NCBI RefSeq assembly: GCF_902506145.1
Contig: NZ_LR733519.1
Location: 1,143,777-1,207,776, forward strand
From: Burkholderia sp. 8Y
GTDB taxonomy: Bacteria > Pseudomonadota > Gammaproteobacteria > Burkholderiales > Burkholderiaceae
Length of the DNA: 64,000 nucleotides
Direction: 5' to 3'
Both the position numbers and the translations under genes were made by a program. Position 1 is the stretch's first letter; every line of letters starts with the position of its first letter. The notes below the pieces were generated by a model. The model was not told the origin of the DNA and made no database searches. It was given only the letters and a program-made list of their open reading frames with translations. This document shows, in pieces, positions 1 through 64,000 of the stretch.

Positions 1-470
1 TCAAGCTCACAGGTGGGTTCGGTGACATGGCTGAGCTCCCGCTGGATGACCAACTGCCAGCTTGCCACCGGTTGAAACCCGACATCTGTAAATAGCCAGA
101 ACACGACATTAGGATATAGCCGCTACAGAACGATCGTTTGATAATGTTAATTATGTCAAGCATGCAAAATCCCTGCGGCTCCCCGACCTTCTAGGTTCTC
201 GTCGTCATAAAGGGCAAGCGTCGTCGTCTCGGCCGTTTATAAGACATCACCAATACGATCCCGCTCGAGCGTATGCGCGGTGAGCTTCGTCGATAAGGGA
301 CGACGGCGAGGGTTTGCGTCGCGTGCTGGGCGAACGGTTGCGCGCCACCCCAATCAACGAGGTGTCGGCGCCGCACGGATTCTGCATCGGACGAGCACGT
401 TCGCAACGACCGCCCGTGACGTGCTGTGTGCCGGCGATTTCGACGTTGACACCGCGCGCTCGGCACGGTA
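1..470. other. Left-edge region without a convincing gene
   Basis: Open frames here are short, on both strands, and lack a good ribosome binding site or family signature. The first 75 bases are open in a minus-strand frame that runs off the edge, and a plus-strand frame there also looks weakly coding, so a truncated gene at the border cannot be excluded. The stretch from 100 to 190 is AT-richer than its surroundings. The functional part is at the right end, where the GntR operator begins at 471. Confidence 0.4.
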
Positions 471-488
471 TTGTCCGACAACCTGATT
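471..488 (+). promoter_or_regulatory. Putative GntR operator, copy 1 (autoregulatory)
   Basis: TTGTCCGACAA is an inverted repeat (TTGTC / GACAA around one base) followed by CCTGATT. The same 18 bases, with one C/T change at the centre, recur before the porin at 1250. FadR-subfamily GntR proteins bind short palindromes of the type T.GT...AC.A, which this fits. It ends 13 bp before the ATG of the GntR gene, so autoregulation is inferred. Confidence 0.7.
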
Positions 489-501
489 AATCGCCAAAGC
501 A

Positions 502-1203
502 ATGCTTGAGCTCGAAAGACCTGACTCGCTGGTGCAGCGAGTAGTGGGAGCGATCCGTGCAGAGATTCAGGCGGGCAACTTCCCCGCCGAATCTCGCTTG
601 CCGACCGAGCAACAACTCTCGGAACGGCTCAACGTCAGCCGCTCGGTTGTCCGCGAAGCCATCGCCCAATTGAAGTCTGATGGCGTCCTGGTCGCACGCC
701 GCGGCGCGGGCTCCTTCATTTCCGGCACTCCTTCCGGCACGGTCTTTCGCCTTCCCAGCCACGGCGGAAACCACATCGATCTCCCGCAATTGTTCGAGTT
801 TCGACTGTGGATAGAGACTCAGGCAGCCACCGCGGCCGCGCGACGTCGGACGCGCTCGGACCTGAAGCATATGAGCGATGCGATCCGGCAGATGGAGCTG
901 AAGCGCAACGATTCGAAGGCGGCGTCGGCGGCGGATGTCGCGTTTCATCGCGCCATCGCGGCGGCGACCAAGAACGATTACTTCGTCGCGTTCCACGATT
1001 TCCTCCATAGCCAGCTCGCTATCGCGCGGCGCGCGCAGTGGGAAAAGACGGCGCACCACGCCGGCGACTATGCCTGGCGCGAGCACGGTGAACTGTTCGA
1101 CGCCATAGAGCGCGGCGATTGCGTCGAGGCTGCCGCCTCAGCCGAGCGCCATTTGCGCGCCGCAGCAAAGCGACAAGGCATAGACCTGCCCCGCAACGAC
1201 TGA
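502..1203 (+). CDS. GntR-family regulator, FadR subfamily
   Basis: A 233-residue DNA-binding repressor-type protein. Residues about 8-75 form the winged helix-turn-helix, with the family signature around RLPTEQQLSERLNVSRSVVR, and residues about 95-225 form the all-helical FCD ligand domain that senses a small organic acid in known relatives. The length is normal for the subfamily. It precedes, on the same strand, a porin, an RraA-like protein, an MFS carrier and an FMN oxidase, and the same palindrome lies before it and before the porin, so it probably controls itself and that unit. The ligand is not evident; a hydroxy or sugar acid is an inference from the neighbours. Confidence 0.9.
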   Translation: MLELERPDSLVQRVVGAIRAEIQAGNFPAESRLPTEQQLSERLNVSRSVVREAIAQLKSDGVLVARRGAGSFISGTPSGTVFRLPSHGGNHIDLPQLFEFRLWIETQAATAAARRRTRSDLKHMSDAIRQMELKRNDSKAASAADVAFHRAIAAATKNDYFVAFHDFLHSQLAIARRAQWEKTAHHAGDYAWREHGELFDAIERGDCVEAAASAERHLRAAAKRQGIDLPRND

Positions 1204-1249
1204 CTGACGGCGCCTGAGTTTCCAGAAGCGCCGTAGAAATTCCCGTACT

Positions 1250-1267
1250 TTGTCTGACAACCTGATT
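1250..1267 (+). promoter_or_regulatory. Putative GntR operator, copy 2 (porin unit promoter)
   Basis: TTGTCTGACAA followed by CCTGATT, the same 18-bp element as at 471-488. It overlaps a weak -10-like TACTTT (1246-1251) and lies about 65 bp before the porin start, so bound regulator would block transcription of the porin and the metabolic genes behind it. Confidence 0.7.
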
Positions 1268-1331
1268 TTCTGACTATCACACGCTGCACCCGTACTTCCC
1301 GATACGAACCAAATACAACCGGAGACATTCA

Positions 1332-2540
1332 GTGAAAGAGCAAGTTCAGGTCCGAAGCTATTTCAAGCACCTCCCGCTTGCCGGGCTCGCCGCCGCGTGC
1401 GCGTTGACGGCTGCCGGCAAGGCGCACGCGCAAGGCAGCCTGACGCTATACGGCATCCTCGACGAGGGCGTGAACTATACGAGCAACGTGCAGACGAGCC
1501 CCGGCAACGGCCATAACCTGTTCAGTTTGTCGAGTGGCATCCTGAGCGGCAGCCGCTGGGGGCTGCGCGGCGTGGAAGACATCGGCGGCGGCCTGAAAGC
1601 GATCGTGGTGCTGGAGAACGGTTTCGACGTAAACAACGGGCGGATGGGCCAGGGGTCGCTCGAATTTGGTCGTCAGGCGTATGTCGGACTCTCGACGAAC
1701 GTCGGATCCGTCATGCTGGGCCGCCAGTACGACCCCGTCGTCGACTATGTGCATGCGCTGATGCCGAGCGCGATGTTCTCGGGAAGCATCGGCGCGCACC
1801 CGGCTGACCTCGACAATCTGAACAACGCGAACCGCGTGAACAATGCGGTCAAGTACCGCACGGTCAATCTGAGCGGCTTCTCGGCCGAAGGGCTTTATAG
1901 CTTCGGCGGCGTGCCCGGCAGCGTCGGCACGAATCAGATATGGTCGATGGGCGTCGGCTATTCGAGCGGTCCGCTCAACGTCGGGGCGGGCTATCTCAAC
2001 GCGCGCAACCCGGACGCTTCGTTCTTCGGCACGGCGGTCGGCGCCACGGCGGCGAGCAACAACTTCGGCAGCTCCCCAGTGATCAATGGTTATGCGTCGG
2101 CGCAAACCCAGCAGATCATCGGCGCCGGCGCGACTTACGCGATCGGCCGTGCGACGCTCGGCGCCATCTACTCCAACACCCGGTTCAAGGACTTGAGCGG
2201 CACCGTATCCGTCCTGAACCCGGCGGGAGCCAGCGGCACCGCGACCTTCAACAGCGGCGAACTCGACTTCCAGTATCAATTGACGCCGGCGCTGTCGCTC
2301 GGCGCGGCCTACAGCTACACGAAAAGCGGCGGCACGCATGACGCCACGTATCACCAGGGCGCGCTCGCCGCCGACTACGCGGTCTCCAAGCGGACCGACT
2401 TTTATCTGATCGGTGTCTTGCAACACGCGTCAGGCACCGACTCGACCGGCCATGCGGCGCGCGCGGCGCTCAACGGCCTCACGCCGTCGTCGTCGGATCA
2501 GCAGGCGGCCATCCGCTTCGCCGTGCGCCACAAGTTCTGA
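1332..2540 (+). CDS. Gram-negative porin (OmpC type)
   Basis: A 402-residue outer-membrane beta-barrel general porin. The first 34 residues form a signal peptide ending in AHA, and the mature protein starts with the burkholderial pattern QGSLTLYGILDEGVNY; it ends in Phe, as outer-membrane barrels do. The GTG start is chosen because GGAGA lies 6 bp upstream. It is the first gene of the unit running to the FMN oxidase at 6059 and has the GntR operator in its promoter, which suggests substrate-induced uptake of the compound the unit degrades. A paralogue of the same family lies at 33433-34620. Confidence 0.92.
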   Translation: MKEQVQVRSYFKHLPLAGLAAACALTAAGKAHAQGSLTLYGILDEGVNYTSNVQTSPGNGHNLFSLSSGILSGSRWGLRGVEDIGGGLKAIVVLENGFDVNNGRMGQGSLEFGRQAYVGLSTNVGSVMLGRQYDPVVDYVHALMPSAMFSGSIGAHPADLDNLNNANRVNNAVKYRTVNLSGFSAEGLYSFGGVPGSVGTNQIWSMGVGYSSGPLNVGAGYLNARNPDASFFGTAVGATAASNNFGSSPVINGYASAQTQQIIGAGATYAIGRATLGAIYSNTRFKDLSGTVSVLNPAGASGTATFNSGELDFQYQLTPALSLGAAYSYTKSGGTHDATYHQGALAADYAVSKRTDFYLIGVLQHASGTDSTGHAARAALNGLTPSSSDQQAAIRFAVRHKF

Positions 2541-2581
2541 CGCGTCGCCACACCCGGCTTAACCTCAACAGGATGCTTCCA

Positions 2582-3307
2582 GTGAATACCACCCGTCCGC
2601 TCACCGACGAGAACCGCGCGCGCCTTCGTGGCGTCAGCACGGCCACCCTGACTACTGCGCTCTTCAAGCGCGGCCTGTGCAACGTCTGCATACAGGGCGT
2701 GCTGCCCGTCAATCCGGCGGCGGCGCGCATGGTCGGCGAGGCGTTCACGCTGCGCTATATTCCGGCGCGCGAGGACCTCGACACCCTGTCCGTGTTCAAC
2801 GATCGCAGTCATCCGCAGCGGCGCGGCGTCGAGGAGATTCCGGCCGGTCACGTCATGGTCGTCGATTCCCGCAAGGACCCGCGCGCGGCGTCTGCGGGCG
2901 GCATCCTCATCACGCGAATGATGATGCGCGGCGTCGCGGGGATCGTCACCGACGGCGGATTTCGCGACACCCCGGATTTGCGTTCGCTCGGCTTCCCGTG
3001 CTATGCGGCCCGCCCGTCCGCGCCGACGAACCTGATACACCACCACGCCGTGGACCTGAACGTGCCGATTGCCTGTGGCGATGTCGCCGTGTATCCCGGC
3101 GACATCATCGTGGGCGATGCGGAAGGCGTGGTCGTGGTCCCGGCGCACCTCGTGAACGAAATCGCCGAGGAAGCGGCCGCGATGACGCTCTTCGAGGATT
3201 GGGTCGATGCGCGCGTGCGCGAAGGCCGCTCCACCTTCGGCCTCTATCCGCCCGACGAGTCGACGCGTGCGCAATTCGAAGCGTGGCGGGCAGAAAGAAG
3301 CAAGTAA
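2582..3307 (+). CDS. RraA-like protein (HMG/CHA aldolase fold)
   Basis: A protein of about 241 residues from the RraA-like superfamily, which includes the RNase E inhibitor RraA and the divalent-metal pyruvate aldolases for 4-hydroxy-4-methyl-2-oxoglutarate and 4-carboxy-4-hydroxy-2-oxoadipate. The hallmark segment GIVTDGGFRD (about residues 120-129) carries the Arg and Asp used for substrate and metal binding in the aldolases. A GTG start at 2582 is preferred because AGGA lies 8 bp before it; the ATG at 2573 overlaps that site. The catabolic context, between a porin and an MFS carrier, favours a metabolic lyase over an RNase regulator. The substrate is unknown. Confidence 0.8.
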   Translation: MNTTRPLTDENRARLRGVSTATLTTALFKRGLCNVCIQGVLPVNPAAARMVGEAFTLRYIPAREDLDTLSVFNDRSHPQRRGVEEIPAGHVMVVDSRKDPRAASAGGILITRMMMRGVAGIVTDGGFRDTPDLRSLGFPCYAARPSAPTNLIHHHAVDLNVPIACGDVAVYPGDIIVGDAEGVVVVPAHLVNEIAEEAAAMTLFEDWVDARVREGRSTFGLYPPDESTRAQFEAWRAERSK

Positions 3308-3403
3308 TCCGGAACGGCGACGCGGCGCCCTGGTGCCCCGCACAGCCACCATAACGTCAAGCGCCACGGCGAGCGCAGAATGCCGCCGGGCATGGAGACC
3401 CTA

Positions 3404-4726
3404 GTGACAAACCGTAGTGTGGAAGCTCGACTTTTCACGCGCGTGGCGTGGCGGCTCGTGCCGCTTCTCATCGCGATCTTTCTTACCGCCTATATCGACC
3501 GCGCGAACATCGGCTTCGCCAAGCTGCAGATGCTCACGAGCCTGCATATGAGCGAGGCATCGTACGGGTTCGCCTCTTCGCTGTTCTTCATCGGCTATCT
3601 GCTGTGCGAGGTGCCGAGCAACCTGGCGATGCATCGGTATGGCGCGCGCCGCTGGATTTCGCGCATCATGTTCACGTGGGGCGTCGCGACGCTGCTGCTC
3701 GCCTGGACGCCGTCCGAAACCGCGTTTCAGGTGCTGCGCTTCCTGTTGGGCGCGGCCGAAGCGGGACTGTATCCCGGCATCATCCTTTATCTCGGCATGT
3801 GGTTTCCCGAGCCCCAGCGCACCGGCATCATCGGGTTGCTCACGCTCGGCAGCAGCATGGGCAACATGCTCGGCTCGCTCATAGGCGGCTTCTCGCTCGA
3901 ACTGCACGGTGCGCTCGGCCTCGAAGGCTGGCAGTGGGTCTTTCTCACGACAGGCACGCCGGCCGTCCTGCTGACCTTCGTTTCCTTGTACTTCCTCCCG
4001 GACAATCCGCGCTCGGCGCCCTTTCTCTCCGAGCGCGAGAAGGAGGTCATAGAGGACAGTCTGCGGCGTGATCCGGCGCCGGTTCAGGCGACGGGCGGCG
4101 CGTGGTCGTTCAGCTCGCTCTTCACCGTGGCGCTCTTTTCGATCGGCTATGGCACGATCTCGATTGCGATCTACGGTATCGCCTACTGGCTCCCTACGCT
4201 TGTCCGGGGCTTTGGCGTATCGAGCAGTGTCAACGGCATGCTCAACATGATTCCGTGGTTCCTGACATCACTGATGCTGCTGTGGCTGCCGCGCCGCTTG
4301 CGTACGCCTCGCAACGTGCTGATGGCCGCGTTCGCTGCGGCGTTCCTCGGCATTCTGTGCTTTATCGCGAGCGTCGGGCCGTTTTCGAATGCGGTGCGTT
4401 TCGCGGCGCTTTCGGCCGGCGCGCCGTGCCTGTATCTGATGATCCCGTGCTTCTGGGCGTTGCCGCCACGGCTACTGCCGGCATCGTTCATGAAGGGCGC
4501 GGGCGGCGCGGCGGCGCTCGCGGTCATTGCCGCGGGGTCGAGTGTCGGCGGGTTCCTCGCGCAAAACATTATGCCGTGGGTCGGAAAGGTCATGCACAGC
4601 ACCTCGGCGCCGATGCTCGTGCCGGCCGTCAGCCTGCTGTTGCTCGGAACCGGGGCGCTCGTCGTATGGTTCCGTCTCGGTCTCGCGGGACGCGACGGCA
4701 ACGATGCGGTCACGGCCGCGCACTGA
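3404..4726 (+). CDS. MFS transporter, anion:cation symporter (ACS) type
   Basis: An inner-membrane carrier of about 440 residues with 12 predicted helices. The N-terminal half shows the ACS family pattern around LTAYIDRANIGFAKLQM and the cytoplasmic motif LYFLPDNPRSA; the relatives move sugar acids, tartrate, phthalate or hydroxyphenylacetate with protons. GTG 3404 is preferred because GGAG lies 6 bp upstream; ATG codons at 3380 and 3392 are in frame but have weaker sites. As the third gene of the GntR unit it would import the substrate that enters by the porin. Confidence 0.87.
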   Translation: MTNRSVEARLFTRVAWRLVPLLIAIFLTAYIDRANIGFAKLQMLTSLHMSEASYGFASSLFFIGYLLCEVPSNLAMHRYGARRWISRIMFTWGVATLLLAWTPSETAFQVLRFLLGAAEAGLYPGIILYLGMWFPEPQRTGIIGLLTLGSSMGNMLGSLIGGFSLELHGALGLEGWQWVFLTTGTPAVLLTFVSLYFLPDNPRSAPFLSEREKEVIEDSLRRDPAPVQATGGAWSFSSLFTVALFSIGYGTISIAIYGIAYWLPTLVRGFGVSSSVNGMLNMIPWFLTSLMLLWLPRRLRTPRNVLMAAFAAAFLGILCFIASVGPFSNAVRFAALSAGAPCLYLMIPCFWALPPRLLPASFMKGAGGAAALAVIAAGSSVGGFLAQNIMPWVGKVMHSTSAPMLVPAVSLLLLGTGALVVWFRLGLAGRDGNDAVTAAH

Positions 4727-4838
4727 TTTCGCTCACAAGCCTGCCCTTTCGGGGCGCATGGAAACGGTCCCGCACGCTCGTCGTGTTCTTAAGCGACGAG
4801 CGCGGGACGATCGAAAAAACGGAAGGTCGTTGCGCGGC

Positions 4839-6059
4839 ATGATCAAAACCAGGCAATCCACAACCGTCTCCCGGCAACTGCGCGGCTTCCTGTCGCTCGC
4901 CGATTTCGAAGCGGCCGCGAGGCGCAAGCTGCCGCGCCCTCTCTTCGGCTACGTCGCGGGCGCGACGGAAGACAATGCGTCCCTCGCGGACAACCGCGCG
5001 GCGTTCAACGAGCTCGGCTTCGTGCCGCGGGTATTGCGCAACGTGTCGCAGCGGAGCCAGTCGATCGAGCTTTTCGGCGTACGCTACGAGTCCCCGGTCG
5101 GTATCGCGCCGATGGGCATCAGTTCGTTGACGGGCTATCGCGGCGACCTCGCCCAGGCCCAGGCGGCGCGGGCCTGCGGCGTGCCCATGATTCTCAGCGC
5201 GGCATCGCTCGTGCGGGTCGAAGAAGTCGTCGAGGCCGCGCCGGGCACATGGTTTCAGGTCTACATGCCGAGAACGCTCGAAGAAATGCGCGCGCTGGTG
5301 GAAAGAGTCAGCGCCGCCAACGTGTCGACGCTGGTCGTCACGGTGGACTCGTCGGTCGTGCCGAACCGGGAGAACAACCTGCGCAACGGCTTCAGGACGC
5401 CGCTCAGGCCGAACTTTCAGCTATTGCGCGACGGCCTGACGCATCCGCACTGGTCGCTCCTCACGTTTCTGCGCACGTTGATTCGTCATGGCATGCCGCA
5501 CTTCGAGAATGCCTCGGCGCAACGAGGCGAGCCGTTGCTCTCGCGTCGCGCCAACCGGGATTTCAGCGGGCGTGAGCATCTGGACTGGGACGCGATCCGC
5601 GAAATTCGCGCGCGCTGGAGGGGGCCGCTGGTAATCAAAGGCATCCTGCATCCGGACGATGCCGCGACTGCCCGAAACCTCGGAGCGGACGGCATTATCG
5701 TGTCCAACCATGGCGGCCGGCAGCTCGACGGATCGGTCTCGCCGATGCGCATGTTGCCTCCTATCGCCGAAGCCTGCCCGGACATGCCGCTCATGATCGA
5801 CAGCGGCTTTCGACGCGGCACGGACGTATTGAAGGCTGTCGCTCTGGGCGCGACGTGCGCTTTCATCGGGCGGCCGATGAACTACGCGGCGTGCGTGGGC
5901 GGGCAAGCCGGCGTCGAGCACGCCATCGGCCTTGTGAAGGCCGAGATTCACGCGGACATGGGACTCCTCGGCGTGAACCGTCTCGACGAACTCGGGCCCG
6001 AGTTTCTGCGTCTGTTGAGGTTCGCGCCCGGCGAGCTCGGCGCGGGCGCATATCGCTGA
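4839..6059 (+). CDS. FMN-dependent alpha-hydroxy-acid oxidase/dehydrogenase
   Basis: A 406-residue TIM-barrel flavoenzyme of the lactate, glycolate and mandelate oxidase family, which converts a 2-hydroxy acid to the 2-oxo acid. The signature SNHGGRQLDG contains the catalytic His (about residue 291) and Arg; the FMN-binding segments GIAPMGISS and LMIDSGFRRG are visible. The frame is open far upstream, but ATG 4839 fits the family N-terminus (LADFEAAARRKLPRPLFGYV) and has GGAAGG upstream. It is the last gene of the unit and suggests that a hydroxy acid is oxidised there. Confidence 0.88.
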   Translation: MIKTRQSTTVSRQLRGFLSLADFEAAARRKLPRPLFGYVAGATEDNASLADNRAAFNELGFVPRVLRNVSQRSQSIELFGVRYESPVGIAPMGISSLTGYRGDLAQAQAARACGVPMILSAASLVRVEEVVEAAPGTWFQVYMPRTLEEMRALVERVSAANVSTLVVTVDSSVVPNRENNLRNGFRTPLRPNFQLLRDGLTHPHWSLLTFLRTLIRHGMPHFENASAQRGEPLLSRRANRDFSGREHLDWDAIREIRARWRGPLVIKGILHPDDAATARNLGADGIIVSNHGGRQLDGSVSPMRMLPPIAEACPDMPLMIDSGFRRGTDVLKAVALGATCAFIGRPMNYAACVGGQAGVEHAIGLVKAEIHADMGLLGVNRLDELGPEFLRLLRFAPGELGAGAYR

Positions 6060-6173
6060 TTGGGGCGAGCCAGTCGTGAGTGGTGATGAGCGCAGCGCCG
6101 CACCGTGGACCGGGACGCGCGAATAAGCGGTATATTGCGAGCTTGGCTCAATACGGCATCCGGAGACCGTCAC

Positions 6174-6884
6174 GTGCAGCGCCTGAAGGACGTCAGAGGC
6201 ACCCCAGCGACCACCGCACCAGGGCAAGGGTCGGCGACCACGCTCACCCAGGAAGCCTATCGGCGTCTGGAAGAAATGATCGTGACGCTGGAACTGGCGC
6301 CGGGCACGCTCGTATCGGAAGCTATTCTGAGCCGCCAACTCGGCATCGGCACCACGCCGATACGCGAGGCACTGCAACGGCTCGCGCGTGAATACCTCGT
6401 GGAAATCATTCCCCGTCGCGGCGTGGTCGTCACGACCATCGACGTGCGCCGCCAGTTCGAAGTGCTCGAAACGCGGCGCGAACTCGACCGGCTGCTCAGT
6501 TCGGCGGCGGCGAGGCGGTCCAACGCGCTGGAACGCAAAGCGTTCGCGGCCAACTTCGAGCGCACGGAGAAGTCCGTCGCCGATGGTGACACGCGCGAAT
6601 TCCTCCGGCTCGACGCCGAACTCAACCAGTTGCTGTCGAAGGCCGCGCGCAACGCCACGGCGGCCGCGCTCGCCTCGACGCTGCATACCGTCTCGCGCCG
6701 CTTCTGGTTCTATCACCACGATCAGCACAATCCGCTCGGAGAGATCGGTCCGGTTCACTGCCACCTCGTCGAGGCGATCGCATCGGGCGATCCGGCGCAC
6801 GCCGGGCATGCCTCCAACCGCCTCATCGACTATCTCACCACCTTCGCGCAGTCGACGCTCCCGCATCCGCTGACGCTTGACTGA
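6174..6884 (+). CDS. GntR-family regulator with FCD domain
   Basis: A regulator of about 236 residues, distinct from the one at 502. The winged helix-turn-helix spans about residues 25-90 (LGIGTTPIREALQRLAREYL is the recognition region) and the FCD domain about 100-225. A GTG start at 6174 is favoured by GGAGA seven bases upstream; ATG 6105 is in frame but has no site. It lies directly upstream of, and on the same strand as, a TauD-type dioxygenase and an MFS carrier, which it probably controls through the palindrome at 6978-6989. Confidence 0.87.
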   Translation: MQRLKDVRGTPATTAPGQGSATTLTQEAYRRLEEMIVTLELAPGTLVSEAILSRQLGIGTTPIREALQRLAREYLVEIIPRRGVVVTTIDVRRQFEVLETRRELDRLLSSAAARRSNALERKAFAANFERTEKSVADGDTREFLRLDAELNQLLSKAARNATAAALASTLHTVSRRFWFYHHDQHNPLGEIGPVHCHLVEAIASGDPAHAGHASNRLIDYLTTFAQSTLPHPLTLD

Positions 6885-6977
6885 CCGCCCGCCCCGCTTC
6901 CACCCAAGCTTGCGTCGCTGGTTGGGTTTCCTCGCAGTTGCAGGCCGCGCAACAAGCGCCTTACCATCGCTTCATGT

Positions 6978-6989
6978 CTGGCATGCCAG
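6978..6989. promoter_or_regulatory. Perfect palindrome in the dioxygenase promoter
   Basis: CTGGCATGCCAG is a perfect 12-bp palindrome, flanked by ATGT on the left and ACAT a few bases to the right, 45 bp before the dioxygenase start. It is a good candidate operator for the GntR protein encoded immediately upstream; that assignment is an inference. Confidence 0.5.
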
Positions 6990-7034
6990 TCACATACCAG
7001 AAGGGAACCGAAACTTTTCCAAGGAGCGAAGACG

Positions 7035-7973
7035 ATGGAGCAAGCGGAACTCAATACCGATTACGTCATTACGCCGCTGGCAGACGCGCTGGGTGCCGAA
7101 GTAACCGGCCTCGATCTCACGCAGCCGATACTTCCCGAGACGATCGCAGAGATGAAGCGAGCCATCGCGACGTACGGCGTGCTGTGTTTTCGCAGGCAGT
7201 CGCTCACGGAAGCGCAGCAGATCGAATTCTCGAAGCTGTGGGGCCCGCTCGAAGACTTCCCGGAGGAAGACAAGACCGTATCCGCGCCAACCGTCTATCA
7301 CGTGGCGAACGTGTCCGCGGACGGTCAAAGCCTGCCGGAAACCGATTTCCGCGTGATTTTCCAGAAGGTGAACGCACGCTGGCATACGGACAGCTCGTAT
7401 CGTTACGTGCCCGCGTATGTTTCCCTGCTCTACGGAATCGAAGTAATGCCGAAGGGCGCGCCGGGCGGGCGCACCGGCTTTTCCAACATGATCGCGGCTT
7501 ATGCCGCGTTGCCCGACGATCTCAAGGACGAAATCGAGCCGCTGCACATGGTGCATACGTACGAATTTGGCCGGCGCCTTTTTCCCGAACTTCCGCCTCT
7601 TACGAAATTCGAGAAGGAAGCGGTTCCGCCCGTGAGTCACCCGCTCGTGCGCGTGCATCCCGATCGCGACTACGAGCGCTCGCTGTACCTCACGGCGAAC
7701 GCCGGCAACGAGATCAGCGGTCTGCCACTGGACGAAGCCCGCGTGCTGCATCGCAAGCTCGTCGAGCACATCTCGCAGCCGCAGTTCACCTATTTCCACG
7801 AGTGGGAAAAGGGCGACCTCGTCGTATGGGACAACCGCACCATGCTGCACAAGGCGGAAGCCTACGACATGAGCAAGTATCGCCGCGTCTTTCGCCGCAC
7901 GACCGTGGCGGGCGACGGCCCCGTGCTCGGCCCGTATTCGCGTGCCGTGATCGACAAGGTTCGTCCGCGCTGA
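7035..7973 (+). CDS. TauD/TfdA-family Fe(II)/2-oxoglutarate dioxygenase
   Basis: A 312-residue non-haem iron enzyme that couples decarboxylation of 2-oxoglutarate to hydroxylation of a substrate. The metal triad is visible: His117 and Asp119 in NARWHTDSS and the distal His272 in TMLHKAEAYD, with Arg287/288 in RVFRRTTV for 2-oxoglutarate. Known members act on taurine, alkyl sulfates and phenoxyacetates such as 2,4-D, and sequence alone does not choose between them. AAGGAG lies before the ATG. It is followed by an MFS carrier and preceded by a gntR, so the three probably form one substrate-specific unit. Confidence 0.9.
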   Translation: MEQAELNTDYVITPLADALGAEVTGLDLTQPILPETIAEMKRAIATYGVLCFRRQSLTEAQQIEFSKLWGPLEDFPEEDKTVSAPTVYHVANVSADGQSLPETDFRVIFQKVNARWHTDSSYRYVPAYVSLLYGIEVMPKGAPGGRTGFSNMIAAYAALPDDLKDEIEPLHMVHTYEFGRRLFPELPPLTKFEKEAVPPVSHPLVRVHPDRDYERSLYLTANAGNEISGLPLDEARVLHRKLVEHISQPQFTYFHEWEKGDLVVWDNRTMLHKAEAYDMSKYRRVFRRTTVAGDGPVLGPYSRAVIDKVRPR

Positions 7974-8062
7974 TGGCAGCCGGCTGACCGCCTGCACTTC
8001 CGAACAAGCGATAACGGCCGCGGCGTCGCGCGGCCTCACAAGGAAACTCTCGAGGAGACACC

Positions 8063-9373
8063 ATGCAGGAGAAGTCGACACGCCTGAAGCGAATCCAGGT
8101 CATGGCGATCGCATTGCTGACGATCGCGGGCATCGTGAATTATCTCGACCGCAGCACGCTCTCCATCGCCAATCATTCGGTGAGTACGGAACTGGGCTTG
8201 TCTGCCTCCCAGATGGGATTGCTGCTCTCCGCGTTTTCCTTCGCCTATGCCTTCGCGCAGCTGCCTATCGGCGTGTTGCTGGACCGCTTCGGCGCACGGA
8301 TCATGCTCGGCGTCGGCATGTTCGTGTGGTCGACCGCCCAGTTGTGCGGCGGACTCGTGTCGAACCTGACGCAATTTCTCGTCGCGCGCGTGGCGCTCGG
8401 CCTCGGCGAGTCGCCGAATTTTCCGGCGGGCGCAAAGGTCGTGAGCGAATGGTTCGGCGTCCATGAGCGCGGCAGGCCGACGGGCATCTTCATCACTTCG
8501 TCCACCATCGGTCCCGCACTTGCTCCTCCGGTACTGACCGTGCTGCTGCTCGTATTCGGCTGGCGCGCCATGTTTGTCATCATGGGTGTGCTCGGCATCG
8601 TCGTGTCGATCGGCTGGTATCTGCTCTATCGCGACCGCCGCTCGATGCCGCTCGACCCACGCGAACTCGCCTATCTCACCGACGGCGAAAGCGGCGAACG
8701 GGCGGAGCGCCGCATGACGATGCTCGAATGGCGCAGCCTCTTCAGCAAGGCGACGACGTGGGGCATGATTTTCGGCAACATGGGCGTGATTTACATGGTC
8801 TGGTTGTATCTGACCTGGCTGCCCGCGTATCTGGAACACGAGCGGCATCTGTCGATCGCGAACACCGGATGGCTCGTTTCGATTCCGTACCTGTTCGGCA
8901 CGCTTGGCATGCTGTCGAGCGGCTTCGTCGCCGACGGATTGATGGCGCGCGGAATGGCGCCCATGCGCAGCCGCAAGTGGCCGATTTGCGTGGGACTTGT
9001 CGGCGCCGCCCTCTTCACCGTTCCCGCAGCGTTCACGCCGAATCTGACGTTGGCAATGATCTACCTGTGCGCCGCCATGTTTTTCGTGAACATGGCGAGC
9101 GGCGCATGCTGGGCGCTTGCAACGGTTGCCGCGCCACGGCACATGGTCGCGTCGCTCGCAAGCATTCAGAACTTCGGCGGCTATTTCGGCGGCTCGTTCG
9201 CGCCGTTCATCACGGGCGTCGTCGTCGACACGACCCACTCGTTCGTCAATGCGTTTCTCATCAGCGCGGGTGTCGCGTTCGGCGCCGCGCTCGTCTACAT
9301 GTTCGTGGTGCGTCGGCGCATCGAAGAGCCGGAGGCAGACGTGTCGAGCCTGGGTCTTTCGAAACTGAATTGA
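8063..9373 (+). CDS. MFS transporter, ACS family (organic-acid carrier)
   Basis: A 436-residue, 12-helix inner-membrane symporter. The N-terminus (IVNYLDRSTLSIANHSV) and the motif PIGVLLDRFGAR are typical of the glucarate/galactonate/phthalate group. GAGGAGA before the ATG gives a strong start. The gap after the dioxygenase is 89 bp with no terminator seen, so co-transcription is likely and the protein would import the dioxygenase substrate. Confidence 0.88.
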   Translation: MQEKSTRLKRIQVMAIALLTIAGIVNYLDRSTLSIANHSVSTELGLSASQMGLLLSAFSFAYAFAQLPIGVLLDRFGARIMLGVGMFVWSTAQLCGGLVSNLTQFLVARVALGLGESPNFPAGAKVVSEWFGVHERGRPTGIFITSSTIGPALAPPVLTVLLLVFGWRAMFVIMGVLGIVVSIGWYLLYRDRRSMPLDPRELAYLTDGESGERAERRMTMLEWRSLFSKATTWGMIFGNMGVIYMVWLYLTWLPAYLEHERHLSIANTGWLVSIPYLFGTLGMLSSGFVADGLMARGMAPMRSRKWPICVGLVGAALFTVPAAFTPNLTLAMIYLCAAMFFVNMASGACWALATVAAPRHMVASLASIQNFGGYFGGSFAPFITGVVVDTTHSFVNAFLISAGVAFGAALVYMFVVRRRIEEPEADVSSLGLSKLN

Positions 9374-9662
9374 TGCATGGGGACTGATGCAGCTCGCTGC
9401 TTTATGCTTCGCCTACCTCTGACGCTCTGTGCCCGAATCACTGAGCCGTTGCCCTGCCTGCGGCTCACAGTTGCACCGGCTTCGGCACAGTTCTTGATTA
9501 ATGTCTACTGCAATTGATCTTTCGTTCGTTGAATCGCTTGCGCCTCTGCCTTGCCACCGCATCAAACGCAGGAAACAAGACAGAGGGCTCAACAGAAATC
9601 GTTCGGGATTGAGTGTCGCGTTCCGCCGTTGCTTCGAACGAGCGACGGCGGAAGCGTCATCG

Positions 9663-9854
9663 TCAGGACTGAACGCCCTTCAGATGCTTGAGTTTGATGG
9701 GCCAGCCGCTCTGGTTAGGCTGCGTCACCGACTCCGTTTCGATACGTTCGATGATCTTCCCGTCAGCATCTTTTCGCACCGACACGGACTTCGTATAGGT
9801 GGTCGAAACACATCCGGACAACAGAACCGAAATTGCACAAGGTGTCAGCACCAA
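9663..9854 (-). CDS. Small putative lipoprotein, start codon problematic
   Basis: A frame of about 63 residues encoding a type II signal sequence with the lipobox LLSGC, then a short charged domain. Cleavage would leave a mature peptide of about 50 residues anchored in the membrane. The only start inside the frame is TTG at 9854. Upstream in frame the DNA reads ATG (9872-9870), TAA (9869-9867), then three Lys/Thr-type codons, exactly where a normal MKKKTL-like N-terminus would sit. The second codon therefore looks like a nonsense mutation, or the TTG is used. No functional family was recognised. Confidence 0.45.
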   Translation of the reverse strand: MVLTPCAISVLLSGCVSTTYTKSVSVRKDADGKIIERIETESVTQPNQSGWPIKLKHLKGVQS

Positions 9855-9934
9855 CGTCTTTTTCTTTTACATTCGTCCTAAGTTGAGACACCACCCGGAG
9901 AGAGGCTCCCTCCGGATGAAGGGTGCTTGCCCGG

Positions 9935-10220
9935 TCAGTATGAGATCGGGCTCAGAAGCGCAGGTGCACCGAACTCCTGCACCTTCGCATTCGATTGCTG
10001 AAAATACAGCATCCAGAATTGCTTGAGCACGGCCATCGTCACCGGATCGCGATACGCATTGCGTGCTTTCCCATCGCCGGAGAGCAGCCCCGCGCCGTAG
10101 GACGCGTAAGACCTCCAGCATCACGGCTCGCCGGTACACGAGATCGCCAGGCGGGTACGGTCCGAGGCACTCTTCAACGCTCGAATAGACTTCCTGACCG
10201 GGCCGCGGTGCGAATATGTC
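9935..10220 (-). pseudogene. Frameshifted remnant of an unidentified gene
   Basis: Two minus-strand frames with host-like codon use join into one plausible protein tail. The first (about 10220-10100) contains PRPGQEVYSSVEECLGPYPP; the second (about 10105-9935) contains RDPVTMAVLKQFWMLYFQQS and ends at a stop at 9935. A one-base shift between them, near 10100, breaks the frame, and no start is visible upstream. The family is not recognised. Confidence 0.4.
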
Positions 10221-10258
10221 ACCAAGCGAAGGGCTTCGGTAGCTGGGCTGCGCTCAGT

Positions 10259-10477
10259 GAACTCGCTGAACCGTATTTGCTCGATGGTGCGCCGGAGATC
10301 CCGCTTTGCTGCACGGATGTCTTCGGCCCCTACGACTATGTCGTCGAATTCCCTGTGCGGGACCGGGAACAACTGGAACCGAGGATGTCCCGACTGCTGG
10401 ATTTCGGCCCGTTCGCCAAGTGCGTCGCACGCATGCAGTGGTGGTTCTGTCAGCCCTTCGATCAGCTGAGTCCATGA
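10259..10477 (+). pseudogene. C-terminal remnant resembling an Lrp/AsnC ligand domain
   Basis: A plus-strand segment with strong third-position G/C bias, centred on GPYDYVVEFPVRDREQLEP. The spacing resembles the ligand-binding (RAM) domain of Lrp/AsnC regulators (G-x-YD, then a valine-rich strand and a helix). The DNA-binding half is missing and the upstream frame loses coding character. It converges on the MFS gene at 10462 and overlaps its 3' end. The family match is by eye and tentative. Confidence 0.3.
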
Positions 10478-11805
10478 GTTGCGTCATCGACAATCTCGAC
10501 GCCGATAACCGTCCATTGAGGGAACAGAAGACAGTCTCCTGCCAACGACGTCCGCGATCTCCGCGTCAACCCCTCAACCACCCAACGCCCCCTCATCGCT
10601 CCCGCCGCCCCGATACGCGAACGTCCCAGCGCCGCCACGGGCTGCAGCGTCACGAGACCGAGCACGGCCAGTCCCGCGCCCAGCATGAAGTCGATCTCCA
10701 CGCCCGCACGGTCGACGATCGCGCCGCCCACGGCAGAACCCGTCGCAATCGCCACCTGAATGATGCTGACGAACATCGCCGAGCCGGCTTCCGGGTAGTC
10801 CGCCGTGCCGCGCTGTATCCACACGCTGAAGCACAGCGGCAGCGCGCCGAACGCCACGCCCCAAATCAGCATCGCGGCACTCTCGCCGATGTGCGAATGT
10901 CCGAGAAGCAGCATCGACACGATGGCGCCGAGAAGCAGCAGGATCATGGCGGCAACGGACTTGACGAGATGCTTCGCAACGAGCATCGACATCAGCGCGT
11001 TGGAGAAGAAGCCGATGACGCCGAATCCGAGCAGCAGCAGCGTGATCGCGTTCAGCGAGAAATCCTGTTCGAGCAAGGGCGCGATGTACGTGTAGGTCGA
11101 GAAGTGCGCGCCGAAAGCGAACGCGACCATCAGCATGCTGAGCCGCGCATGCGGCCTTGCGAGCAGCGCCCGAAAATCGCCGAAGCGCAGGCCCGATGCA
11201 GATGGCAGCCGCGGCACGAGCAACGCCTGCGCCGCGAGCGCGACCGCGACGAGGCCAGCGGTCGCGGCGAAGGACAGACGCCACGACGCGAACGATGCGA
11301 TGAAGATGCCGAGCGGAACGCCGATGACCGTTGCGAACGTCACACCCGTGAGGATGATGGCCGTCGCTTTCGCGGCGTCCTTGCCTTGCACGAGTCGAGG
11401 CGCCGCGGCGGTCGCGAGCGTCCAGAAACCGCCGAGCGCCGCGCCGAGCAACGCGCGCCCGACGAGCATCGTGGCGAAACCGGGAGCCATCGCGCACACG
11501 ACGTTGGACACGAACAGGACAGCCGTGAGCAGCAGGAAGACATATCGACGGTCCATGCGGCCCGCGCCGACGAGCAGCGTTGGAGCGAAGACGGCGGCCA
11601 TGACACCGGGCGTCGTCACCATCAAACCCGCGACGCCGGCGGTCACGCCCAAGTCGTGAGAAATCTGCGGCAGCAGGCCGACCGGCAGGAATTCCGCCGT
11701 CACGAACGCGAATGCGCTGACCGCGACGGCAAGCACTGCAAGCCACTGACGTAACGTGGTTGCAGTGTCCGGTGATCCGGAGTTCGCAGGGGTGTCGATA
11801 TGCAT
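10462..11805 (-). CDS. MFS transporter, DHA1 efflux type
   Basis: A 12-helix inner-membrane exporter of about 447 residues. AFAFVTAEFLPVGLLPQI in helix 1 is typical of the AraJ/NepI/Bcr-like DHA1 group, which exports sugars, nucleosides or drugs. The start at 11805 (MHIDTPANSG) is preferred to a longer in-frame extension to 11883 because it fits the short cytoplasmic N-terminus of the family; neither start has a strong ribosome site. About 40 residues at the C-terminus, after the last helix, look unusual and overlap a relic on the other strand, so the original stop may have been lost. Confidence 0.82.
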   Translation of the reverse strand: MHIDTPANSGSPDTATTLRQWLAVLAVAVSAFAFVTAEFLPVGLLPQISHDLGVTAGVAGLMVTTPGVMAAVFAPTLLVGAGRMDRRYVFLLLTAVLFVSNVVCAMAPGFATMLVGRALLGAALGGFWTLATAAAPRLVQGKDAAKATAIILTGVTFATVIGVPLGIFIASFASWRLSFAATAGLVAVALAAQALLVPRLPSASGLRFGDFRALLARPHARLSMLMVAFAFGAHFSTYTYIAPLLEQDFSLNAITLLLLGFGVIGFFSNALMSMLVAKHLVKSVAAMILLLLGAIVSMLLLGHSHIGESAAMLIWGVAFGALPLCFSVWIQRGTADYPEAGSAMFVSIIQVAIATGSAVGGAIVDRAGVEIDFMLGAGLAVLGLVTLQPVAALGRSRIGAAGAMRGRWVVEGLTRRSRTSLAGDCLLFPQWTVIGVEIVDDATHGLS

Positions 11806-12562
11806 CGTGATGAGTAGCGGTAAAACTGTCCAGGCGATGGCCTCGCGTTCGACATCGAACGGCCAGTGCGACGAATGCAACACTGTAGGGGGATGCGCGA
11901 CGAGGAAAAAGGGCGAGGGGTCGAATTGACAATCCTAGTCAGGCGAACAATCGCACGCGGCACGTGCACGGGCCGCGAGTCGCGCCTGTCGCGCGATTGC
12001 GGGTGTATCGACACCTTTCGGTTATGCACGGTGCTATGTCTGCATGCCGACGAGCGCAACCAAGGCGACGTTGCATCGCCCGGCCTGCAATGCTTGTCGC
12101 GAGTCGGCTGGAAAGCAAAGAACGATAAACCGTTTGGCATCGCGCGGGCGGCCGGCTTTCAGTGATTGGCTGGCTTTCGGGCCGCTGCATCGATGTCCTT
12201 GGGGAGATGCGCATCGGGCCGCGCGCGTGCCGAACAGCCCGCACCCGATGACTACCCCGAAATTCTGCAAATTCACGCCGACCATACGACAAAGCGCATT
12301 GCGGGCGCTGGCACTTCGATGGCTCCTGCGATGAAGCGCCGCTACCCGGCACGTTGCTGTGCATTCGAAGGTGAGAACACGCGTCGCCGCGCTCGCGGTC
12401 CGCAGCCCGATGCATCGTTCGCCGGGCGCGTGCAGGAATTCGCGCGGCCGGTCGCTGGACGCAATATCAGCGGCATTGCCTTGCACTTCAGTGCAGTCTG
12501 CGCAGCATAGCGACGTCATGCTTCTTCTCGACGAGTGCACGCAACGTGCAACCCGCCTCAGC
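11806..12562. other. Intergenic region of about 750 bp without a supported gene
   Basis: It lies between the start of the DHA1 exporter and the 3' end of the aromatic-acid carrier. Several open frames exist on both strands, but none has a ribosome site, a family signature or consistent codon use. A short decayed gene cannot be ruled out. Confidence 0.4.
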
Positions 12563-13954
12563 TCATCTGCCCGCCGATCCGATCGCAACCTCCTCTGCCT
12601 CACGATGCATATCGGCGCAACGCAAGCGATAACGCGCGAGCACATGAACGCTCACCGCCGCGACCACGAGCGGTGCCGCGACGACGCCGAAGATGACCTT
12701 CGGTCCCCAGTGCGCCGCGAGCATCGCGCCGCCGATCATCGATCCAACGATCGATCCTATGCGGCCCATGCCGAGCGTCCACGCCACGCCGGTCGCTCGT
12801 GCCGCCGTGGCGTAGTAGCCTGCCGACAGAATGTTCGTGCCGGTCATCGTGCCGCCGGTGCCCACGCCGGTGACGAAGAGCGCGAGCAATGCCAGAGCCG
12901 GCATGCCGGAAAGATGGCCGAACGATGCAAGGCTGATCGCCGCGCAAACGAAGGCGCCGCACAGCACGTACTGCGGATTCATGCGGTCCATCAGCAGGCC
13001 GAGCAGGATCGCGCCGAGGCTGTTGCCGGTGAGATAAAGCGCCGTCATCAACGAAGCGTGATTGAACGACAGCCCGCTCTGCTGTATCAGAAGCGGCAGC
13101 CAGTTGCCGAGGAAGTAGATGACGAAGAGCGCCATGAATGCCGTCGTCCAGAGCAGCAGCGTGCCGCCGCCCACGCCGGGCCGCAGCAACTGGCGAATCG
13201 GCTGGCCCTGTACGCGGTTCTCGCCAAGCGTGATCGCGACGTTGTCAAACGTGGCATCGGGCGCGACGCGCTGCAGGATCGCGCGCGCCTGCGCTTGGCT
13301 GCCGCCGCGTGCGACGAGGTAGCGCGCCGATTCGGGAAGCCAGCGCGCCAGCACGGCAACGACGAGAAGCGGCAGGACGCCGCCCAGGACGAGCATCGAT
13401 TGCCAGCCGAAGGCCGCGATCATGCGCGAGGCGACCAGCCCGCCGAGCGCGCCGCCGACGGCGATTCCGCATCCGATGGGCGCAACGAGTGTGGAGCGCA
13501 GGCGGTCGGGGCAGTATTCCGCCGCCAGCGTGTAGGCGTTCGGCATGGCGCCGCCCAGTCCGAGACCGGTCAGGAAGCGCAATGCGATCAGCATGCCAAT
13601 GGAATTCGCCCATGCCGAGACCAGGCTGAAGAGCGCGAACACCGCAATCGACGCGATCAGCGTCGGCTTGCGTCCGAAGCGGTCGGCGACGGGGCCGAAG
13701 ACGAACGATCCGACCGTCAGCCCGAAGAGACCTGCTCCGAACATCGGCGCGAGCTGGGCGGGCGCGGCGCCGAAGTGCGCCTTCAGCGCCGGCGCGATAT
13801 AGCCGACCACCACGGTGTCATAGCCGTCGAGCACAAGAATCAGAAAGCAGAGCAGAAACGTGACGATCTGGAACCGCGATAAGCCACGCTGGTTGATCAG
13901 GTCCTGCAGGACCACGCTGCGCGTTTCGTCTGCTGGATGCGGTGCATGCATCAT
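12563..13954 (-). CDS. MFS transporter, aromatic acid:H+ symporter (AAHS) family
   Basis: A 463-residue carrier related to PcaK and BenK, which import protocatechuate, 4-hydroxybenzoate or benzoate with protons. The AAHS hallmark LVLDGYDTVVVGYIAPAL (about residues 40-57) has the conserved Asp in helix 1, followed by the loop motif GPVADRFGRKP. GGGAGAC directly before the ATG supports the start. It lies 230 bp downstream of the cluster A decarboxylase on the same strand and could be read through from that operon. The likely substrate is an aromatic acid of the protocatechuate group. Confidence 0.88.
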   Translation of the reverse strand: MMHAPHPADETRSVVLQDLINQRGLSRFQIVTFLLCFLILVLDGYDTVVVGYIAPALKAHFGAAPAQLAPMFGAGLFGLTVGSFVFGPVADRFGRKPTLIASIAVFALFSLVSAWANSIGMLIALRFLTGLGLGGAMPNAYTLAAEYCPDRLRSTLVAPIGCGIAVGGALGGLVASRMIAAFGWQSMLVLGGVLPLLVVAVLARWLPESARYLVARGGSQAQARAILQRVAPDATFDNVAITLGENRVQGQPIRQLLRPGVGGGTLLLWTTAFMALFVIYFLGNWLPLLIQQSGLSFNHASLMTALYLTGNSLGAILLGLLMDRMNPQYVLCGAFVCAAISLASFGHLSGMPALALLALFVTGVGTGGTMTGTNILSAGYYATAARATGVAWTLGMGRIGSIVGSMIGGAMLAAHWGPKVIFGVVAAPLVVAAVSVHVLARYRLRCADMHREAEEVAIGSAGR

Positions 13955-14184
13955 GTCTCCCGTGGCCGCTTGCGGCTCGTTATAGTCGGCGCTGTCTCGC
14001 CCGATTGCTGCGATCCTCCGGGATGCGTTGCCGGTGATGATCGATCGCGAACGCTCAGGCGCATTCCGCTGCGATCAGCCGGGCCATCGTGCTTCTTCTC
14101 ATTGCCCCGTTTCGCGATGATGCCACTGCGCTCGACGCCCCGCCTCCACGGCGCATCGAGCGCGTCGCAAAACCACGCGCGGCG

Positions 14185-15177
14185 TCAGATCTTGAAGGAT
14201 TCGAGCGTGGCGGGATGGAACAATTCCTCGGGCTGCAGCAGCCGGCTGGACAACCCTTCTTCGTGATGGCGCTTCAGGAAGCGCGAGAGCACATGCCGGT
14301 TCGGCTCGAAGCCGTATGACCAGAAGTCGTGTCCCATCAGCCGGCGCGCGTTCCGCAATTGCTCCTCGACGAACGGCAGCGTGACCTTGGTCGCGGACGT
14401 ATCGCTCAACTTCGTGAGCGCGATTGCCTTGCTCTTCTCGAAGGCTTTGGCCACCGCGCCGGGCAGCCACGGATGCTGCTCCGCCAGCGTGCGCCGCACG
14501 CCCAGCAGATGCATGACCGGAAAGAGCTTCGTGCGCGAGTACCAGTCGGCGGCGGCCTTCTGCGGGTCGTCGAAGAGATACTTCACGTTCGGATGGCCTT
14601 CCGTGAAGCACGACGGCGCGCGCGGCCCAATGAGCGCATCGATCTCGCCGGACGCGAGCATGCCGGAGATGGTCTGATGTTCGGGCGCGTTTTCGAGCCG
14701 CACGTCGTCGGGCAGCTTGAGACTGATTTTCTCCAGGCGGCCAGGTTCCTCATAGCCGCCGCGAACCCACGTGACGTCCGACGGCTTCAGTCCGTGATCT
14801 TCTTCGAGGAACAGACGCGCCCACACGTTCGCCGTCAACTGATATTCGGGCACGCCGATGCGCTTGCCCTTCAAATCGGCCGGCGTCTCGATGCCGCGGT
14901 CGTTGCGCACGTAGATCGACGTGTGGCGGAACGCGCGCGACGGAAAGACCGGCACGCCAATATACGGGCTCGTGCCCGCCGCCGTCTTCACGCTGTAGCT
15001 GGAGAGCGACAGTTCACAGATGTCGTAATCCGCATGGCGGAAGGCGCGGAAGAAAATCTCTTCCGGGTCCTGCAGCATGAAGACGGGATCGACGCCGTCG
15101 ATCTGCACTTCGCCGTCGACCAGCGGCCGCATGCGATCGTAGTTGCCCACTGCAATAGAGAGGTTCAGCTTCGCCAT
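14185..15177 (-). CDS. ophC: 4,5-dihydroxyphthalate decarboxylase-like protein (cluster A)
   Basis: A 330-residue protein of the Pht5/OphC family, which decarboxylates 4,5-dihydroxyphthalate to protocatechuate. The fold is that of a NitT/TauT periplasmic binding protein, but there is no signal peptide: the protein starts MAKLNLSIAVGNYDRM, so it is cytoplasmic. The length equals that of known OphC. It begins 2 bp after the dehydrogenase stop and is the last gene of the operon reductase, oxygenase, dehydrogenase, decarboxylase. A very similar paralogue of identical length is at 32362-33354. Some homologues act on other dihydroxylated diacids, so the exact isomer is inferred. Confidence 0.87.
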   Translation of the reverse strand: MAKLNLSIAVGNYDRMRPLVDGEVQIDGVDPVFMLQDPEEIFFRAFRHADYDICELSLSSYSVKTAAGTSPYIGVPVFPSRAFRHTSIYVRNDRGIETPADLKGKRIGVPEYQLTANVWARLFLEEDHGLKPSDVTWVRGGYEEPGRLEKISLKLPDDVRLENAPEHQTISGMLASGEIDALIGPRAPSCFTEGHPNVKYLFDDPQKAAADWYSRTKLFPVMHLLGVRRTLAEQHPWLPGAVAKAFEKSKAIALTKLSDTSATKVTLPFVEEQLRNARRLMGHDFWSYGFEPNRHVLSRFLKRHHEEGLSSRLLQPEELFHPATLESFKI

Positions 15178-15179
15178 AG

Positions 15180-16373
15180 TCAACGTTTCCTGGTTTTGGT
15201 TGTTTCGCCGCCGATCAGCACATCGCGCGATTCGGCGCTCGATTGCAGCATGGCAAGACAAATCTCGAGCGTTCCGCGTGCCCACTCGCCGTCGTGCAGC
15301 GGCGCCATGCCGCCGTGCACGGCGCCGATCAATTCGTCGATGACTTCGGCGCGCGGCACGCCCGGCGCCTCGAGTTCGATGCGCTCGCGCCGTTCGTCCC
15401 CGTACATGACGATTTCATGCGGCAAGGGCCGCAAATCGCCACGTTCGCAGGATACGATGACCGGACCGAAGTGCTGATGCCGGGGCGCATCGGGCGCCCT
15501 GGAGACGGGCGTACAGGCCTTTCCGCCGTAAGTCCCCGCTGCCTTGAGGCGCGCTTCCTCGTCGGGCGACGACACCTGCGAGAGCTTGCGGCGCGCAACG
15601 CCGTATTCGTCGGCATCGCGCTGCTGTCCCATTTCGCCGATCCATCCGATCCACTCGTCCGAGTCGAAATGCGCATAGCCGTTGTAGCAAAGCGTGGCAA
15701 ATGCGCCGTTCTCGAACCACAGCGTCGCGGTGTACGCGCCTTCGGTGGGACGCGCCGCATCCCAATTGCCGACGGCCGCGCGAATGCGCGTCGCGCGGCT
15801 GCCCGCGAGCATGCGCACGATATCGACCTGATGCGCCGCCTGACTGAACACCGCGCCGCCGCCCTCTTCGGTCTTCAGTTCCTCGGGACGGCGCGGCCGG
15901 TACAGGTAGTCGGTGTAATTGAGCGCGTGGATCATGCGCACGGCGCCGAACGCGCCCGATGCGATCAGCTCGCGCGTACGCAGATAAGGCGTATCGAAGC
16001 TGTGGCAATGTCCGACGATCAGATGCACGCCCGCCGTGCGGCATGCATCGATCATGTCGTCGCATTCGGCAAGCGACAGCGCCATCGGCTTCTCGACGAG
16101 CACGTGCTTGCCATGCGCCGCCGCGATCCGCGTATGCGCCGCGTGAAACTGGTGCGGGCTCGCGATATAGATGGCGTCGATGTCGGGCCTGCGGGCGAGC
16201 GCGTCGATGTCGTCGACGGCGGGCGCGTCGAAATCCGCCTCGAACTGCGTCCGCGCCGTTTCGCGCGGATCGCAGGCGGCAACCAGCTGCACGCGCGCGT
16301 CCGCGAGAAAGGTCGGCAGCATCAGCGAAAAGGCGCGGCCGAGTCCCGCTATGCCCAGGCGAATCTTCTCCAT
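15180..16373 (-). CDS. ophB: Dihydrodiol dehydrogenase, Gfo/Idh/MocA family (cluster A)
   Basis: A 397-residue NAD(P)-dependent oxidoreductase. The Rossmann motif GIAGLGRAF lies at about residues 7-15 and the family signature [11 protein letters not shown] at about 95-105. The Pht4/OphB enzymes of phthalate pathways, which rearomatise cis-4,5-dihydrodiol phthalate to 4,5-dihydroxyphthalate, belong to this family and have this length. The ATG shares its A with the TGA of the oxygenase gene (TGATG), so the two are translationally coupled. A paralogue is at 30072-31322. Confidence 0.85.
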
Positions 16374-17698
16374 CAGACCTGAACCTGATAGTTCGATTCG
16401 AGTTCAGGTGAGGCTTGCGCAGCCGCTTCGACCCACACCGGTCGCGCGGCGTACTGCTTCCAGTCGGTGTCTTTCGGCACCATTGCCTGAAACGAGCACA
16501 CGCTGCGCGGGATCGCCTTGTCGCCCGTGCCGATGGCCCCTTCGCCCGCCTGGAACGCTTTCAGCGCATCGAGCATGCGGCGGCGGAATTCCACCACGGC
16601 GACATCGCTCGCGCCGAGCCGCTCTTCGGTGCGATCCGCGATGGGACGCATGGTCAGCCACATCGCGATGTCCTGATTCGGGAAGCCCTTGATGCCGGTG
16701 AAGTTACCTGCCCTCATCGCTTCGCGATCCTGCCAGAAGCGGTTGTCGTGATTGCGCAGCGGCCGGTAATACGCGTCGAGATCGATGCCGACCTGCTGCC
16801 CGAGAAACTTGCGCCACGTTTCGGTCTCGGGCGTCTTGTCCGGATGGCCCCACGCCATGAAATAGAACGCGGTGCTGGTGTCGTCGCACGGCACGTTGAT
16901 GTTGGCGACGTTGTACAGATTGTTCGGCGGAATCAGCGCGGTGGCCGGCGCGACGAACACCGTCGAGCGCACGTAATCGTACGTGGCGGCATTCTGGATC
17001 GGACGTCGCAGCGCGGCGTAACGAAAGCCGTATTCCGTGCGATGCACCTGCAAGCGCGGCGCCTTGTCCGTCGACGGGCGCAGCCAGTTCTTCGAGGTCG
17101 CTTCCGCGCCGCCCACGCGTGCCGGCACGAAGTCCGACGAATGCAGGCTGGAGCTGTGCGCAGAGTCGATGGCGCCTTCGAGAATCTGCGCCCAGTTACA
17201 CGGCAGAATCGCCTTCGCGATGCTCACGCGCGTGTCTTCGGTCGGCGCCCACGCGGGCGGCACGAACTCGGGAATCGCGTCCTGCGGACCCATGTAGGCC
17301 CATACGAAGCCGCCCCATTCCTTCGTTTCGTACGCCTTGTGCTTGACCTTCTTCGTCATGTCGCTGCACGTGGGCTCGGACACCATCTCGATCACGTTGC
17401 CCTTCACGTCCATCTTCCAGCCGTGATAGAGGCAGCGCAGGCCGCAATCCTCATTGCGCCCGTAGACGAGCGAGACACGCCGATGCGGACAGTACTCGTC
17501 CATCACGCCGACGTTGCCGTCGGTATCGCGGAACACGACGAGGTCTTCCCCGAACACGCGGGCCTTGACGGGCGCGCCGTCCGGCTCGCTGACTTCCTCG
17601 ATCAGGCACACGGGCGTCCAGTGACGGCGCATCAACTGACCCATCGGTGCATCGCCTTCCACGCGGCACAGCAACTCGTTTTCTTCATGCGTGAGCAT
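16373..17698 (-). CDS. ophA2: Phthalate 4,5-dioxygenase oxygenase subunit (cluster A)
   Basis: A 441-residue ring-hydroxylating oxygenase that would add both atoms of O2 to the ring of phthalate or a close analogue. The Rieske [2Fe-2S] ligands are Cys70/His72 (CPHR) and Cys89/His92 (CLYHGW). The mononuclear iron ligands are Asp178, His181 and His186 in DSAHSSSLH. Length and layout match the single-subunit oxygenase of OphA2/Pht3, which draws electrons from a separate reductase, here the gene just upstream (18-bp gap). The cluster B oxygenase (28456) is clearly more distant from it than the decarboxylases are from each other. Confidence 0.9.
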
Positions 17699-17716
17699 TT
17701 ACGCTTCTCCAGATAT

Positions 17717-18691
17717 TCAAAGATCGAGCACAAGTTCTTCGCTCTTCGCGCGCGATACGCAGATCATGATCTGATCGCGCTTCTCGTCGTCGCCGAGCAC
17801 CATGTCGCGGTGGTCCGCCTCGCCGGCGCACAGCGTCGTGCGGCACGATCCGCAGGTGCCGCTCTCGCACGAACTCGGCGCACGGATGCCGTTGTCGCGC
17901 AGGATTTCCAGGATCGAGCGGTCCTTCGGGATCTCGAACGAGCGACCCGAGCGTTCGAGCTTCACGCTGAACGGCGTGTTCTCCGCCGCGCGCGACTGAT
18001 CCACGCCGAAGCTCTCGAAATGCACGGTGCCGGTCGGCCAGTGGCCGGTCATGTCGCGCACGCTGTCCATCAGCGCGCGCGGACCGCAACAGTAGACATG
18101 CGCGCCGCTGCCGGGCTTTTCGAAGACGGGCCAGAAATCGAGCGCATTCGCGAGGTCGCCGTGATCGTGGTGGATCACCACATGCGGTTTCCATTCGGCG
18201 CTCGACAGTTCATCGAGAAACGCGGTCGTCTCCGGGCTGCGCGATACGTAGTAGAGCTTGAAACGCGGACCGGACGTGGCCCTGAGATGACGCATCATCG
18301 ACAGAATCGGCGTGATGCCGATGCCGCCCGCGACGAACACGAAGCTGCGTGCGCGCTCGCTCAATCCGAACTCGTTGCGCGGCTCGGAAACGTCGATACG
18401 GCCGCCTTCGGCGACCTCGTCGGCCATGCTGACCGAGCCGCCACGGCCTGCGGCGTCGCGCTTCACGGCGATCACGTAGCGGTCGGTTTCGTCCGGATCG
18501 TTGCAGAGCGAGTAGTTGCGGTTCGCACCGTTCGGCACGCGCACCGTCAGATGCGCGCCCGCCGTGAAAGGCGGCAACGCATGCCCTTCTTCATCGCGCA
18601 GTTCAAAACGGAAGATGCCTTCCGCCACCTGATCCTTCTTTGTCACCACGACTGTCCTGAACGACAGCTCCTTGCTGGCCGAGTCCTTCAT
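17717..18691 (-). CDS. ophA1: Phthalate dioxygenase reductase (cluster A)
   Basis: A 324-residue iron-sulfur flavoprotein that passes electrons from NADH to the oxygenase. In order it has a flavin domain (RNYSLCN, about residues 58-64), a pyridine-nucleotide domain (GGIGITPILSM) and a C-terminal plant-type [2Fe-2S] ferredoxin domain with Cys275, Cys280, Cys283 and Cys311. The order and size match phthalate dioxygenase reductase. ATG 18691 is chosen over the longer frame because GGAAGGAAG lies just upstream. It is the first gene of the catabolic operon, and its promoter carries the TTAG-N4-CTAA operator at 18761-18774. Confidence 0.9.
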   Translation of the reverse strand: MKDSASKELSFRTVVVTKKDQVAEGIFRFELRDEEGHALPPFTAGAHLTVRVPNGANRNYSLCNDPDETDRYVIAVKRDAAGRGGSVSMADEVAEGGRIDVSEPRNEFGLSERARSFVFVAGGIGITPILSMMRHLRATSGPRFKLYYVSRSPETTAFLDELSSAEWKPHVVIHHDHGDLANALDFWPVFEKPGSGAHVYCCGPRALMDSVRDMTGHWPTGTVHFESFGVDQSRAAENTPFSVKLERSGRSFEIPKDRSILEILRDNGIRAPSSCESGTCGSCRTTLCAGEADHRDMVLGDDEKRDQIMICVSRAKSEELVLDL

Positions 18692-18755
18692 TGCTTCCTT
18701 CCCCCGCTTGTTCCGGGCCCATCGACGCTTTCCATCGACGCCGATCTCCATGTTC

Positions 18756-18774
18756 ATTATGTTAGATATCTAAT
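18756..18774 (-). promoter_or_regulatory. MarR-type operator O1 and -10 of the cluster A operon
   Basis: TTAGATATCTAA (18762-18773) is a perfect 12-bp palindrome. On the minus strand it is followed at once by CATAAT (18761-18756), a five-of-six match to the -10 box. Bound repressor would cover the promoter of the reductase, oxygenase, dehydrogenase, decarboxylase operon, whose first ATG is 65 bp away. It belongs to the set at 20314, 29830, 29975, 34800 and 34924. Confidence 0.72.
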
Positions 18775-18824
18775 TATTCTCAGGCAAGCGGGTTTTCCCT
18801 TAGACTGTGTCGGGCCGTGCAAAT

Positions 18825-18856
18825 GAAAAACGGCGCCTCCAAAGCGAAGACGCCGT
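18825..18856 (-). terminator. Rho-independent terminator after the cluster A permease
   Basis: On the minus strand a GACGGCG...CGCCGTT stem with a loop of about 15 bases is followed by a short T run (AAAAA on the plus strand, 18826-18830). It lies 22 bp after the permease stop and separates the permease transcript from the catabolic operon, which then starts at operator O1. Confidence 0.65.
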
Positions 18857-18877
18857 CCGTGCTGCGAGATTCGATGC

Positions 18878-20230
18878 TCAGGGATGCTGTTCCGCGTGCT
18901 CGCGCAGCGTGTTGGCCGGCACGCCGATCAGCACCGCGAGCCCGCCGATCATGACGATCGCGGCGATCGACGCGAGGCCGATGGCGAGGCTGCCCGTCAC
19001 CGTCTTGATCCAGCCGAGCGCGATCGGGCCGCAGAACGCGCCGACCTGCCCGAGACAACTGATCGCGCCAATGCCCGCGGCGGCGGCGTCATCGGACAGA
19101 TAGGCAGGCGGAATCGACCAGATGATGGCCGCCGCGCCGAAGTACGAAATCGAGATCATGCCGAGACAGACGATGGCCGCCGTGGTATTGCCCGACACGA
19201 CCGGCAGCAGAAAGCCGCCGAGCGCGCCGATTGCCGTGCACAGAAAGAAGTGCCAGCGCCGCTCCAGCGTCACGTCCGAACTGCGCGCCACCGCGAACAT
19301 GCCGAGCGCGCCGATGATGTAGGGCAGCGCCGACAGCAGGCCCACGTTCAGCACGTTCGAGACGCCCGCCTGCCGGATGATGGTCGGCGTCCAGTAGTTG
19401 AGGATCGTGCCGCACAACGGCACCGTGCCCCATCCCGCCGCGAGGATGTACACGCGTGGATCCTTCAGCGCCGCCAGCAGTTGATGCCGCGAGTGTTTCG
19501 CGGGCTTCTTCTCGGCGCGGTCGGCGGCGAGCGCATCGAGGATAATCTTCTTCTGCTCGTCGTCGAGCCAGCGCGCATCCTGTGGCCGGTCCACGAGATA
19601 GAAGAAGGCGACGACGCCCATCACCAGCGCGGGCAGGCCTTCGAGGAAGAACAGCCACTGCCAGTTCTTGTAGCCGAGCACATCGACGAAGTTGTGCAGG
19701 ATCCAGCCCGACAACGGCCCGCCGATGATGCCCGCCGCCGCGATCGCCAGCAGAAAGCGCGACGTGATGCGCGCGCGCCGCGCGCCCGGATACCAGTAGG
19801 TCAGATACAGGATGATGCCGGGCCAGAATCCCGCTTCGGCTGCGCCGAGCAGAATCCGTGCGATGTAGAACTGCGCCGGCGTGGTCATGAAGGCCATCGC
19901 GGTGGAAATGCCGCCCCACAGCACCATGATGCGCGAGATCGTCAGGCGCGCGCCGATCTTCTTGAGCCAGAGCGTGCTGGGCACTTCCAGCAGGATATAG
20001 CCGATGAAGAAGAGGCTCACGCCGAGACCGTACGCGGCATCGGACAAGCCGAGGTCCTGCTTCAGATGCAACTGCGCGAAGCTGACGTTCACGCGGTCCA
20101 GATAGTTGAGCACCCAGCACACGAAGATGAACGACATCAGCCGCCAGGTGACTTTCTGATAAGTGGCCTCGATCCGCGCCGCTGTCGCGTCCGATTCCGG
20201 CATGAATTGCGTGACTGTGGATTTGGCCAC
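18878..20230 (-). CDS. ophD: Phthalate permease-like MFS transporter (cluster A)
   Basis: A 12-helix carrier of about 450 residues from the ACS family, to which the phthalate permeases OphD and Pht1 belong. Helix 1 reads [19 protein letters not shown], and the central loop is charged (about residues 215-250). GTG 20230 is preferred (GGAGA seven bases before it); ATG 20203 is in frame. It is transcribed alone between operator O2 and the terminator at 18825, next to the divergent marR. Phthalate as substrate is inferred from context and family. Confidence 0.86.
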
Positions 20231-20313
20231 CAAACGTCTCCGTTGCCCGTGGTCATGAGGACAATGCGGCGGCACGCGCGGACTTCGCCGCGTCTGCCGT
20301 GCATCCTTGTTTT

Positions 20314-20336
20314 ATTCGATATCTAATGATTATGTT
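20314..20336. promoter_or_regulatory. MarR-type operator O2 between permease and marR
   Basis: ATTCGATATCTAAT (20314-20327) is a 14-bp inverted repeat with a single mismatched pair, nearly identical to O1. On the plus strand it is followed after three bases by TATGTT (20331-20336), a -10-like hexamer for marR. The divergent permease reads away to the left, so one site could serve both genes. Confidence 0.68.
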
Positions 20337-20464
20337 AAGGAGAGCGTGCGCGCGGAACAAGTTCGGGTTTGCACCGACATGTCTTGCGCACCGGTCGGGC
20401 AGTCACGCATGAGACCCACCGGCTATCATGTAAAAGAAACCCGCTTATGGATGAAGATTTCGTC

Positions 20465-21052
20465 ATGACACGAAAGAAAACTGTGGAAGGCGCGCCGCGC
20501 GAGACCGCCGAAATGCTGCGCCACTGGCACGAATCCGTGCCCAACGACCGTCTCGCGCACCTCGTGAAGGACGCCACGCGATCGATGGTCCGCGCCTTGC
20601 AGATGCGGCTCGCGGAGCACTCGGTGTCGTTCGGACACTGGACCTTCCTGCGTATCCTCTGGGAAGCCGACGGCCTCACGCAACGCGAATTGAGCGAGCA
20701 GGCGGGCGTCATGGCGCCCACCACCTTCGCCGCCGTGACGGCGATGGAAAAGCTGGGACTCGTCGAGCGTCAGCAGCGACCGGAGAACAGAAAAAATACG
20801 CACGTCTATCTGACCGCCGAAGGCCGCGCGCTGAAGGACAAGCTCGTGCCGCTCGCGGAGGAAGTCAACGAGATCAGCGTGACGGGACTGAGCGAGCGCG
20901 ACATCAAGACCGCGCGCAAAGTGCTTCTCACGATCATCGAAAATCTGGCCGGCGACGAGTCGGAATCGACGAATCCGCGCCGACGTGTCCTCTCGACCCG
21001 CGAGATCGGCAAGCTCATCGCCGAGCGCGGCGAGAGTCTGGAGGATGCTTGA
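20465..21052 (+). CDS. MarR-family regulator (cluster A)
   Basis: A repressor-type winged-helix protein of about 195 residues. The DNA-binding region spans about residues 60-115 (TQRELSEQAGVMAPTTFAAV helix-turn-helix, then the wing PENRKNTHVYLT). An N-terminal extension and a C-terminal tail of about 40 residues make it longer than typical MarR proteins (about 145). Its paralogue at 35039 shares the same extension, including the pattern ALQMRL...YGHWTFLRILW, so the two form a private subgroup. ATG 20447 is an in-frame alternative start. It most likely binds the TTAG-N4-CTAA sites of both phthalate clusters. Confidence 0.87.
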   Translation: MTRKKTVEGAPRETAEMLRHWHESVPNDRLAHLVKDATRSMVRALQMRLAEHSVSFGHWTFLRILWEADGLTQRELSEQAGVMAPTTFAAVTAMEKLGLVERQQRPENRKNTHVYLTAEGRALKDKLVPLAEEVNEISVTGLSERDIKTARKVLLTIIENLAGDESESTNPRRRVLSTREIGKLIAERGESLEDA

Positions 21053-21244
21053 GCTTGCTTCGACCGGCAAAGGTTTCGCATGTCGCTCAGTGCGGCCACT
21101 CGCGCAATGCGAAGCCCTTGCGCCAGCAGCCGGTGCCGGTTCAATTTTCGAGACTGCTATCTCATCCCTTCGATGATTGAGGTTTAGGGGTAAACATCAA
21201 GCATGCAAGAATTCGTCTCCATATAGTTGGCATACGGAGTATAT

Positions 21245-21258
21245 TCTAGCCACCTAGA
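21245..21258 (+). promoter_or_regulatory. Inverted repeat before the mobA-like gene
   Basis: TCTAGCCACCTAGA is a perfect 5-bp inverted repeat with a 4-bp spacer, 33 bp before the ATG. A -10-like TATATT (21240-21245) lies at its left edge. It resembles the cluster sites (same CTAG-N4-CTAG geometry and the same CCAC spacer as O6) but differs at outer positions, so it may belong to the MarR encoded at 23219. Confidence 0.5.
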
Positions 21259-21291
21259 CGTCATGAGACGTTCATTGATCGAGGACGACCT

Positions 21292-23190
21292 ATGCAGTTT
21301 CATCTTGACGGCTTCCGCGCCGGCGACCCGACGATCCAACCCGCCGCCGGCGCGCACACCGCCGACATGCCCGACACCGTCGACGTGCTCATCGTCGGCA
21401 GCGGCCCGGCCGGACTCGTGCTCGCGGCTCAACTGTCGCAATTCGCGACTATCGCTACCCGTATCGTCGAGCGGCGCTCGGGGCCGCTGCTCATGGGTCA
21501 GGCAGACGGCGTCGCCTGTCGCACCGTCGAGATGTTCGATGCCTTCGGCCTGAGCGACCGCCTGCTGCGCGAAGCATACTGGGTCAACGAAACGGTCTTC
21601 TGGCGGCCCGATTCCAACAATCGCGGTGCCATCAAGCGAACCGGACGCGTTCAGGACACCGAAACAGGTCTCTCCGAATTTCCGCACGTGATCGTCAATC
21701 AGGCGCGGGTGCAGGACTATCTTCTGGATGTCATGCGCCGTTCCGCCCGGCGGCTCGAACCCGACTACGATCTGGAACTCGTGAGCGTCGAGCGCGACGA
21801 CCAGGGCGAGCATCCTGTGCGGGTCACGCTGCGTCGCACCGACGCTTCGCGGCTCGATGAGATCGTTACCGTGCGCGCGCGCTATGTCGTGGGCTGCGAC
21901 GGCGCGCGCAGCCGCGTGCGCGCCGCGATCGGCCAGACGCTCTGCGGCGACGCGGCCAATCACGCGTGGGGCGTCATGGACGCTCTCGCGGTCACGGATT
22001 TTCCGGACATCCGGCTGAAGGCGGCCATCCAGTCCGCGAGCGAAGGCAATCTGCTCGTCATTCCGCGCGAAGGCGGCTACCTGGTTCGCTATTACGTCGA
22101 TCTGGGCGAGGTCACGCCAGGTAATCGCGATGCCATCAAGCAGATCACCGTCGATCGCATCATTCAGACGGCGCAGCGCATCCTGCATCCGTATTCGCTC
22201 GACGTGAAGGAAGTCGCGTGGTTCTCCGTGTACGAGGTGGGCCAGCGTCTGACAGATCGGTTCGACGATGCCATCGCCGCCGACGGCACGTCTCGCGAAC
22301 CGCGCGTCTTCATCGCGGGCGACGCCTGCCATACGCACAGCGCGAAGGCGGGTCAGGGCATGAACGTCTCGATGCAGGACGGGTTCAATCTCGGCTGGAA
22401 GCTCGGGGCCGTGCTGAACGGACTCGGCGACGTCGATCTCCTCTGCACCTATTCCGACGAGCGCCAGCCGGTCGCGCAGGAACTCATCGACTTCGACAAA
22501 GAGTGGTCCGCGATGATGGCCGCGCCGCCCAAAGACCCCAGCCGGCCCGAAGCCGGCGGTGTCGATCCGGCCGAGCTACAGGCGTACTTCGTGCGCGCGG
22601 GACGCTATACCGCCGGCGTCGCGACCCGCTACCAGCCGGCCATGCTGACGGGCGAGCCGATTCATCAGGCGCTCGCGCGCGGCTTTGTGATCGGCATGCG
22701 CTTTCACTCGTCGGCCGTGCTTCGCGCGGCGGATGCGCGACCCGTTCAGCTCGGGCATGCCGCGCGTGCCGACGGCCGCTGGCGTCTGTACGCCTTCGCC
22801 GATGCAGACGAGACCGCGCTTCATGCGCTGTGCGAGCACCTCGCCACGTCGCCGGATTCCGTTCTGCGGCGCGTCACGCCAGACGGCGCCGATCCCGACA
22901 GCGTGCTCGACTTGCGCGCGGTGCTCCAGCGCGACCACCGCGATGTGCGGCTCGAAGACATGCCGGGACTGCTCCTGCCGCGCAAGGGCCGCCACGGGCT
23001 GATCGACTACGAGAAAATATTCACGAGCGACGCCGTCACTGATATCTTCGACGAGCGCAGGATCGACCGCGAACGGGGCGCGCTGGTCGTGGTCCGTCCG
23101 GATCAGTACGTCGCGCACGTCCTGCCATTGGACGCATACTCGGAACTGGAGAGCTTCTTCCGGCCGATTTTTCCGCGCGCCTTCGCTTGA
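21292..23190 (+). CDS. mobA: 3-hydroxybenzoate 4-monooxygenase-like flavoprotein
   Basis: A 632-residue FAD monooxygenase of the phenol 2-monooxygenase/MobA group, which hydroxylates a phenolic acid with NADPH and O2; MobA makes protocatechuate from 3-hydroxybenzoate. The FAD dinucleotide motif VGSGPAG is at about residues 35-41, the DG motif GCDGARSRVR at 201-210, and the GD motif AGDACHTHSAKAGQGMN at 342-358. The last about 180 residues form the thioredoxin-like domain of this group. AGGACGACCT precedes the ATG. A marR follows 28 bp after, the arrangement described for mobA/mobR. Another hydroxybenzoate or a phenol cannot be excluded as substrate. Confidence 0.85.
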   Translation: MQFHLDGFRAGDPTIQPAAGAHTADMPDTVDVLIVGSGPAGLVLAAQLSQFATIATRIVERRSGPLLMGQADGVACRTVEMFDAFGLSDRLLREAYWVNETVFWRPDSNNRGAIKRTGRVQDTETGLSEFPHVIVNQARVQDYLLDVMRRSARRLEPDYDLELVSVERDDQGEHPVRVTLRRTDASRLDEIVTVRARYVVGCDGARSRVRAAIGQTLCGDAANHAWGVMDALAVTDFPDIRLKAAIQSASEGNLLVIPREGGYLVRYYVDLGEVTPGNRDAIKQITVDRIIQTAQRILHPYSLDVKEVAWFSVYEVGQRLTDRFDDAIAADGTSREPRVFIAGDACHTHSAKAGQGMNVSMQDGFNLGWKLGAVLNGLGDVDLLCTYSDERQPVAQELIDFDKEWSAMMAAPPKDPSRPEAGGVDPAELQAYFVRAGRYTAGVATRYQPAMLTGEPIHQALARGFVIGMRFHSSAVLRAADARPVQLGHAARADGRWRLYAFADADETALHALCEHLATSPDSVLRRVTPDGADPDSVLDLRAVLQRDHRDVRLEDMPGLLLPRKGRHGLIDYEKIFTSDAVTDIFDERRIDRERGALVVVRPDQYVAHVLPLDAYSELESFFRPIFPRAFA

Positions 23191-23218
23191 TCCTTCGCCC
23201 GTTCCTGACTTAGCCAAA

Positions 23219-23662
23219 TTGCCGACCAGAGAAAACAACTCCCACGCGCTGTCGAAATACACGGGCAGCCTCGTGCGCCGCGCGCAGCAACGCCATGTCG
23301 CCGTGTGGCTCGCCGAGGTTTCCGCCGAAGTCACGAGCGTGCAGTACGCGGCGCTCGAAGTGCTGCACAGGACGCCCGGCGTCAATCAGCGGCAGCTTGG
23401 CGACGAGCTGGACGTGGACCGCTCGACCATCGCCGATCTGGTCGCGCGCATGGTTCGCAATGGCCTTGTCGAACGCGCGGACGATGCCGCGGACAAGCGC
23501 AGCTATGTCCTTTTCCTGACGCCGGCCGGGAAGAAGCAGCTTGCGACGCTGCGTCCGCGTGTCGAGGAAGTCGAGCGCATTCTCACGGCAAGGCTCACGC
23601 CGCGCGAATGCCTCGAACTCAGACGGCTGCTGTCGGCGCTTCTGCCGATGGATGAAACGTGA
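23219..23662 (+). CDS. MarR-family regulator, MobR-like
   Basis: A 147-residue MarR protein of ordinary length, with the winged helix-turn-helix at about residues 48-105 (NQRQLGDELDVDRSTIADLV, then the wing DDAADKRSYVLFLT). The start is taken as TTG 23219 (LPTREN); no strong ribosome site is present and no better start is near. It lies 28 bp after the mobA-like gene and probably controls it. It does not share the long N-terminal arm of the two cluster MarR proteins. Confidence 0.82.
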   Translation: MPTRENNSHALSKYTGSLVRRAQQRHVAVWLAEVSAEVTSVQYAALEVLHRTPGVNQRQLGDELDVDRSTIADLVARMVRNGLVERADDAADKRSYVLFLTPAGKKQLATLRPRVEEVERILTARLTPRECLELRRLLSALLPMDET

Positions 23663-23695
23663 CGCGGGCGCGCCGCCTGATCGACAATCACGCGC

Positions 23696-24199
23696 TCAAA
23701 TCTTGCGCCTGAGCACGATGGGCTTTCCGCCCATGGTTCGCTTCGTCATCCAGGCGGCCAGCGCGGAATCGAGGTAGTCCGCGTGTCCGGGAAACCACGC
23801 GAAAAGCGACCGTCCGAGATCCCGCACCAGTTCGGCGCTGCCCAGGCCCTGCCGCACCGCCTCTTTCACTTCGCGCACCGACTTCAGCACGGCGGCGTGC
23901 TCGTCCAGATGGCAGTCGCGCGGCGGAAAGTTCGTCGAGCGCATCCACTCGTCTTCCTGCTCGAAATGGTCGACCGCATGCTGCTCGAACGCTTCCATCG
24001 CCGACATGGCGGTGGCGTCGGTGCACGTCACCAGTTCCAGCGCGACGGCGTAGAACTCCTCGTGCACATCGTCCATCGGTGTGAAGCCCAGCAGGCGGTC
24101 GTCGGACCAGGCGAGGCTTTCATCGCTGGAGCGCGTGGGCGCGCGCTCGTCCGTCATGCGCGATGCTTCGTCGCGGATCGTGTGAGTGTCGTCTTGCAT
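23696..24199 (-). CDS. Bacteriohemerythrin
   Basis: A 167-residue four-helix bundle oxygen-binding protein with a di-iron centre. The ligand pattern is visible: His46, His78 and Glu82 (HFEQEDEWM), His97 and His101 (HLDEH), then His139 and Asp144 (PGHADYLD). An N-terminal extension of about 30 residues precedes the domain, and MTDERAP at 24157 is an alternative start. It may buffer O2 or sense it for nearby oxygenases, which is an inference from neighbourhood only. Confidence 0.88.
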   Translation of the reverse strand: MQDDTHTIRDEASRMTDERAPTRSSDESLAWSDDRLLGFTPMDDVHEEFYAVALELVTCTDATAMSAMEAFEQHAVDHFEQEDEWMRSTNFPPRDCHLDEHAAVLKSVREVKEAVRQGLGSAELVRDLGRSLFAWFPGHADYLDSALAAWMTKRTMGGKPIVLRRKI

Positions 24200-24256
24200 G
24201 ATGTCTGTGTGTCGATTTCACGCCGCACCGCGCGGGCGCGGCGTGACTTTCATCGC

Positions 24257-26329
24257 TCATAGCAAGCCGTGCGTCGCCGCGCGCAGCGCCGGAACCATGT
24301 TGCCGAGCAACGACTGCGGCCAAGTGATCGCGAAGATGCGGTCGAAGACCACCCACAGCGCGACGGTCATGATCACCGACATCAGCACGGACGTCTTCCA
24401 GCGTTCGCCGAACTCCAGGCGCGCGAGCAGCGCCATCGCGATCAGGAGCGCGGGCAACAGGCCGATGCCGTATGCAACGGCGAGCGCGCCGGCGAGCCAT
24501 CCGAAGAAGCGCAGGCCGCGATTGCGCACAAGTTGCGGCGGCACGGGTGCCGCGTGGCGCGGCTGCATGATTTCATGTCCGGCGACGCCCGACGCATCCG
24601 GCGAAGGCCCGGCCTCGGAAACGCCGCCTTCGACCGACACGATCTGCCGCAGGAACACCAGCGAGCAGAACAGCAGCGCGGCGGTGGCTGCCGTCATCGG
24701 CATGAGCTTCGCACCGAAATTCCAGTTGCGCGCGGACCCGATCGCGGCAGCCGGAATCAGCACCATCACCAGCGCGAACAGCGTGCGGTGATCGAAGCGA
24801 CGCACGGTCCATCGACCCTTCGGGCGGCTCACGGCGGTCTTCGGCGTTCCGTTCCGCAGGTTCCGATACCCGCGCCGCACGAGCGGACCGATCACGACCC
24901 ACAGCGCCGCCAGCAGCACGACCAGCACGACCGGCCGGCCAAAGAAGTGCGTGCCGTAGACTTCGGTGGAAATGAAGTAGTAACGCTCGCACATGCTGCC
25001 GAGCACCATGCCGAGAATCAGCGGCGGACGCGGCCAGCCGAGACGTTTCATGATCCAGCCGAACGCGCCCGACAGCACGAGCGAGCACAGATCGCCCCAG
25101 CTCATGCTCGCGTTGAACGCGCCCAGGAAGATGATCGCGAGGATCAGCGGCAGCAGCACGCCGACCCGCACCGTCGCGAGCTTCGCGAAGAGGCCGCTGC
25201 CGGACAGACAGATGACCGCGCCCATGACGTGCGCAATCGTGAGCGTCCAGATGATCGTGTACGTGACGTCAAGATGCCGCGTCAGCATTTCCGGGCCGGG
25301 GGTGAACCCGTGCATCATGAATGCGCTCAGGAGCAGCGCCATGGATGCGCCGGCCGGCATGCCGAACGCAATCGTCGGAATGAGGTGGCCGCCCTCTTTC
25401 GCGTTGTTCGAGCTTTCCGCCGCGATCACGCCGCGAATGTCGCCCTTGCCGAAGGTCTCGGGGTTCTTTTCCGTGCGCAGCGCGTGCGCGTAGGCCATCC
25501 AGTCGATTACCGCCGATCCGATGCCGGGCACCGCTCCGAGCAGCGCGCCGAGGCTGCTGCATCGCAGGATGAGCCACCAGTTGCGCATCGCGTCGCGAAT
25601 TCCGTCCCACTGGCTGCCTTTCGCGATGCCCGGCTCGGTGTCGCGCGCGATGCTCGTCCGCTCGATCGCCATGTCGACCAGTTCGGGAATCGCGAAGATG
25701 CCGAGCGCGACGGGAACGAGCGGCAGATGGTCCCACAGATAGAACGAACCGAAAGTCCAGCGCAAGGTGCCGGTTTGCGGATCGGAGCCGACGAGCGAGA
25801 GCATCAGCCCGAACGATGCAACCGCGAGCCCCTTGAGCGGCGCGTTGCCGCTCAGCACCGCGATCATCGACAGCCCGAAGATGCAGAAGGCGAGCAGTTC
25901 CGCCGAGCCGACATACAGCACGACGGTGCGCAAAAAGGGCAGCAGCACGGCGAGCAGCACCGCGCCGAAAATGCCGCCCGACAGCGACGCCATGTAGCCC
26001 GAGCCGAACGCGCGCGCGGCCTGGCCCTTGCGCGCCAGTTGATGGCCGTCGAGCACGGTCGCCGCCGCGCCCACCGTGCCGGGCACGCCGAACAGCACCG
26101 CCGGGATGAGGTCCGACACCGTCGTGACCGCCGCCATGCCGAGCAGCAGCGCGAAGGCCGTGTAGCCGTCGAGGTGATAGGTGAACGGAATGAGGAGCGC
26201 GAGACCGACGATTCCGCCGAGACCCGGCACCACGCCGAGCGCGAGACCGAGCACGACGCCGCCGAGCATCGTGAGCAGGCGCATCGGATCCGTGACGATG
26301 GCGAGCGCATGGAGGGCCGCTTCAATCAT
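24257..26329 (-). CDS. Fused TctA-TctB tripartite tricarboxylate transporter membrane protein
   Basis: A 690-residue inner-membrane protein. Residues about 1-490 are a full TctA large subunit, with the family motif GVVLGLALGVVPGLGGIVG near the start and repeated glycine-rich loops. The last about 190 residues add four hydrophobic helices of the TctB type (FALVMVLIPAAAIGSARNWN, then FERWK-like linkers), which is usually a separate gene. ATG 26329 with GAGG eight bases upstream is preferred to the longer frame. With the periplasmic receptor at 27289 it makes a complete TTT system. The neighbours suggest an aromatic di- or tricarboxylate as substrate. Confidence 0.86.
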   Translation of the reverse strand: MIEAALHALAIVTDPMRLLTMLGGVVLGLALGVVPGLGGIVGLALLIPFTYHLDGYTAFALLLGMAAVTTVSDLIPAVLFGVPGTVGAAATVLDGHQLARKGQAARAFGSGYMASLSGGIFGAVLLAVLLPFLRTVVLYVGSAELLAFCIFGLSMIAVLSGNAPLKGLAVASFGLMLSLVGSDPQTGTLRWTFGSFYLWDHLPLVPVALGIFAIPELVDMAIERTSIARDTEPGIAKGSQWDGIRDAMRNWWLILRCSSLGALLGAVPGIGSAVIDWMAYAHALRTEKNPETFGKGDIRGVIAAESSNNAKEGGHLIPTIAFGMPAGASMALLLSAFMMHGFTPGPEMLTRHLDVTYTIIWTLTIAHVMGAVICLSGSGLFAKLATVRVGVLLPLILAIIFLGAFNASMSWGDLCSLVLSGAFGWIMKRLGWPRPPLILGMVLGSMCERYYFISTEVYGTHFFGRPVVLVVLLAALWVVIGPLVRRGYRNLRNGTPKTAVSRPKGRWTVRRFDHRTLFALVMVLIPAAAIGSARNWNFGAKLMPMTAATAALLFCSLVFLRQIVSVEGGVSEAGPSPDASGVAGHEIMQPRHAAPVPPQLVRNRGLRFFGWLAGALAVAYGIGLLPALLIAMALLARLEFGERWKTSVLMSVIMTVALWVVFDRIFAITWPQSLLGNMVPALRAATHGLL

Positions 26330-26425
26330 GACCGCTGCCTCGACCGGATACCGATGGCGCACGCGGCGTCACGCGCGCGCGCCGAATCACGATGAACCGA
26401 CATATCCGCTGTCTCCGTTTAGCGT

Positions 26426-26471
26426 GCAGCCGCTCCCGGCCGGTCCCGCGAGGGAGACCGGAGACGGCTGC
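26426..26471. repeat. Long hairpin between the aldolase and transporter genes
   Basis: GCAGCCG (26426-26432) pairs with CGGCTGC (26465-26471), and inside it CCGGTC (26440-26445) pairs with GACCGG (26456-26461). No T run follows on the transcribed minus strand, so it is more likely an RNA processing or stability element than a terminator. It sits in the roughly 200-bp gap between the two cistrons. Confidence 0.4.
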
Positions 26472-26528
26472 CGCATGTTCTGTTTTGTTTGAAGCCGCTG
26501 TCACGCAACCGCGAACGCCGGCGTTCTC

Positions 26529-27230
26529 CTATGCGGCGGTCCGGTTCACCTTGCGGCGCAGATAGTCGAAGTTGATCGTGAACTGCTCCGGGCGCGTCAC
26601 CTGATCGTGCAGTCGCTGCACGTCGGCCTCGTCGAACACTTTGCCTGGGCCGCCCGCCGCCTCCGTCAGCAGTTGAATCTGGCAGGCGTTGTCGAGCAAC
26701 AGCGCGAGCAGCACCGATTCCTCGATCGAGCGCCCGGCGATCGCCACACCGTGGTTGCGCATCAGCACCGCCTTCGCATTGCCGAGCGCCCGCGCGACGC
26801 CGCGGCCCATGTCCTCGGTGCGGATCAGGTTCATCGTGTCGGTGTAGTAAGGCACGCCTTCCGCGAAGTGCACGCTCGGCTGGCTGATCATCTTGAGCGG
26901 CTGGCCCGTGGCCGACAATGCGACCGCATGCGTCGGGTGCGTATGGATCACGCTCATCACTTCCGGGCGCGCCTTGAAGATCTCCGAGTGGATGAAGACC
27001 TCGCTATGGCGCCGCCCCGCGCCGCCCACTTTCTCGCCATCGAGATTGCAGACGACGATGTTCTCCGGCGTGATCTCGTCGAAGCCAAAGCTGTGCGGCT
27101 TCATGAAGAAATGGTTCGGGCCGCCCGGCACGCGCACCGATACGTGGCCACGCGTGAAATCGCCCTGGCCTTCGGCTTCGAGAATGCGTCCCGCGTCGAT
27201 GAGTTTCTGCTTCGCCTCGTCAGCGTTCAT
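26529..27230 (-). CDS. Class II aldolase/adducin-family protein (cluster B)
   Basis: A 233-residue zinc-dependent lyase of the family that includes L-fuculose-1-phosphate aldolase and aromatic decarboxylases acting on dihydroxyphthalates. The zinc-binding HTHP motif is visible (about residue 97), and a later NHG supplies another His. GGAGAGGA before ATG 27230 fixes the start. It lies between the TTT receptor and the TctAB fusion, downstream of the Rieske oxygenase, so it probably belongs to cluster B. Decarboxylation of a 3,4-dihydroxy diacid or cleavage of a carboxylated hydroxy acid are both possible. Confidence 0.83.
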   Translation of the reverse strand: MNADEAKQKLIDAGRILEAEGQGDFTRGHVSVRVPGGPNHFFMKPHSFGFDEITPENIVVCNLDGEKVGGAGRRHSEVFIHSEIFKARPEVMSVIHTHPTHAVALSATGQPLKMISQPSVHFAEGVPYYTDTMNLIRTEDMGRGVARALGNAKAVLMRNHGVAIAGRSIEESVLLALLLDNACQIQLLTEAAGGPGKVFDEADVQRLHDQVTRPEQFTINFDYLRRKVNRTAA

Positions 27231-27288
27231 GAAAAATCCTCTCCAGTTGAGCGATGGAGCGCCGCTCCACCGCTGGGCCGCCACCGGC

Positions 27289-28359
27289 CTACATACGTCC
27301 GCCCACCGCCGCCTTCGCCTTCGCGATCTGATCGGCTGGCGTCTTGTACAGATCGTCGAGCACCTCGCTGATCCGCTCCGGCGAAACGGGGCGTACCTCG
27401 ATGCCGAGACTCTTCGCCTCCGCGAGGAACGCCGGGTCTTTCACCGTGTCCCCGAACGCCTTGCGCAAGGCGTTGGCGCGCTCCGGCGGCAAGCCCGGCG
27501 GCGCGGCGAAGGGACGGGCGAACGCCTGGCTCGCCGCAATGACCTTGAGCACCTGACGCGTCGAGTTGTCCTGCGAGAGATCGAGCAGCAGCGGCACGTT
27601 CGGCAGATCCGGGTGCTTTTCCAGCGCCATCTGCACGATCAGGTTCACCTTGTGGTCGCGCAGCCAGTCCGGGTGCCGCATCTGGAGCGTGCTCCACGAC
27701 GTGCCGCATTCGCCGTCGATTTCCCCGCGCTCCATGGCGAGCGCACTTTCGTTGCTGCCGGGATAACCGGTCACGAGTTGCAGCTTCGCGTGAAAGAGAT
27801 TCTTGATGGCCGACGCCATCACGTCCGGGTCCGAGCCCGCGCCCTGTCCGCCGAAGCGCGACGGCTTCGTCAAGAGGTCCTGGAAGGTCTTGATCTTCGA
27901 ATCCTTCCAGGTGACGCAGAGCGCGACGTCGCTATCCATGCTGCCGAGCCAGACCAGCTTGCGCGCATCGAAGTCCGCCTCGCCCAGAAGCGGCTCTTCC
28001 GGCATGGTGCGTCCGAAGGTGCCGATCGTGGAACCGTCCTTCGGCGCCACGTTGTACAGATAATTCGCCGATTTCAGGCTGCCCGCGCCAGGCATGTTCT
28101 GCGGCGTGATCGTGGGTTTGCCCGGCAGATGATCGCCGAGATGCTTCGCGAGCAGCCGCGCATACATGTCGTAGCCGCCGCCGACCGAATAGCCGATCGT
28201 CATGTTCACCGACCGGCCGCTGTAGAAGTCCTCCACGCTTTCCGCGTGGCTGGCTCCCGCCAGGCAGGCCGTGGCCACCGTCAGGGTGGACAGGACTCGG
28301 CGCCAGTTGCGAGGTGCGCGTGGAGCATGCGCGTGGTTGCCCTGCGTTGCATCGTTCAT
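27289..28359 (-). CDS. Tripartite tricarboxylate transporter receptor (TctC/Bug type)
   Basis: A 356-residue periplasmic binding protein. An Arg-containing signal peptide of about 42 residues ends in GASHA; the mature part has the Bug-family pattern SVGGGYDMYARLLAKHL and the downstream ITPQNMPGAGS loop that contacts the carboxylate ligand. TGGAGAC lies upstream of ATG 28359. It follows the Rieske oxygenase by about 95 bp and delivers ligand to the TctAB fusion at 24257. Confidence 0.87.
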   Translation of the reverse strand: MNDATQGNHAHAPRAPRNWRRVLSTLTVATACLAGASHAESVEDFYSGRSVNMTIGYSVGGGYDMYARLLAKHLGDHLPGKPTITPQNMPGAGSLKSANYLYNVAPKDGSTIGTFGRTMPEEPLLGEADFDARKLVWLGSMDSDVALCVTWKDSKIKTFQDLLTKPSRFGGQGAGSDPDVMASAIKNLFHAKLQLVTGYPGSNESALAMERGEIDGECGTSWSTLQMRHPDWLRDHKVNLIVQMALEKHPDLPNVPLLLDLSQDNSTRQVLKVIAASQAFARPFAAPPGLPPERANALRKAFGDTVKDPAFLAEAKSLGIEVRPVSPERISEVLDDLYKTPADQIAKAKAAVGGRM

Positions 28360-28455
28360 CGGTGTCTCCATCCATGTCTGGCGGATAGGCGGGTTGCGGT
28401 CGCCCGGTCGCGGCTGTCTTGCGCGCAACCGGTGTCGCCGTCCCTGTCCCGGTAT

Positions 28456-29730
28456 TTATTTGAAGTCGTGCGCGAGGTCTTTTTCGGTCTTTCCTTCGTA
28501 GACGTGCACGAGATCCTGCGCGATCGGCGAGTAGCGCGCGTGGGTGCGCAGCATGAAACTCGCGAAGCCGTCGCTGTTGTGGTGCTTCTTGCGCTCGTTC
28601 GGCAACTCGATGCACTCGTTCTGCCGCGGATCGCGCACGATGCCCATCGGGTCCTGGCCCTCTTCCACCTTGCGCATTTCCCGCCGCAGCATCTTTCGGT
28701 ACATCGCAATGCCCTTGTCGGTCGAGCCGAGGTTCTCGCGCGTGCGGTCGGCGATCGTGCCCTGCGTGATCCACGCCATGATGTCCTGACCATCGACGTT
28801 ATCGACGATGAACTCGCCCTTCTCGTCCTTGAACGGCACCTCGTAGACGTGCACCTTGTCGTAGAGACGCGCGGGCACGTCCGCGGTCTTCGGCGGCAGA
28901 TACGCGTTGTACCAGAGGTGCATGGTGTTTTCGTCGTCCACCGGCACGCGGATCTGGAACGAGTAATAGCGCGTCGCCTCGTCGCCGTTGCCGACCGCGA
29001 GCATGTTCGGGAACACGATCGGATGGCCGATCCGCCAGTCGTCCGAATCCTCGGAATGCCCCTCCAGCAGGCGATGCTTCGTCATGCCGTACTGGAACTC
29101 GTTGAAGTCGATCTTCTCGTGACGCGTGCTGATCGCGACCTTCACACCTTCCTGTTCCTTCAGGAATTCGTAGTGGTGGCCATGCAGCCATTCCGTGTGG
29201 ATCGGATCGAGCGAGTTCTCCATGATCTGCAGCCAGTTGATCGGCAGCATCGCGCGGCCCATCATGCGGATCGCGCCCTTCGCGACGAAGCCGTCGAAGC
29301 GCGGCAGCAACGGACGCGGCTCCGGCCCCATGTACGCAAATAGCAACCCGCCGAGTTCCTCGACGGCGTAGGCGTCCGTCGCGACCTTCTCGCGGAAGGC
29401 CGGATTGTCCGGCTCGTTGGGCTGGCTCAGGCACTTGCCAGCGCCATCGAATTCCCAGCCGTGATACGGGCAGCGAATGCCCTTTTGCGTCGGAATGCCA
29501 TGCATGAACGAGGCGCGCCGATGCGGACATTGCTCGGCGATGAGACCGAGCGTTCCCTCCCGATTGCGGAACAGCACCAGGTCTTCGCCGAGGAGCCGCA
29601 CGCGCTTCGTCCAGAGGCCATCCATTTCCGCTGCCGCTCCGATGGGCTGCCAGTAACGGCGCAGCAGATTGCCCATCGGCGTTCCCGGCCCCACGCGGGT
29701 CAGCGTTTCGTTCTGTTCAGCAGTCAACAT
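28456..29730 (-). CDS. Rieske ring-hydroxylating oxygenase, phthalate 4,5-dioxygenase-like (cluster B)
   Basis: A 424-residue oxygenase. Rieske ligands are Cys68/His70 (CPHR) and Cys87/His90 (CPYHGW); mononuclear iron ligands are Asp175, His178 and His183 (DPIHTEWLH). Both oxygenases start MLT..., but this one is about 17 residues shorter than the cluster A enzyme and differs widely in the substrate domain, so the preferred isomer or substituent probably differs. AGAGGGAA precedes the ATG. It is the first gene of a minus-strand unit with the TTT transporter and aldolase, divergent from the dehydrogenase at 30072, with operator O3 on its -10 box. Confidence 0.88.
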   Translation of the reverse strand: MLTAEQNETLTRVGPGTPMGNLLRRYWQPIGAAAEMDGLWTKRVRLLGEDLVLFRNREGTLGLIAEQCPHRRASFMHGIPTQKGIRCPYHGWEFDGAGKCLSQPNEPDNPAFREKVATDAYAVEELGGLLFAYMGPEPRPLLPRFDGFVAKGAIRMMGRAMLPINWLQIMENSLDPIHTEWLHGHHYEFLKEQEGVKVAISTRHEKIDFNEFQYGMTKHRLLEGHSEDSDDWRIGHPIVFPNMLAVGNGDEATRYYSFQIRVPVDDENTMHLWYNAYLPPKTADVPARLYDKVHVYEVPFKDEKGEFIVDNVDGQDIMAWITQGTIADRTRENLGSTDKGIAMYRKMLRREMRKVEEGQDPMGIVRDPRQNECIELPNERKKHHNSDGFASFMLRTHARYSPIAQDLVHVYEGKTEKDLAHDFK

Positions 29731-29823
29731 ACGGTTCCCTCTGTGTTCTGGCGATCGAATCAGTCGTGATGCCCGGTGTGTCCCGCCAGCCCCGCGGCGA
29801 CTTCCCGGCTCCTCGCGACCAAT

Positions 29824-29843
29824 ATTATACTTAGGTGACTAAG
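29824..29843 (-). promoter_or_regulatory. MarR-type operator O3 and -10 of the cluster B oxygenase
   Basis: CTTAGGTGACTAAG (29830-29843) has perfect 5-bp arms around GTGA. On the minus strand a perfect -10 box, TATAAT (29829-29824), follows with no gap; TTATTG 17 bp upstream is a weak -35. This geometry matches O1, where CATAAT follows the palindrome. Confidence 0.78.
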
Positions 29844-29961
29844 CAACAATAATGGAAAACACCTAGACATCGTCATCCGCAGATCGGTCCGCTCATGATG
29901 TGCTGCTGCACGAGACGCGGTGCCAGCCGACGCACATTCCGGTCCACGAAAGTCGTCATAA

Positions 29962-29996
29962 TTGACAACATAAGCTTAGGAAGCTAAGTTTATGTT
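29962..29996 (+). promoter_or_regulatory. MarR-type operator O4 and promoter of the cluster B dehydrogenase operon
   Basis: A perfect -35 box, TTGACA (29962-29967), is followed by CTTAGGAAGCTAAG (29975-29988; arms perfect around GAAG), then TATGTT (29991-29996). A -10 at 17-bp spacing would be TAAGTT, overlapping the operator; TATGTT is at the same place as in O2. Either way the operator occupies the promoter. The first gene starts at 30072. Confidence 0.76.
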
Positions 29997-30071
29997 AACC
30001 GACTGATTTGTTATCTGGACCGACGCGCGCGAGCGAGATCAACGTCTGTGTCCGCATCTGGAGAACCGTTC

Positions 30072-31322
30072 ATGAACGCAGCCACACGCCCGAACGCCAC
30101 CAAGGACCGACTGCGGCTCGGCATGGTCGGCTTCGGCGCCGCTGCCCGCGCATTCCTGCCGGCGCTCGCGCACGACCCTTCGTTCGTGTTGACGGCTGTC
30201 GCCGATCCCGTCGAGTCCGTACGCGCGGAAGCCGCCGAGACGCTAGGCGTCGCGGCCTACGACCGCATCGAGGCGCTCATCGACCATCCCGGCCTCGACG
30301 CGGTGTACGTCGCTTCGCCCACGCAGCTGCATCGCGAGCATGTGGAGCTGGCGTGTCGCGCGGGGAAACATGTGCTCGTGGAAAAGCCGATGGCGGTCAG
30401 TCTCGCCGACGCGCAATCGATGGTGGATGCGGCGGCGCGAGCCGGCGTCGTGTTGCTCGTGGGCCATTCGCACAGTTACGACGAGCCCGTTCACGCAATG
30501 CACACGCTGATCGAAGGCGGTTCGCTCGGCCGTGTCCGCATGGTGAACACCTGGTGCTACACCGACTGGGTCTATCGTCCGCGTCGGCCTGATGAACTCG
30601 ACGACCGCGAAGGCGGCGGCGTGACGATCCGGCAGGGCGCGCACCAGTTCGACATCATTCGGCTGCTGTGCGGCGGAAAAGCCAGCAGCGTGCGCGCGAA
30701 GACGTTCGACTGGGACCCGCAACGCCGTGCGACCGGCGCGCATACCGTGTTCATCGATTTCGAAACCGGCGCGGCGGCGACGGCCGTCTATAACGGCTAT
30801 GGACGCTTCTCCAGTGCGGAGCTGCACGGCGGCATCGGCGAATGGGGTTTCGAAGCGCCCCGACGCGGTCACACGCGAAACCGCGCGGCCGGCTCGCCGG
30901 AGGACGAACTGCGCGCCAAGCAGGCACGCGCGAAGCACGCGATTCCCGGGCGCGCGCCGCATCAGCCGCACTTCGGCCTCACGCTCGTCAGTTGCGAGCG
31001 CGGCGAGATTCGCCAGTCGCCGGACGGCCTCCTCGTCTACACGGACGACGGCGTGACGCCCGTCGCCTTGCCCACGGACACCTCGCCGCGCGAACGCGTG
31101 ATAGCCGAATTCCACGATGCGATCACCGGACGCCGCGCCGCGCTGCACGACGGTCACTGGGGCCTCGCCAATCTCGAGGTCTGCCTCGCGGCGTTGCGCT
31201 CGTCGCGTGAAGGCCGCGAGATCGCGCTCACCCGGCAACGCGCGCCCGCCACGCACGACTTCGCTTTTGCATCGCGTTCGGGACCGAATTCACCTCAGGA
31301 GACGCCGGCACGACCGGAATGA
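30072..31322 (+). CDS. ophB: Dihydrodiol dehydrogenase, Gfo/Idh/MocA family (cluster B)
   Basis: A 416-residue paralogue of the cluster A enzyme at 15180. The Rossmann motif GMVGFGAAARAF is at about residues 18-29 and EKPMAVSLADA at about 102-112; the segment WCYTDWVYRPRRPDELDDRE aligns with [20 protein letters not shown] of cluster A, a shared region outside the cofactor site. TGGAGA before ATG 30072 sets the start. It would rearomatise the dihydrodiol made by the cluster B oxygenase. The reductase gene overlaps its end by 4 bp. Confidence 0.85.
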   Translation: MNAATRPNATKDRLRLGMVGFGAAARAFLPALAHDPSFVLTAVADPVESVRAEAAETLGVAAYDRIEALIDHPGLDAVYVASPTQLHREHVELACRAGKHVLVEKPMAVSLADAQSMVDAAARAGVVLLVGHSHSYDEPVHAMHTLIEGGSLGRVRMVNTWCYTDWVYRPRRPDELDDREGGGVTIRQGAHQFDIIRLLCGGKASSVRAKTFDWDPQRRATGAHTVFIDFETGAAATAVYNGYGRFSSAELHGGIGEWGFEAPRRGHTRNRAAGSPEDELRAKQARAKHAIPGRAPHQPHFGLTLVSCERGEIRQSPDGLLVYTDDGVTPVALPTDTSPRERVIAEFHDAITGRRAALHDGHWGLANLEVCLAALRSSREGREIALTRQRAPATHDFAFASRSGPNSPQETPARPE

Positions 31323-32344
31323 CGAACATGACGACCACGACCCTCCAGGAAACCGGCGAAGGCCGCGCGCTATCGGACGAAACGCTCGTGCAGGGCACAT
31401 TGCGGCTCGAAGTCACCGACAAGATCGCGGTGGCCGACGGCATCTACTTGTTCGAATTGCGGGCGCCCGACCGCCAGCCGCTGCCGCCCTTCACCGCTGG
31501 CGCGCACCTTCTGGTGCAAACGCCGGCGGGCATCGCGCGGCGTTATTCGCTATGCAATGCGCCCACCGAACGCACGCGCTATGTGGTGGCGGTCAAGCTC
31601 GATCCCACGAGCCGCGGCGGCTCGACCAGCATGATCAACGACGTGAAAGTCGGCATGCGCGTGACCGTGTCGCTGCCGGAAAATTACTTCGCGCTCACCG
31701 ATCAGGCATCCGACTATCTGCTGATCGCGGGCGGCATCGGCATCACGCCATTGCGCGCGATGATGGCGGAACTCGATGAGCGCGGCGCGCATTACCGCAT
31801 CGTGTATTGCACGCGTTCGCGGGAGACGTCCGCCTTCATCGAGGAACTCTCCGCGCTGCCGGCAGAACGCGTCACGATTCATCACGACAACGGCAACCCT
31901 GAGCAGTCGTTCGACTTCGTGCCGCTCTTCGCGACGCGCAACGCCGACACGCACGTCTATTGCTGCGGCCCTCGCCCGCTCATGCGAGCCGTGCGCGAGG
32001 CGGCCGCGCACTGGCCGCATGCGAGCGTGCACTTCGAAGACTTCGGCACGAGCGTCACGCCGCAAGCCGGCAACGCCGGCGAAGGTAGCTTCGTCGTCAA
32101 GCTCAGGCGCAGCGGGCGTAGCATCGACGTCGTGCCGGGACAAAGCATTCTCGAGGCGTTGCGGGCAGCGGGCGTCGAGACGCCGAGTTCGTGCGAAGCG
32201 GGAACGTGCGGCGCGTGCCGGACCACGCTCTGCGGCGGCGTGGCCGATCACCGCGACTTCGTGCTGGACGACGACGAGCACGACAGCGCGATCATGATCT
32301 GCGTCTCGCGCGCGAAGTCGGACGAACTGATACTCGACCTTTGA
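31319..32344 (+). CDS. ophA1: Phthalate dioxygenase reductase-like protein (cluster B)
   Basis: A 341-residue iron-sulfur flavoprotein of the same family as the cluster A reductase. The flavin motif RRYSLCN is at about residues 75-81, the nucleotide motif GGIGITPLRAM at about 138-148, and the ferredoxin ligands are Cys292, Cys297, Cys300 and Cys328. The ATG overlaps the dehydrogenase stop (ATGA); ATG 31328 is a second option. It lies on the opposite strand from the oxygenase it would serve, unlike cluster A. Confidence 0.88.
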   Translation: MTNMTTTTLQETGEGRALSDETLVQGTLRLEVTDKIAVADGIYLFELRAPDRQPLPPFTAGAHLLVQTPAGIARRYSLCNAPTERTRYVVAVKLDPTSRGGSTSMINDVKVGMRVTVSLPENYFALTDQASDYLLIAGGIGITPLRAMMAELDERGAHYRIVYCTRSRETSAFIEELSALPAERVTIHHDNGNPEQSFDFVPLFATRNADTHVYCCGPRPLMRAVREAAAHWPHASVHFEDFGTSVTPQAGNAGEGSFVVKLRRSGRSIDVVPGQSILEALRAAGVETPSSCEAGTCGACRTTLCGGVADHRDFVLDDDEHDSAIMICVSRAKSDELILDL

Positions 32345-32361
32345 CACTGGCAGGAGACACA

Positions 32362-33354
32362 ATGAGCAAACTGCAGCTTTCGATCGCCGTCGGCAACTAC
32401 GACCGGATGCGCCCGCTCGTGGACGGCGAAGTTCAGATGGAGGGCGTCGATCCTGTCTTCATGTTGCAGGATCCGGAAGAGATCTTCTTCCGGGCGCTGC
32501 GGCACGCGGACTACGACATCTGCGAACTCTCGCTCAGCAGCTATTCGGTGAAGACCGCCGCCGGCACGTCGCCGTATGTCGCCGTTCCGGTGTTTCCTTC
32601 GCGCGCGTTCCGGCACACGTCCATCTACATCCGGTCGGATCGCGGCATCGAGCGTCCGGAGGATCTGAAAGGCAAGCGCATCGGGGTGCCCGAATATCAG
32701 TTGACCGCCAACGTCTGGGTGCGCCTCTTTCTGGAAGAGGACTACGGCGTGAAGGCGTCCGATGTGACGTGGGTGCGAGGCGGCTACGAAGACGCCTCAC
32801 GCGTCGAAAAAATCTTGCTTAGCTTGCCCGGCGACGTGCGGCTCGAAAACGCCCCGGAAGGCCGCACCATTTCGAGCCTGCTCGAAACCGGCGAAGTGGA
32901 TGCCGTGATCGGCCCGCGCGCGCCTTCGTGCTTCGATCGCGGCGCGCCGAACGTGAAGTACCTCTTTGATGCCCCTCATGCCGCAGCCGCCGACTGGTAC
33001 CGGCGCACGTCGCTCTTTCCGATCATGCATACGCTCGGCATCCGGCGCACGCTGGTGGAAGCGCATCCGTGGCTGCCGGCCTCGGTGGTGAAGGCATTCG
33101 AGAGATCCAAGGCCGTCGCGCTGACGCGGTTGGGCGATACGTCGGCGTCGAAGGTGACGTTGCCGTTCGTGGAGGATCAGTTGCGCGCCGCCCGTGAACT
33201 GATGGGCACGGACTTCTGGGCATACGGCTTCGCCCCCAACGAGCACGTGCTGAATCGCTTCCTGAAGCGGCATCACGAGGAATCGCTGTCCAGCCGGCTG
33301 CTGACCGCCCAGGAACTGTTTCACCCGTCGAGTCTCGAGACCTTCAAGATCTGA
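32362..33354 (+). CDS. ophC: 4,5-dihydroxyphthalate decarboxylase-like protein (cluster B)
   Basis: A 330-residue protein of exactly the same length as the cluster A decarboxylase and closely similar end to end, including an identical stretch GNYDRMRPLVDGEVQ and the same C-terminal ESFKI/ETFKI ending. It lacks a signal peptide. CAGGAGAC lies before the ATG, 17 bp after the reductase stop. It is the last gene of the dehydrogenase, reductase, decarboxylase operon, closed by the terminator at 33374. It would form protocatechuate or an analogue. Confidence 0.87.
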   Translation: MSKLQLSIAVGNYDRMRPLVDGEVQMEGVDPVFMLQDPEEIFFRALRHADYDICELSLSSYSVKTAAGTSPYVAVPVFPSRAFRHTSIYIRSDRGIERPEDLKGKRIGVPEYQLTANVWVRLFLEEDYGVKASDVTWVRGGYEDASRVEKILLSLPGDVRLENAPEGRTISSLLETGEVDAVIGPRAPSCFDRGAPNVKYLFDAPHAAAADWYRRTSLFPIMHTLGIRRTLVEAHPWLPASVVKAFERSKAVALTRLGDTSASKVTLPFVEDQLRAARELMGTDFWAYGFAPNEHVLNRFLKRHHEESLSSRLLTAQELFHPSSLETFKI

Positions 33355-33373
33355 CCGGCTGCATCGCACAGGA

Positions 33374-33408
33374 AAAACGCGGCCCGGCATGCACATGGGC
33401 CGCGTTTT
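33374..33408. terminator. Bidirectional rho-independent terminator
   Basis: AAAACGCGGCCC (33374-33385) and GGGCCGCGTTTT (33397-33408) form a perfect 12-bp stem around an 11-base loop. The A run and T run give it function on both strands, between the convergent decarboxylase and porin genes. Confidence 0.85.
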
Positions 33409-33432
33409 CTTGTTCGCGGAAGGGCGGCTGCG

Positions 33433-34620
33433 TCAGAACCGCTTCTGAATCCCGAGCCGCACGTACGCCTGATGGTTCGTCGAAGACGGCGTGATGTTGT
33501 AGATCGACGCGACCGCTTCGCGGCCCGTCGAATCCGTGCCGCTCGCCTTCTGATAGATGCCGATCATATACAGCTGCGTCGTCTTCGAGAGCGAATAGGA
33601 AGCGCCCACGCCCGCCTCGTTGTAGCTCGCGCCCGTGTGCCCGCTCACGCCGGACGTCTTGGTGTACTGATACACCGCGCCGAGCAGCACGCTCGGCATT
33701 GCCTGCCACGTCACGTTGAACTCGCCCGTGTTGAACCGGGCCGTTCCGCCGATGCCGCCCGCCGGCACCGGTCCGGCCGAGCGATCGCCCAGGCCGCGAA
33801 ACTGCGTGTTGGAATAGTTGGCGGCCAGCAGTACGGGCCCGACCTGATACTGCGCGCCCACGGCAAGCGCCTGCAAGGAATGCGCGGACGCGAACCCCGT
33901 CGTCACCGGTGAGCCGCCGAAGTTCGCGCCAGGCACGCCGCCCGTCGTGGCGGCGGGCGAACCCGTGTCACCCCAGAAGGACACGTTCGGCTCGCGTACG
34001 TTCAGATAGCCGACGGCCGCCGCGAACGGTCCGTGTTTATAGCCCGCGCCCACCGAATAGATCTGGTTGCGCGTGACATCGCCCGCCACGCCGCCCAGGC
34101 TGTACAGGCCGCCTAGCCTGAAGCCGCCGTAGTCCTGGCTCATGTACTTGATGGAATTGTTGACGCGATTCGTGTGCGCCATCTGGTCGACGTCGCCGGG
34201 GTGCGCGAGCGGAGGACCGCCCCAGGTGTTGGCCACGGCGAACGGGTTGACGAATTCCACGATGGCGTCGTACTGGCGGCCCAGCGTCACCGTGCCGAGC
34301 GACTGGCTCGACAGCCCGACATACGCCTGCCGGCCGAACATCAGACCGCCCTGTCCCAGCCTGCCGTTCGTGATGTCGAATCCGTTCTCCAGCCGGAAGA
34401 TGGCGGAGAGACCGCCGCCGAGATCTTCCTTGCCGAGCAGGCCGAAGCGGTCGCCGTTCAGCATGCCGGACGTCATGTTGTAGAGCTGCTTGCCGTTCGC
34501 GTTGCTCTGATAGTTGATGCCGACGTCGAGCAAGCCATAGAGCGTCACGCTGCTTTGCGCGCTGGCCGCGCCTGCGAGCCCCAGACCGCCCGCGAGGACG
34601 ATCCATTTTTTAGCCTTCAT
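33433..34620 (-). CDS. Gram-negative porin (cluster B)
   Basis: A 395-residue outer-membrane porin. A 22-residue signal peptide ends in ASAQ, the mature N-terminus reads SSVTLYGLLDVGINYQSN, and the C-terminus is RF. GGAGGAGA before ATG 34620 gives an excellent start. It lies between the cluster B operon and marR, and its promoter region contains operator O5, so it likely lets the aromatic diacid cross the outer membrane. It belongs to the same family as the porin at 1332. Confidence 0.92.
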   Translation of the reverse strand: MKAKKWIVLAGGLGLAGAASAQSSVTLYGLLDVGINYQSNANGKQLYNMTSGMLNGDRFGLLGKEDLGGGLSAIFRLENGFDITNGRLGQGGLMFGRQAYVGLSSQSLGTVTLGRQYDAIVEFVNPFAVANTWGGPPLAHPGDVDQMAHTNRVNNSIKYMSQDYGGFRLGGLYSLGGVAGDVTRNQIYSVGAGYKHGPFAAAVGYLNVREPNVSFWGDTGSPAATTGGVPGANFGGSPVTTGFASAHSLQALAVGAQYQVGPVLLAANYSNTQFRGLGDRSAGPVPAGGIGGTARFNTGEFNVTWQAMPSVLLGAVYQYTKTSGVSGHTGASYNEAGVGASYSLSKTTQLYMIGIYQKASGTDSTGREAVASIYNITPSSTNHQAYVRLGIQKRF

Positions 34621-34799
34621 TTTGTCTCCTCCGTTGAAAACCCTGCCGATCAGCAAAGCTAACGAACTCGCTGATCGCTTCGCCGGCGCGCGAATCCGCA
34701 TGCGGGCGCGCATCCGGCTTCATGCCCGGCTGAAAGACCCGCCGCGCCAAGCAGCAGCCGGGCGCCGGCATCGGCCTCGCGCATCTTCGACCATATTTT

Positions 34800-34820
34800 C
34801 TTAGATACCTAATTTATAAT
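34800..34820. promoter_or_regulatory. MarR-type operator O5, marR/porin intergenic region
   Basis: CTTAGATACCTAAT (34800-34813) is close to O1 and is followed after one base by a perfect -10 box TATAAT (34815-34820) on the plus strand, towards marR. On the minus strand, towards the porin, TATAAA overlaps the same bases. One bound regulator could silence both genes. Confidence 0.72.
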
Positions 34821-34923
34821 CTATACGGCATGACGGAGCGCGTCAACAGCGTTGTTGTAGGTTGAATCGCGCAACCGCGGCCATGCAGTGCGGTGTCCTC
34901 ATCGCGGGAAAATCGATTTTTTG

Positions 34924-34937
34924 CTTAGCCACCTATC
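34924..34937 (+). promoter_or_regulatory. MarR-type operator O6, imperfect
   Basis: CTTAGCCACCTATC has one perfect arm (CTTAG) and a degenerate second arm, in the leader about 100 bp before the marR start. It may be a secondary site for autoregulation. The spacer CCAC is the same as in the repeat before the mobA-like gene. Confidence 0.5.
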
Positions 34938-35038
34938 ATTTTGTTGGCGTGTCTACTAAGATGGGCCAACCAGAGCCGGTCGGAGTCCGGTTTGGGGATA
35001 ATGAGGGCTATCCCAACCTCCGGAACGCAGGGGCACAT

Positions 35039-35620
35039 GTGACGAAACACGAACCAGCCAAAGTCGAGACAGGTGCGGCCAGATTCATCCCGCGCAGGCA
35101 GGCAAGCAGTGAAGAGCGCATCGCGCATCTGATCAAGGACGCATACCGGGGACTCTCGAAGGCGCTGCAGATGCGGCTCAAGGCCCACGACGTGATGTAC
35201 GGGCACTGGACTTTCCTGCGCATCCTCTGGCAGACCGACGGCATGACGCAGCGGCAGTTGAGCGAGCAGGCCGGCGTGATGGAACCCACCACGTTTTCGG
35301 CGCTGCAGTCGATGGAGAAGCTCGGCTACGTCACGCGTCAGAAAATGCCGGACAACCGCAAGCAGGTCCGCATCTTTCTGACGCCGAAGGGCGCCGCGCT
35401 GCGCAGCGTGCTCGTGCCCGCCGCAGAGGAAGTCAACGAGATCGCGCTGGCGGGCATCCCCTCGAAGGAGGTGGCGATCGCGCACAAGACGCTGCTCTCC
35501 ATCATCGACAACCTCGCGCGCGCAGAAGGCATCGAGTTCGACCCGAAACCGCGCGACGAGGACGCCGCAACGGTCAAACGCGTGCGCAAGACGCCCACGA
35601 AGACGCCCGCGCAAACCTAG
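35039..35620 (+). CDS. MarR-family regulator (cluster B)
   Basis: A regulator of about 193 residues, paralogue of the protein at 20465. They align through the N-terminal arm and the DNA-binding region (KALQMRLKAHDVMYGHWTF, then TQRQLSEQAGVMEPTTFSAL), and both have long C-terminal tails, here Lys/Thr-rich. GTG 35039 is preferred: AGGGG lies five bases before it, and the resulting MTKHEP start matches MTRKKT in the paralogue. Upstream in-frame codons at 34949 and 34961 are alternatives. A DHA2 efflux gene follows 13 bp later. Confidence 0.86.
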   Translation: MTKHEPAKVETGAARFIPRRQASSEERIAHLIKDAYRGLSKALQMRLKAHDVMYGHWTFLRILWQTDGMTQRQLSEQAGVMEPTTFSALQSMEKLGYVTRQKMPDNRKQVRIFLTPKGAALRSVLVPAAEEVNEIALAGIPSKEVAIAHKTLLSIIDNLARAEGIEFDPKPRDEDAATVKRVRKTPTKTPAQT

Positions 35621-35633
35621 CACGCGACCCACC

Positions 35634-37001
35634 ATGCACCAGACAGCGGCCACGCAGGACGGACTGACCGGCAAGCGGCTCTACCTCGGCGTGCTCGCGC
35701 TGGCGCTTGCCACGGGGCTCGGCGTGCTCGACGGCGCGGTCGCGAACGTCGCGCTGCCGACCATCGCGGGCATGCTTCGCACCACGCCGTCGAACTCGGT
35801 GTGGATCATCAACGCGTATCAGCTTTCGCTTGCCATGGCGCTGCTGCCGCTCTCGGCGCTCGGCGACCGCGTGGGCTACCGGCGCGTGTACCTGAGCGGT
35901 CTCGCGCTCTTCACCTTCGCCTCGCTTTTGTGCGCGCTGTCGCATTCGCTCGATGGCCTCATCGTAGCGCGGGCGCTGCAAGGATTCGGGGCGGCGGGAA
36001 TCGTCAGCGTCAACACGGCGCTCGTGAAGACGTTGTATCCCTCGCATCTGCTGGGCAGAGGCGTGAGCATCAATGCGTCGGTCATCGCGGTGGCGACGGC
36101 GGCGGGGCCGTCCATCGCGGCCGTGATTCTGTCTGTCGCCGCGTGGCCGTGGCTCTTCGCCATCAACGTGCCGGTCGGACTCGCGGCGTGGCTCGTCAGC
36201 TTTTCGGCGCTGCCTCGCAGGCGGAGCGGAAAATCGAACGCTTCCTACGACTATGTGAGCGCGTTGCTCAACATGGCGACGCTCGGCCTGCTCGTCTTCT
36301 CCGTCGAACGGATGGGTCACGACGGCATCAGCGCGCCGATCGGCATGCAACTGCTCGTGGCCGCGATTTGCGCGGTGCTTCTCGTGCGCCGGGAGCGGCA
36401 TCGGCCCAATCCAATGCTGCCGGTCGATCTGTTGCTCAAGCCCGCGTTCCTGCTGGCTATCCTCACTTCAATCTGCTCGTTCGCGGCGCAGATGCTCGCG
36501 TTCGTGTCGCTGCCGTTCCTTCTGCAGGACACGCTCGGCCACAGCACGTTGGAAACCGCCACGTTCATCACGCCGTGGCCGCTCGCCGTGGTCTGCACCG
36601 CACCGCTCGCCGGCGTGCTTTCCGACCGATACCGCGCCGCGACGCTCGGCGGCGCCGGGCTTGCCACGCTGGCGCTCGGGCTGGCGCTGCTCGCGCTGCT
36701 GCCGCACCATCCGGAGCCGCTCGACATCGGCTGGCGCACGGCCGTTTGCGGCGTCGGCTTCGGGCTTTTTCAAACGCCCAACAATCGCGCGATTCTCGCC
36801 GCCGCGCCGCCGGGCCGCACCGGGAACGCGAGCGGCATGATCGGCACGGCGCGCCTACTCGGACAGACGCTCGGCGCCGTGCTCGCCGCGCTCGTGTTCG
36901 CGGCGATTCCGGCTCACGCGGGCGCGGTCGCGTTGTTCGCGGCTGCGGGCTTCTCCGCCGTCGCCGCGTTCTTCAGCCTCTCGCGCGCGCTGGTGCAGTG
37001 A
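35634..37001 (+). CDS. MFS exporter, DHA2 family (EmrB/SmvA-like)
   Basis: A 455-residue efflux carrier with about 14 predicted helices. Motif C-like ALATGLGVLDGAVANVALPT in helix 1 and ALGDRVGYRRVY in loop 2-3 mark the DHA2 drug:H+ antiporters. It starts 13 bp after marR and is probably co-transcribed, so the MarR ligand may also induce export, for example of a toxic aromatic acid. The substrate is not readable. Confidence 0.86.
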   Translation: MHQTAATQDGLTGKRLYLGVLALALATGLGVLDGAVANVALPTIAGMLRTTPSNSVWIINAYQLSLAMALLPLSALGDRVGYRRVYLSGLALFTFASLLCALSHSLDGLIVARALQGFGAAGIVSVNTALVKTLYPSHLLGRGVSINASVIAVATAAGPSIAAVILSVAAWPWLFAINVPVGLAAWLVSFSALPRRRSGKSNASYDYVSALLNMATLGLLVFSVERMGHDGISAPIGMQLLVAAICAVLLVRRERHRPNPMLPVDLLLKPAFLLAILTSICSFAAQMLAFVSLPFLLQDTLGHSTLETATFITPWPLAVVCTAPLAGVLSDRYRAATLGGAGLATLALGLALLALLPHHPEPLDIGWRTAVCGVGFGLFQTPNNRAILAAAPPGRTGNASGMIGTARLLGQTLGAVLAALVFAAIPAHAGAVALFAAAGFSAVAAFFSLSRALVQ

Positions 37002-37029
37002 TCGGCTAGAAGCGCAATCGCCGGTGTCG

Positions 37030-38331
37030 TCAGCCAACCGCGCCATTCGTGACGGACGGCGCCGTCTCGAACTTCGCGCGCGGACGCAGCAGGAACGCCT
37101 GCGTGCGCTGCTCCATCACATGCGCGACCCAGCCGGCCGTGCGGCTCACGATCCAGATCGCGGTCGCGGAGCCGTCGGGCAGGCCGAGCGCGCGCGCGAG
37201 CGTCACGAGACCGATGGCGACTCCCGCGTGCGCGTCCAGTTCCCGCCGCGTCCGGTTCAGAAACGCGATGGACAGGCGCGTGCGCTCGCGCTCGGCCGGC
37301 TTGCAATCGGGATGCTCCGCGATGCTCGCGGCGGCCTGCAGCATCAGATCGGCGCGGGGATCGCCGCCCGGATACAGCGGGTGGTTGTATCCGAACAGGC
37401 TTGCTCCGTACTCGCGCACGCGCCCGATGCGCGAATCGAGTTCGGAAAACGGCTCGCACAAGAGCAGCGTCTCGACCTTCTCGGTGCCGGTGCCGGTGGA
37501 AAATCCGATATGCGAGCCGATGGCCGCCGCCACGCAACTGTAGAGATCCGCATTGGTCGATGCGGCCACGCGCGCCGAGAACGTCGCGGGCGCCAGTTCG
37601 TTGTCGGCCAGCACGATGAGCGCGGTGGTGAGCGCGCGCTGCGTCTCGGGCGTCACCGTGGCCCCGGCCGCCCGCAGAATCTGACTCGCGATGCTCTCCG
37701 ATCCCATGCGCGGACAAAACGCGCGCGCCGGACCCAGAAATCCGATGCAACCCGCCATGCTCTGCAGCATCAGGCGCGCGGCTTCGACGGCGCCGCCGTC
37801 GGCGATCTCTCTCGTGCCCCGCTGCTGCATCGCGAGCGCGAAAGGCACCATTCCCAGCAACGCGCCGATATCGCTGCTCGCCACCCCGCCCTCGTAACCC
37901 GACAGGAAGCGCAGCACGTCGGGCGGCGTGTCGAGTGGCGCCCAGACCGCGAGACCGTTCTGCCAGATGCCCGTCGTCAGCAGATGAACGACGGATTCGA
38001 ACGCGGCGCCCGCGCTCGCCAGATCGACAGCGAGGCGGTTGCGGTAGCGCGGCCCGTGCGGCGTGATCTGAGTGATGGCCGTATGCAGCACCGGGTCGCC
38101 GAGGCGCAGCGTCGATTCGACGACCGCGCCGGCCGGTGCCCGCCCGCGCTTGCGCGCGGCAAGCCGCTCGATGTCGCGCCGCAGATACAGGCGCTTGCGG
38201 CCGTCCTCATGCGGCGTGGCACGCACGAGCCCACGGCTGACGTACGAATAGAGCGTCGCCGCCTTGATGTTGAGTTGCGCGAGCGCCTCCTCGCAGGTCA
38301 CCACGTCGTTCCAGTTGCGTTGGTTTGTCAT
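37030..38331 (-). CDS. Citrate-synthase-like protein fused to an N-terminal helix-turn-helix
   Basis: A 433-residue two-domain protein. Residues about 9-60 form a MerR/excisionase-type DNA-binding domain (ATLYSYVSRGLVR, then RKRLYLRRDIERL); residues about 80-430 align with citrate/methylcitrate synthases. The second catalytic His (about 317, GYNHPLYPGGDPRA) and the Asp (about 366, ELDAHAG) are kept, but the first catalytic His of the GPLHGG motif aligns with Thr (about 279, GFSTGTGT). It may be an acyl-CoA-sensing regulator or an enzyme with altered chemistry. It is divergent from an AAHS carrier and an aldolase, over a near-palindrome at 38371. ATG 38331 has GGAAAG upstream. Confidence 0.8.
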   Translation of the reverse strand: MTNQRNWNDVVTCEEALAQLNIKAATLYSYVSRGLVRATPHEDGRKRLYLRRDIERLAARKRGRAPAGAVVESTLRLGDPVLHTAITQITPHGPRYRNRLAVDLASAGAAFESVVHLLTTGIWQNGLAVWAPLDTPPDVLRFLSGYEGGVASSDIGALLGMVPFALAMQQRGTREIADGGAVEAARLMLQSMAGCIGFLGPARAFCPRMGSESIASQILRAAGATVTPETQRALTTALIVLADNELAPATFSARVAASTNADLYSCVAAAIGSHIGFSTGTGTEKVETLLLCEPFSELDSRIGRVREYGASLFGYNHPLYPGGDPRADLMLQAAASIAEHPDCKPAERERTRLSIAFLNRTRRELDAHAGVAIGLVTLARALGLPDGSATAIWIVSRTAGWVAHVMEQRTQAFLLRPRAKFETAPSVTNGAVG

Positions 38332-38370
38332 GTTCTTTCCGGCAGCGTCGAAATCAAACACCGCGATACA

Positions 38371-38387
38371 TTGATTTTAAAACTCAA
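38371..38387. promoter_or_regulatory. Near-palindrome in the divergent promoter region
   Basis: TTGATTTTAAAACTCAA has TTGA/TCAA ends around a TTTTAAAA core, in an AT-rich patch with further TTGATT repeats to the right. It lies 40 bp before the HTH-citrate-synthase-like gene and about 110 bp before the AAHS carrier. It is a candidate site for that HTH protein; the link is inferred. Confidence 0.45.
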
Positions 38388-38496
38388 TATTGATTGATAT
38401 ATAGGCTACCAGTAGAGTGGACTCGCAGAAAAACATAAAGGCGTGCTCCACCGCATCGGCGGAAGCGGCAGCCAAACATCCATCTGGAGACACTGC

Positions 38497-39858
38497 ATGA
38501 CCCAGGAGACAATCTCTTCGGCGGGAAAGCGGCTCGACGTGCGCGACACGCTGCACGCTGCGCCGCTCGGCGCGTTCCATTTCCGCCTCGCGATCCTGCT
38601 CGCGCTCATCCTCTGGTACGACGGCTACGATCTCTATAACGCGTCGTATATCGTGTCCGCCGTCACGCCCGCGTGGCATCTGTCGCCAAGCCAGATCGGC
38701 CTGTTGCTCTCGTGCGGACTCGCCGGCTTCGCCATCGGCTCGGCGGTTTCCGGACTTTTCGGCGACAGGCTCGGACGGCGCAAGGTGATCCTGCCCGGCG
38801 TGTGGCTGTCGAGCGCGATGAGTCTGGCCATCGCGCTTTTTGCCCACGATCTTTCGTCGTTCGTCGTACTACGCTTCATCATGGGACTCGCGCTCGGCCT
38901 GCTGATGCCGATGGCCGTCACTTACCTCAACGAGATCGCGCCCAAACGCGGCAACAACGTGTTCACTATCGGCTTCTTCTCGCTCGGCTGGATCGGCGGC
39001 GCCACCAGCTCCGGCTTCATCGCGGCGTGGTTGATGCCGCGCTTCGGCTGGCAGAGCCTTTATTTCACGGGCGCGCTGGCGATGCTCCTCGCCGTTGCAC
39101 TGCACTTCGTGCTGCCGGAATCCGTGGCCTTTCTCAGCAGCCGCCATCGCCTCGACGCGGTGCGCGCGCAATTGGCCCGCTTCTGGCCCGCGCGCGCGGA
39201 AGAATTCCGCACGGCCGACCTGGTCGCGCCCGCGCCGACCGTGAAAGCCGGTTCGCTCGCCGCGCTCTTCGCCGCGCGATACCGCCGCAAGACGCTCTGT
39301 TTCTGGGCGATGGGCGCGCTCTCGCTGTTCTCGTCATATGGACTGTCGGGATGGCTGCCGACCATTCTGCTCAGGCGCGGCGAGAACTTGTCCATCAGTT
39401 TTGCGTACGGTTCGCTGCTCGTCTTCGCGTCCGCGTTCGGAAGCCTGCTCTCGGGCTTCGTCGCCGACCGCATCGGCAACCGGCGCCTTGCCATGTCGAT
39501 CGCGTGGCTGCTCGGCGCAAGCGCCATCGCCCTGCTTGCGCTCGTCACGAGCGGCTCGATCTTCTGGATCATCGTGGTGGCGGGCATGTTCGTGATCGGC
39601 ACGCAGACGGTCCTCAACAACCTCGTGGCCGTGAGCTATCCGACCGAGATTCGCAGCACGGCGGTCGGCGTTTTTTTCGGCATCGCGCGCTTCGGCGCCA
39701 TGTGCGGGCCGGCGATCTCGGGACTGCTGCAACAGGCGACAGGCGGCCCGGGGGCGATGTTCTTCGTGCTGGCCGCCGCGCTCGTCACGGCGGCGGCGCT
39801 CGTCTTCCTCGTGGAGCGGCCAGAAGGCATGGCCCAGTCCGCTGCGTTCGGACATTGA
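38497..39858 (+). CDS. MFS transporter, AAHS family
   Basis: A 453-residue, 12-helix aromatic-acid:proton symporter. ILWYDGYDLYNASYIVSAV is the AAHS helix 1 with the conserved DGYD, and SGLFGDRLGRRK is the loop 2-3 motif. TGGAGAC precedes the ATG. The neighbours, a divergent HTH-citrate-synthase-like protein and a class II aldolase downstream (90-bp gap), suggest a three-gene unit for one carboxylate. The substrate is unknown. Confidence 0.87.
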   Translation: MTQETISSAGKRLDVRDTLHAAPLGAFHFRLAILLALILWYDGYDLYNASYIVSAVTPAWHLSPSQIGLLLSCGLAGFAIGSAVSGLFGDRLGRRKVILPGVWLSSAMSLAIALFAHDLSSFVVLRFIMGLALGLLMPMAVTYLNEIAPKRGNNVFTIGFFSLGWIGGATSSGFIAAWLMPRFGWQSLYFTGALAMLLAVALHFVLPESVAFLSSRHRLDAVRAQLARFWPARAEEFRTADLVAPAPTVKAGSLAALFAARYRRKTLCFWAMGALSLFSSYGLSGWLPTILLRRGENLSISFAYGSLLVFASAFGSLLSGFVADRIGNRRLAMSIAWLLGASAIALLALVTSGSIFWIIVVAGMFVIGTQTVLNNLVAVSYPTEIRSTAVGVFFGIARFGAMCGPAISGLLQQATGGPGAMFFVLAAALVTAAALVFLVERPEGMAQSAAFGH

Positions 39859-39948
39859 CGGTACCGAGAACGACGGCCCGCCCGCCGTCTGACTCTCGCT
39901 GGCCGAAACGCGCCTCTGATTTTCATCCTTTATGCAACGATAAAGACC

Positions 39949-40710
39949 ATGACACACGACACCCCCTACACCCCCGCTGCGACCACTCACGGCGCGCAAG
40001 ACGTGCCGCTCCTCTTCGAGGACCTCGCGGTGGCCAATCACATTCTGGCGCAGCATGAAGTGCTCGACGGCTTCGGTCACGTCAGCGTGCGCGATCCGCG
40101 AAATCCGGAGCATTTCCTGATTGCGCAGTCGATGGCGCCGGAACTGGTGCAGCCGCAAGACATCCTGACACTCGACTTCGACTGTCAGCCGGTCGACGGC
40201 GACACGCGCAAGCGTTATCTCGAGACGTGGATTCACGCGGAAATCTATCGCGCGCGGCCTGATGTGCAATCGATCGTGCATAGCCATTCGCCGTCGGTGA
40301 TCCCGTTCGCGGCATCTTCGGTGCGGCTGCGACCGCTGTATCACATGGCCGGCTTCCTCTCGGCGGGCTCGCCGGTGTTCGACATCCGGCACTGCTTCGG
40401 CTGCACCGACATGCTGGTGCGCAACGGCGCGCAAGGCAAGGCGCTGGCGGACACGCTCGGCGATTCCGACGTCGCGCTCATGCGCGGACACGGCTTCGTG
40501 GCGACGGGGCCGTCGCTGCCCACTGCCGTCTATCGCGCGATCTACACGGAGCTGAACGCCGCCATGCAGCAACAGGCCATCGCGCTCGGCGGCGAGCTGA
40601 CCTATCTCGACGACGGCGAAGGCAAGGCCGCCGACGACATGCTCCTCGGCGTAATGGAGCGCCCCTGGACGCTCTGGAAGCGGCAGGCTGAAGGACGGCG
40701 GCAAGACTGA
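39949..40710 (+). CDS. Class II aldolase/adducin-family protein
   Basis: A 253-residue zinc-type lyase or decarboxylase. HSHS (about residue 113) supplies two metal His residues and RGHG (about 182) a third. It is only distantly related to the family member at 26529. Relatives in aromatic clusters decarboxylate dihydroxyphthalates or cleave hydroxy diacids. It follows the AAHS carrier on the same strand and is probably co-transcribed with it. The ribosome site is weak (AAAGA). Confidence 0.83.
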
Positions 40711-40744
40711 TCATCGAGGGCGATCCATAGAAGGTCCGCTCAGC

Positions 40745-40906
40745 CGTACGGCCGGAAGCGGTCTCAGGAGCAAGGTGCGCAGTAAGATCGGCATGGTGTT
40801 TCAGAGCTTCAATCTCTTCCCGCATATGACGGCCCTGCAGAACACTATAGAGGCGCCGATCAGCGTACTGGGCCTCGTTGCCGCGCAGCCTTCGCCGCGA
40901 ACTTAA
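40745..40906 (+). pseudogene. Fragment of a polar amino-acid ABC transporter ATPase (GlnQ type)
   Basis: About 53 codons that include [20 protein letters not shown] and end in TAA at 40904. This is the Q-loop region between Walker A and the signature motif of GlnQ/HisP-like ATPases. Both Walker motifs and the rest of the gene are absent, so it is an internal fragment left by deletion or rearrangement. Confidence 0.7.
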
Positions 40907-41314
40907 GCAGCCCACGAAAAAGTGATAGTACTATTTAATTCAAGTATTGGGGCTCGCTGGCGCCATCCGCAACACGCTGAGCAACCCGATTCCGGTGAAG
41001 CCCGTCTCGCCAGCTGGGGTGCGGCAGGCACGGAAGCAAGACGTACCGACGCTGGACCAAGGGACCATTTGCACGGGAGCATGGCGCAGGCAGAATCGTT
41101 GGGCATGCTGGCGCTTGGCGTTGAAAACGAGACGCTCGGAAAATGGGCCGCGGCCGCGTGAACCGTACCTGATTTGCCCGCAATGCGGCGCTATCGGCTG
41201 ACCTAGTGCGCGAGCACGAGCAACTTGCGTACAGCGATTTCAAGGAGATTTTTCCTACAACCAGTCAACGTCCAGTATGCGACGGACAGCAACATGCATT
41301 TCTGGGCGCTTATG
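40907..41314. other. Non-coding or decayed stretch
   Basis: Only short overlapping frames without ribosome sites or family signatures are present. It lies between the ABC ATPase fragment and the nitroreductase and is probably leftover DNA from the same rearrangement. Confidence 0.4.
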
Positions 41315-41914
41315 CTAGATTTCACCTTCGTTGGTCCATTTGCCGAAATGCGCAATCTCACCGAGCGGACGTCTTTGTCGGGGCGCGCGTTCCCGTTCCC
41401 CCAAGTCCACTGGTAAGTCGCCTGGGTCCCCATGATGCGCCACGGAAATCATAGCCAGCGGCACATACCGCTTGTCGATACCGAACCCGGCAAGCAGGGC
41501 TGGCGCGTCAAATCCGCTCATCGAATGCGCGGCGAGACCGCGGGCATGCGCTTCCAGTAGCAACGCCAGCGCCGATGCACCTGCATCGTAGTGCGCGGTA
41601 CGATTGACATCGCCTTTGAAGTTCAGCGTATCGGCGAGCACGACAATAAGCACCTGAGCATTCTTGTTCCACGACTGGTTAAACGGCACTAGGGTACGGA
41701 ATCCACGATCGAAGGCGACGGCATTCGTGCCCTTCTCCAATATCAAAAACCGCCAGGGTTGGCCATTGAAGGCCGAAGGAGCCCAGCGCGCTGCTTGGAC
41801 CAAGGCACGCACATCGTCAGGCGAGACGGGGCGATCCGCATAAGCGCGCGGACTCCAACGGCCGGCGATCAAGGGGTGAATGTGGATATCGGTCGGCGCA
41901 AATTTGTCTGCCAT
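41315..41914 (-). CDS. Nitroreductase-family FMN oxidoreductase
   Basis: A 199-residue flavoprotein. GRWSPRAYADRPVSPDDVRA and ARWAPSAFNGQPWRFLI are the two N-terminal FMN-contacting segments of the nitroreductase fold. Members reduce nitro groups, quinones or flavins with NAD(P)H. ATG 41914 is preferred over the longer frame because it matches the family N-terminus. It lies 79 bp after the ProV-like gene on the same strand. The physiological substrate is not evident. Confidence 0.85.
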   Translation of the reverse strand: MADKFAPTDIHIHPLIAGRWSPRAYADRPVSPDDVRALVQAARWAPSAFNGQPWRFLILEKGTNAVAFDRGFRTLVPFNQSWNKNAQVLIVVLADTLNFKGDVNRTAHYDAGASALALLLEAHARGLAAHSMSGFDAPALLAGFGIDKRYVPLAMISVAHHGDPGDLPVDLGERERAPRQRRPLGEIAHFGKWTNEGEI

Positions 41915-41993
41915 CGACTGCTGTCTCGTCGGGTTTGCATTTATCGCCGCATTGTTCAAAGGTGTCTCGCCAGCGTTGCAGGCGGTTTTGGCG

Positions 41994-42965
41994 CTAACCA
42001 AGCCGAGATCGCACTGCTGCGAGCAGGTTGTCCGCCGTGATCGTCCCGACGACTTGCTCGTCTGCTCTTACCGCCAACGGTGTCGAGGATCCTCTGAGCC
42101 GGTCGATCAACACGGCGAGTCGGTCCTGCGTCGATACCGAAGGCCACGATTCCACTCCTTTCTTGACGGACGGTTCCATCACGGTCTCTGCCGTCACAGC
42201 GTGCAAATGATTGATGCCTTCAAGGAACGAGCGAACGTATTCGTTGGCGGGGTCGTGGATGATCTGGAACGGCGACCCGATTTGTACGATTTTACCCTCG
42301 CACATGATCGCGATCCGGTCACCGATGCGAACCGCTTCCTCGAAATCATGCGTGATGAACACCGACGTCTTGCCCATGCGACGCGTCAGCTCCGCGAACT
42401 GGTCACCTTGTTCACGTCTCACAACGGGATCGAGCGCACTGAAGGGCTCGTCCATGAGCAGAATCTCCGGGCCCGATGCCAACGCCCGCGCAAGGCCTAC
42501 CCGCTGTTGCATTCCGCCCGATAGCTGGTCAGGGTAATGATCTTCCCATCCATCAAGTCGAACCGCACGCAACGCTGCACGCCCCGCGTCCAACTTATCG
42601 CGCTTGTCTTTCCCACGGCCGTGTAAGGCGAACGTCACGTTCTCGAGCACGGTGAAGTGCGGCCATAGCGCCATGTTCTGGAATACCATGCCGATTTGGC
42701 TCGCGCGCAGCGATCTCAGATCTCTTTCTGTCAGGGCCGAAATGTTCCGGCCGTTGATCCAGATCTGTCCCGCCGACGGCTCAATGAGCCGGTTGATATG
42801 GCGAAGCAGCGTGGATTTTCCGCAACCGGAAAGGGCCATCACACAAAGCGTCTCCCCTCGGCCGACTGAGAAGGTCACGCCCGCCACGCCGACGACACAT
42901 CCGTACCTTTCGCGGGCTTCGTCCTTCGTCAGTCTGACCTGCCTGAGTTCTTCGGACCGTTTCAA
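41994..42965 (-). CDS. Glycine betaine/proline ABC ATPase (ProV-like), N-terminally truncated
   Basis: A frame of about 323 residues with an ABC ATPase domain (signature LSGGMQQRVGLARAL, Walker B ILLMDEP) and C-terminal CBS-like residues (about 255-323), as in ProV/OpuAA. Known ProV proteins are about 400 residues and begin well before the conserved GCVVGV segment, which here lies near residue 22. The frame starts with TTG inside the stop of an IS3 transposase fragment, so the 5' part was lost. Walker A reads ALSGCGKST with Ala for the usual first Gly. No permease or binding-protein genes accompany it. It is probably non-functional. Confidence 0.7.
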   Translation of the reverse strand: MKRSEELRQVRLTKDEARERYGCVVGVAGVTFSVGRGETLCVMALSGCGKSTLLRHINRLIEPSAGQIWINGRNISALTERDLRSLRASQIGMVFQNMALWPHFTVLENVTFALHGRGKDKRDKLDAGRAALRAVRLDGWEDHYPDQLSGGMQQRVGLARALASGPEILLMDEPFSALDPVVRREQGDQFAELTRRMGKTSVFITHDFEEAVRIGDRIAIMCEGKIVQIGSPFQIIHDPANEYVRSFLEGINHLHAVTAETVMEPSVKKGVESWPSVSTQDRLAVLIDRLRGSSTPLAVRADEQVVGTITADNLLAAVRSRLG

Positions 42966-43088
42966 TCTTGGAGAACGGCCTCGATTGCTTCAGTTGAACA
43001 ATACCGCTGCTTGAACTCGTCGGGCGTCAGGTAGGCCAGGCTTGAATGCGGCCGGATGGCATTGTAGTGACGCCGCCACTGCTCGATC
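42962..43088 (-). mobile_element. IS3-family transposase fragment (OrfB C-terminus)
   Basis: About 42 codons of the integrase-type transposase end, with WRRHYNAIRPHSSLAYLTPD, the typical close of the DDE domain in IS3-family OrfB, and a stop at 42962-42964. The catalytic residues and both IS ends are missing. Its left end abuts the ProV-like frame and its right end the EamA fragment, so it marks a recombination junction. Confidence 0.8.
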
Positions 43089-43226
43089 ACCGCGGTGACG
43101 ATACTCGAGATCATGCTCGTCGGCGTCATGCTCGGCGAGGGCATGTCGCTACGCACGCTTGCCGGCGCGACGCTGTTGATCGCGAGCGTGCTGCTGCTCT
43201 ATGCGCCCGCTCCGGCCACCGCCTGA
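43089..43226 (+). pseudogene. C-terminal fragment of an EamA/DMT-family transporter
   Basis: About 45 codons that read ITAVTILEIMLVGVMLGEGM and then a hydrophobic last helix, ending in TGA at 43224. This is the end of a ten-helix drug/metabolite transporter. The rest is missing where the IS3 fragment begins near 43088. Confidence 0.65.
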
Positions 43227-43244
43227 GCCGCCGAGGTCACGCGT

Positions 43245-44537
43245 CTACGCAGCCCGCGCGTCGGGAAGCGCCGTCGCGTCCCGACTACGCGAAAACGCGG
43301 CGGGAAAATAGCGAGCTACGCAGAGCGCATACGTCAACATTGCAGCGACGAAATACGTGGCGGACCGTTCGAGAAAGTACAGCAGTAGTACGGCTATCGC
43401 AGTGACGACGATCTCGGCTCCCGGGGCAATGGCGGATAGGCGCACGGCAGGGCGCTCCATCGCTGTCCCGATGAGAATGACCAAGGGGATCAGCGCAATG
43501 ACCATATGGATCGGTTCAATCACCGGAGAGGCGACAAGAATGGTCATAGATGCCAGTGCGTAGTCGATTCGCGTGTCACGACTGCGGCGAAAGATGAGAT
43601 ATGAAGAAAGGGCGCAAACCATCAGCGCAAAGATGTTCGCACTCCAGTGCAACACAGATTCGGACGCAGGCATGCCGACGCTTTGCACAGCTGTCTGCAG
43701 CGCGGCTCGAAGCGCGCCGTTTCCCGGCAAACCCCCGACGGTCGCAATCTGCTCTTGCGCGCGAAAAATATCAAAGAGGAAAAAATGCCGGATGACGTTG
43801 AATCCGAGTTTGAACGCGGTGACCAGCGTTAGAACTCCCGCGCAGACAATCGTCGACATCGCCGTGCGCCACTCGAAACGCAGCACGAGCAAGCCGAGAA
43901 TCGCAAGCGGCGTGACCTTGAAAACGATGGCTAGTCCGAGAAAGACGCCGGCAGCATAGCGGCGATCGCGCTCGATCAGGAAGAAGGTTGTCGCAAGAAG
44001 AAAGAAGAGCAGTTCGTTCGACTGGGCCAGATAAGCGTCGTGTAAAACTGGATAGCTTAGCAGCGTCATCGCGACCAGCATGATGATTGCGCGCCGATCG
44101 GCTCCGCGATAAGACATTTTCGCCAGCAGTACTGCCCCGATCGCGCATAACACAAATGACGCGCTCACCCAGACGAGCTTTGCGGTCAGAGGCGATAGCA
44201 AGCCGAGAGGAGAAAAAATCAGTGCAAACTGAGGTGGATAGCAGTAGAACACGCCGAAGCCTGATGCATCGCTGCCCATTGCCGCCAAGAAAGCGGCGAG
44301 TCGTGCGTTGTCGTAAAGCAGCGAAGCCTGATTCGGGGAATGCAAGACAACGTTGAACGCATAGTAGAACAGATTGAAATCGCTCAGTATATCCGGCGAT
44401 CTCACTGGATTCCGAAAGAACAGATGATAGATGATTACGACTCGGATGGCGAGGAAGCAGAGCGCCACGAAAGCCAGCAAGGCTGAGAGCATACGAACGT
44501 CTATCCCAGCTCGCCAGTTCATCCTTGACTTGAACAT
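43245..44537 (-). CDS. Membrane glycosyltransferase, GT87 (DUF2029) family
   Basis: A polytopic membrane protein of about 430 residues with 9-11 hydrophobic helices. The first periplasmic loop has SDFNLFYYAFNVVL and the conserved YCYPPQFALIFSPLG, typical of the GT87/PimE mannosyltransferase group that uses polyprenyl-phosphate sugars. AGGAGA before ATG 44537 sets the start. The gene is less GC-biased than its neighbours and stands alone in a scarred region, suggesting acquisition by transfer. Acceptor and sugar are unknown. Confidence 0.8.
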   Translation of the reverse strand: MFKSRMNWRAGIDVRMLSALLAFVALCFLAIRVVIIYHLFFRNPVRSPDILSDFNLFYYAFNVVLHSPNQASLLYDNARLAAFLAAMGSDASGFGVFYCYPPQFALIFSPLGLLSPLTAKLVWVSASFVLCAIGAVLLAKMSYRGADRRAIIMLVAMTLLSYPVLHDAYLAQSNELLFFLLATTFFLIERDRRYAAGVFLGLAIVFKVTPLAILGLLVLRFEWRTAMSTIVCAGVLTLVTAFKLGFNVIRHFFLFDIFRAQEQIATVGGLPGNGALRAALQTAVQSVGMPASESVLHWSANIFALMVCALSSYLIFRRSRDTRIDYALASMTILVASPVIEPIHMVIALIPLVILIGTAMERPAVRLSAIAPGAEIVVTAIAVLLLYFLERSATYFVAAMLTYALCVARYFPAAFSRSRDATALPDARAA

Positions 44538-46206
44538 ACATTTCTCCTGTGCGCTTTGCGCGTGCACCGGCCACTGGAGCCGCTTACCTCTAGATAACGG
44601 CTTCGTCGAATAATACGCAGCGGCGACGACGCCCGCAACCCGCGTCGTGTGAACAGATGTGCTCAACGCCGAACACCGATCGGGCAATCAAGAAACGTCG
44701 AGCGGTGCATCGGGAGGAGCGGGTTGACTCATGTGGACTGTGAGCGATCGCGCCAAAAAAGCTTTAGTTCTTCTGAACGGCAAGCGTTTCATTCAGTAGT
44801 CGTATCGCTGTATTCAGAGTCGAGGATTCTTCATTGCAAATGTACTACAGCAATGTTCATAACGATCCAGGGGGCTTCGACTCGTCGAGCGTTCCGCTAG
44901 TCAGCGATGAGAACAGATGTACCGCTATCAAGCAACTGCCTGTCGACAACACTAGCGTAGTGGAGCTTGCCCTGAATAAGACGCCGCGCCCGAATCGCCG
45001 GGCTATCGCGCGGTCCGGGTGTTCGACGATCGCATCGCCAAGACAGTGGTGTTCTTACGCGGTAGGCGCAGGCGGTGCCGCACCTTGTCGATATCCATTT
45101 TGCCCTTGTGATGGGCGCAGATTGGAAAGGTCATACGGTCTGAATGTATGCGCCAGCTTCTGACGGGCGCTGTGCAACGCTCCCGCGATTACTAGCGTTT
45201 CCAGAAAGACTGCCTGATCTTCGGCCCTCTTCCTGTGCTCGATTGCGATGGACCATTAGCGTCTCTATAGCATGCGTTGATCGCCACGGTATGACTGCCC
45301 GCCAGATAGCAGATGAATGCGCGGATCGATGAAACGTCCAGAGTCATGAGCGGCAATAAGGAGTTAGCTAAGCTGAACTGCGTTGGAGCAATTAGATGAG
45401 CAAATTACAACGCCCCGTTGCTTTCGCCGTATTAGCCCCCATTTTTTCGTTCTGTCGCTTTGGAATCCGTTCTTCCGCACGAGTACGCTCATTCAATTAC
45501 CGTGGCTATCCGGTTATAAGCTGCGCCCCTTTAATGTGGAATACGGCACTTTGACTGGAAGCATGTCATTTTCGTGGACGGCGTTGATGAGCACGTGAAT
45601 TACTTCCCGATATACCTATTCGGTGATAAATATGTGATAGGGGTTAACGCTCTTGCGGGCCCATTTATAGCAACCCGTGCGGCGATGTAAGCGAGATGAA
45701 ACGACTGTCGGGATTGGTGAGCGACGGATGCACCTTGCGCTCGCCGCCCGTTTCGTACGGTGTTCGTGTTGAGACCGATCGAGGAGACGAGCGTCGAGGG
45801 GCTCCACTATGCGTGGACGGTCCCGAAGCGACAGTGCGCACCCTTCACTATAGGGCGCGACGCTACGAAGGAAGACAGTTGTATCGCGGCATAATGGATA
45901 AGAAGCCGGGCAGTCCTGCTGTAAATGGCCTCATCACAGCTTTGGCACAGTGTCCAACCGCACTAGCGCGTGACAATTGTATGTTAACTCTCGGTGCCGT
46001 CGAGGTGATCGATTGTCCGCGTGAATGACCGTTAAGGCTGCGGAAGTTGACATTGACTGTTGTCGCAGCTCGACGGCTGCATACGGTCGCATACGGCCTC
46101 TCCCCGCAGATCCACGAAGAACCAAATCATTACCGAGCTCGTGCTCTCAGCCGGGAACCGGAAGGAGTCCGTGGGTGTGCAGCTCAAGTTGCGCAGTCGG
46201 CGAACC
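44538..46206. other. About 1.7 kb without a convincing gene
   Basis: Base composition is visibly closer to 50% GC than elsewhere and all frames are short. The best candidate is a 52-codon frame at 45396-45554 (MSKLQRPVAFAVLAP start, GGAG eight bases upstream), which ends early. A different frame then stays open to about 45690 (NYFPIYLFGDKYVIGV), so a frameshifted small exported protein may have existed. The gap suggests foreign or decaying DNA. Confidence 0.45.
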
Positions 46207-46569
46207 TTACCTCTTGACAGCGGGCGCAGGCGCTCCAGGAACCGCATTGACTCGCGCGGCGTTCGCGGCGTTCGCGGCATTGGCCGCGTTGATTGCATTC
46301 CAGTTGTAGGTCGGGGCGGCGTTGTAGTTAGAACTGACGTTCGCGTTCGGCGTAGTGGCGTTCGACGTATTGGGACTATTAGTCGCAGTCGCCGCGGGGT
46401 TCGCCTTCAGCGGTTTCGGCTGCAGCGTTTGATTGATAACCGTTATCTGGCCGAGCTTCTTCGCCGCCTGACTCTCTGCGAGAGCTGCCGTGGCGAAGCA
46501 CAGCGCGGCAGCGCCGATCAGCGCAATAAGCGGGGTGCGAAGCTGCGCGCGGTCCGAGATGCTTTTCAT
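46207..46569 (-). CDS. Small secreted Asn/Ala-rich protein
   Basis: A 120-residue protein with a clear signal peptide (about residues 1-31, ending AALA). The mature part is low in complexity, rich in Asn, Ala, Thr and Pro, and has an Asn-Ala-Ala repeat near the C-terminus (INAANAANAANAAR). A strong AGGAGG lies before the ATG, which supports real translation. No domain is recognised; such proteins are often periplasmic or surface-attached. Confidence 0.7.
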   Translation of the reverse strand: MKSISDRAQLRTPLIALIGAAALCFATAALAESQAAKKLGQITVINQTLQPKPLKANPAATATNSPNTSNATTPNANVSSNYNAAPTYNWNAINAANAANAANAARVNAVPGAPAPAVKR

Positions 46570-46995
46570 GATGGCCTCCTTGAGGACATACAGGGCGTTA
46601 AGACGGCTGCGGCGAGGCCAATGACAAGTCCGACGCCGATGGAAGCGGCGCGGATGCGAGACAAAGCGCGCCGCTTTCTAGGATTCTAGTGGCTCTCCAA
46701 TGGCTCACCAAGAACAACAGTGCAGAGCGCAGGGAACCCATCATGGCCTAAGACCCTGAGCGCAGCGGTTTTCGGCCATCCTCGGTACGACGAATGGAGC
46801 CGGCAACACCCTCATCGCCTATTCGCGCAATGGCTGGAGGCGCGAGCCCAGTAGCCGCCTTCTGCGTGCGCACGCTCGCCGGCGATCCTCGGCAACGCGA
46901 CTGACGCACGCGGCAACGCATCACCGCCGCAATGCGCCAGGCCGTTGGCATGAAGCGCCAGCCAAGTCGGGCTCCACGTCGGCACTTTGTGGAGA
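46570..46995. other. Intergenic region without a supported gene
   Basis: Short frames on both strands have no ribosome site or signature. Nothing further can be supported between the secreted protein and the YjzC-like gene. Confidence 0.4.
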
Positions 46996-47217
46996 TCAGC
47001 TACGTGCCTCGGTGCCCTTCAGTTCGCTGTGCTTGTGCGAGTGGGTCGCCCCGTATTTGAGTTCGAAGTGGGCGCCCTTGCCGCTTCGCGTCGGAGGAAA
47101 GTGTTCGCCCTCGACGCATGTGACTTCGAACGTGTCCTTGCCATCGTCATGGACGACGGAATAGATGCCGGACACTTTGACGATCTCTCCCGGCTTATAC
47201 GAATTGTCGCCTGCCAT
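46996..47217 (-). CDS. YjzC-like small protein
   Basis: A 73-residue basic soluble protein. KPGEIVKVSGIYSVVHD and the later EVTCVEGEHFPPT fit the YjzC family, which is widespread and has no assigned role. AGGAGG before ATG 47217 supports this start over an upstream in-frame ATG. The C-terminus is His-rich (THSHKHSELK). It is on the same strand as the SRAP gene, about 85 bp after it. Confidence 0.72.
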   Translation of the reverse strand: MAGDNSYKPGEIVKVSGIYSVVHDDGKDTFEVTCVEGEHFPPTRSGKGAHFELKYGATHSHKHSELKGTEARS

Positions 47218-47301
47218 CGTTGCCTCCTGAGTAAAGAACAACGATCCACCAGCAAGGAGCGTTCCGAGCGATGTGCGGCATGTTTCGCCCGCTGTGGCGA
47301 C

Positions 47302-48273
47302 TTATGCGGCGAGCCGGTGCTCATAGTACGGCCGATCCCGATCCTCGAGAATCGCATCGAGCGCGGCGAAGTCGTGGGCTTGCGGGTTCAACCAGGCTTC
47401 AACGTTCTCCTCCTTGATCGGCACGATGCAGCGGTCGTGGCCGGCGGCTTCGACTTCCGCAGGCGGCTCGTCTGTGATCGCGGCAAACGACAAAAGATCG
47501 GGCTGGCCTTGAGCGGTCCACCTCGACCACAGGCAAGCGACCATCAGCAGTTGACCGTTATTGGGCCGAAACTCCAGCACGACGTTCTCACCCGGCGCCT
47601 GCGGTCCGTCATGTGTTTCGAACAACGTGTTTTCGCACTTTGCGCGCGTCACGTTCTCATAGAAGACATCGACCAGCAGCAACCCGTGTGTGTAGCCGAA
47701 ACAGGGCTTCCAGAACTTGTCGAGACTGTCGCGCCGCGCGTTGTACGTGCCCGGGTACTTGATGTCGTAGTTCGCAGGCTTACCTGCAATGCGACACTGG
47801 TAGCGCATCGGCTTGACCACGTACTGTCCGTCTTCGACCACGAGGACAGGGGCGTAGTAGCCGGGAAAGATGCGCGAATCGCGAGGCTCTTGCTCGATGC
47901 GGTTCATGTCTGAGAGGCGACGCAACGCAGCGTCGATCTTGTCAGCCGCAATGCGCTTGCTCTCGGTTGCGCCTTTTGTGGTCTTCGTCTGTAGCGTGCG
48001 CTCGGCATCTGCCAGTCGCGTGCGCTGCTTGAATAGCTCCTGCTCGAGCTTCGTCGTCTGATCAGCGTTGTACCGGTCGATAGAAGCCTTGATCTGACGC
48101 TCGTCGTCGGTCGCAGGCTCACGGAAAGCGTCTTCCATCGCTTTCGGAATCTTGGACTTGCTACCCTCCGCACGTTCCCAAAAGAGTCGCGCGAACTCGC
48201 GGATGTCCATCTGCGCGCCGAACATCTTCACGTAGCGGCGATAGTCGGCCTTGATCTGCGCGGAGTAGCACAT
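47302..48273 (-). CDS. SRAP-family DNA-protein crosslink peptidase (YedK/HMCES) with insertion
   Basis: A 323-residue protein that begins MCYSAQ, so Cys2 is the catalytic residue that forms a thiazolidine crosslink with abasic sites in single-stranded DNA. NARRDSLDKFWK and HDRCIVPIKEEN are the core motifs; the latter usually reads HDRMPVIL. A charged, coiled-coil-like insertion of roughly 90 residues (about 40-125, Lys/Glu/Arg-rich) follows the N-terminus, so it is about 100 residues longer than YedK. Such long forms occur in phages and accessory islands. Confidence 0.85.
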   Translation of the reverse strand: MCYSAQIKADYRRYVKMFGAQMDIREFARLFWERAEGSKSKIPKAMEDAFREPATDDERQIKASIDRYNADQTTKLEQELFKQRTRLADAERTLQTKTTKGATESKRIAADKIDAALRRLSDMNRIEQEPRDSRIFPGYYAPVLVVEDGQYVVKPMRYQCRIAGKPANYDIKYPGTYNARRDSLDKFWKPCFGYTHGLLLVDVFYENVTRAKCENTLFETHDGPQAPGENVVLEFRPNNGQLLMVACLWSRWTAQGQPDLLSFAAITDEPPAEVEAAGHDRCIVPIKEENVEAWLNPQAHDFAALDAILEDRDRPYYEHRLAA

Positions 48274-48327
48274 GCGGGACGTTCCTCGTTGGATGTTCGC
48301 GGCATTGGCTGAAGTCGGTCGGACCTT

Positions 48328-48548
48328 TCAGAGCGGCTCTCTGCACCACGCCAGATTCTTCTTGATGGCGGTGTATGAGTATTCTAGTTGCATGTCGCCC
48401 GTGAAGAGCGCCTGGACGTTCGACGTTCGCACCGCGATGCCGGCGCCTTTGAAATCTTCAACCGACCGCCCGACGACTTGTTCGCCTTCAAGACGCTCGT
48501 TTTCTCTATCCGCGCATGCTCGGCTGCGTCGCTGAAATCGACGATCAT
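48328..48548 (-). pseudogene. Possible frameshifted small gene before SRAP
   Basis: An ATG at 48548 opens MIVDFSDAAEHARIEK; a second frame with strong third-position bias then continues (GEQVVGRSVEDFKGAGIAVR) to a stop at 48328. A one-base shift near 48510 separates them. No family is recognised. It would be the first gene of a unit with SRAP. Confidence 0.3.
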
Positions 48549-48705
48549 CTGAACCGCGGTCGCATCGGAACGCCCGCATTGATAACGACAGAACATTAAT
48601 CGTTCCAAAATTTGCACTTATCGTTTTTGCGGCTCCGGGCGAATATTGACAAAACCACAAATGGCCGGACCACCGCGCCTTTCCAGGATTTCAGGAGACA
48701 GTTCG

Positions 48706-50001
48706 ATGCACCCCTCGTCTAACCTTTCTACCGGACGTTCAAAGGCCGCCGCGGTTTTCCGCGTCACGGCCGGGAATTTCCTCGAGCAGTTCGATTTCTT
48801 CCTGTTCGGCTTCTACGCCACGCAGATCGCCAACGTTTTCTTTCCCGCCCAGAGCGAATTCGCCTCGTTGATGATGACGTTCGCCGTCTTCGGCGCCGGC
48901 TTTCTGATGCGGCCGCTGGGCGCGATCCTGCTCGGCGCCTATATCGACGACGTCGGCCGCCGCAAGGGCCTCATCGTCACGCTTTCCATCATGGCGAGCG
49001 GCACCATCCTGATCGCCTTCGTGCCGGGTTACGCGACGATCGGACTTCTGGCGCCCGCGCTCGTGCTGCTCGGGCGGCTGTTGCAGGGCTTCTCGGCGGG
49101 CGCCGAACTGGGCGGCGTATCGGTGTATCTCGCCGAAATGGCCACGCCCGGCCGCAAGGGCTTCTTCACGAGCTGGCAGTCCGCGAGCCAGCAAGTGGCG
49201 ATCGTCGTCGCCGCGGGCCTCGGCTTCGCGCTCAATCATTGGCTGAGCGCATCGGCCATCGCCGCATGGGGTTGGCGCGTGCCGTTCTTCGTCGGCTGCA
49301 TGATCGTGCCGTTCATCTTCATGCTGCGACGCAATCTGGAGGAGACGCAGGAGTTCAAGGCGCGTCAGCATCGTCCGACCATGAAGGAAGTGTTCGGCAC
49401 GCTGGCCCAGAACTGGGCCGTCGTCGTCGCCGGCATGATGCTGGTGGCGATGACCAGCACGAGCTTCTATCTCATCACGGTCTACGCGCCGACTTTCGGC
49501 CGGACGGTCCTGCACCTGAGCACCGCCGACAGTCTGCTCGTGACGCTGTGCGTCGGCGTGTCGAACTTCGTGTGGCTGCCGATCGGCGGAGCACTCTCCG
49601 ACAGGATCGGCCGCCGTCCGCTCCTCGTCGCCATGACGGTGCTCGCCATCGCGACCGCCTACCCGGCCCTGTCGCTGCTCGCTCGCGCGCCGAGCTTCGT
49701 CAACATGCTGCTCGTGCTTCTGTGGCTCTCGTTCATGTACGGCATCTATAACGGCGCGATGGTCGTCGCGCTCACGGAAGTAATGCCGGTGCAAGTGCGG
49801 GTGGCCGGCTTCTCGCTCGCCTACAGCCTCGCCACGGCGGTGTTCGGAGGCTTCACTCCCGCGATCTCGACGGCGCTCATTCATATGACCGGCGACAAGG
49901 CCGCCCCCGGCTACTGGATGAGCTTCGCCGCAGCGTGCGCGCTTTTGGCCACCTTCGCGCTCTATCGCCGCCGCGCAGTGACGCTGACGCCGGCGCACTG
50001 A
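48706..50001 (+). CDS. MFS transporter, metabolite:H+ symporter (MHS) family
   Basis: A 431-residue, 12-helix carrier. The segment [20 protein letters not shown] (helix 1) and [20 protein letters not shown] (loop 2-3) mark the citrate, proline and ketoglutarate group (CitH/TcuC, ProP, KgtP); the closest type is the citrate:proton symporter. AGGAGACAGTTCG precedes ATG 48706. A ModA-like periplasmic protein follows 31 bp after, probably in the same transcript. Confidence 0.87.
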
Positions 50002-50032
50002 TGCGCTTCGCCCGCACCTATCGCAACCCTGC

Positions 50033-50827
50033 ATGACCACAACCATGAAAAACCTGCTTCTTAAATTCTGCACGATGGCGCTCGTCGCGAGTTCGGCCGC
50101 CGCCGCGAACGTGGACGCCGCCGAGCTGCACGTCATGAGCTCGGGCGGCTTCACGGCCGCATACAAGGTGCTCGGCCCGAGATTCGCGTCCCAGACCGGC
50201 AACACGCTCGACACCGCGCTCGGGCCGTCGATGGGCAAATCGCCCGAAGCGATCCCCAACAGGCTCGAGCGCGGCGAGCCCGCGGACGTCGTCATCATGG
50301 TCGGCTATGCGCTCGACGAGTTGATCAAGCAAGGCAAGGTCGTCCCCGGATCGCGGGTGGAACTGGCCGACTCGCGCATCGGCATGGTCGTACGCGAAGG
50401 TTCGGCGAAGCCCGACATCGGCTCGGCAGAGGACCTCAGGCAAACCCTGCTGCATGCAAAGTCGATTGCCTACTCGGACAGCGCGAGCGGCGTCTATATC
50501 GAGCGAGAGTTGTTCAAGAAACTCGGCATCGAGGATCAGGTCAGGTCCAAGGCGAAGATGATCCCGCGGATTCCGGTGGCGTCGGTGGTGGCGAACGGCG
50601 ACTACGAAATCGGCTTTCAGCAGGTAAGCGAGTTGCTGCCCGTTCAGGGCGCCACGTTCGTTGGCAAGATTCCCGAGTCTTTGCAGTCCGTCACGCGTTT
50701 CGCCGCAGGCATCCCTGTCGGCGCGCAGCATCCGAAGGAAGCGAAGGCGCTCCTCGACTATCTCGCCTCGCCCGGTGTACAAGCGGAAGTGAAATCGACC
50801 GGGCTCGATTCCGTCTCCGCGCATTGA
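50033..50827 (+). CDS. Orphan ModA-like periplasmic substrate-binding protein
   Basis: A 264-residue protein with a signal peptide (about residues 1-30, ending VDAAEL) and a two-lobed type II binding fold. SSGGFTAAYKVL and GEPADVVIMVGYALDELIKQG match the ModA-like family, but ligand residues for molybdate cannot be confirmed. No ModB or ModC gene is near; the gene follows an MHS carrier instead, so it may be a ligand sensor or supply a carboxylate. ATG 50045 is an alternative start. Confidence 0.8.
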   Translation: MTTTMKNLLLKFCTMALVASSAAAANVDAAELHVMSSGGFTAAYKVLGPRFASQTGNTLDTALGPSMGKSPEAIPNRLERGEPADVVIMVGYALDELIKQGKVVPGSRVELADSRIGMVVREGSAKPDIGSAEDLRQTLLHAKSIAYSDSASGVYIERELFKKLGIEDQVRSKAKMIPRIPVASVVANGDYEIGFQQVSELLPVQGATFVGKIPESLQSVTRFAAGIPVGAQHPKEAKALLDYLASPGVQAEVKSTGLDSVSAH

Positions 50828-50867
50828 GGCAGAACCGGGGGAAGGCCCGCCGCAGCCGGCCTTCCCG

Positions 50868-52175
50868 TCAGCCCGGCGTGTCTGTCGCGGGGTCAGTCGC
50901 AACGTCCGGGCGGCGTGGCCCGGTCGCGCCGAGCATCTGCGCGAGACGCGCACGATCGCACTCGCCTTCCCACATCGAAACGAAAATTACCGCGCAGGCG
51001 TTGCTGATGACGCTCGTCAGGGCGCGCGCCTCGGACATGAAGCGGTCGATGCCCACCAGCAGCGCCACCCCGGCGACGGGCAGATCCGGAATCACCGTGA
51101 GCGTCGCGACGAGCGCAACCAGCCCGCTGCCGGACACGCCGGCCGCGCCCTTCGAAGTCAGCAACATGACGGCGAGCATCGTCGCGATCTGCGGCGCGGA
51201 AAGCGGCACATCGCACGCCTGCGCGATGAACATCGAGGCGAGCGTCAGATAGATCGCCGTGCCGTCCAGATTGAACGAATAGCCCGCAGGCAGCACGAGG
51301 CCGACTACGCCCTTGCCGCAACCGAGCGCCTCCAGCTTCACGATTAAACGCGGCAGCACCGGCTCCGTCGACGATGTCGCGAGAACGATGAGCAATTCCT
51401 CGCGCATGTAGCGCAAGAGTCGCCAAAGCGCGAAACCGTGCAGGCGCGCGAGCGGCGCGAGCACCAGCGCAACGAACACCACGCATGCGACGTAGAAGGA
51501 CGCCATCAGCATGCCGAGCGAGCCGACCGAACGGATGCCGAAGCGGCCCACCGTGAAAGCCATCGCGCCGAACGCTCCGAGCGGAGCGAGCCGCATGATC
51601 ATCGCGAGCACGCGAAAGAGAATGTGCGCGACGCCTTCGATGACCGCCAGCACGGGCCGGCCGGCCTGCGGATACGCGTTCAGCGAGAAGCCGAACAGCA
51701 ACGCGAGCAGCAGCACCGGCAACACCTCGCCCTTGTCGAACGCGCCGAGCATCGTCTCCGGGATCATGCTCAATCCGAACGCCACGAGCCCGCCCGCCTG
51801 CGTGTGCTTCGTGTATTGCCCGAGGACGCTCGAATCGAGATGAAGCACGTCAATGTGCATGCCAGCGCCAGGGCGCAGCACGAACGCGGCGACCAGTCCG
51901 AGCACGAGCGCGACGGCCGTCAGGCAATAAAAAAACGCCAGCGCCTGCACGATCGTGCGTCCGATGGCCTTCCCGTTGGCGAGCGACGTAATGCCCGAGA
52001 CGATCGTGCAAAAGACGATCGGCGCGATCATCATCCGCACGAGTCCGACGAACGCGTCGCTCAAGGGCTTGAGCAGCGCGCCCGCTGCCGGCCACACGTG
52101 GCCGAGGGTCATGCCGAGCATCATGGCCAGCAGCACTTGCACATAGAGCAGACGAAGCGGTCTTGCCAACCTCAC
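50868..52175 (-). CDS. dctA: C4-dicarboxylate:cation symporter (DctA type)
   Basis: A 435-residue DAACS-family inner-membrane carrier for succinate, fumarate, malate or related acids. The two re-entrant hairpins are visible: LATSSTEPVLPRLIVKLEAL (HP1) and TSKGAAGVSGSGLVAL (HP2), with AGYSFNLDGTAIYLTLA between them. The start is GTG, overlapping the stop of the lysR gene by four bases (GTGA), so the two are translationally coupled. Confidence 0.87.
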   Translation of the reverse strand: MRLARPLRLLYVQVLLAMMLGMTLGHVWPAAGALLKPLSDAFVGLVRMMIAPIVFCTIVSGITSLANGKAIGRTIVQALAFFYCLTAVALVLGLVAAFVLRPGAGMHIDVLHLDSSVLGQYTKHTQAGGLVAFGLSMIPETMLGAFDKGEVLPVLLLALLFGFSLNAYPQAGRPVLAVIEGVAHILFRVLAMIMRLAPLGAFGAMAFTVGRFGIRSVGSLGMLMASFYVACVVFVALVLAPLARLHGFALWRLLRYMREELLIVLATSSTEPVLPRLIVKLEALGCGKGVVGLVLPAGYSFNLDGTAIYLTLASMFIAQACDVPLSAPQIATMLAVMLLTSKGAAGVSGSGLVALVATLTVIPDLPVAGVALLVGIDRFMSEARALTSVISNACAVIFVSMWEGECDRARLAQMLGATGPRRPDVATDPATDTPG

Positions 52176-53140
52176 GATGCGGTCTTCCTTCTTGTCTGCG
52201 CCGTCGTCGCCGCGGCGTGCCCTCCGGCATCACGGCTTGCGACGCCCGCGCTTTTCGTCTCGATGATCGTCCGATGAAACTCCTGTGCGGCCGGCGTGAG
52301 CGGCCGTCCGCGCCGTCTCACGATTCCCACGCGTCGTTTGACCACCGGTTCGACGAGCGGCACGCTCGTGAGGATCGGGTGATCATGACCGGGCATGGCC
52401 ATCGACGGCACCGCAGCGACGCCGAGGCCGGCTTCGATCAACCCGAGCATGGTCGTGACGTGCCGCGTCTCGCAGACGCTGGGCGCGCGTGGCGCGACGG
52501 CCGCGAGTGCCTGATCGAGCAACAGACGGTTGCCGGAAGTCTTGTCGACCGAGACATAGTCGTGCTCGTAAAGCTCGTTCCACGTCACGCGCTTCTTGCG
52601 TGCGAGTGGATGGTCGCGGCGGCAGGCGGCAACGAATCGCTCCTGCAGGAGCAGTTTGAACTCGACTTCCGATTCCTGACTGCCCATGAAGCTCACGCCG
52701 AAATCAGCCTCGCCGCTGATGACAGCGCCCAGCACTTCGTTCGCGCTGGAATCGAGGAGCTTGACCCGGATGCGCGGAAAGCGGCGATGATAGCTTGCGA
52801 TGACGCTCGGCAAGAAGTAGTACGCCACCGAAGGCACGCACGCGATCGTCACGTGACCGAGGCGGCTCGATGAAACATCGCGGATGCCGAGCAGCGCGAT
52901 GTCGAGGTCATCCAGCAGTTGGTCTGCGCTCGGGGCGAACACGCGCCCCACCGTGGTGAGCGTGACGCTGCGCGTGGTGCGCTCGAAGAGACGCACGCCG
53001 AGCGCTTCTTCCAGCTTGTCGATCCGACGACTCAAGGCTGGTTGGGAAATGCTCACCGCCTCGGCGGCCTTTCTGAAGCTGCCCAGCTCCACCACCGCGC
53101 GAAACGCCTGCAAGTCGTTCAAGTCGAAGTTGACGCCCAC
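52172..53140 (-). CDS. LysR-family regulator
   Basis: A regulator of about 322 residues. The N-terminal winged helix-turn-helix is clear (FRKAAEAVSISQPALSRRID), followed by the type II periplasmic-binding-like effector domain (about residues 85-290) and an Ala/Arg-rich tail. GTG 53140 with GGAGA six bases upstream is preferred; ATG 53155 is in frame. It is transcribed ahead of, and overlaps, dctA, an unusual co-directional arrangement for LysR, which is more often divergent from its target. Confidence 0.87.
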   Translation of the reverse strand: MGVNFDLNDLQAFRAVVELGSFRKAAEAVSISQPALSRRIDKLEEALGVRLFERTTRSVTLTTVGRVFAPSADQLLDDLDIALLGIRDVSSSRLGHVTIACVPSVAYYFLPSVIASYHRRFPRIRVKLLDSSANEVLGAVISGEADFGVSFMGSQESEVEFKLLLQERFVAACRRDHPLARKKRVTWNELYEHDYVSVDKTSGNRLLLDQALAAVAPRAPSVCETRHVTTMLGLIEAGLGVAAVPSMAMPGHDHPILTSVPLVEPVVKRRVGIVRRRGRPLTPAAQEFHRTIIETKSAGVASRDAGGHAAATTAQTRRKTAS

Positions 53141-53281
53141 GGCCGGTCTCCGCATCTTGGAATCCGGCTATTTTGCATGATTCAGGAGGCGTCTCGTCCA
53201 TTGAAACGATGCTTGTATCTGGCGGCTTCCAAGCATGGCGTGATACGAGGCGTACGCAGCGAATCGCGAGCAAGCGACCAC

Positions 53282-53944
53282 CTATCGCACGAGCGGCGAC
53301 GCGTCCAAACAGGCGAGGATAGCGGCTGGGCCGGGATAGATAGAGATGCAGCCCGCCTCCATCAATGCCTTTTCGGTGAAACATCCCGACAACACGCCCA
53401 CGGCTTTCACGCCGAGCCTGGAAGCCGCTTGCGCGTCATAAGGCGAGTCGCCTATCGCGACCGCGTCGGGCGGCGAGACGTTCAGACGTCGCATGGTCAC
53501 ATCGAATATATCCGGTGAGGGCTTTGATTCGCCGACGTCTTCCGACGACACTTTCGCGTCGACTAGATGCGCGATTCCGGCAATGTCGATATACACATCC
53601 AGTTCGTCTTTCTTGGCCGACGAAGCAATGGCGATCTTCAACCCCCGTTCCCGAATGGCGTGCAGAAGGTCCGGCACGGCGGAAAAAGGCCGAACCATCG
53701 GCAGGTACTCGCTCTTGAAACGTTGGCCGCGCCAGGCTTCCAGCGCCTCGCCGTGATCGCGAATCTGCTCGCTCGTCAGAAAGACGGGGAGCAGCTTGTC
53801 GCCGCCCTTGCCGATTTGGCTCCGTGCGTTCTCGAAGCTCACGTCATGGCCGAACTGCTTGAACGCGTCGTGCCACGCTAGCGCGTGAAGATCGACGGAA
53901 TCGATCAGAGTGCCGTCGATATCGAAAATGATGGCTGAGGGCAT
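53282..53944 (-). CDS. HAD-superfamily phosphatase, phosphoglycolate phosphatase-like
   Basis: A 220-residue hydrolase with a C1 helical cap. HAD motif I is FDIDGTLID (Asp nucleophile about residue 8), motif II IASSA, motif III SKPSPDIF and motif IV IGDSPYD. Members hydrolyse phosphoglycolate, beta-phosphoglucose and other phosphoesters. It stands alone with no operon partner. Confidence 0.87.
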   Translation of the reverse strand: MPSAIIFDIDGTLIDSVDLHALAWHDAFKQFGHDVSFENARSQIGKGGDKLLPVFLTSEQIRDHGEALEAWRGQRFKSEYLPMVRPFSAVPDLLHAIRERGLKIAIASSAKKDELDVYIDIAGIAHLVDAKVSSEDVGESKPSPDIFDVTMRRLNVSPPDAVAIGDSPYDAQAASRLGVKAVGVLSGCFTEKALMEAGCISIYPGPAAILACLDASPLVR

Positions 53945-54122
53945 GACGCGCTCCAGTGTCTATTAGCACCAAAAGCATGATGCGAGAGGAAGGGTCCATC
54001 GTTTCCGGGTTGCGAGCATGAAGCGTGCCCCGGGTTTTCGAGCAGCCCATGCCGGCGATTTCGACAAAGGCCGACTTGCTCGATTGCCGTCGGCGCGTCG
54101 CACTCACAATCACGTCCCCGCT

Positions 54123-55499
54123 CTATAACGCCGCAAACGTCGCCGTAACGATCACCCCTCGCAATGGCTGCTCCCGATAATGAAGCGCAATCTCCCCGCG
54201 ATGCGCCTGCACAATTTCCTTCGCGATCGCGAGCCCGAGCCCGGTCCCTTCGGTATCGGCGGATGCGCGATAGAACGGCTCGAACACGCGACTGCGCGCT
54301 TCAGCGGGAATGCCGGGGCCGTCGTCCGTGACGGTGAGCATCACGCGCCCTTCGCCGCGCGCCACCGCGACAGTCACGTGCCCGCCCGGCTGCGAGTAGC
54401 GAATCGCGTTCTCGGTGACGTTATGAACGAGCGCCGACAGCAATCCCTGATGCCCGATGATCCACGCCGAATCGGCCAGTTCCGCGCCAAGGTTGATGTC
54501 GTGCTTTTGCGCGAACATCGCGAGATCTTCGATCACGTCCTGCGCAATAGCGGCGAGATCGACCTTCTGCCTCGCGAGCTGCGTATAGTCCGCCGCTTCG
54601 GCCTGCGCGAGAAGCAACAGCTTGTTGGTCAGGCCGACCATCGACCGGTTGCTCCGCTGCATCGCCGCGAGCGCCTCGGAAAGCGTCGGCTCCATATCGC
54701 AATGCTGCCGCGCGAACTGCAACTGCGTCTCCAGCAGCGTGAGCGGCGTGCGCAACTGATGCGCCGCATCCGCGATAAAGCGCCGTTGCGCCGCCACCTG
54801 AAGCCCGAGCCGCGCGATGCACTGGTTGATCGCTTCGACGATTGGCCGCAACTCCGTATGCATGCGCTCGACGCGCAAGGGCTCGAGCTGCATCGGATCG
54901 CGGTCCATCACCTCTTCCTTCACCTTCAGGAGCGGCCGCAATTCGAACGTCAAGCCGATGCACGCCAGCGCCACGGCGAGCAGCACCATTTCAATCTGCC
55001 GCACGAGCTGCGGACGCCAGATCTCGCGGAGCATCGCATCGCGCGAAGCCTGCGTCTTGCCGATCGAAACGAGCACGCTGCGGATCGCGCCGCTGTCGTA
55101 CATCTGGCGCACCATGCCGACCGCGCGGATCGGCTTGCCGTGCATATCGGCGTTGTAAAAGATCGGGGAATCGTGGCGGGCCGACGCTTTCTGCGTCGGA
55201 AAGTCGGGAGCGCCCGCGAGCAGACGGCCATCGTCCACGCTGACGTTATAGAACACCTGATCGCCTTGCGGCGACGCAAACACTTCGAGCGCGGCAGGCG
55301 GAATGTCCACGAGCAGGCGGCCATCGGACCATTCCACTTCGCCCGCGATCATCCGGGCCGATGCGAGCAGCGTGTTTTCCTGTACGAGATCGGCGGTGCG
55401 GCGCGCGTTGTCGTACGCGGCCTTGCCGGTCACGAAGACGTATATCGCGAGCGGTACGAGCAGCCACCACAGCAGGCGGATGCGCAAGCTATTGGTCAT
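54123..55499 (-). CDS. Sensor histidine kinase, TctE-like
   Basis: A 458-residue membrane kinase. A first helix (about 8-28), a periplasmic TctE-type sensor domain (about 30-165) and a second helix precede a dimerisation domain with phosphoacceptor His in ADAAHQLRTPLTLLETQL and an ATPase domain (N box ENAIRYS, G1 DDGPGIP, G2 GTGLGLAI). It overlaps the response regulator by 11 bp. TctE kinases sense carboxylates; here the pair faces an ABC transporter, not a TTT system. Confidence 0.88.
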   Translation of the reverse strand: MTNSLRIRLLWWLLVPLAIYVFVTGKAAYDNARRTADLVQENTLLASARMIAGEVEWSDGRLLVDIPPAALEVFASPQGDQVFYNVSVDDGRLLAGAPDFPTQKASARHDSPIFYNADMHGKPIRAVGMVRQMYDSGAIRSVLVSIGKTQASRDAMLREIWRPQLVRQIEMVLLAVALACIGLTFELRPLLKVKEEVMDRDPMQLEPLRVERMHTELRPIVEAINQCIARLGLQVAAQRRFIADAAHQLRTPLTLLETQLQFARQHCDMEPTLSEALAAMQRSNRSMVGLTNKLLLLAQAEAADYTQLARQKVDLAAIAQDVIEDLAMFAQKHDINLGAELADSAWIIGHQGLLSALVHNVTENAIRYSQPGGHVTVAVARGEGRVMLTVTDDGPGIPAEARSRVFEPFYRASADTEGTGLGLAIAKEIVQAHRGEIALHYREQPLRGVIVTATFAAL

Positions 55500-56166
55500 C
55501 GTCTCTTTTGCGCAGCAGATAACCGAGCCCGCGCAGCGTGACGATTGCGGCGGAACTGCCATCGAGCTTCTTGCGCAGCCGCGACACGTAGATCTCCACC
55601 GCGTCCTCGCTCGGCTGGTCGTCATGCGAGAAGATCGTGTCGAGGAGCGATGCCTTCGACACCGTCTTGCCCAGACGCAGAATCAGCGCCTCGAGTACGC
55701 TGCGCTCACGCGGCGTCACGTTCAGCGGTGCGCCTTTGAGCGTGAACTGGCGCGTGTCGATATCGAAGACGAGATCGCCGCATGCAAGCTCGTTCGCCGT
55801 CGATGACGAGCGCCGCCGGATCATCACCTTCACGCGCGCAACGAGCTCGCGGACTTCGAACGGCTTCACCAGGTAATCGTCCGCGCCCGCGCCGAGCAAC
55901 TCCACTTTCTCGTCGATCGAACCGCTCGCGGTCAGGATCATCACGGGCGTGGCATCGCCGCGCTGGCGCATCCGGCGCAGCACGTTCTTGCCGGAAAGCC
56001 GCGGGAGGTTGAGATCGAGCAGCACGACATCGTATTGATTCGTCCGCAGCACTTGATCCGCGGACTCGCCATCCTGCACGGCTTCCAGCACGAACGCTTC
56101 CTGTTCCAGCATCTTCGCAAGCCAGAGAGAAAGCGTCGGATTGTCTTCGACGAGAAGCAGCTTCAT
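55489..56166 (-). CDS. Response regulator, OmpR/TctD type
   Basis: A 225-residue transcription factor. The receiver domain (about 1-115) has the acidic pocket (VEDN), the phospho-acceptor Asp51 in VVLLDLNLPRL, and Lys in LVKPFE; residues about 130-222 form the OmpR winged helix (SEDAVEIYVSRLRKKLDG). ATG 56166 is the receiver-domain start; a longer frame to 56451 lacks support. It is divergent from the ABC operon at 56333 over 166 bp, so it probably controls that operon. Confidence 0.9.
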   Translation of the reverse strand: MKLLLVEDNPTLSLWLAKMLEQEAFVLEAVQDGESADQVLRTNQYDVVLLDLNLPRLSGKNVLRRMRQRGDATPVMILTASGSIDEKVELLGAGADDYLVKPFEVRELVARVKVMIRRRSSSTANELACGDLVFDIDTRQFTLKGAPLNVTPRERSVLEALILRLGKTVSKASLLDTIFSHDDQPSEDAVEIYVSRLRKKLDGSSAAIVTLRGLGYLLRKRDDDQ

Positions 56167-56332
56167 GGTGCGCGATTGTAGAGGTGTCTCGCGCAATGAA
56201 CGCATCGGGTTAACACCCATGCTTTGGCATCGCCGCAGAAAGCTGGCGGAAGGTTTCGCCTTCCTATAATCGCCCCACACAATCGAAAAGCGGGCCGCAC
56301 AATCATCACGGCCCAACTCAAGGAGACTTCCG

Positions 56333-57349
56333 ATGCGTACCCTGCGCCAGATCGCTGTTTTGTCCGGTATCACCTTCGCACTCGCGGCCGCTTCCGTGTC
56401 CGCGCACGCCGAAAAGATTTCGATCATGGTCGGCGGTGCGACCAAGATCATCTATCTGCCCGCGAAACTGACCGAGCAGCTCGGCTACTTCAAGGACGAA
56501 GGGCTCGACGTCGAAATCCTCTCGCAACCCGCAGGCGTCGATGCGGAGAATGAGTTGCTCGCGGGCGCGGTGCAAGGCGTGGTCGGTTTCTACGATCACA
56601 CCATCGACCTGCAAAGCAAGGGCAAGGAAGTGCAGGCGCTCGTGATCTTCGGTCAGGTGCCGGGCGAAGTCGAAATGGTCGCGACGAAGCAGGCGGACAA
56701 GATCAAGAGCATGGCCGACGTCAAAGGCAAGACGCTCGGCGTGACGGGCCTGGGTTCATCGACCAGCTTTCTCACGCAGTATCTGGCGCAACGCTCGGGC
56801 GTGACTTCGAAGGAATACACGCTGCTGCCGGTGGGCGCGGATGCGAGCTTCATCGCGGCGATCAAGCAGGAGCGCATCGACGCGGGCATGACCACCGAGC
56901 CGACCGTCTCGCAACTGCTCAAGACGGGCGAGGCCAAAGTGCTCGTGGACATGCGCACGCTCGAAGGCACGCGCGCCGCGCTCGGCGGCACCTATCCGGC
57001 ATCGAGCTTCTACGTGCAGCGCGCATGGGCAGAATCGCACAAGACCGAAGCCGCGAAGCTCTCGCACGCCTTCGCGAAGACGCTGAACTTCATCGCGACG
57101 CATAGCGCCGAAGAGATCACCGAGAAGATGCCGAAGGACTATTACGCGAAGAACAAAGGCCTGTACGCGGCTGCGCTCAAGGCGTCGCTGCCGATGTTCA
57201 CGAAGGACGGCAAGATGCCGGCCGACGGCCCCGAAACCGTGCTGAAGGTGCTTTCCGCGTTCAATCCTTCGGTGAAAGGCAAGCATATCGACCTCGCGCG
57301 CACGTATTCGAATGACTACGTGGCGGCCACCGCGACGGCGTCCAAGTGA
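56333..57349 (+). CDS. NitT/TauT-type ABC transporter substrate-binding protein
   Basis: A 338-residue periplasmic protein with a signal peptide (about 1-26, ending AHA). GGATKIIYLPAKLTEQLGYF and GLGSSTSFLTQYLAQRSG are typical of the SsuA/TauA/NitT binding proteins, which carry sulfonates, nitrate, taurine, pyrimidine precursors or aromatic acids. AAGGAGA lies before the ATG. It is the first gene of the operon with the ATPase and permease that follow. Confidence 0.9.
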   Translation: MRTLRQIAVLSGITFALAAASVSAHAEKISIMVGGATKIIYLPAKLTEQLGYFKDEGLDVEILSQPAGVDAENELLAGAVQGVVGFYDHTIDLQSKGKEVQALVIFGQVPGEVEMVATKQADKIKSMADVKGKTLGVTGLGSSTSFLTQYLAQRSGVTSKEYTLLPVGADASFIAAIKQERIDAGMTTEPTVSQLLKTGEAKVLVDMRTLEGTRAALGGTYPASSFYVQRAWAESHKTEAAKLSHAFAKTLNFIATHSAEEITEKMPKDYYAKNKGLYAAALKASLPMFTKDGKMPADGPETVLKVLSAFNPSVKGKHIDLARTYSNDYVAATATASK

Positions 57350-57356
57350 GGCTTTC

Positions 57357-58148
57357 ATGATGAATCAATCCACTCAACCGGCCATCGAGCTGCGCCACGT
57401 CTCATGCCGCTTCATCTCGCCGGACGGCAAGGCGACCGTCGCGTTGCGCGACTTCAGCATGTCCGTGGCGAAGGGCGAATTTGTCGCGATCGTCGGCCCG
57501 ACCGGCTGCGGTAAATCGACCACGCTCAGCATGATCACGGGTCTGCTCAAGCCGACGACGGGTGAAGTGCGCGTGATGGGGCAGCCGGTCGATGGCATCG
57601 ATCCGCGCATCGGCTTCGTCTTTCAGGCGGACGCCGTGTTTCCGTGGCGCTCGGTGCTCGACAACGTTGCGGCAGGTCCGATGTATCGCGGCCGGTCGAA
57701 GTCCGCCGCCTACGACGAAGCCAACGAATGGCTGCGCCGCGTCGGCCTCGAAAAGTTCGGCAAGCACTATCCGCATCAATTGTCGGGTGGCATGAGAAAG
57801 CGTGTCGCGCTCGCGCAGACGTTCATCAACAAGCCCGAGATCCTGTTGATGGACGAGCCCTTCTCCGCGCTCGACATGCAAACGCGCACGCTGATGCAGG
57901 ACGAGCTGCTGCAACTGTGGTCGGCGAATGCGGGATCGGTCGTCTTCGTGACGCATGATCTCGAGGAAGCGATCGCGCTTGCGGACCGAGTATTCGTGCT
58001 GACCGCGCGGCCCGCCACGCTCAAGAAGGTCTACGAGATCGACCTGCCGCGTCCGCGCATTACGTCGGAAATCCGCTATCACCCGCATTTCATCGAGATT
58101 TCGCGAGATATCTGGCACGACTTGCGCGAAGAAGTGCAAATCGGCTGA
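57357..58148 (+). CDS. NitT/TauT-type ABC transporter ATPase
   Basis: A 263-residue ATPase with Walker A GPTGCGKST (about residues 46-54), Q loop FVFQADAVFPW, signature LSGGMRKRVALAQ and Walker B ILLMDEP, all intact. It starts 7 bp after the binding-protein stop; ATG 57360 is a second in-frame option. It energises import with the permease at 58172. Confidence 0.9.
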   Translation: MMNQSTQPAIELRHVSCRFISPDGKATVALRDFSMSVAKGEFVAIVGPTGCGKSTTLSMITGLLKPTTGEVRVMGQPVDGIDPRIGFVFQADAVFPWRSVLDNVAAGPMYRGRSKSAAYDEANEWLRRVGLEKFGKHYPHQLSGGMRKRVALAQTFINKPEILLMDEPFSALDMQTRTLMQDELLQLWSANAGSVVFVTHDLEEAIALADRVFVLTARPATLKKVYEIDLPRPRITSEIRYHPHFIEISRDIWHDLREEVQIG

Positions 58149-58171
58149 ACTCGCTTCAAAGGAACTCAACT

Positions 58172-59032
58172 ATGTCCACGCCTCAACAAGCGATGCCCGC
58201 GGGCATCGATCCGACCGCGCTCGCGCAGGTCGAACGTGAAGCGCAGAAGCGCATCAAGCAGCGTCACGCGCTCGTGATCGGATTGCGCATCGCCGTGCTC
58301 GTCCTCGTGCTCGGCGGCTGGGAACTGTCCGCGCGCCTGCACTGGATCGATCCGTTCTTCTTCTCGATGCCGTCCGCGATCTTCGAACAGATCGTCGAAT
58401 GGTTCGTCGAGGGCACGTCGCAAGGTCCGCTGCTCACGCAGGTCTGGGTCACGCTGGAAGAGACGATACTCGGCTTCCTGATCGGTTCGGTGGGCGGCAT
58501 CTTCTGCGGCATCGTGCTCGGGCGCAACAAGCTGTTGTCCGACGTGTTCAGCCTCTACATCAAGATTGCCAACTCCATTCCGCGCGTCGTGCTCGGCTCG
58601 GTGTTCGTGATTGCGCTGGGTCTCGGCATGGCGTCCAAGGTCGCGCTGGCGGTCGTGATGGTGTTCTTCGTCGTCTTTGCGAATGCCTTTCAGGGCGTGC
58701 GTGAAGCGGATCGCTACATGATCGCGAATGCGCAGATACTGGGTGCTTCGCGGCGACAAGTGACAACGTCGGTGGTGATTCCGTCTGCGCTGTCGTGGAT
58801 TCTCGCAAGTCTGCACGTAAGCTTCGGCTTTGCGCTGGTCGGCGCAGTGGTCGGCGAGTTCCTCGGCTCGAAACAGGGCATCGGCCTCTTGATTTCGACG
58901 GCGCAAGGCGCGTTCAATGCGAGCGGCGTGTTCGCGGCGATGATCGTGCTGGCCGTGGTCGCACTTGCCGCGGATTACCTGCTCACGGCGGTCGAGCATC
59001 GTTTGCTGAAGTGGCGGCCCACGGTAAGTTGA
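58172..59032 (+). CDS. NitT/TauT-type ABC transporter permease
   Basis: A 286-residue inner-membrane protein with about six helices and a 50-residue cytoplasmic N-terminus. The EAA loop that docks the ATPase is recognisable (FQGVREADRYMIANAQILGA). It starts 23 bp after the ATPase and ends the operon, followed by the terminator at 59055. Confidence 0.9.
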   Translation: MSTPQQAMPAGIDPTALAQVEREAQKRIKQRHALVIGLRIAVLVLVLGGWELSARLHWIDPFFFSMPSAIFEQIVEWFVEGTSQGPLLTQVWVTLEETILGFLIGSVGGIFCGIVLGRNKLLSDVFSLYIKIANSIPRVVLGSVFVIALGLGMASKVALAVVMVFFVVFANAFQGVREADRYMIANAQILGASRRQVTTSVVIPSALSWILASLHVSFGFALVGAVVGEFLGSKQGIGLLISTAQGAFNASGVFAAMIVLAVVALAADYLLTAVEHRLLKWRPTVS

Positions 59033-59054
59033 CCGCGTAATCATGTGCTCAAAG

Positions 59055-59085
59055 AAAAACCTCACGCGAATTGCGTGGGGTTTTT
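59055..59085 (+). terminator. Rho-independent terminator of the ABC operon
   Basis: AAAAACCTCACGC (59055-59067) pairs with GCGTGGGGTTTTT (59073-59085) apart from one T/G pair, around a 5-base loop, ending in a T run. It closes the NitT/TauT-type operon 22 bp after the permease stop. Confidence 0.85.
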
Positions 59086-59434
59086 CGTTTATAGCTCTCC
59101 GATGCACAACGAAAGCCAGATAGTCGCGAAGGCCGTTGTTATCCACGAGAGACCTCACTTCCAATTCATCAAGCGGGCTTCGAACAAGGCAATGCGGTCA
59201 CGACTCGGTTTGACATAGTGCGTCGCGAGGAATACCTTCAGGAGGCAAATCGAACGAAGGCGTGCGCCTTGCGGCTCTTGGCTTGTTCGCGCCATAAAGC
59301 AGTTCCGCCAAGCGGCCTGCTGCCTCTTTACAAGACCGACTCTCTGCTAGCCGCTCGCTACGATAAACGTTGGCATTCATTTAACCGTTTTGAAAATATA
59401 AACGATAGACGCGCTCATGCCGAAGGAGTGTTTC
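59086..59434. other. Intergenic stretch of about 350 bp, nothing recognised
   Basis: Short frames on both strands lack ribosome sites and signatures. The right end, before 59435, holds the AAGGAG site of the lipocalin-like gene. Confidence 0.4.
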
Positions 59435-59941
59435 ATGAGAAGGCACATTGTTGTGATGCCCCTGACACTGAGCATGCTATGTCTGTCCACGCTTGCCTGG
59501 TCCGACCCGGATCCGTTGCTCGGGACATGGCGCCTGAAGTCGTTCGTGCGCGAAGTCGCCGGAACAGGCGAGCGATACAACCAGCTTGGCGACCATCCCG
59601 ACGGCTATCTCAGCTATTCGCCGGATGGCCGGATGCTGGCTCTCTTCGTGTCCGACGAACAGCCGCGACCGCGCACTGAGCCTTCGGACGAAGAGCGCAT
59701 CAAGCTACACAAATCGATGCTCGCTTACGGCGGAACATATAGCGTGTCGCCCGGAAAGGTAGTCCATCACATCGACATCGAATGGGACGGAAGGCGCGTC
59801 GGAACCGATCAGGTACGTTTCTACACCATCGATGGCGACACGCTGTCGATCAAGACGGAATCCAACAAGAGTCCCGTCGATGGGCGCGAAGGGATAGGCA
59901 TCCTGACGTTCGAGCGAGTGAAGGCATCGCGAGGGCAGTGA
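59435..59941 (+). CDS. Secreted lipocalin-like domain protein
   Basis: A 168-residue protein. A signal peptide (about 1-23, ending AWS) precedes a lipocalin-like barrel that begins LLGTWRLKSFVREVAGTG; members bind small hydrophobic molecules and some act in toxin or pigment handling. AAGGAG before ATG 59435 gives the start. No operon partner is evident; the next feature is a LysR remnant. Confidence 0.78.
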   Translation: MRRHIVVMPLTLSMLCLSTLAWSDPDPLLGTWRLKSFVREVAGTGERYNQLGDHPDGYLSYSPDGRMLALFVSDEQPRPRTEPSDEERIKLHKSMLAYGGTYSVSPGKVVHHIDIEWDGRRVGTDQVRFYTIDGDTLSIKTESNKSPVDGREGIGILTFERVKASRGQ

Positions 59942-59964
59942 TGCCGCTTTGACGAGCGACATAC

Positions 59965-60069
59965 GTGCATGCCGTTTATCCGACGCGGCGCTTCGTGCCG
60001 TCGAAGTTGAAGGCGTTTCTCGATGCGCTCAAGGCGTGGAAGGGACCGCTCTGGCTTCCGTTGCGCTGA
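59965..60069 (+). pseudogene. LysR-family C-terminal remnant
   Basis: A 34-codon tail (YPTRRFVPSKLKAFLDALKA) matching the last strand and helix of LysR effector domains, with a stop at 60067. The rest of the gene is absent, replaced by the lipocalin-like gene upstream. Confidence 0.6.
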
Positions 60070-60092
60070 AGCCTGAGCGGCCGCACTAGCCA

Positions 60093-61115
60093 CTAGCGCC
60101 AGCCGAGCGCGGGAGCGACGTGCGTGAGAATCGATTCTATCGAATGTGCGCAGTACTCCACGCCGAGCTGATTCGGCACGGTCAACAGTAGCGTGTCGGC
60201 TTCTGCAATGGCCTCGTCGGCTGCGAGTTGCCTGACGAGCACGTCCGGTTCCGCCGCATAACTGCGCCCGAAGATCGTCCGGATGTTGCCATCCAAGAGT
60301 CCGATCGTGTCGTCGCTGTTCGCATCGCGTCCGAAATACATACGGTCGCGATCGTTCATCAGCGCGAAAATGCTGCGACTCACCGATACGCGCGGCTCGC
60401 GGATGTGTCCTGCCTCTTTCCATGCCTGCCGGAAGGCGCGAATCTGCTCTGCTTGCTGGACGTGAAGCGGACGGCCCGTTTCGTCGTTCTTCAGTGTGGA
60501 GCATTGCAGGTTCATGCCCATCTTGGCTGCCCAGATGGCGGTGGCATCCGACCCCGAGCCCCACCAGATGCGATCGCGCAACCCTTCGGAATGGGGCTCG
60601 ACACGCAGCAGGCCGGGCGGGTTGGCAAACATGGGCCGTGGATTGGGTTCCGCGAAACCTTCGCCGCGCAGTACTTCGTAGAACACTTCCGTGTGTCGGC
60701 GTGCGAGATCGGCGTGCGTCTCGCCCTCGCCCGGCGCATAGCCGAAATAGCGCCAGCCGTCGATCACCTGTTCGCCCGAACCACGACTGATGCCAAGTTG
60801 CAGCCGACCACCGGCGATGAGGTCCGCCGCGCCCGCATCCTCGGCCATGTACAGCGGGTTCTCGTACCGCATGTCGATGACGGCAGTGCCGATTTCGATG
60901 CGGCGGGTTCTCGCCCCTACAGCCGCGAGCAGGGGAAACGGCGACGCAAGCTGCCGCGCGAAATGATGCACGCGGAAATAGGCGCCATCCGCGCCGAGCT
61001 GTTCGGCAGCGACCGCAAGGTCGATGGATTGATGCAGGACATCGGCGGCAGAACGTGCAAGCGAATGCGACGAAGTGGACCAATGGCCAAACGACAGAAA
61101 GCCGATTTTCTTCAT
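60093..61115 (-). CDS. LLM-class flavin-dependent oxidoreductase
   Basis: A 340-residue luciferase-like monooxygenase with a TIM barrel binding reduced FMN or F420. LGADGAYFRVHHFARQL, GTAVIDMRYENPLYMAEDA and LQLGISRGSGEQVIDGWRYF are the family segments. ATG 61115 (MKKIGFLSFGHWS) is preferred to the longer frame. Members oxidise alkanes, sulfonates or aldehydes; the substrate is open. Confidence 0.87.
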   Translation of the reverse strand: MKKIGFLSFGHWSTSSHSLARSAADVLHQSIDLAVAAEQLGADGAYFRVHHFARQLASPFPLLAAVGARTRRIEIGTAVIDMRYENPLYMAEDAGAADLIAGGRLQLGISRGSGEQVIDGWRYFGYAPGEGETHADLARRHTEVFYEVLRGEGFAEPNPRPMFANPPGLLRVEPHSEGLRDRIWWGSGSDATAIWAAKMGMNLQCSTLKNDETGRPLHVQQAEQIRAFRQAWKEAGHIREPRVSVSRSIFALMNDRDRMYFGRDANSDDTIGLLDGNIRTIFGRSYAAEPDVLVRQLAADEAIAEADTLLLTVPNQLGVEYCAHSIESILTHVAPALGWR

Positions 61116-61208
61116 GTCAGTCAGGTTTGAGATGACGATGAGCGTATCTTGCCCGAGTCGGGCAGTCGCCGCTCGCACGCGCGCTGTCTGCCCGTTCTTT
61201 CTCGTGTA

Positions 61209-61559
61209 TCAAGCCGGGATGTCGGTGGACGCGGAGAGCGCCTTCCACGTTTCCGTCTCGGCCGCTACGAATGCATTCTTCTGCGCAACTGCCTTCAGCG
61301 TGTCCGTTCCAAGCGGCAACCGCAGCGGCGGCGTCCTGGCATCGACGAGCGCGATCGTCGCCGCTGCGAATTTCGCAGGATCGCCTGGCGGATTGTGGTT
61401 GATCTCACGCGCTAGCTTACGCAGTTTGCCTAGCGTTTCTTCGTAGTCGCCGATGATCGAAGGGCCGACGACGAGCGACGACGTGAATGAAACGACTTTT
61501 CCATTTGCGGAAAAATCCAGGCAATGAATGCAGATTGCGTCGCGCATCTGCCCTTTCAC
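61209..61559 (-). pseudogene. Truncated short-chain dehydrogenase (SDR), C-terminal part
   Basis: The frame ends with GDPAKFAAATIALVDARTPP and then a PLRLPLG motif, a common C-terminus of SDR oxidoreductases in this group. The Rossmann and catalytic (Tyr-x3-Lys) segments are missing upstream, and the codons before about 61470 look decayed. Confidence 0.6.
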
Positions 61560-61701
61560 CCCTAATTGGCGTGAGCAAGCGGCATCTGCTGGACATGCGT
61601 CTTTGTGGCTGCGACAACGGCTGATCAGTGCAGCGCGGCGACTGTCTCTCGATGGCCGAAAGAGGACCGATGGCGATGGTTCATCGCCGCGTCCACGCTA
61701 A

Positions 61702-62469
61702 TCATGCGCGCTTCGCCAGATAGGCGTCGATAAGAGCGACCAGCCGCTCCCGTCCGAAGCTCGCGTCGTGTCCCGCGTGGACGACTTGAACGGGCAGATC
61801 GCGCAAACGCTTCATCGTACGCACATAGGCCGGGATATCGGCACCGCCTATCTCGTCCAGCAGCGGGCCATCGTAAAGCGCATCGCCCGAGAACAACGTG
61901 CCGGTGCTCGGCTCCCAAAGACCGATGCTCCCCGGTGAATGACCCGGCAGATGAAGGACTTCGAAATGCCGGTTACCGAGATCGACAATATTCCCTTCCT
62001 TGACGATTTCCGTGACGGGCGCAGCTCGTACGCAGTAGTCGGACATCTGGTAATCGGCATGTGGAAGGGCGGTGATCAGATCGCCATCGAACGGATAACC
62101 GAATTCGTGGTATCGACGAATCGCGGCTTCGCCCAATACCGATGCCAGGAGCGTACCGCCCTTGCGTGGCGAGCGCAGGTCGTCGGCCTCGAGTTCGTGG
62201 ACAAGCGTGTGCTCGAACTCGTGATGCCCGCCCACATGGTCCGCATGCGTGTGTGTCGCGACTGCGGTCACCTTCTTTTGAAGCAGAAGCCGGGCCGCGT
62301 CCCGCAGACTGGCGATGCCCATTCCGGTGTCGATCATGAGGTCCCGGTCGCGGCCCCGCACGTGCCAGATATTGCACCGCATCAGTGGGACGACATGAGG
62401 TTCCCACAGCAGCGTGATGTCGTCACTGATGCGCTTCAGTTCAAACCAACGGTCGGCAATTGGCAGCAT
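61702..62469 (-). CDS. MBL-fold metallo-hydrolase
   Basis: A 255-residue metallo-beta-lactamase-fold protein. The metal motif HTHADHVGGH is at about residues 73-82, with the later ligands in HLPGHSPGS and SGDALYDG. Glyoxalase II, lactonases and other hydrolases share this layout. The ribosome site is weak. It is flanked by SDR and unidentified remnants. Confidence 0.85.
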   Translation of the reverse strand: MLPIADRWFELKRISDDITLLWEPHVVPLMRCNIWHVRGRDRDLMIDTGMGIASLRDAARLLLQKKVTAVATHTHADHVGGHHEFEHTLVHELEADDLRSPRKGGTLLASVLGEAAIRRYHEFGYPFDGDLITALPHADYQMSDYCVRAAPVTEIVKEGNIVDLGNRHFEVLHLPGHSPGSIGLWEPSTGTLFSGDALYDGPLLDEIGGADIPAYVRTMKRLRDLPVQVVHAGHDASFGRERLVALIDAYLAKRA

Positions 62470-62495
62470 GGTCGTAGAAGGTCAATGCAAACTAA

Positions 62496-62579
62496 CGGAA
62501 GCTGATCTACGGGCAGGAGATTCTGCGGGAGATTCAGGATCTTCTCGAGTTGAAGTATAACGACCTGACGTATCCATGA
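62496..62579 (+). pseudogene. Short coding remnant of unknown origin
   Basis: About 27 codons with good codon use (YGQEILREIQDLLELKYNDL) end in TGA at 62577; a stop lies just upstream. It looks like the tail of a soluble helical protein whose gene is lost. No family is recognised. Confidence 0.3.
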
Positions 62580-62775
62580 CGAAGCAGGCGACGCGGCTCG
62601 GCTGCCTGCCGTGCATGAACGGGGTGTCACTGGTAGTAAAGCCTCGTCCGCTGCTGGTTCGACCTTGAGCTCGGTGTTAGCATCTGAGATAGGGCTCCTC
62701 AATACTCTAAACGGCGTCGAGATGAACGTTAGTGGTTGTGAGGTGGCCGGTCTACGCTGAATGATGGAGGTCGCA

Positions 62776-63483
62776 ATGAAAGGGTTGCTTTCATTCCACG
62801 GACGAATCGTCAGAGCGGCTGTCGTCGCACTGAGCATCGTGAGCGTTGCACTCGTGGGACTCGCCGCGACGCGTGACGCCTTCGCGCAAACCGGCGGCGC
62901 CTGCATTCCCGTGAGCCAACGAACGACCGAACTCGGATGCTTCGTTTACGCGGAAGAGCATCTGCGAGAACTACCCGACGGACCGGTTTATTGGCATATC
63001 GATCGATTCGCAGATCAGTCATCGGCACAGGCGGCCAAGGGCGAGAATGGAACTGTCGTCGAGATTCTCGGACGCGTCTGGCTCTTTACTATCTCGGGAA
63101 AGTCCTGGCGCCCATCGACTGGAGAACACATTGCCGATATCGGCCCTTTGACGCTTCCCCATGCCCGTTCCTTGATGGCCACGTACATGGAGGGAAACTT
63201 CAAACCCGGCATGCAATCGACGATCCATCGGCATCCCGGCACCGAAGCATGGTTTGTTCTCAGCGGCGCGCAGTGTCTCGAAACGCCGCACGGCGAACAG
63301 ATCGGCAAGCCGGGCGCGCCGCCGGTCATCGTTCCTCCCGGAGAACCGATGCTTCTCACAGGCATCGGCAAAGAACAAGGACACTGGCTGGTGCTCATCC
63401 TCATGGACGCGACCATGCCTCGTGGAACGCCAGCCGACGACTGGACGCCGAAGCATACGTGTGAAGAGATCGCTGCGGAATAA
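62776..63483 (+). CDS. Secreted cupin-domain protein
   Basis: A 235-residue protein with a signal peptide (about 1-37, ending AFA) and one cupin barrel in its C-terminal half: STIHRHPGTEAWFVLSG supplies the first metal-type motif (H-x-H, Glu) and VPPGEPMLLTGIGKEQGHWL the second His region. GGAGG lies before ATG 62776. Its role is unknown; export makes a catabolic cytoplasmic function unlikely. Confidence 0.8.
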   Translation: MKGLLSFHGRIVRAAVVALSIVSVALVGLAATRDAFAQTGGACIPVSQRTTELGCFVYAEEHLRELPDGPVYWHIDRFADQSSAQAAKGENGTVVEILGRVWLFTISGKSWRPSTGEHIADIGPLTLPHARSLMATYMEGNFKPGMQSTIHRHPGTEAWFVLSGAQCLETPHGEQIGKPGAPPVIVPPGEPMLLTGIGKEQGHWLVLILMDATMPRGTPADDWTPKHTCEEIAAE

Positions 63484-63759
63484 GTGTTCTCTCGCAGGCG
63501 GCAGTTTCTCGTTCTGCGATCGGCTGACACAGCAAGGTCTGAGGAAAAGGAAAGAGCGTGCTCGAAGCATCAACCTGACGCCACGTCGGTCGCTATGAGT
63601 TCGTGTCGCTGCACGTCGTTGCCCGATCGCGTGTCCTGACGGTACGCGCGATGAATTGAAGCCGAGCGTGTTCAGATGCCCAATGTCGTGCTCCGGGAAC
63701 GCATTCTCAACACGCGACATCCAAGCCCGTATCCGCAACCTGATGACGGGAGACCTCGG

Positions 63760-64000
63760 ATGAAACTCATTCACACCGCGTTGGCAGCGATGCTCGCCGC
63801 CGCGAGCATCGCGCCTCACGCAGAGAACGCGGCGCCTACCGATCCCCAGATCGCGGCCATCGTGGTGACCGCCAATCAGGTCGATATCGACGCGGGCAAG
63901 CTCGCGGGATCGAAAACGAAATCGAAGGATGTGAAGGCGTTCGCGCAGCAGATGGTCACCGATCATAGCGGCGTCAACAAGGCCGCCGCCGCTCTCGTCA
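63760..64000 (+). CDS. DUF4142-family secreted protein (partial, runs off the window)
   Basis: The first 80 residues: a signal peptide (about 1-22) and the start of a helical DUF4142 domain (AAIVVTANQVDIDAGKLA, then KAFAQQMVTDHSG). GGGAGA lies before the ATG. The family is common in burkholderias and often linked to stress or envelope functions. The stop lies beyond the right border. Confidence 0.82.
   Translation, partial: MKLIHTALAAMLAAASIAPHAENAAPTDPQIAAIVVTANQVDIDAGKLAGSKTKSKDVKAFAQQMVTDHSGVNKAAAALV

Follow-up and report, generated by a model that had tools for sequence, protein, structure and literature searches.

The SlyA operator of enterobacteria follows the consensus TTAGCAAGCTAA, also written TTAN6TAA (PMC5797941), and in Sphingobium sp. 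SYK-6 the MarR-type repressor DdvR acts on the ligXa oxygenase gene and the transporter gene ddvT, the repression being lifted by the aromatic substrate (PMC6874591). The inverted repeat TTAG-N4-CTAA analysed here resembles the SlyA operator in its half-sites, its 12-bp length, and its (here putative) MarR-family binder; the remark in a preliminary description of this locus that no description of the motif was known was not borne out, and novelty of the motif was rejected (PMC5797941). One related locus (L145) carried exactly the published SlyA consensus. The sites look like members of this long-known SlyA/MarR operator type, and instead of a single switch common to both clusters there seem to be two dialects that differ slightly. 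A literature search covering titles and abstract openings, with subscription journals thinly represented, returned no MarR operator of phthalate clusters. The MarR regulators of auxin degradation, considered as a possible origin of the motif, were discarded: the words 'motif', 'TTAG', and 'CTAA' are absent from the main text of PMC9613470.

The analysed DNA (the window) was a stretch of 64,000 nucleotides from Burkholderia sp. 8Y. It contained two catabolic clusters, A and B, with the following genes:

16373..17698, minus strand, cluster A Rieske oxygenase of the phthalate-dioxygenase type (PDB 7fjl, E 2.2e-244; PF19301, LigXa_C)
17717..18757, minus strand, cluster A reductase, longest frame (Fer2 and NAD-binding domains)
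18878..20275, minus strand, cluster A MFS transporter (TIGR00893, 451 bits, cut-off 395)
20465..21052, plus strand, marR A, regulator of the MarR family associated with cluster A (Pfam PF01047, 47.6 bits, cut-off 24.6)
23219-23662, third MarR gene, between the clusters
28456..29730, minus strand, cluster B Rieske oxygenase, distantly related to phthalate dioxygenases (PDB 7fjl, E 1.2e-48)
30072..31322, plus strand, cluster B Gfo/Idh/MocA dehydrogenase (PF01408)
33433..34713, minus strand, cluster B porin (PF13609), downstream of site S5 on this strand
35039..35620, plus strand, marR B, regulator of the MarR family associated with cluster B, starting with GTG (Pfam PF01047, 46.7 bits, cut-off 24.6)

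The cluster A oxygenase was close to a known phthalate dioxygenase, matching both 7fjl, which we take to be the enzyme of Comamonas testosteroni KF1, and 7fhr ('Putative Phthalate 4,5-dioxygenase', E 7.8e-68). Pfam assigned the oxygenases of both clusters to the LigXa_C family. The true start of the reductase probably lies inside the longest frame, since 15 of 17 relatives aligned only from residue 15-23 onward. Besides the oxygenase, a phthalate 4,5-dioxygenase cluster has genes for a reductase, a dihydrodiol dehydrogenase, and a 4,5-dihydroxyphthalate decarboxylase; in cluster A the domain scan found the reductase domains and an NMT1-like protein, and the decarboxylase name, presumably that of a gene of this cluster, was given by no curated family. 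Both regulators scored above the curated PF01047 cut-off for the MarR winged-helix domain and thus belong to the MarR family; they were 57% identical over 147 residues.

The preliminary description had listed six inverted repeats of the same geometry, and all six positions were correct. The common geometry held for four exact copies of TTAG-N4-CTAA, and two repeats (S2 and S6) carried one mismatch, so treating the six as equals was rejected. The putative operators, none assigned to a strand, were:

18762..18773, S1, TTAGATATCTAA, exact, upstream of the cluster A reductase gene
20315..20326, S2, TTCGATATCTAA, one mismatch, in the divergent promoter region between the MFS gene and marR A
29831..29842, S3, TTAGGTGACTAA, exact, upstream of the cluster B oxygenase gene (minus strand)
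29976..29987, S4, TTAGGAAGCTAA, exact, upstream of the cluster B Gfo/Idh/MocA gene (plus strand)
34801..34812, S5, TTAGATACCTAA, exact, between the porin gene and marR B
34925..34936, S6, TTAGCCACCTAT, imperfect with one mismatch, between S5 and marR B

Four exact sites in the window stood against 0.07 expected, and four were reached in none of 100 shuffles. When one mismatch was allowed, the window search returned precisely S1-S6. Here 2.96 sites were expected and 9 of 100 shuffles reached six, so the count of six alone was not significant; it is a number that chance palindromes in AT-rich promoter DNA could produce. What carries the case is the number of exact sites, together with where the sites lie and how well they are conserved. 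Across the whole genome (6,283,819 bases, 6.28 Mb), 8 exact sites were found vs 64 for the reversed control pattern, and 4 of the 8 fell inside the 16-kb stretch that spans the six sites. In its exact form, the motif was thus not spread over random genome positions at similar density, an outcome in favour of real sites.

All five -10-like hexamers named in the preliminary description (CATAAT, TATGTT, TATAAT, TATGTT, and TATAAT) were present; the gaps to the 12-bp core were 0, 4, 1, 3, and 2 bp, respectively. With a -10-like hexamer defined by at least 4 of 6 matches, A2, and T6, each of the six sites had such a hexamer within 0-3 bp on at least one flank, compared with 7.7% of 2098 AT-rich background positions. 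S1 adjoined CATAAT on the minus strand (18756-18761), S2 was followed 1 bp downstream by GATTAT (20328-20333), S3 lay 1 bp off TATAAT on the minus strand (29824-29829), and S5 lay 2 bp off TATAAT on the plus strand (34815-34820). At S4, the best promoter-like pair on the plus strand was TTGACA-N17-TAAGTT:

29962..29990, plus strand, S4 promoter (-35 TTGACA at 29962-29967, 17-bp spacer, -10 TAAGTT at 29985-29990)

The left half-site of S4 lies inside the 17-bp spacer, and the -10 element overlaps the right half-site. This promoter, which is kept in relatives, differs from the hexamer named earlier for S4.

In cluster A, the S2 form TTCGA[T/G]ATCTAA was kept in all 19 relatives whose MarR A was 84-97% identical. 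The S1 equivalent was an exact TTAG-N4-CTAA at the same place in 16 of 17 relatives and had one mismatch in the remaining one; in 16/17, the S1 and S2 equivalents were the sole sites with at most one mismatch in about 7 kb, and one locus (L081) had one extra. Among ten more distant MarR A relatives (L029-L038, 70-79% identity), no site with at most one mismatch was found between -400 and +100. In four of these ten, a similar sequence with 1-2 mismatches lay 48-53 bp past the matched stretch, and L037 had an exact site about 1.4 kb past it.

In cluster B, the S3 and S4 equivalents were exact in 9/9 Caballeronia B-type loci. The oxygenase gene stood alongside S3 in eight of them, and S4 was directly followed by marR B and then the Gfo gene, with TTGACA and TAAGTT of the S4 promoter at the same places in all nine. 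A third exact site preceded the porin gene in 8/8 of these loci in which a porin was found. Paraburkholderia tagetis had equivalents of S3-S6 in the gene order seen here: the S4 equivalent stood before the Gfo gene, the S5 equivalent (TTAGCTACCTAA) was 2 bp from TATAAT, and the S6 equivalent (TTAGGTAACTAT, after TTTTTTGC) was 122 bp from that of S5, vs 124 bp here. S6 scored low in both of the site models described below and had no equivalent in the alignment with the second G144 copy; its dismissal as a weak site on these grounds was overturned by the P. tagetis equivalent.

A survey of 80 oxygenase loci of the cluster-B kind counted 42 exact sites within 400 bp upstream, against 0 for each of two control patterns. 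An exact upstream site was present at 24 of 33 loci with a related MarR gene vs 6 of 47 without one (Fisher P 7e-8, the loci not being independent), leaving 9 MarR-bearing loci without such a site and 6 MarR-less loci with one. Judged by the relatives, the sites look like functional, conserved elements. A chance origin is contradicted by this conservation of position across other species and genera, as it is by the control patterns and by exact sites that are far beyond expectation here and rare genome-wide; we regard it as scarcely credible. The proposals that repressor-type sites lie in the promoters of both clusters and that the two paralogous MarR proteins are the likely binders gained support from the conservation in relatives and from the way the sites follow related MarR genes.

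The further proposals, that both clusters share one operator and are probably cross-regulated, were weakened. Models of A and B sites were trained on relatives alone, and the independent sequences behind them were few, with 12 unique 18-mers for A and 9 for B. They separated the window sites: S2 was rank 1 of the A model in the window, S2, S3, and S4 each fitted one model only, and only S1 (A 29.9, B 21.5) and S5 (A 21.5, B 24.4) fitted both. Dialect A reads TT[A/C]GATATCTAA, preceded by A or G (S1, S2), and dialect B reads CTTAG-N4-CTAA with an unconstrained centre (S3, S4, S5, and, imperfectly, S6). A C directly before the core was seen in 25/26 B sites vs 0/35 A sites of relatives, and in the window in 4/4 B vs 0/2 A sites. 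The A and B regulators formed separate clades (100/97) with clade-specific recognition helices; among the differences is the residue before PTTF (A vs E). In favour of an operator that both MarR proteins recognise, with the clusters cross-regulated, are the identical 8-base core, the good scores of S1 and S5 in both models, and the presence of two regulators of such similarity in one genome. The three exceptions to the commonest A operators (S1 twice, S2 once) all fell in genomes lacking a B-type regulator, and in 0/6 genomes with one, counts too small to weigh. Such joint binding is nevertheless unlikely given the sites that fit a single model, the differing helices, and the persistence of A sites in 11 genomes that lack a B-type regulator and of B sites in 2 that lack an A regulator. 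The shared core probably goes back to a common ancestor of the two regulators and does not speak for joint control.

We therefore consider it likely that the six sites are operators of two paralogous MarR-family repressors, one per catabolic cluster, in two dialects. The conserved palindromes in the regulators' own and neighbouring promoters are candidate MarR dimer sites. One recognition helix of a dimer would sit on each TTAG half-site, and since the half-sites lie in the -35/-10 spacer or against or over the -10 element, RNA polymerase would be kept off. Autorepression is likely from the placement of S2 between the divergent MFS and marR A genes and of S5 and S6 upstream of marR B. A pathway ligand, a phthalate-type acid or an intermediate, may then free the promoter of its repressor. 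Another protein, such as the third MarR or a global SlyA-type regulator, could in principle occupy the sites instead, as the core equals the general SlyA consensus and the third MarR gene lies between the clusters. This is very improbable: the window search returned no site with at most one mismatch by the third gene, the sites track relatives of MarR A and B near the oxygenase gene, and five genomes of the genus that lack both regulators contained just 0, 1, 1, 3, and 4 exact sites in total.

Beyond this locus, with the two regulators acting on their own dialects, we lean slightly towards a wider reading. TTAG-N4-CTAA may be the operator common to an old MarR lineage that controls oxygenase clusters of the LigXa/phthalate type in Burkholderiales and in some of the Alphaproteobacteria. 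That lineage would have divided into the A and B regulators, recognition helix and operator flank changing to match, with the B branch acting in trans on an ABC-permease gene elsewhere in Caballeronia genomes. For the MarR regulators of a widespread group of aromatic-acid oxygenase clusters, the motif provides a computationally well-supported putative operator, which could serve in the search for regulon members and in the design of phthalate-type biosensors. The A/B pair, which differs at few positions of the recognition helix and has two operator dialects, offers a clean natural case for studying how MarR paralogues in one cell retain or lose cross-talk.

Compared with SlyA, MarR A and MarR B fall below the cut-off of the NCBIfam equivalog NF002926 (26.8 and 32.8 bits, respectively, cut-off 120), they are encoded in catabolic clusters, and their putative sites resemble those of local repressors. 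IphR and TphR of Comamonas are both of the IclR type. They likewise regulate phthalate-isomer clusters (isophthalate and terephthalate); IphR is reported to repress and TphR to activate (PMC13040137). DesR of Sphingobium sp. SYK-6 is a MarR-type repressor of aromatic catabolism that acts via inverted repeats, but its operator, GTTTGTGT[C/A]ACATAC, is unlike TTAG-N4-CTAA and was rejected as a motif match (PMC6888825). DdvR differs from the regulators here in substrate and bacterium; the likeness lies in the regulator type and the LigXa oxygenase family. HcaR, CouR, and PcaV are similar in being ligand-released MarR regulators of aromatic-acid pathways (PMC5487221); they belong to other pathways, and the likeness is one of regulator type.

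Six sites with at most one mismatch to TTAG-N4-CTAA (candidate operators S1–S6, 12-bp cores) were found in the 64 kb, and none besides. They are listed with the paralogous regulator genes of clusters A and B.

18762, S1, exact, cluster A (reductase gene)
20315, S2, one mismatch, cluster A (MFS gene / marR A)
20465-21052, forward strand, marR A
29831, S3, exact, cluster B (oxygenase gene)
29976, S4, exact, cluster B (Gfo gene)
34801, S5, exact, cluster B (porin gene / marR B)
34925, S6, one mismatch, cluster B (porin gene / marR B)
35039-35620, forward strand, marR B

The six repeats of one geometry in the preliminary description were thus in place, but four are exact (0.07 expected) and two carry a mismatch. 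At this tolerance, 9 of 100 shuffles of the window also reached six or more. The whole genome (6.28 Mb) held 8 exact sites vs 64 for a control pattern with the letters reversed, and half of these (4/8) were inside the 16-kb stretch of the window. Of the four outside, L007 falls between frames, L001 and L002 each overlap a frame at its 3′ end, and L008 is in a region where the only frames listed have 85–96 aa. Exact counts were 0–12 in 16 further genomes (control, 46–115), and 0, 1, 1, 3, and 4 in the five of these that have neither regulator. The palindrome was about eight times rarer than its control in the own genome, and rarer in all 16 related genomes.

Relatives of MarR A were present in 59 of 299 family genomes (E ≤ 1e-20, the window's own counted), and 30 loci were examined, one being the window itself. 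Among the 29 relatives listed, all 19 of 84–97% identity had TTCGA[T/G]ATCTAA 142–161 bp upstream of marR, and none of the 10 of 70–79% identity had a site with at most one mismatch at −400 to +100. Four of the latter (L033, L034, L036, L038) had a looser site, e.g., CTAAATCTCTAATAAAAT, 48–53 bp past the matched stretch. The genomes G009 and G197, whose MarR A relatives are 78–79% identical, contained 4 and 6 exact sites, none of them in the 7 kb around marR. Cluster A, whose oxygenase is of the phthalate dioxygenase type, was present in 18 of 20 longer stretches (absent in L087 and L088), and S2 was retained in all 18. S1 was assessable in 17 (L070 ends too early) and exact in 16, with one mismatch in L072; a further site with at most one mismatch was found in L081 and in none of the other 16. 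In G081, the S1 equivalent is the sole exact site of the genome. The longest reductase frame begins at 18757, 4 bp from S1; since the match to 15 of 17 relatives begins only at residue 15–23, translation probably starts further in.

For cluster B, two exact sites with identical flanks preceded marR in 9/9 Caballeronia loci with a B-type MarR, and the oxygenase gene was on the opposite side of them in eight; no oxygenase match was found in L097. A third exact site preceded the porin gene in all eight loci with a porin match, and none was found before a porin in L097. L093, L094, and L098 had additional one-mismatch sites. The gene order differs from the window, the S4 equivalent being followed directly by marR B and then the Gfo gene; the promoter TTGACA-N17-TAAGTT at this site was found in 9/9 rows and in the window (29962-29990). 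In G144, from another genus, the B-type loci contained four exact sites, and a one-mismatch site preceded a second marR B; a further four one-mismatch matches fell within the same 40-kb stretch, two being upstream of A-type genes. In its locus L090, A-type genes adjoin the B-type cluster and are preceded by two CTAG variants of the site. Paraburkholderia tagetis (L125) shared the window's gene order from the oxygenase to the MFS gene and had equivalents of S3–S6, in which the imperfect half CTAT of S6 and the TATAAT 2 bp past S5 recur; one exact and two one-mismatch sites were present beyond these. Approximately 5 kb from its oxygenase gene, P. tagetis also carries another reductase gene (50% to the cluster B reductase) that is preceded by two sites.

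A scan with the cluster B oxygenase kept 80 loci of at least 574; five apparently came from genomes also in the Caballeronia/G144 comparison. The 400 bp upstream of the oxygenase gene contained 42 exact sites vs 0 and 0 for two control patterns, and all 938,143 bases contained 49 vs 14 and 13. An upstream site was found in 24/33 loci with a MarR A/B relative (tblastn E ≤ 1e-8) vs 6/47 without (Fisher P 7e-8, not to be taken literally because the loci share ancestry). When the loci were limited to those with ≥3 kb of sequence preceding the oxygenase start and ≥4 kb following it, the proportions were 23/30 and 4/35. Two Oxalobacteraceae loci (L133, L153) had TTCGG[T/C]ACCTAA at both sites instead of TTAG and the MarR helix EPTAFG instead of EPTTFS, possibly a matched change.

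The regulators formed separate clades of 37 (A) and 35 (B) rows (midpoint root, 100/97) in a tree with some long branches and the L154 gene entered twice. Of 19 close A relatives, 18 had the recognition helix APTTFAAV (QPTTFSAV in L028); it was EPTTFSAL in 9/9 Caballeronia B-type proteins. Four A-clade proteins (L029–L032) carry E in the first position and lack such an upstream site, so a one-residue recognition code is not demonstrated. A third MarR gene (23219-23662), between the clusters, adjoins a phenol-hydroxylase-type FAD monooxygenase gene (21292-23190); the window scan found no site with at most one mismatch near it.

The site models drew exclusively on relatives (A, 35 sites with 12 unique 18-mers; B, 26 sites with 9 unique 18-mers) and were rerun with larger pseudocounts. 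The A model ranked S2, S1, and S5 highest in the window, and the B model S5, S1, S3, and S4 (S5, S3, S4, S1 with a larger pseudocount). S2 ranked 5–7 in the B model, which is background level, and S6 ranked 6–7 in the B model and about 30 in the A model. By these ranks, S1 and S5 fit both models, S2 only A, and S3 and S4 only B; the cross-regulating shared switch proposed earlier is not supported beyond the former two sites. In the relatives, C directly preceded the core in 25/26 B sites vs 0/35 A sites, and N4 was ATAT in 33/35 A sites. Among 17 genomes assessable for both A sites, the six also having a B-type regulator all carried TTAGATATCTAA and TTCGATATCTAA, and the 11 without it carried them in 9 and 10 cases, respectively; the three departures therefore all fall in genomes lacking B, a number too small to carry weight. 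G030 and G227, which have B but no A, kept the B operators; in G227, a single flank base differs.

An exact site was also found before an ABC permease gene (573 aa, PF00528; L100–L103, L108–L115) in at least four Caballeronia genomes with cluster B (L100–L103). In a hand-chosen sample of 24 genomes, close relatives of the permease (82–100%) were present in eight of the nine with a Caballeronia B-type locus (absent in G232), and none was found in the remaining 15; a 32% relative is present in one of these. The site was upstream of the gene in 7/8; none was found in G227, where the gene is approximately 10 kb from marR B. The window's own genome had no permease match at E ≤ 1e-80. The gene may be a trans member of the B regulon.

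Judged from sequence, S1–S6 form a conserved set and are probably MarR operators, of a type already known. The motif had been taken as undescribed, which was wrong: the SlyA consensus was on record. One of the oxygenase loci, L145, carries exactly this consensus. From the placement of the sites and from what is known of the MarR family (PMC5487221, PMC5797941), we infer that MarR dimers would sit on the half-sites against or over the −10 box or in the spacer and block the polymerase, and would leave the DNA upon binding a pathway acid. DdvR of Sphingobium, a MarR-type repressor of the LigXa oxygenase gene (PMC6874591), is the closest precedent in setting for the candidate operators of the window.
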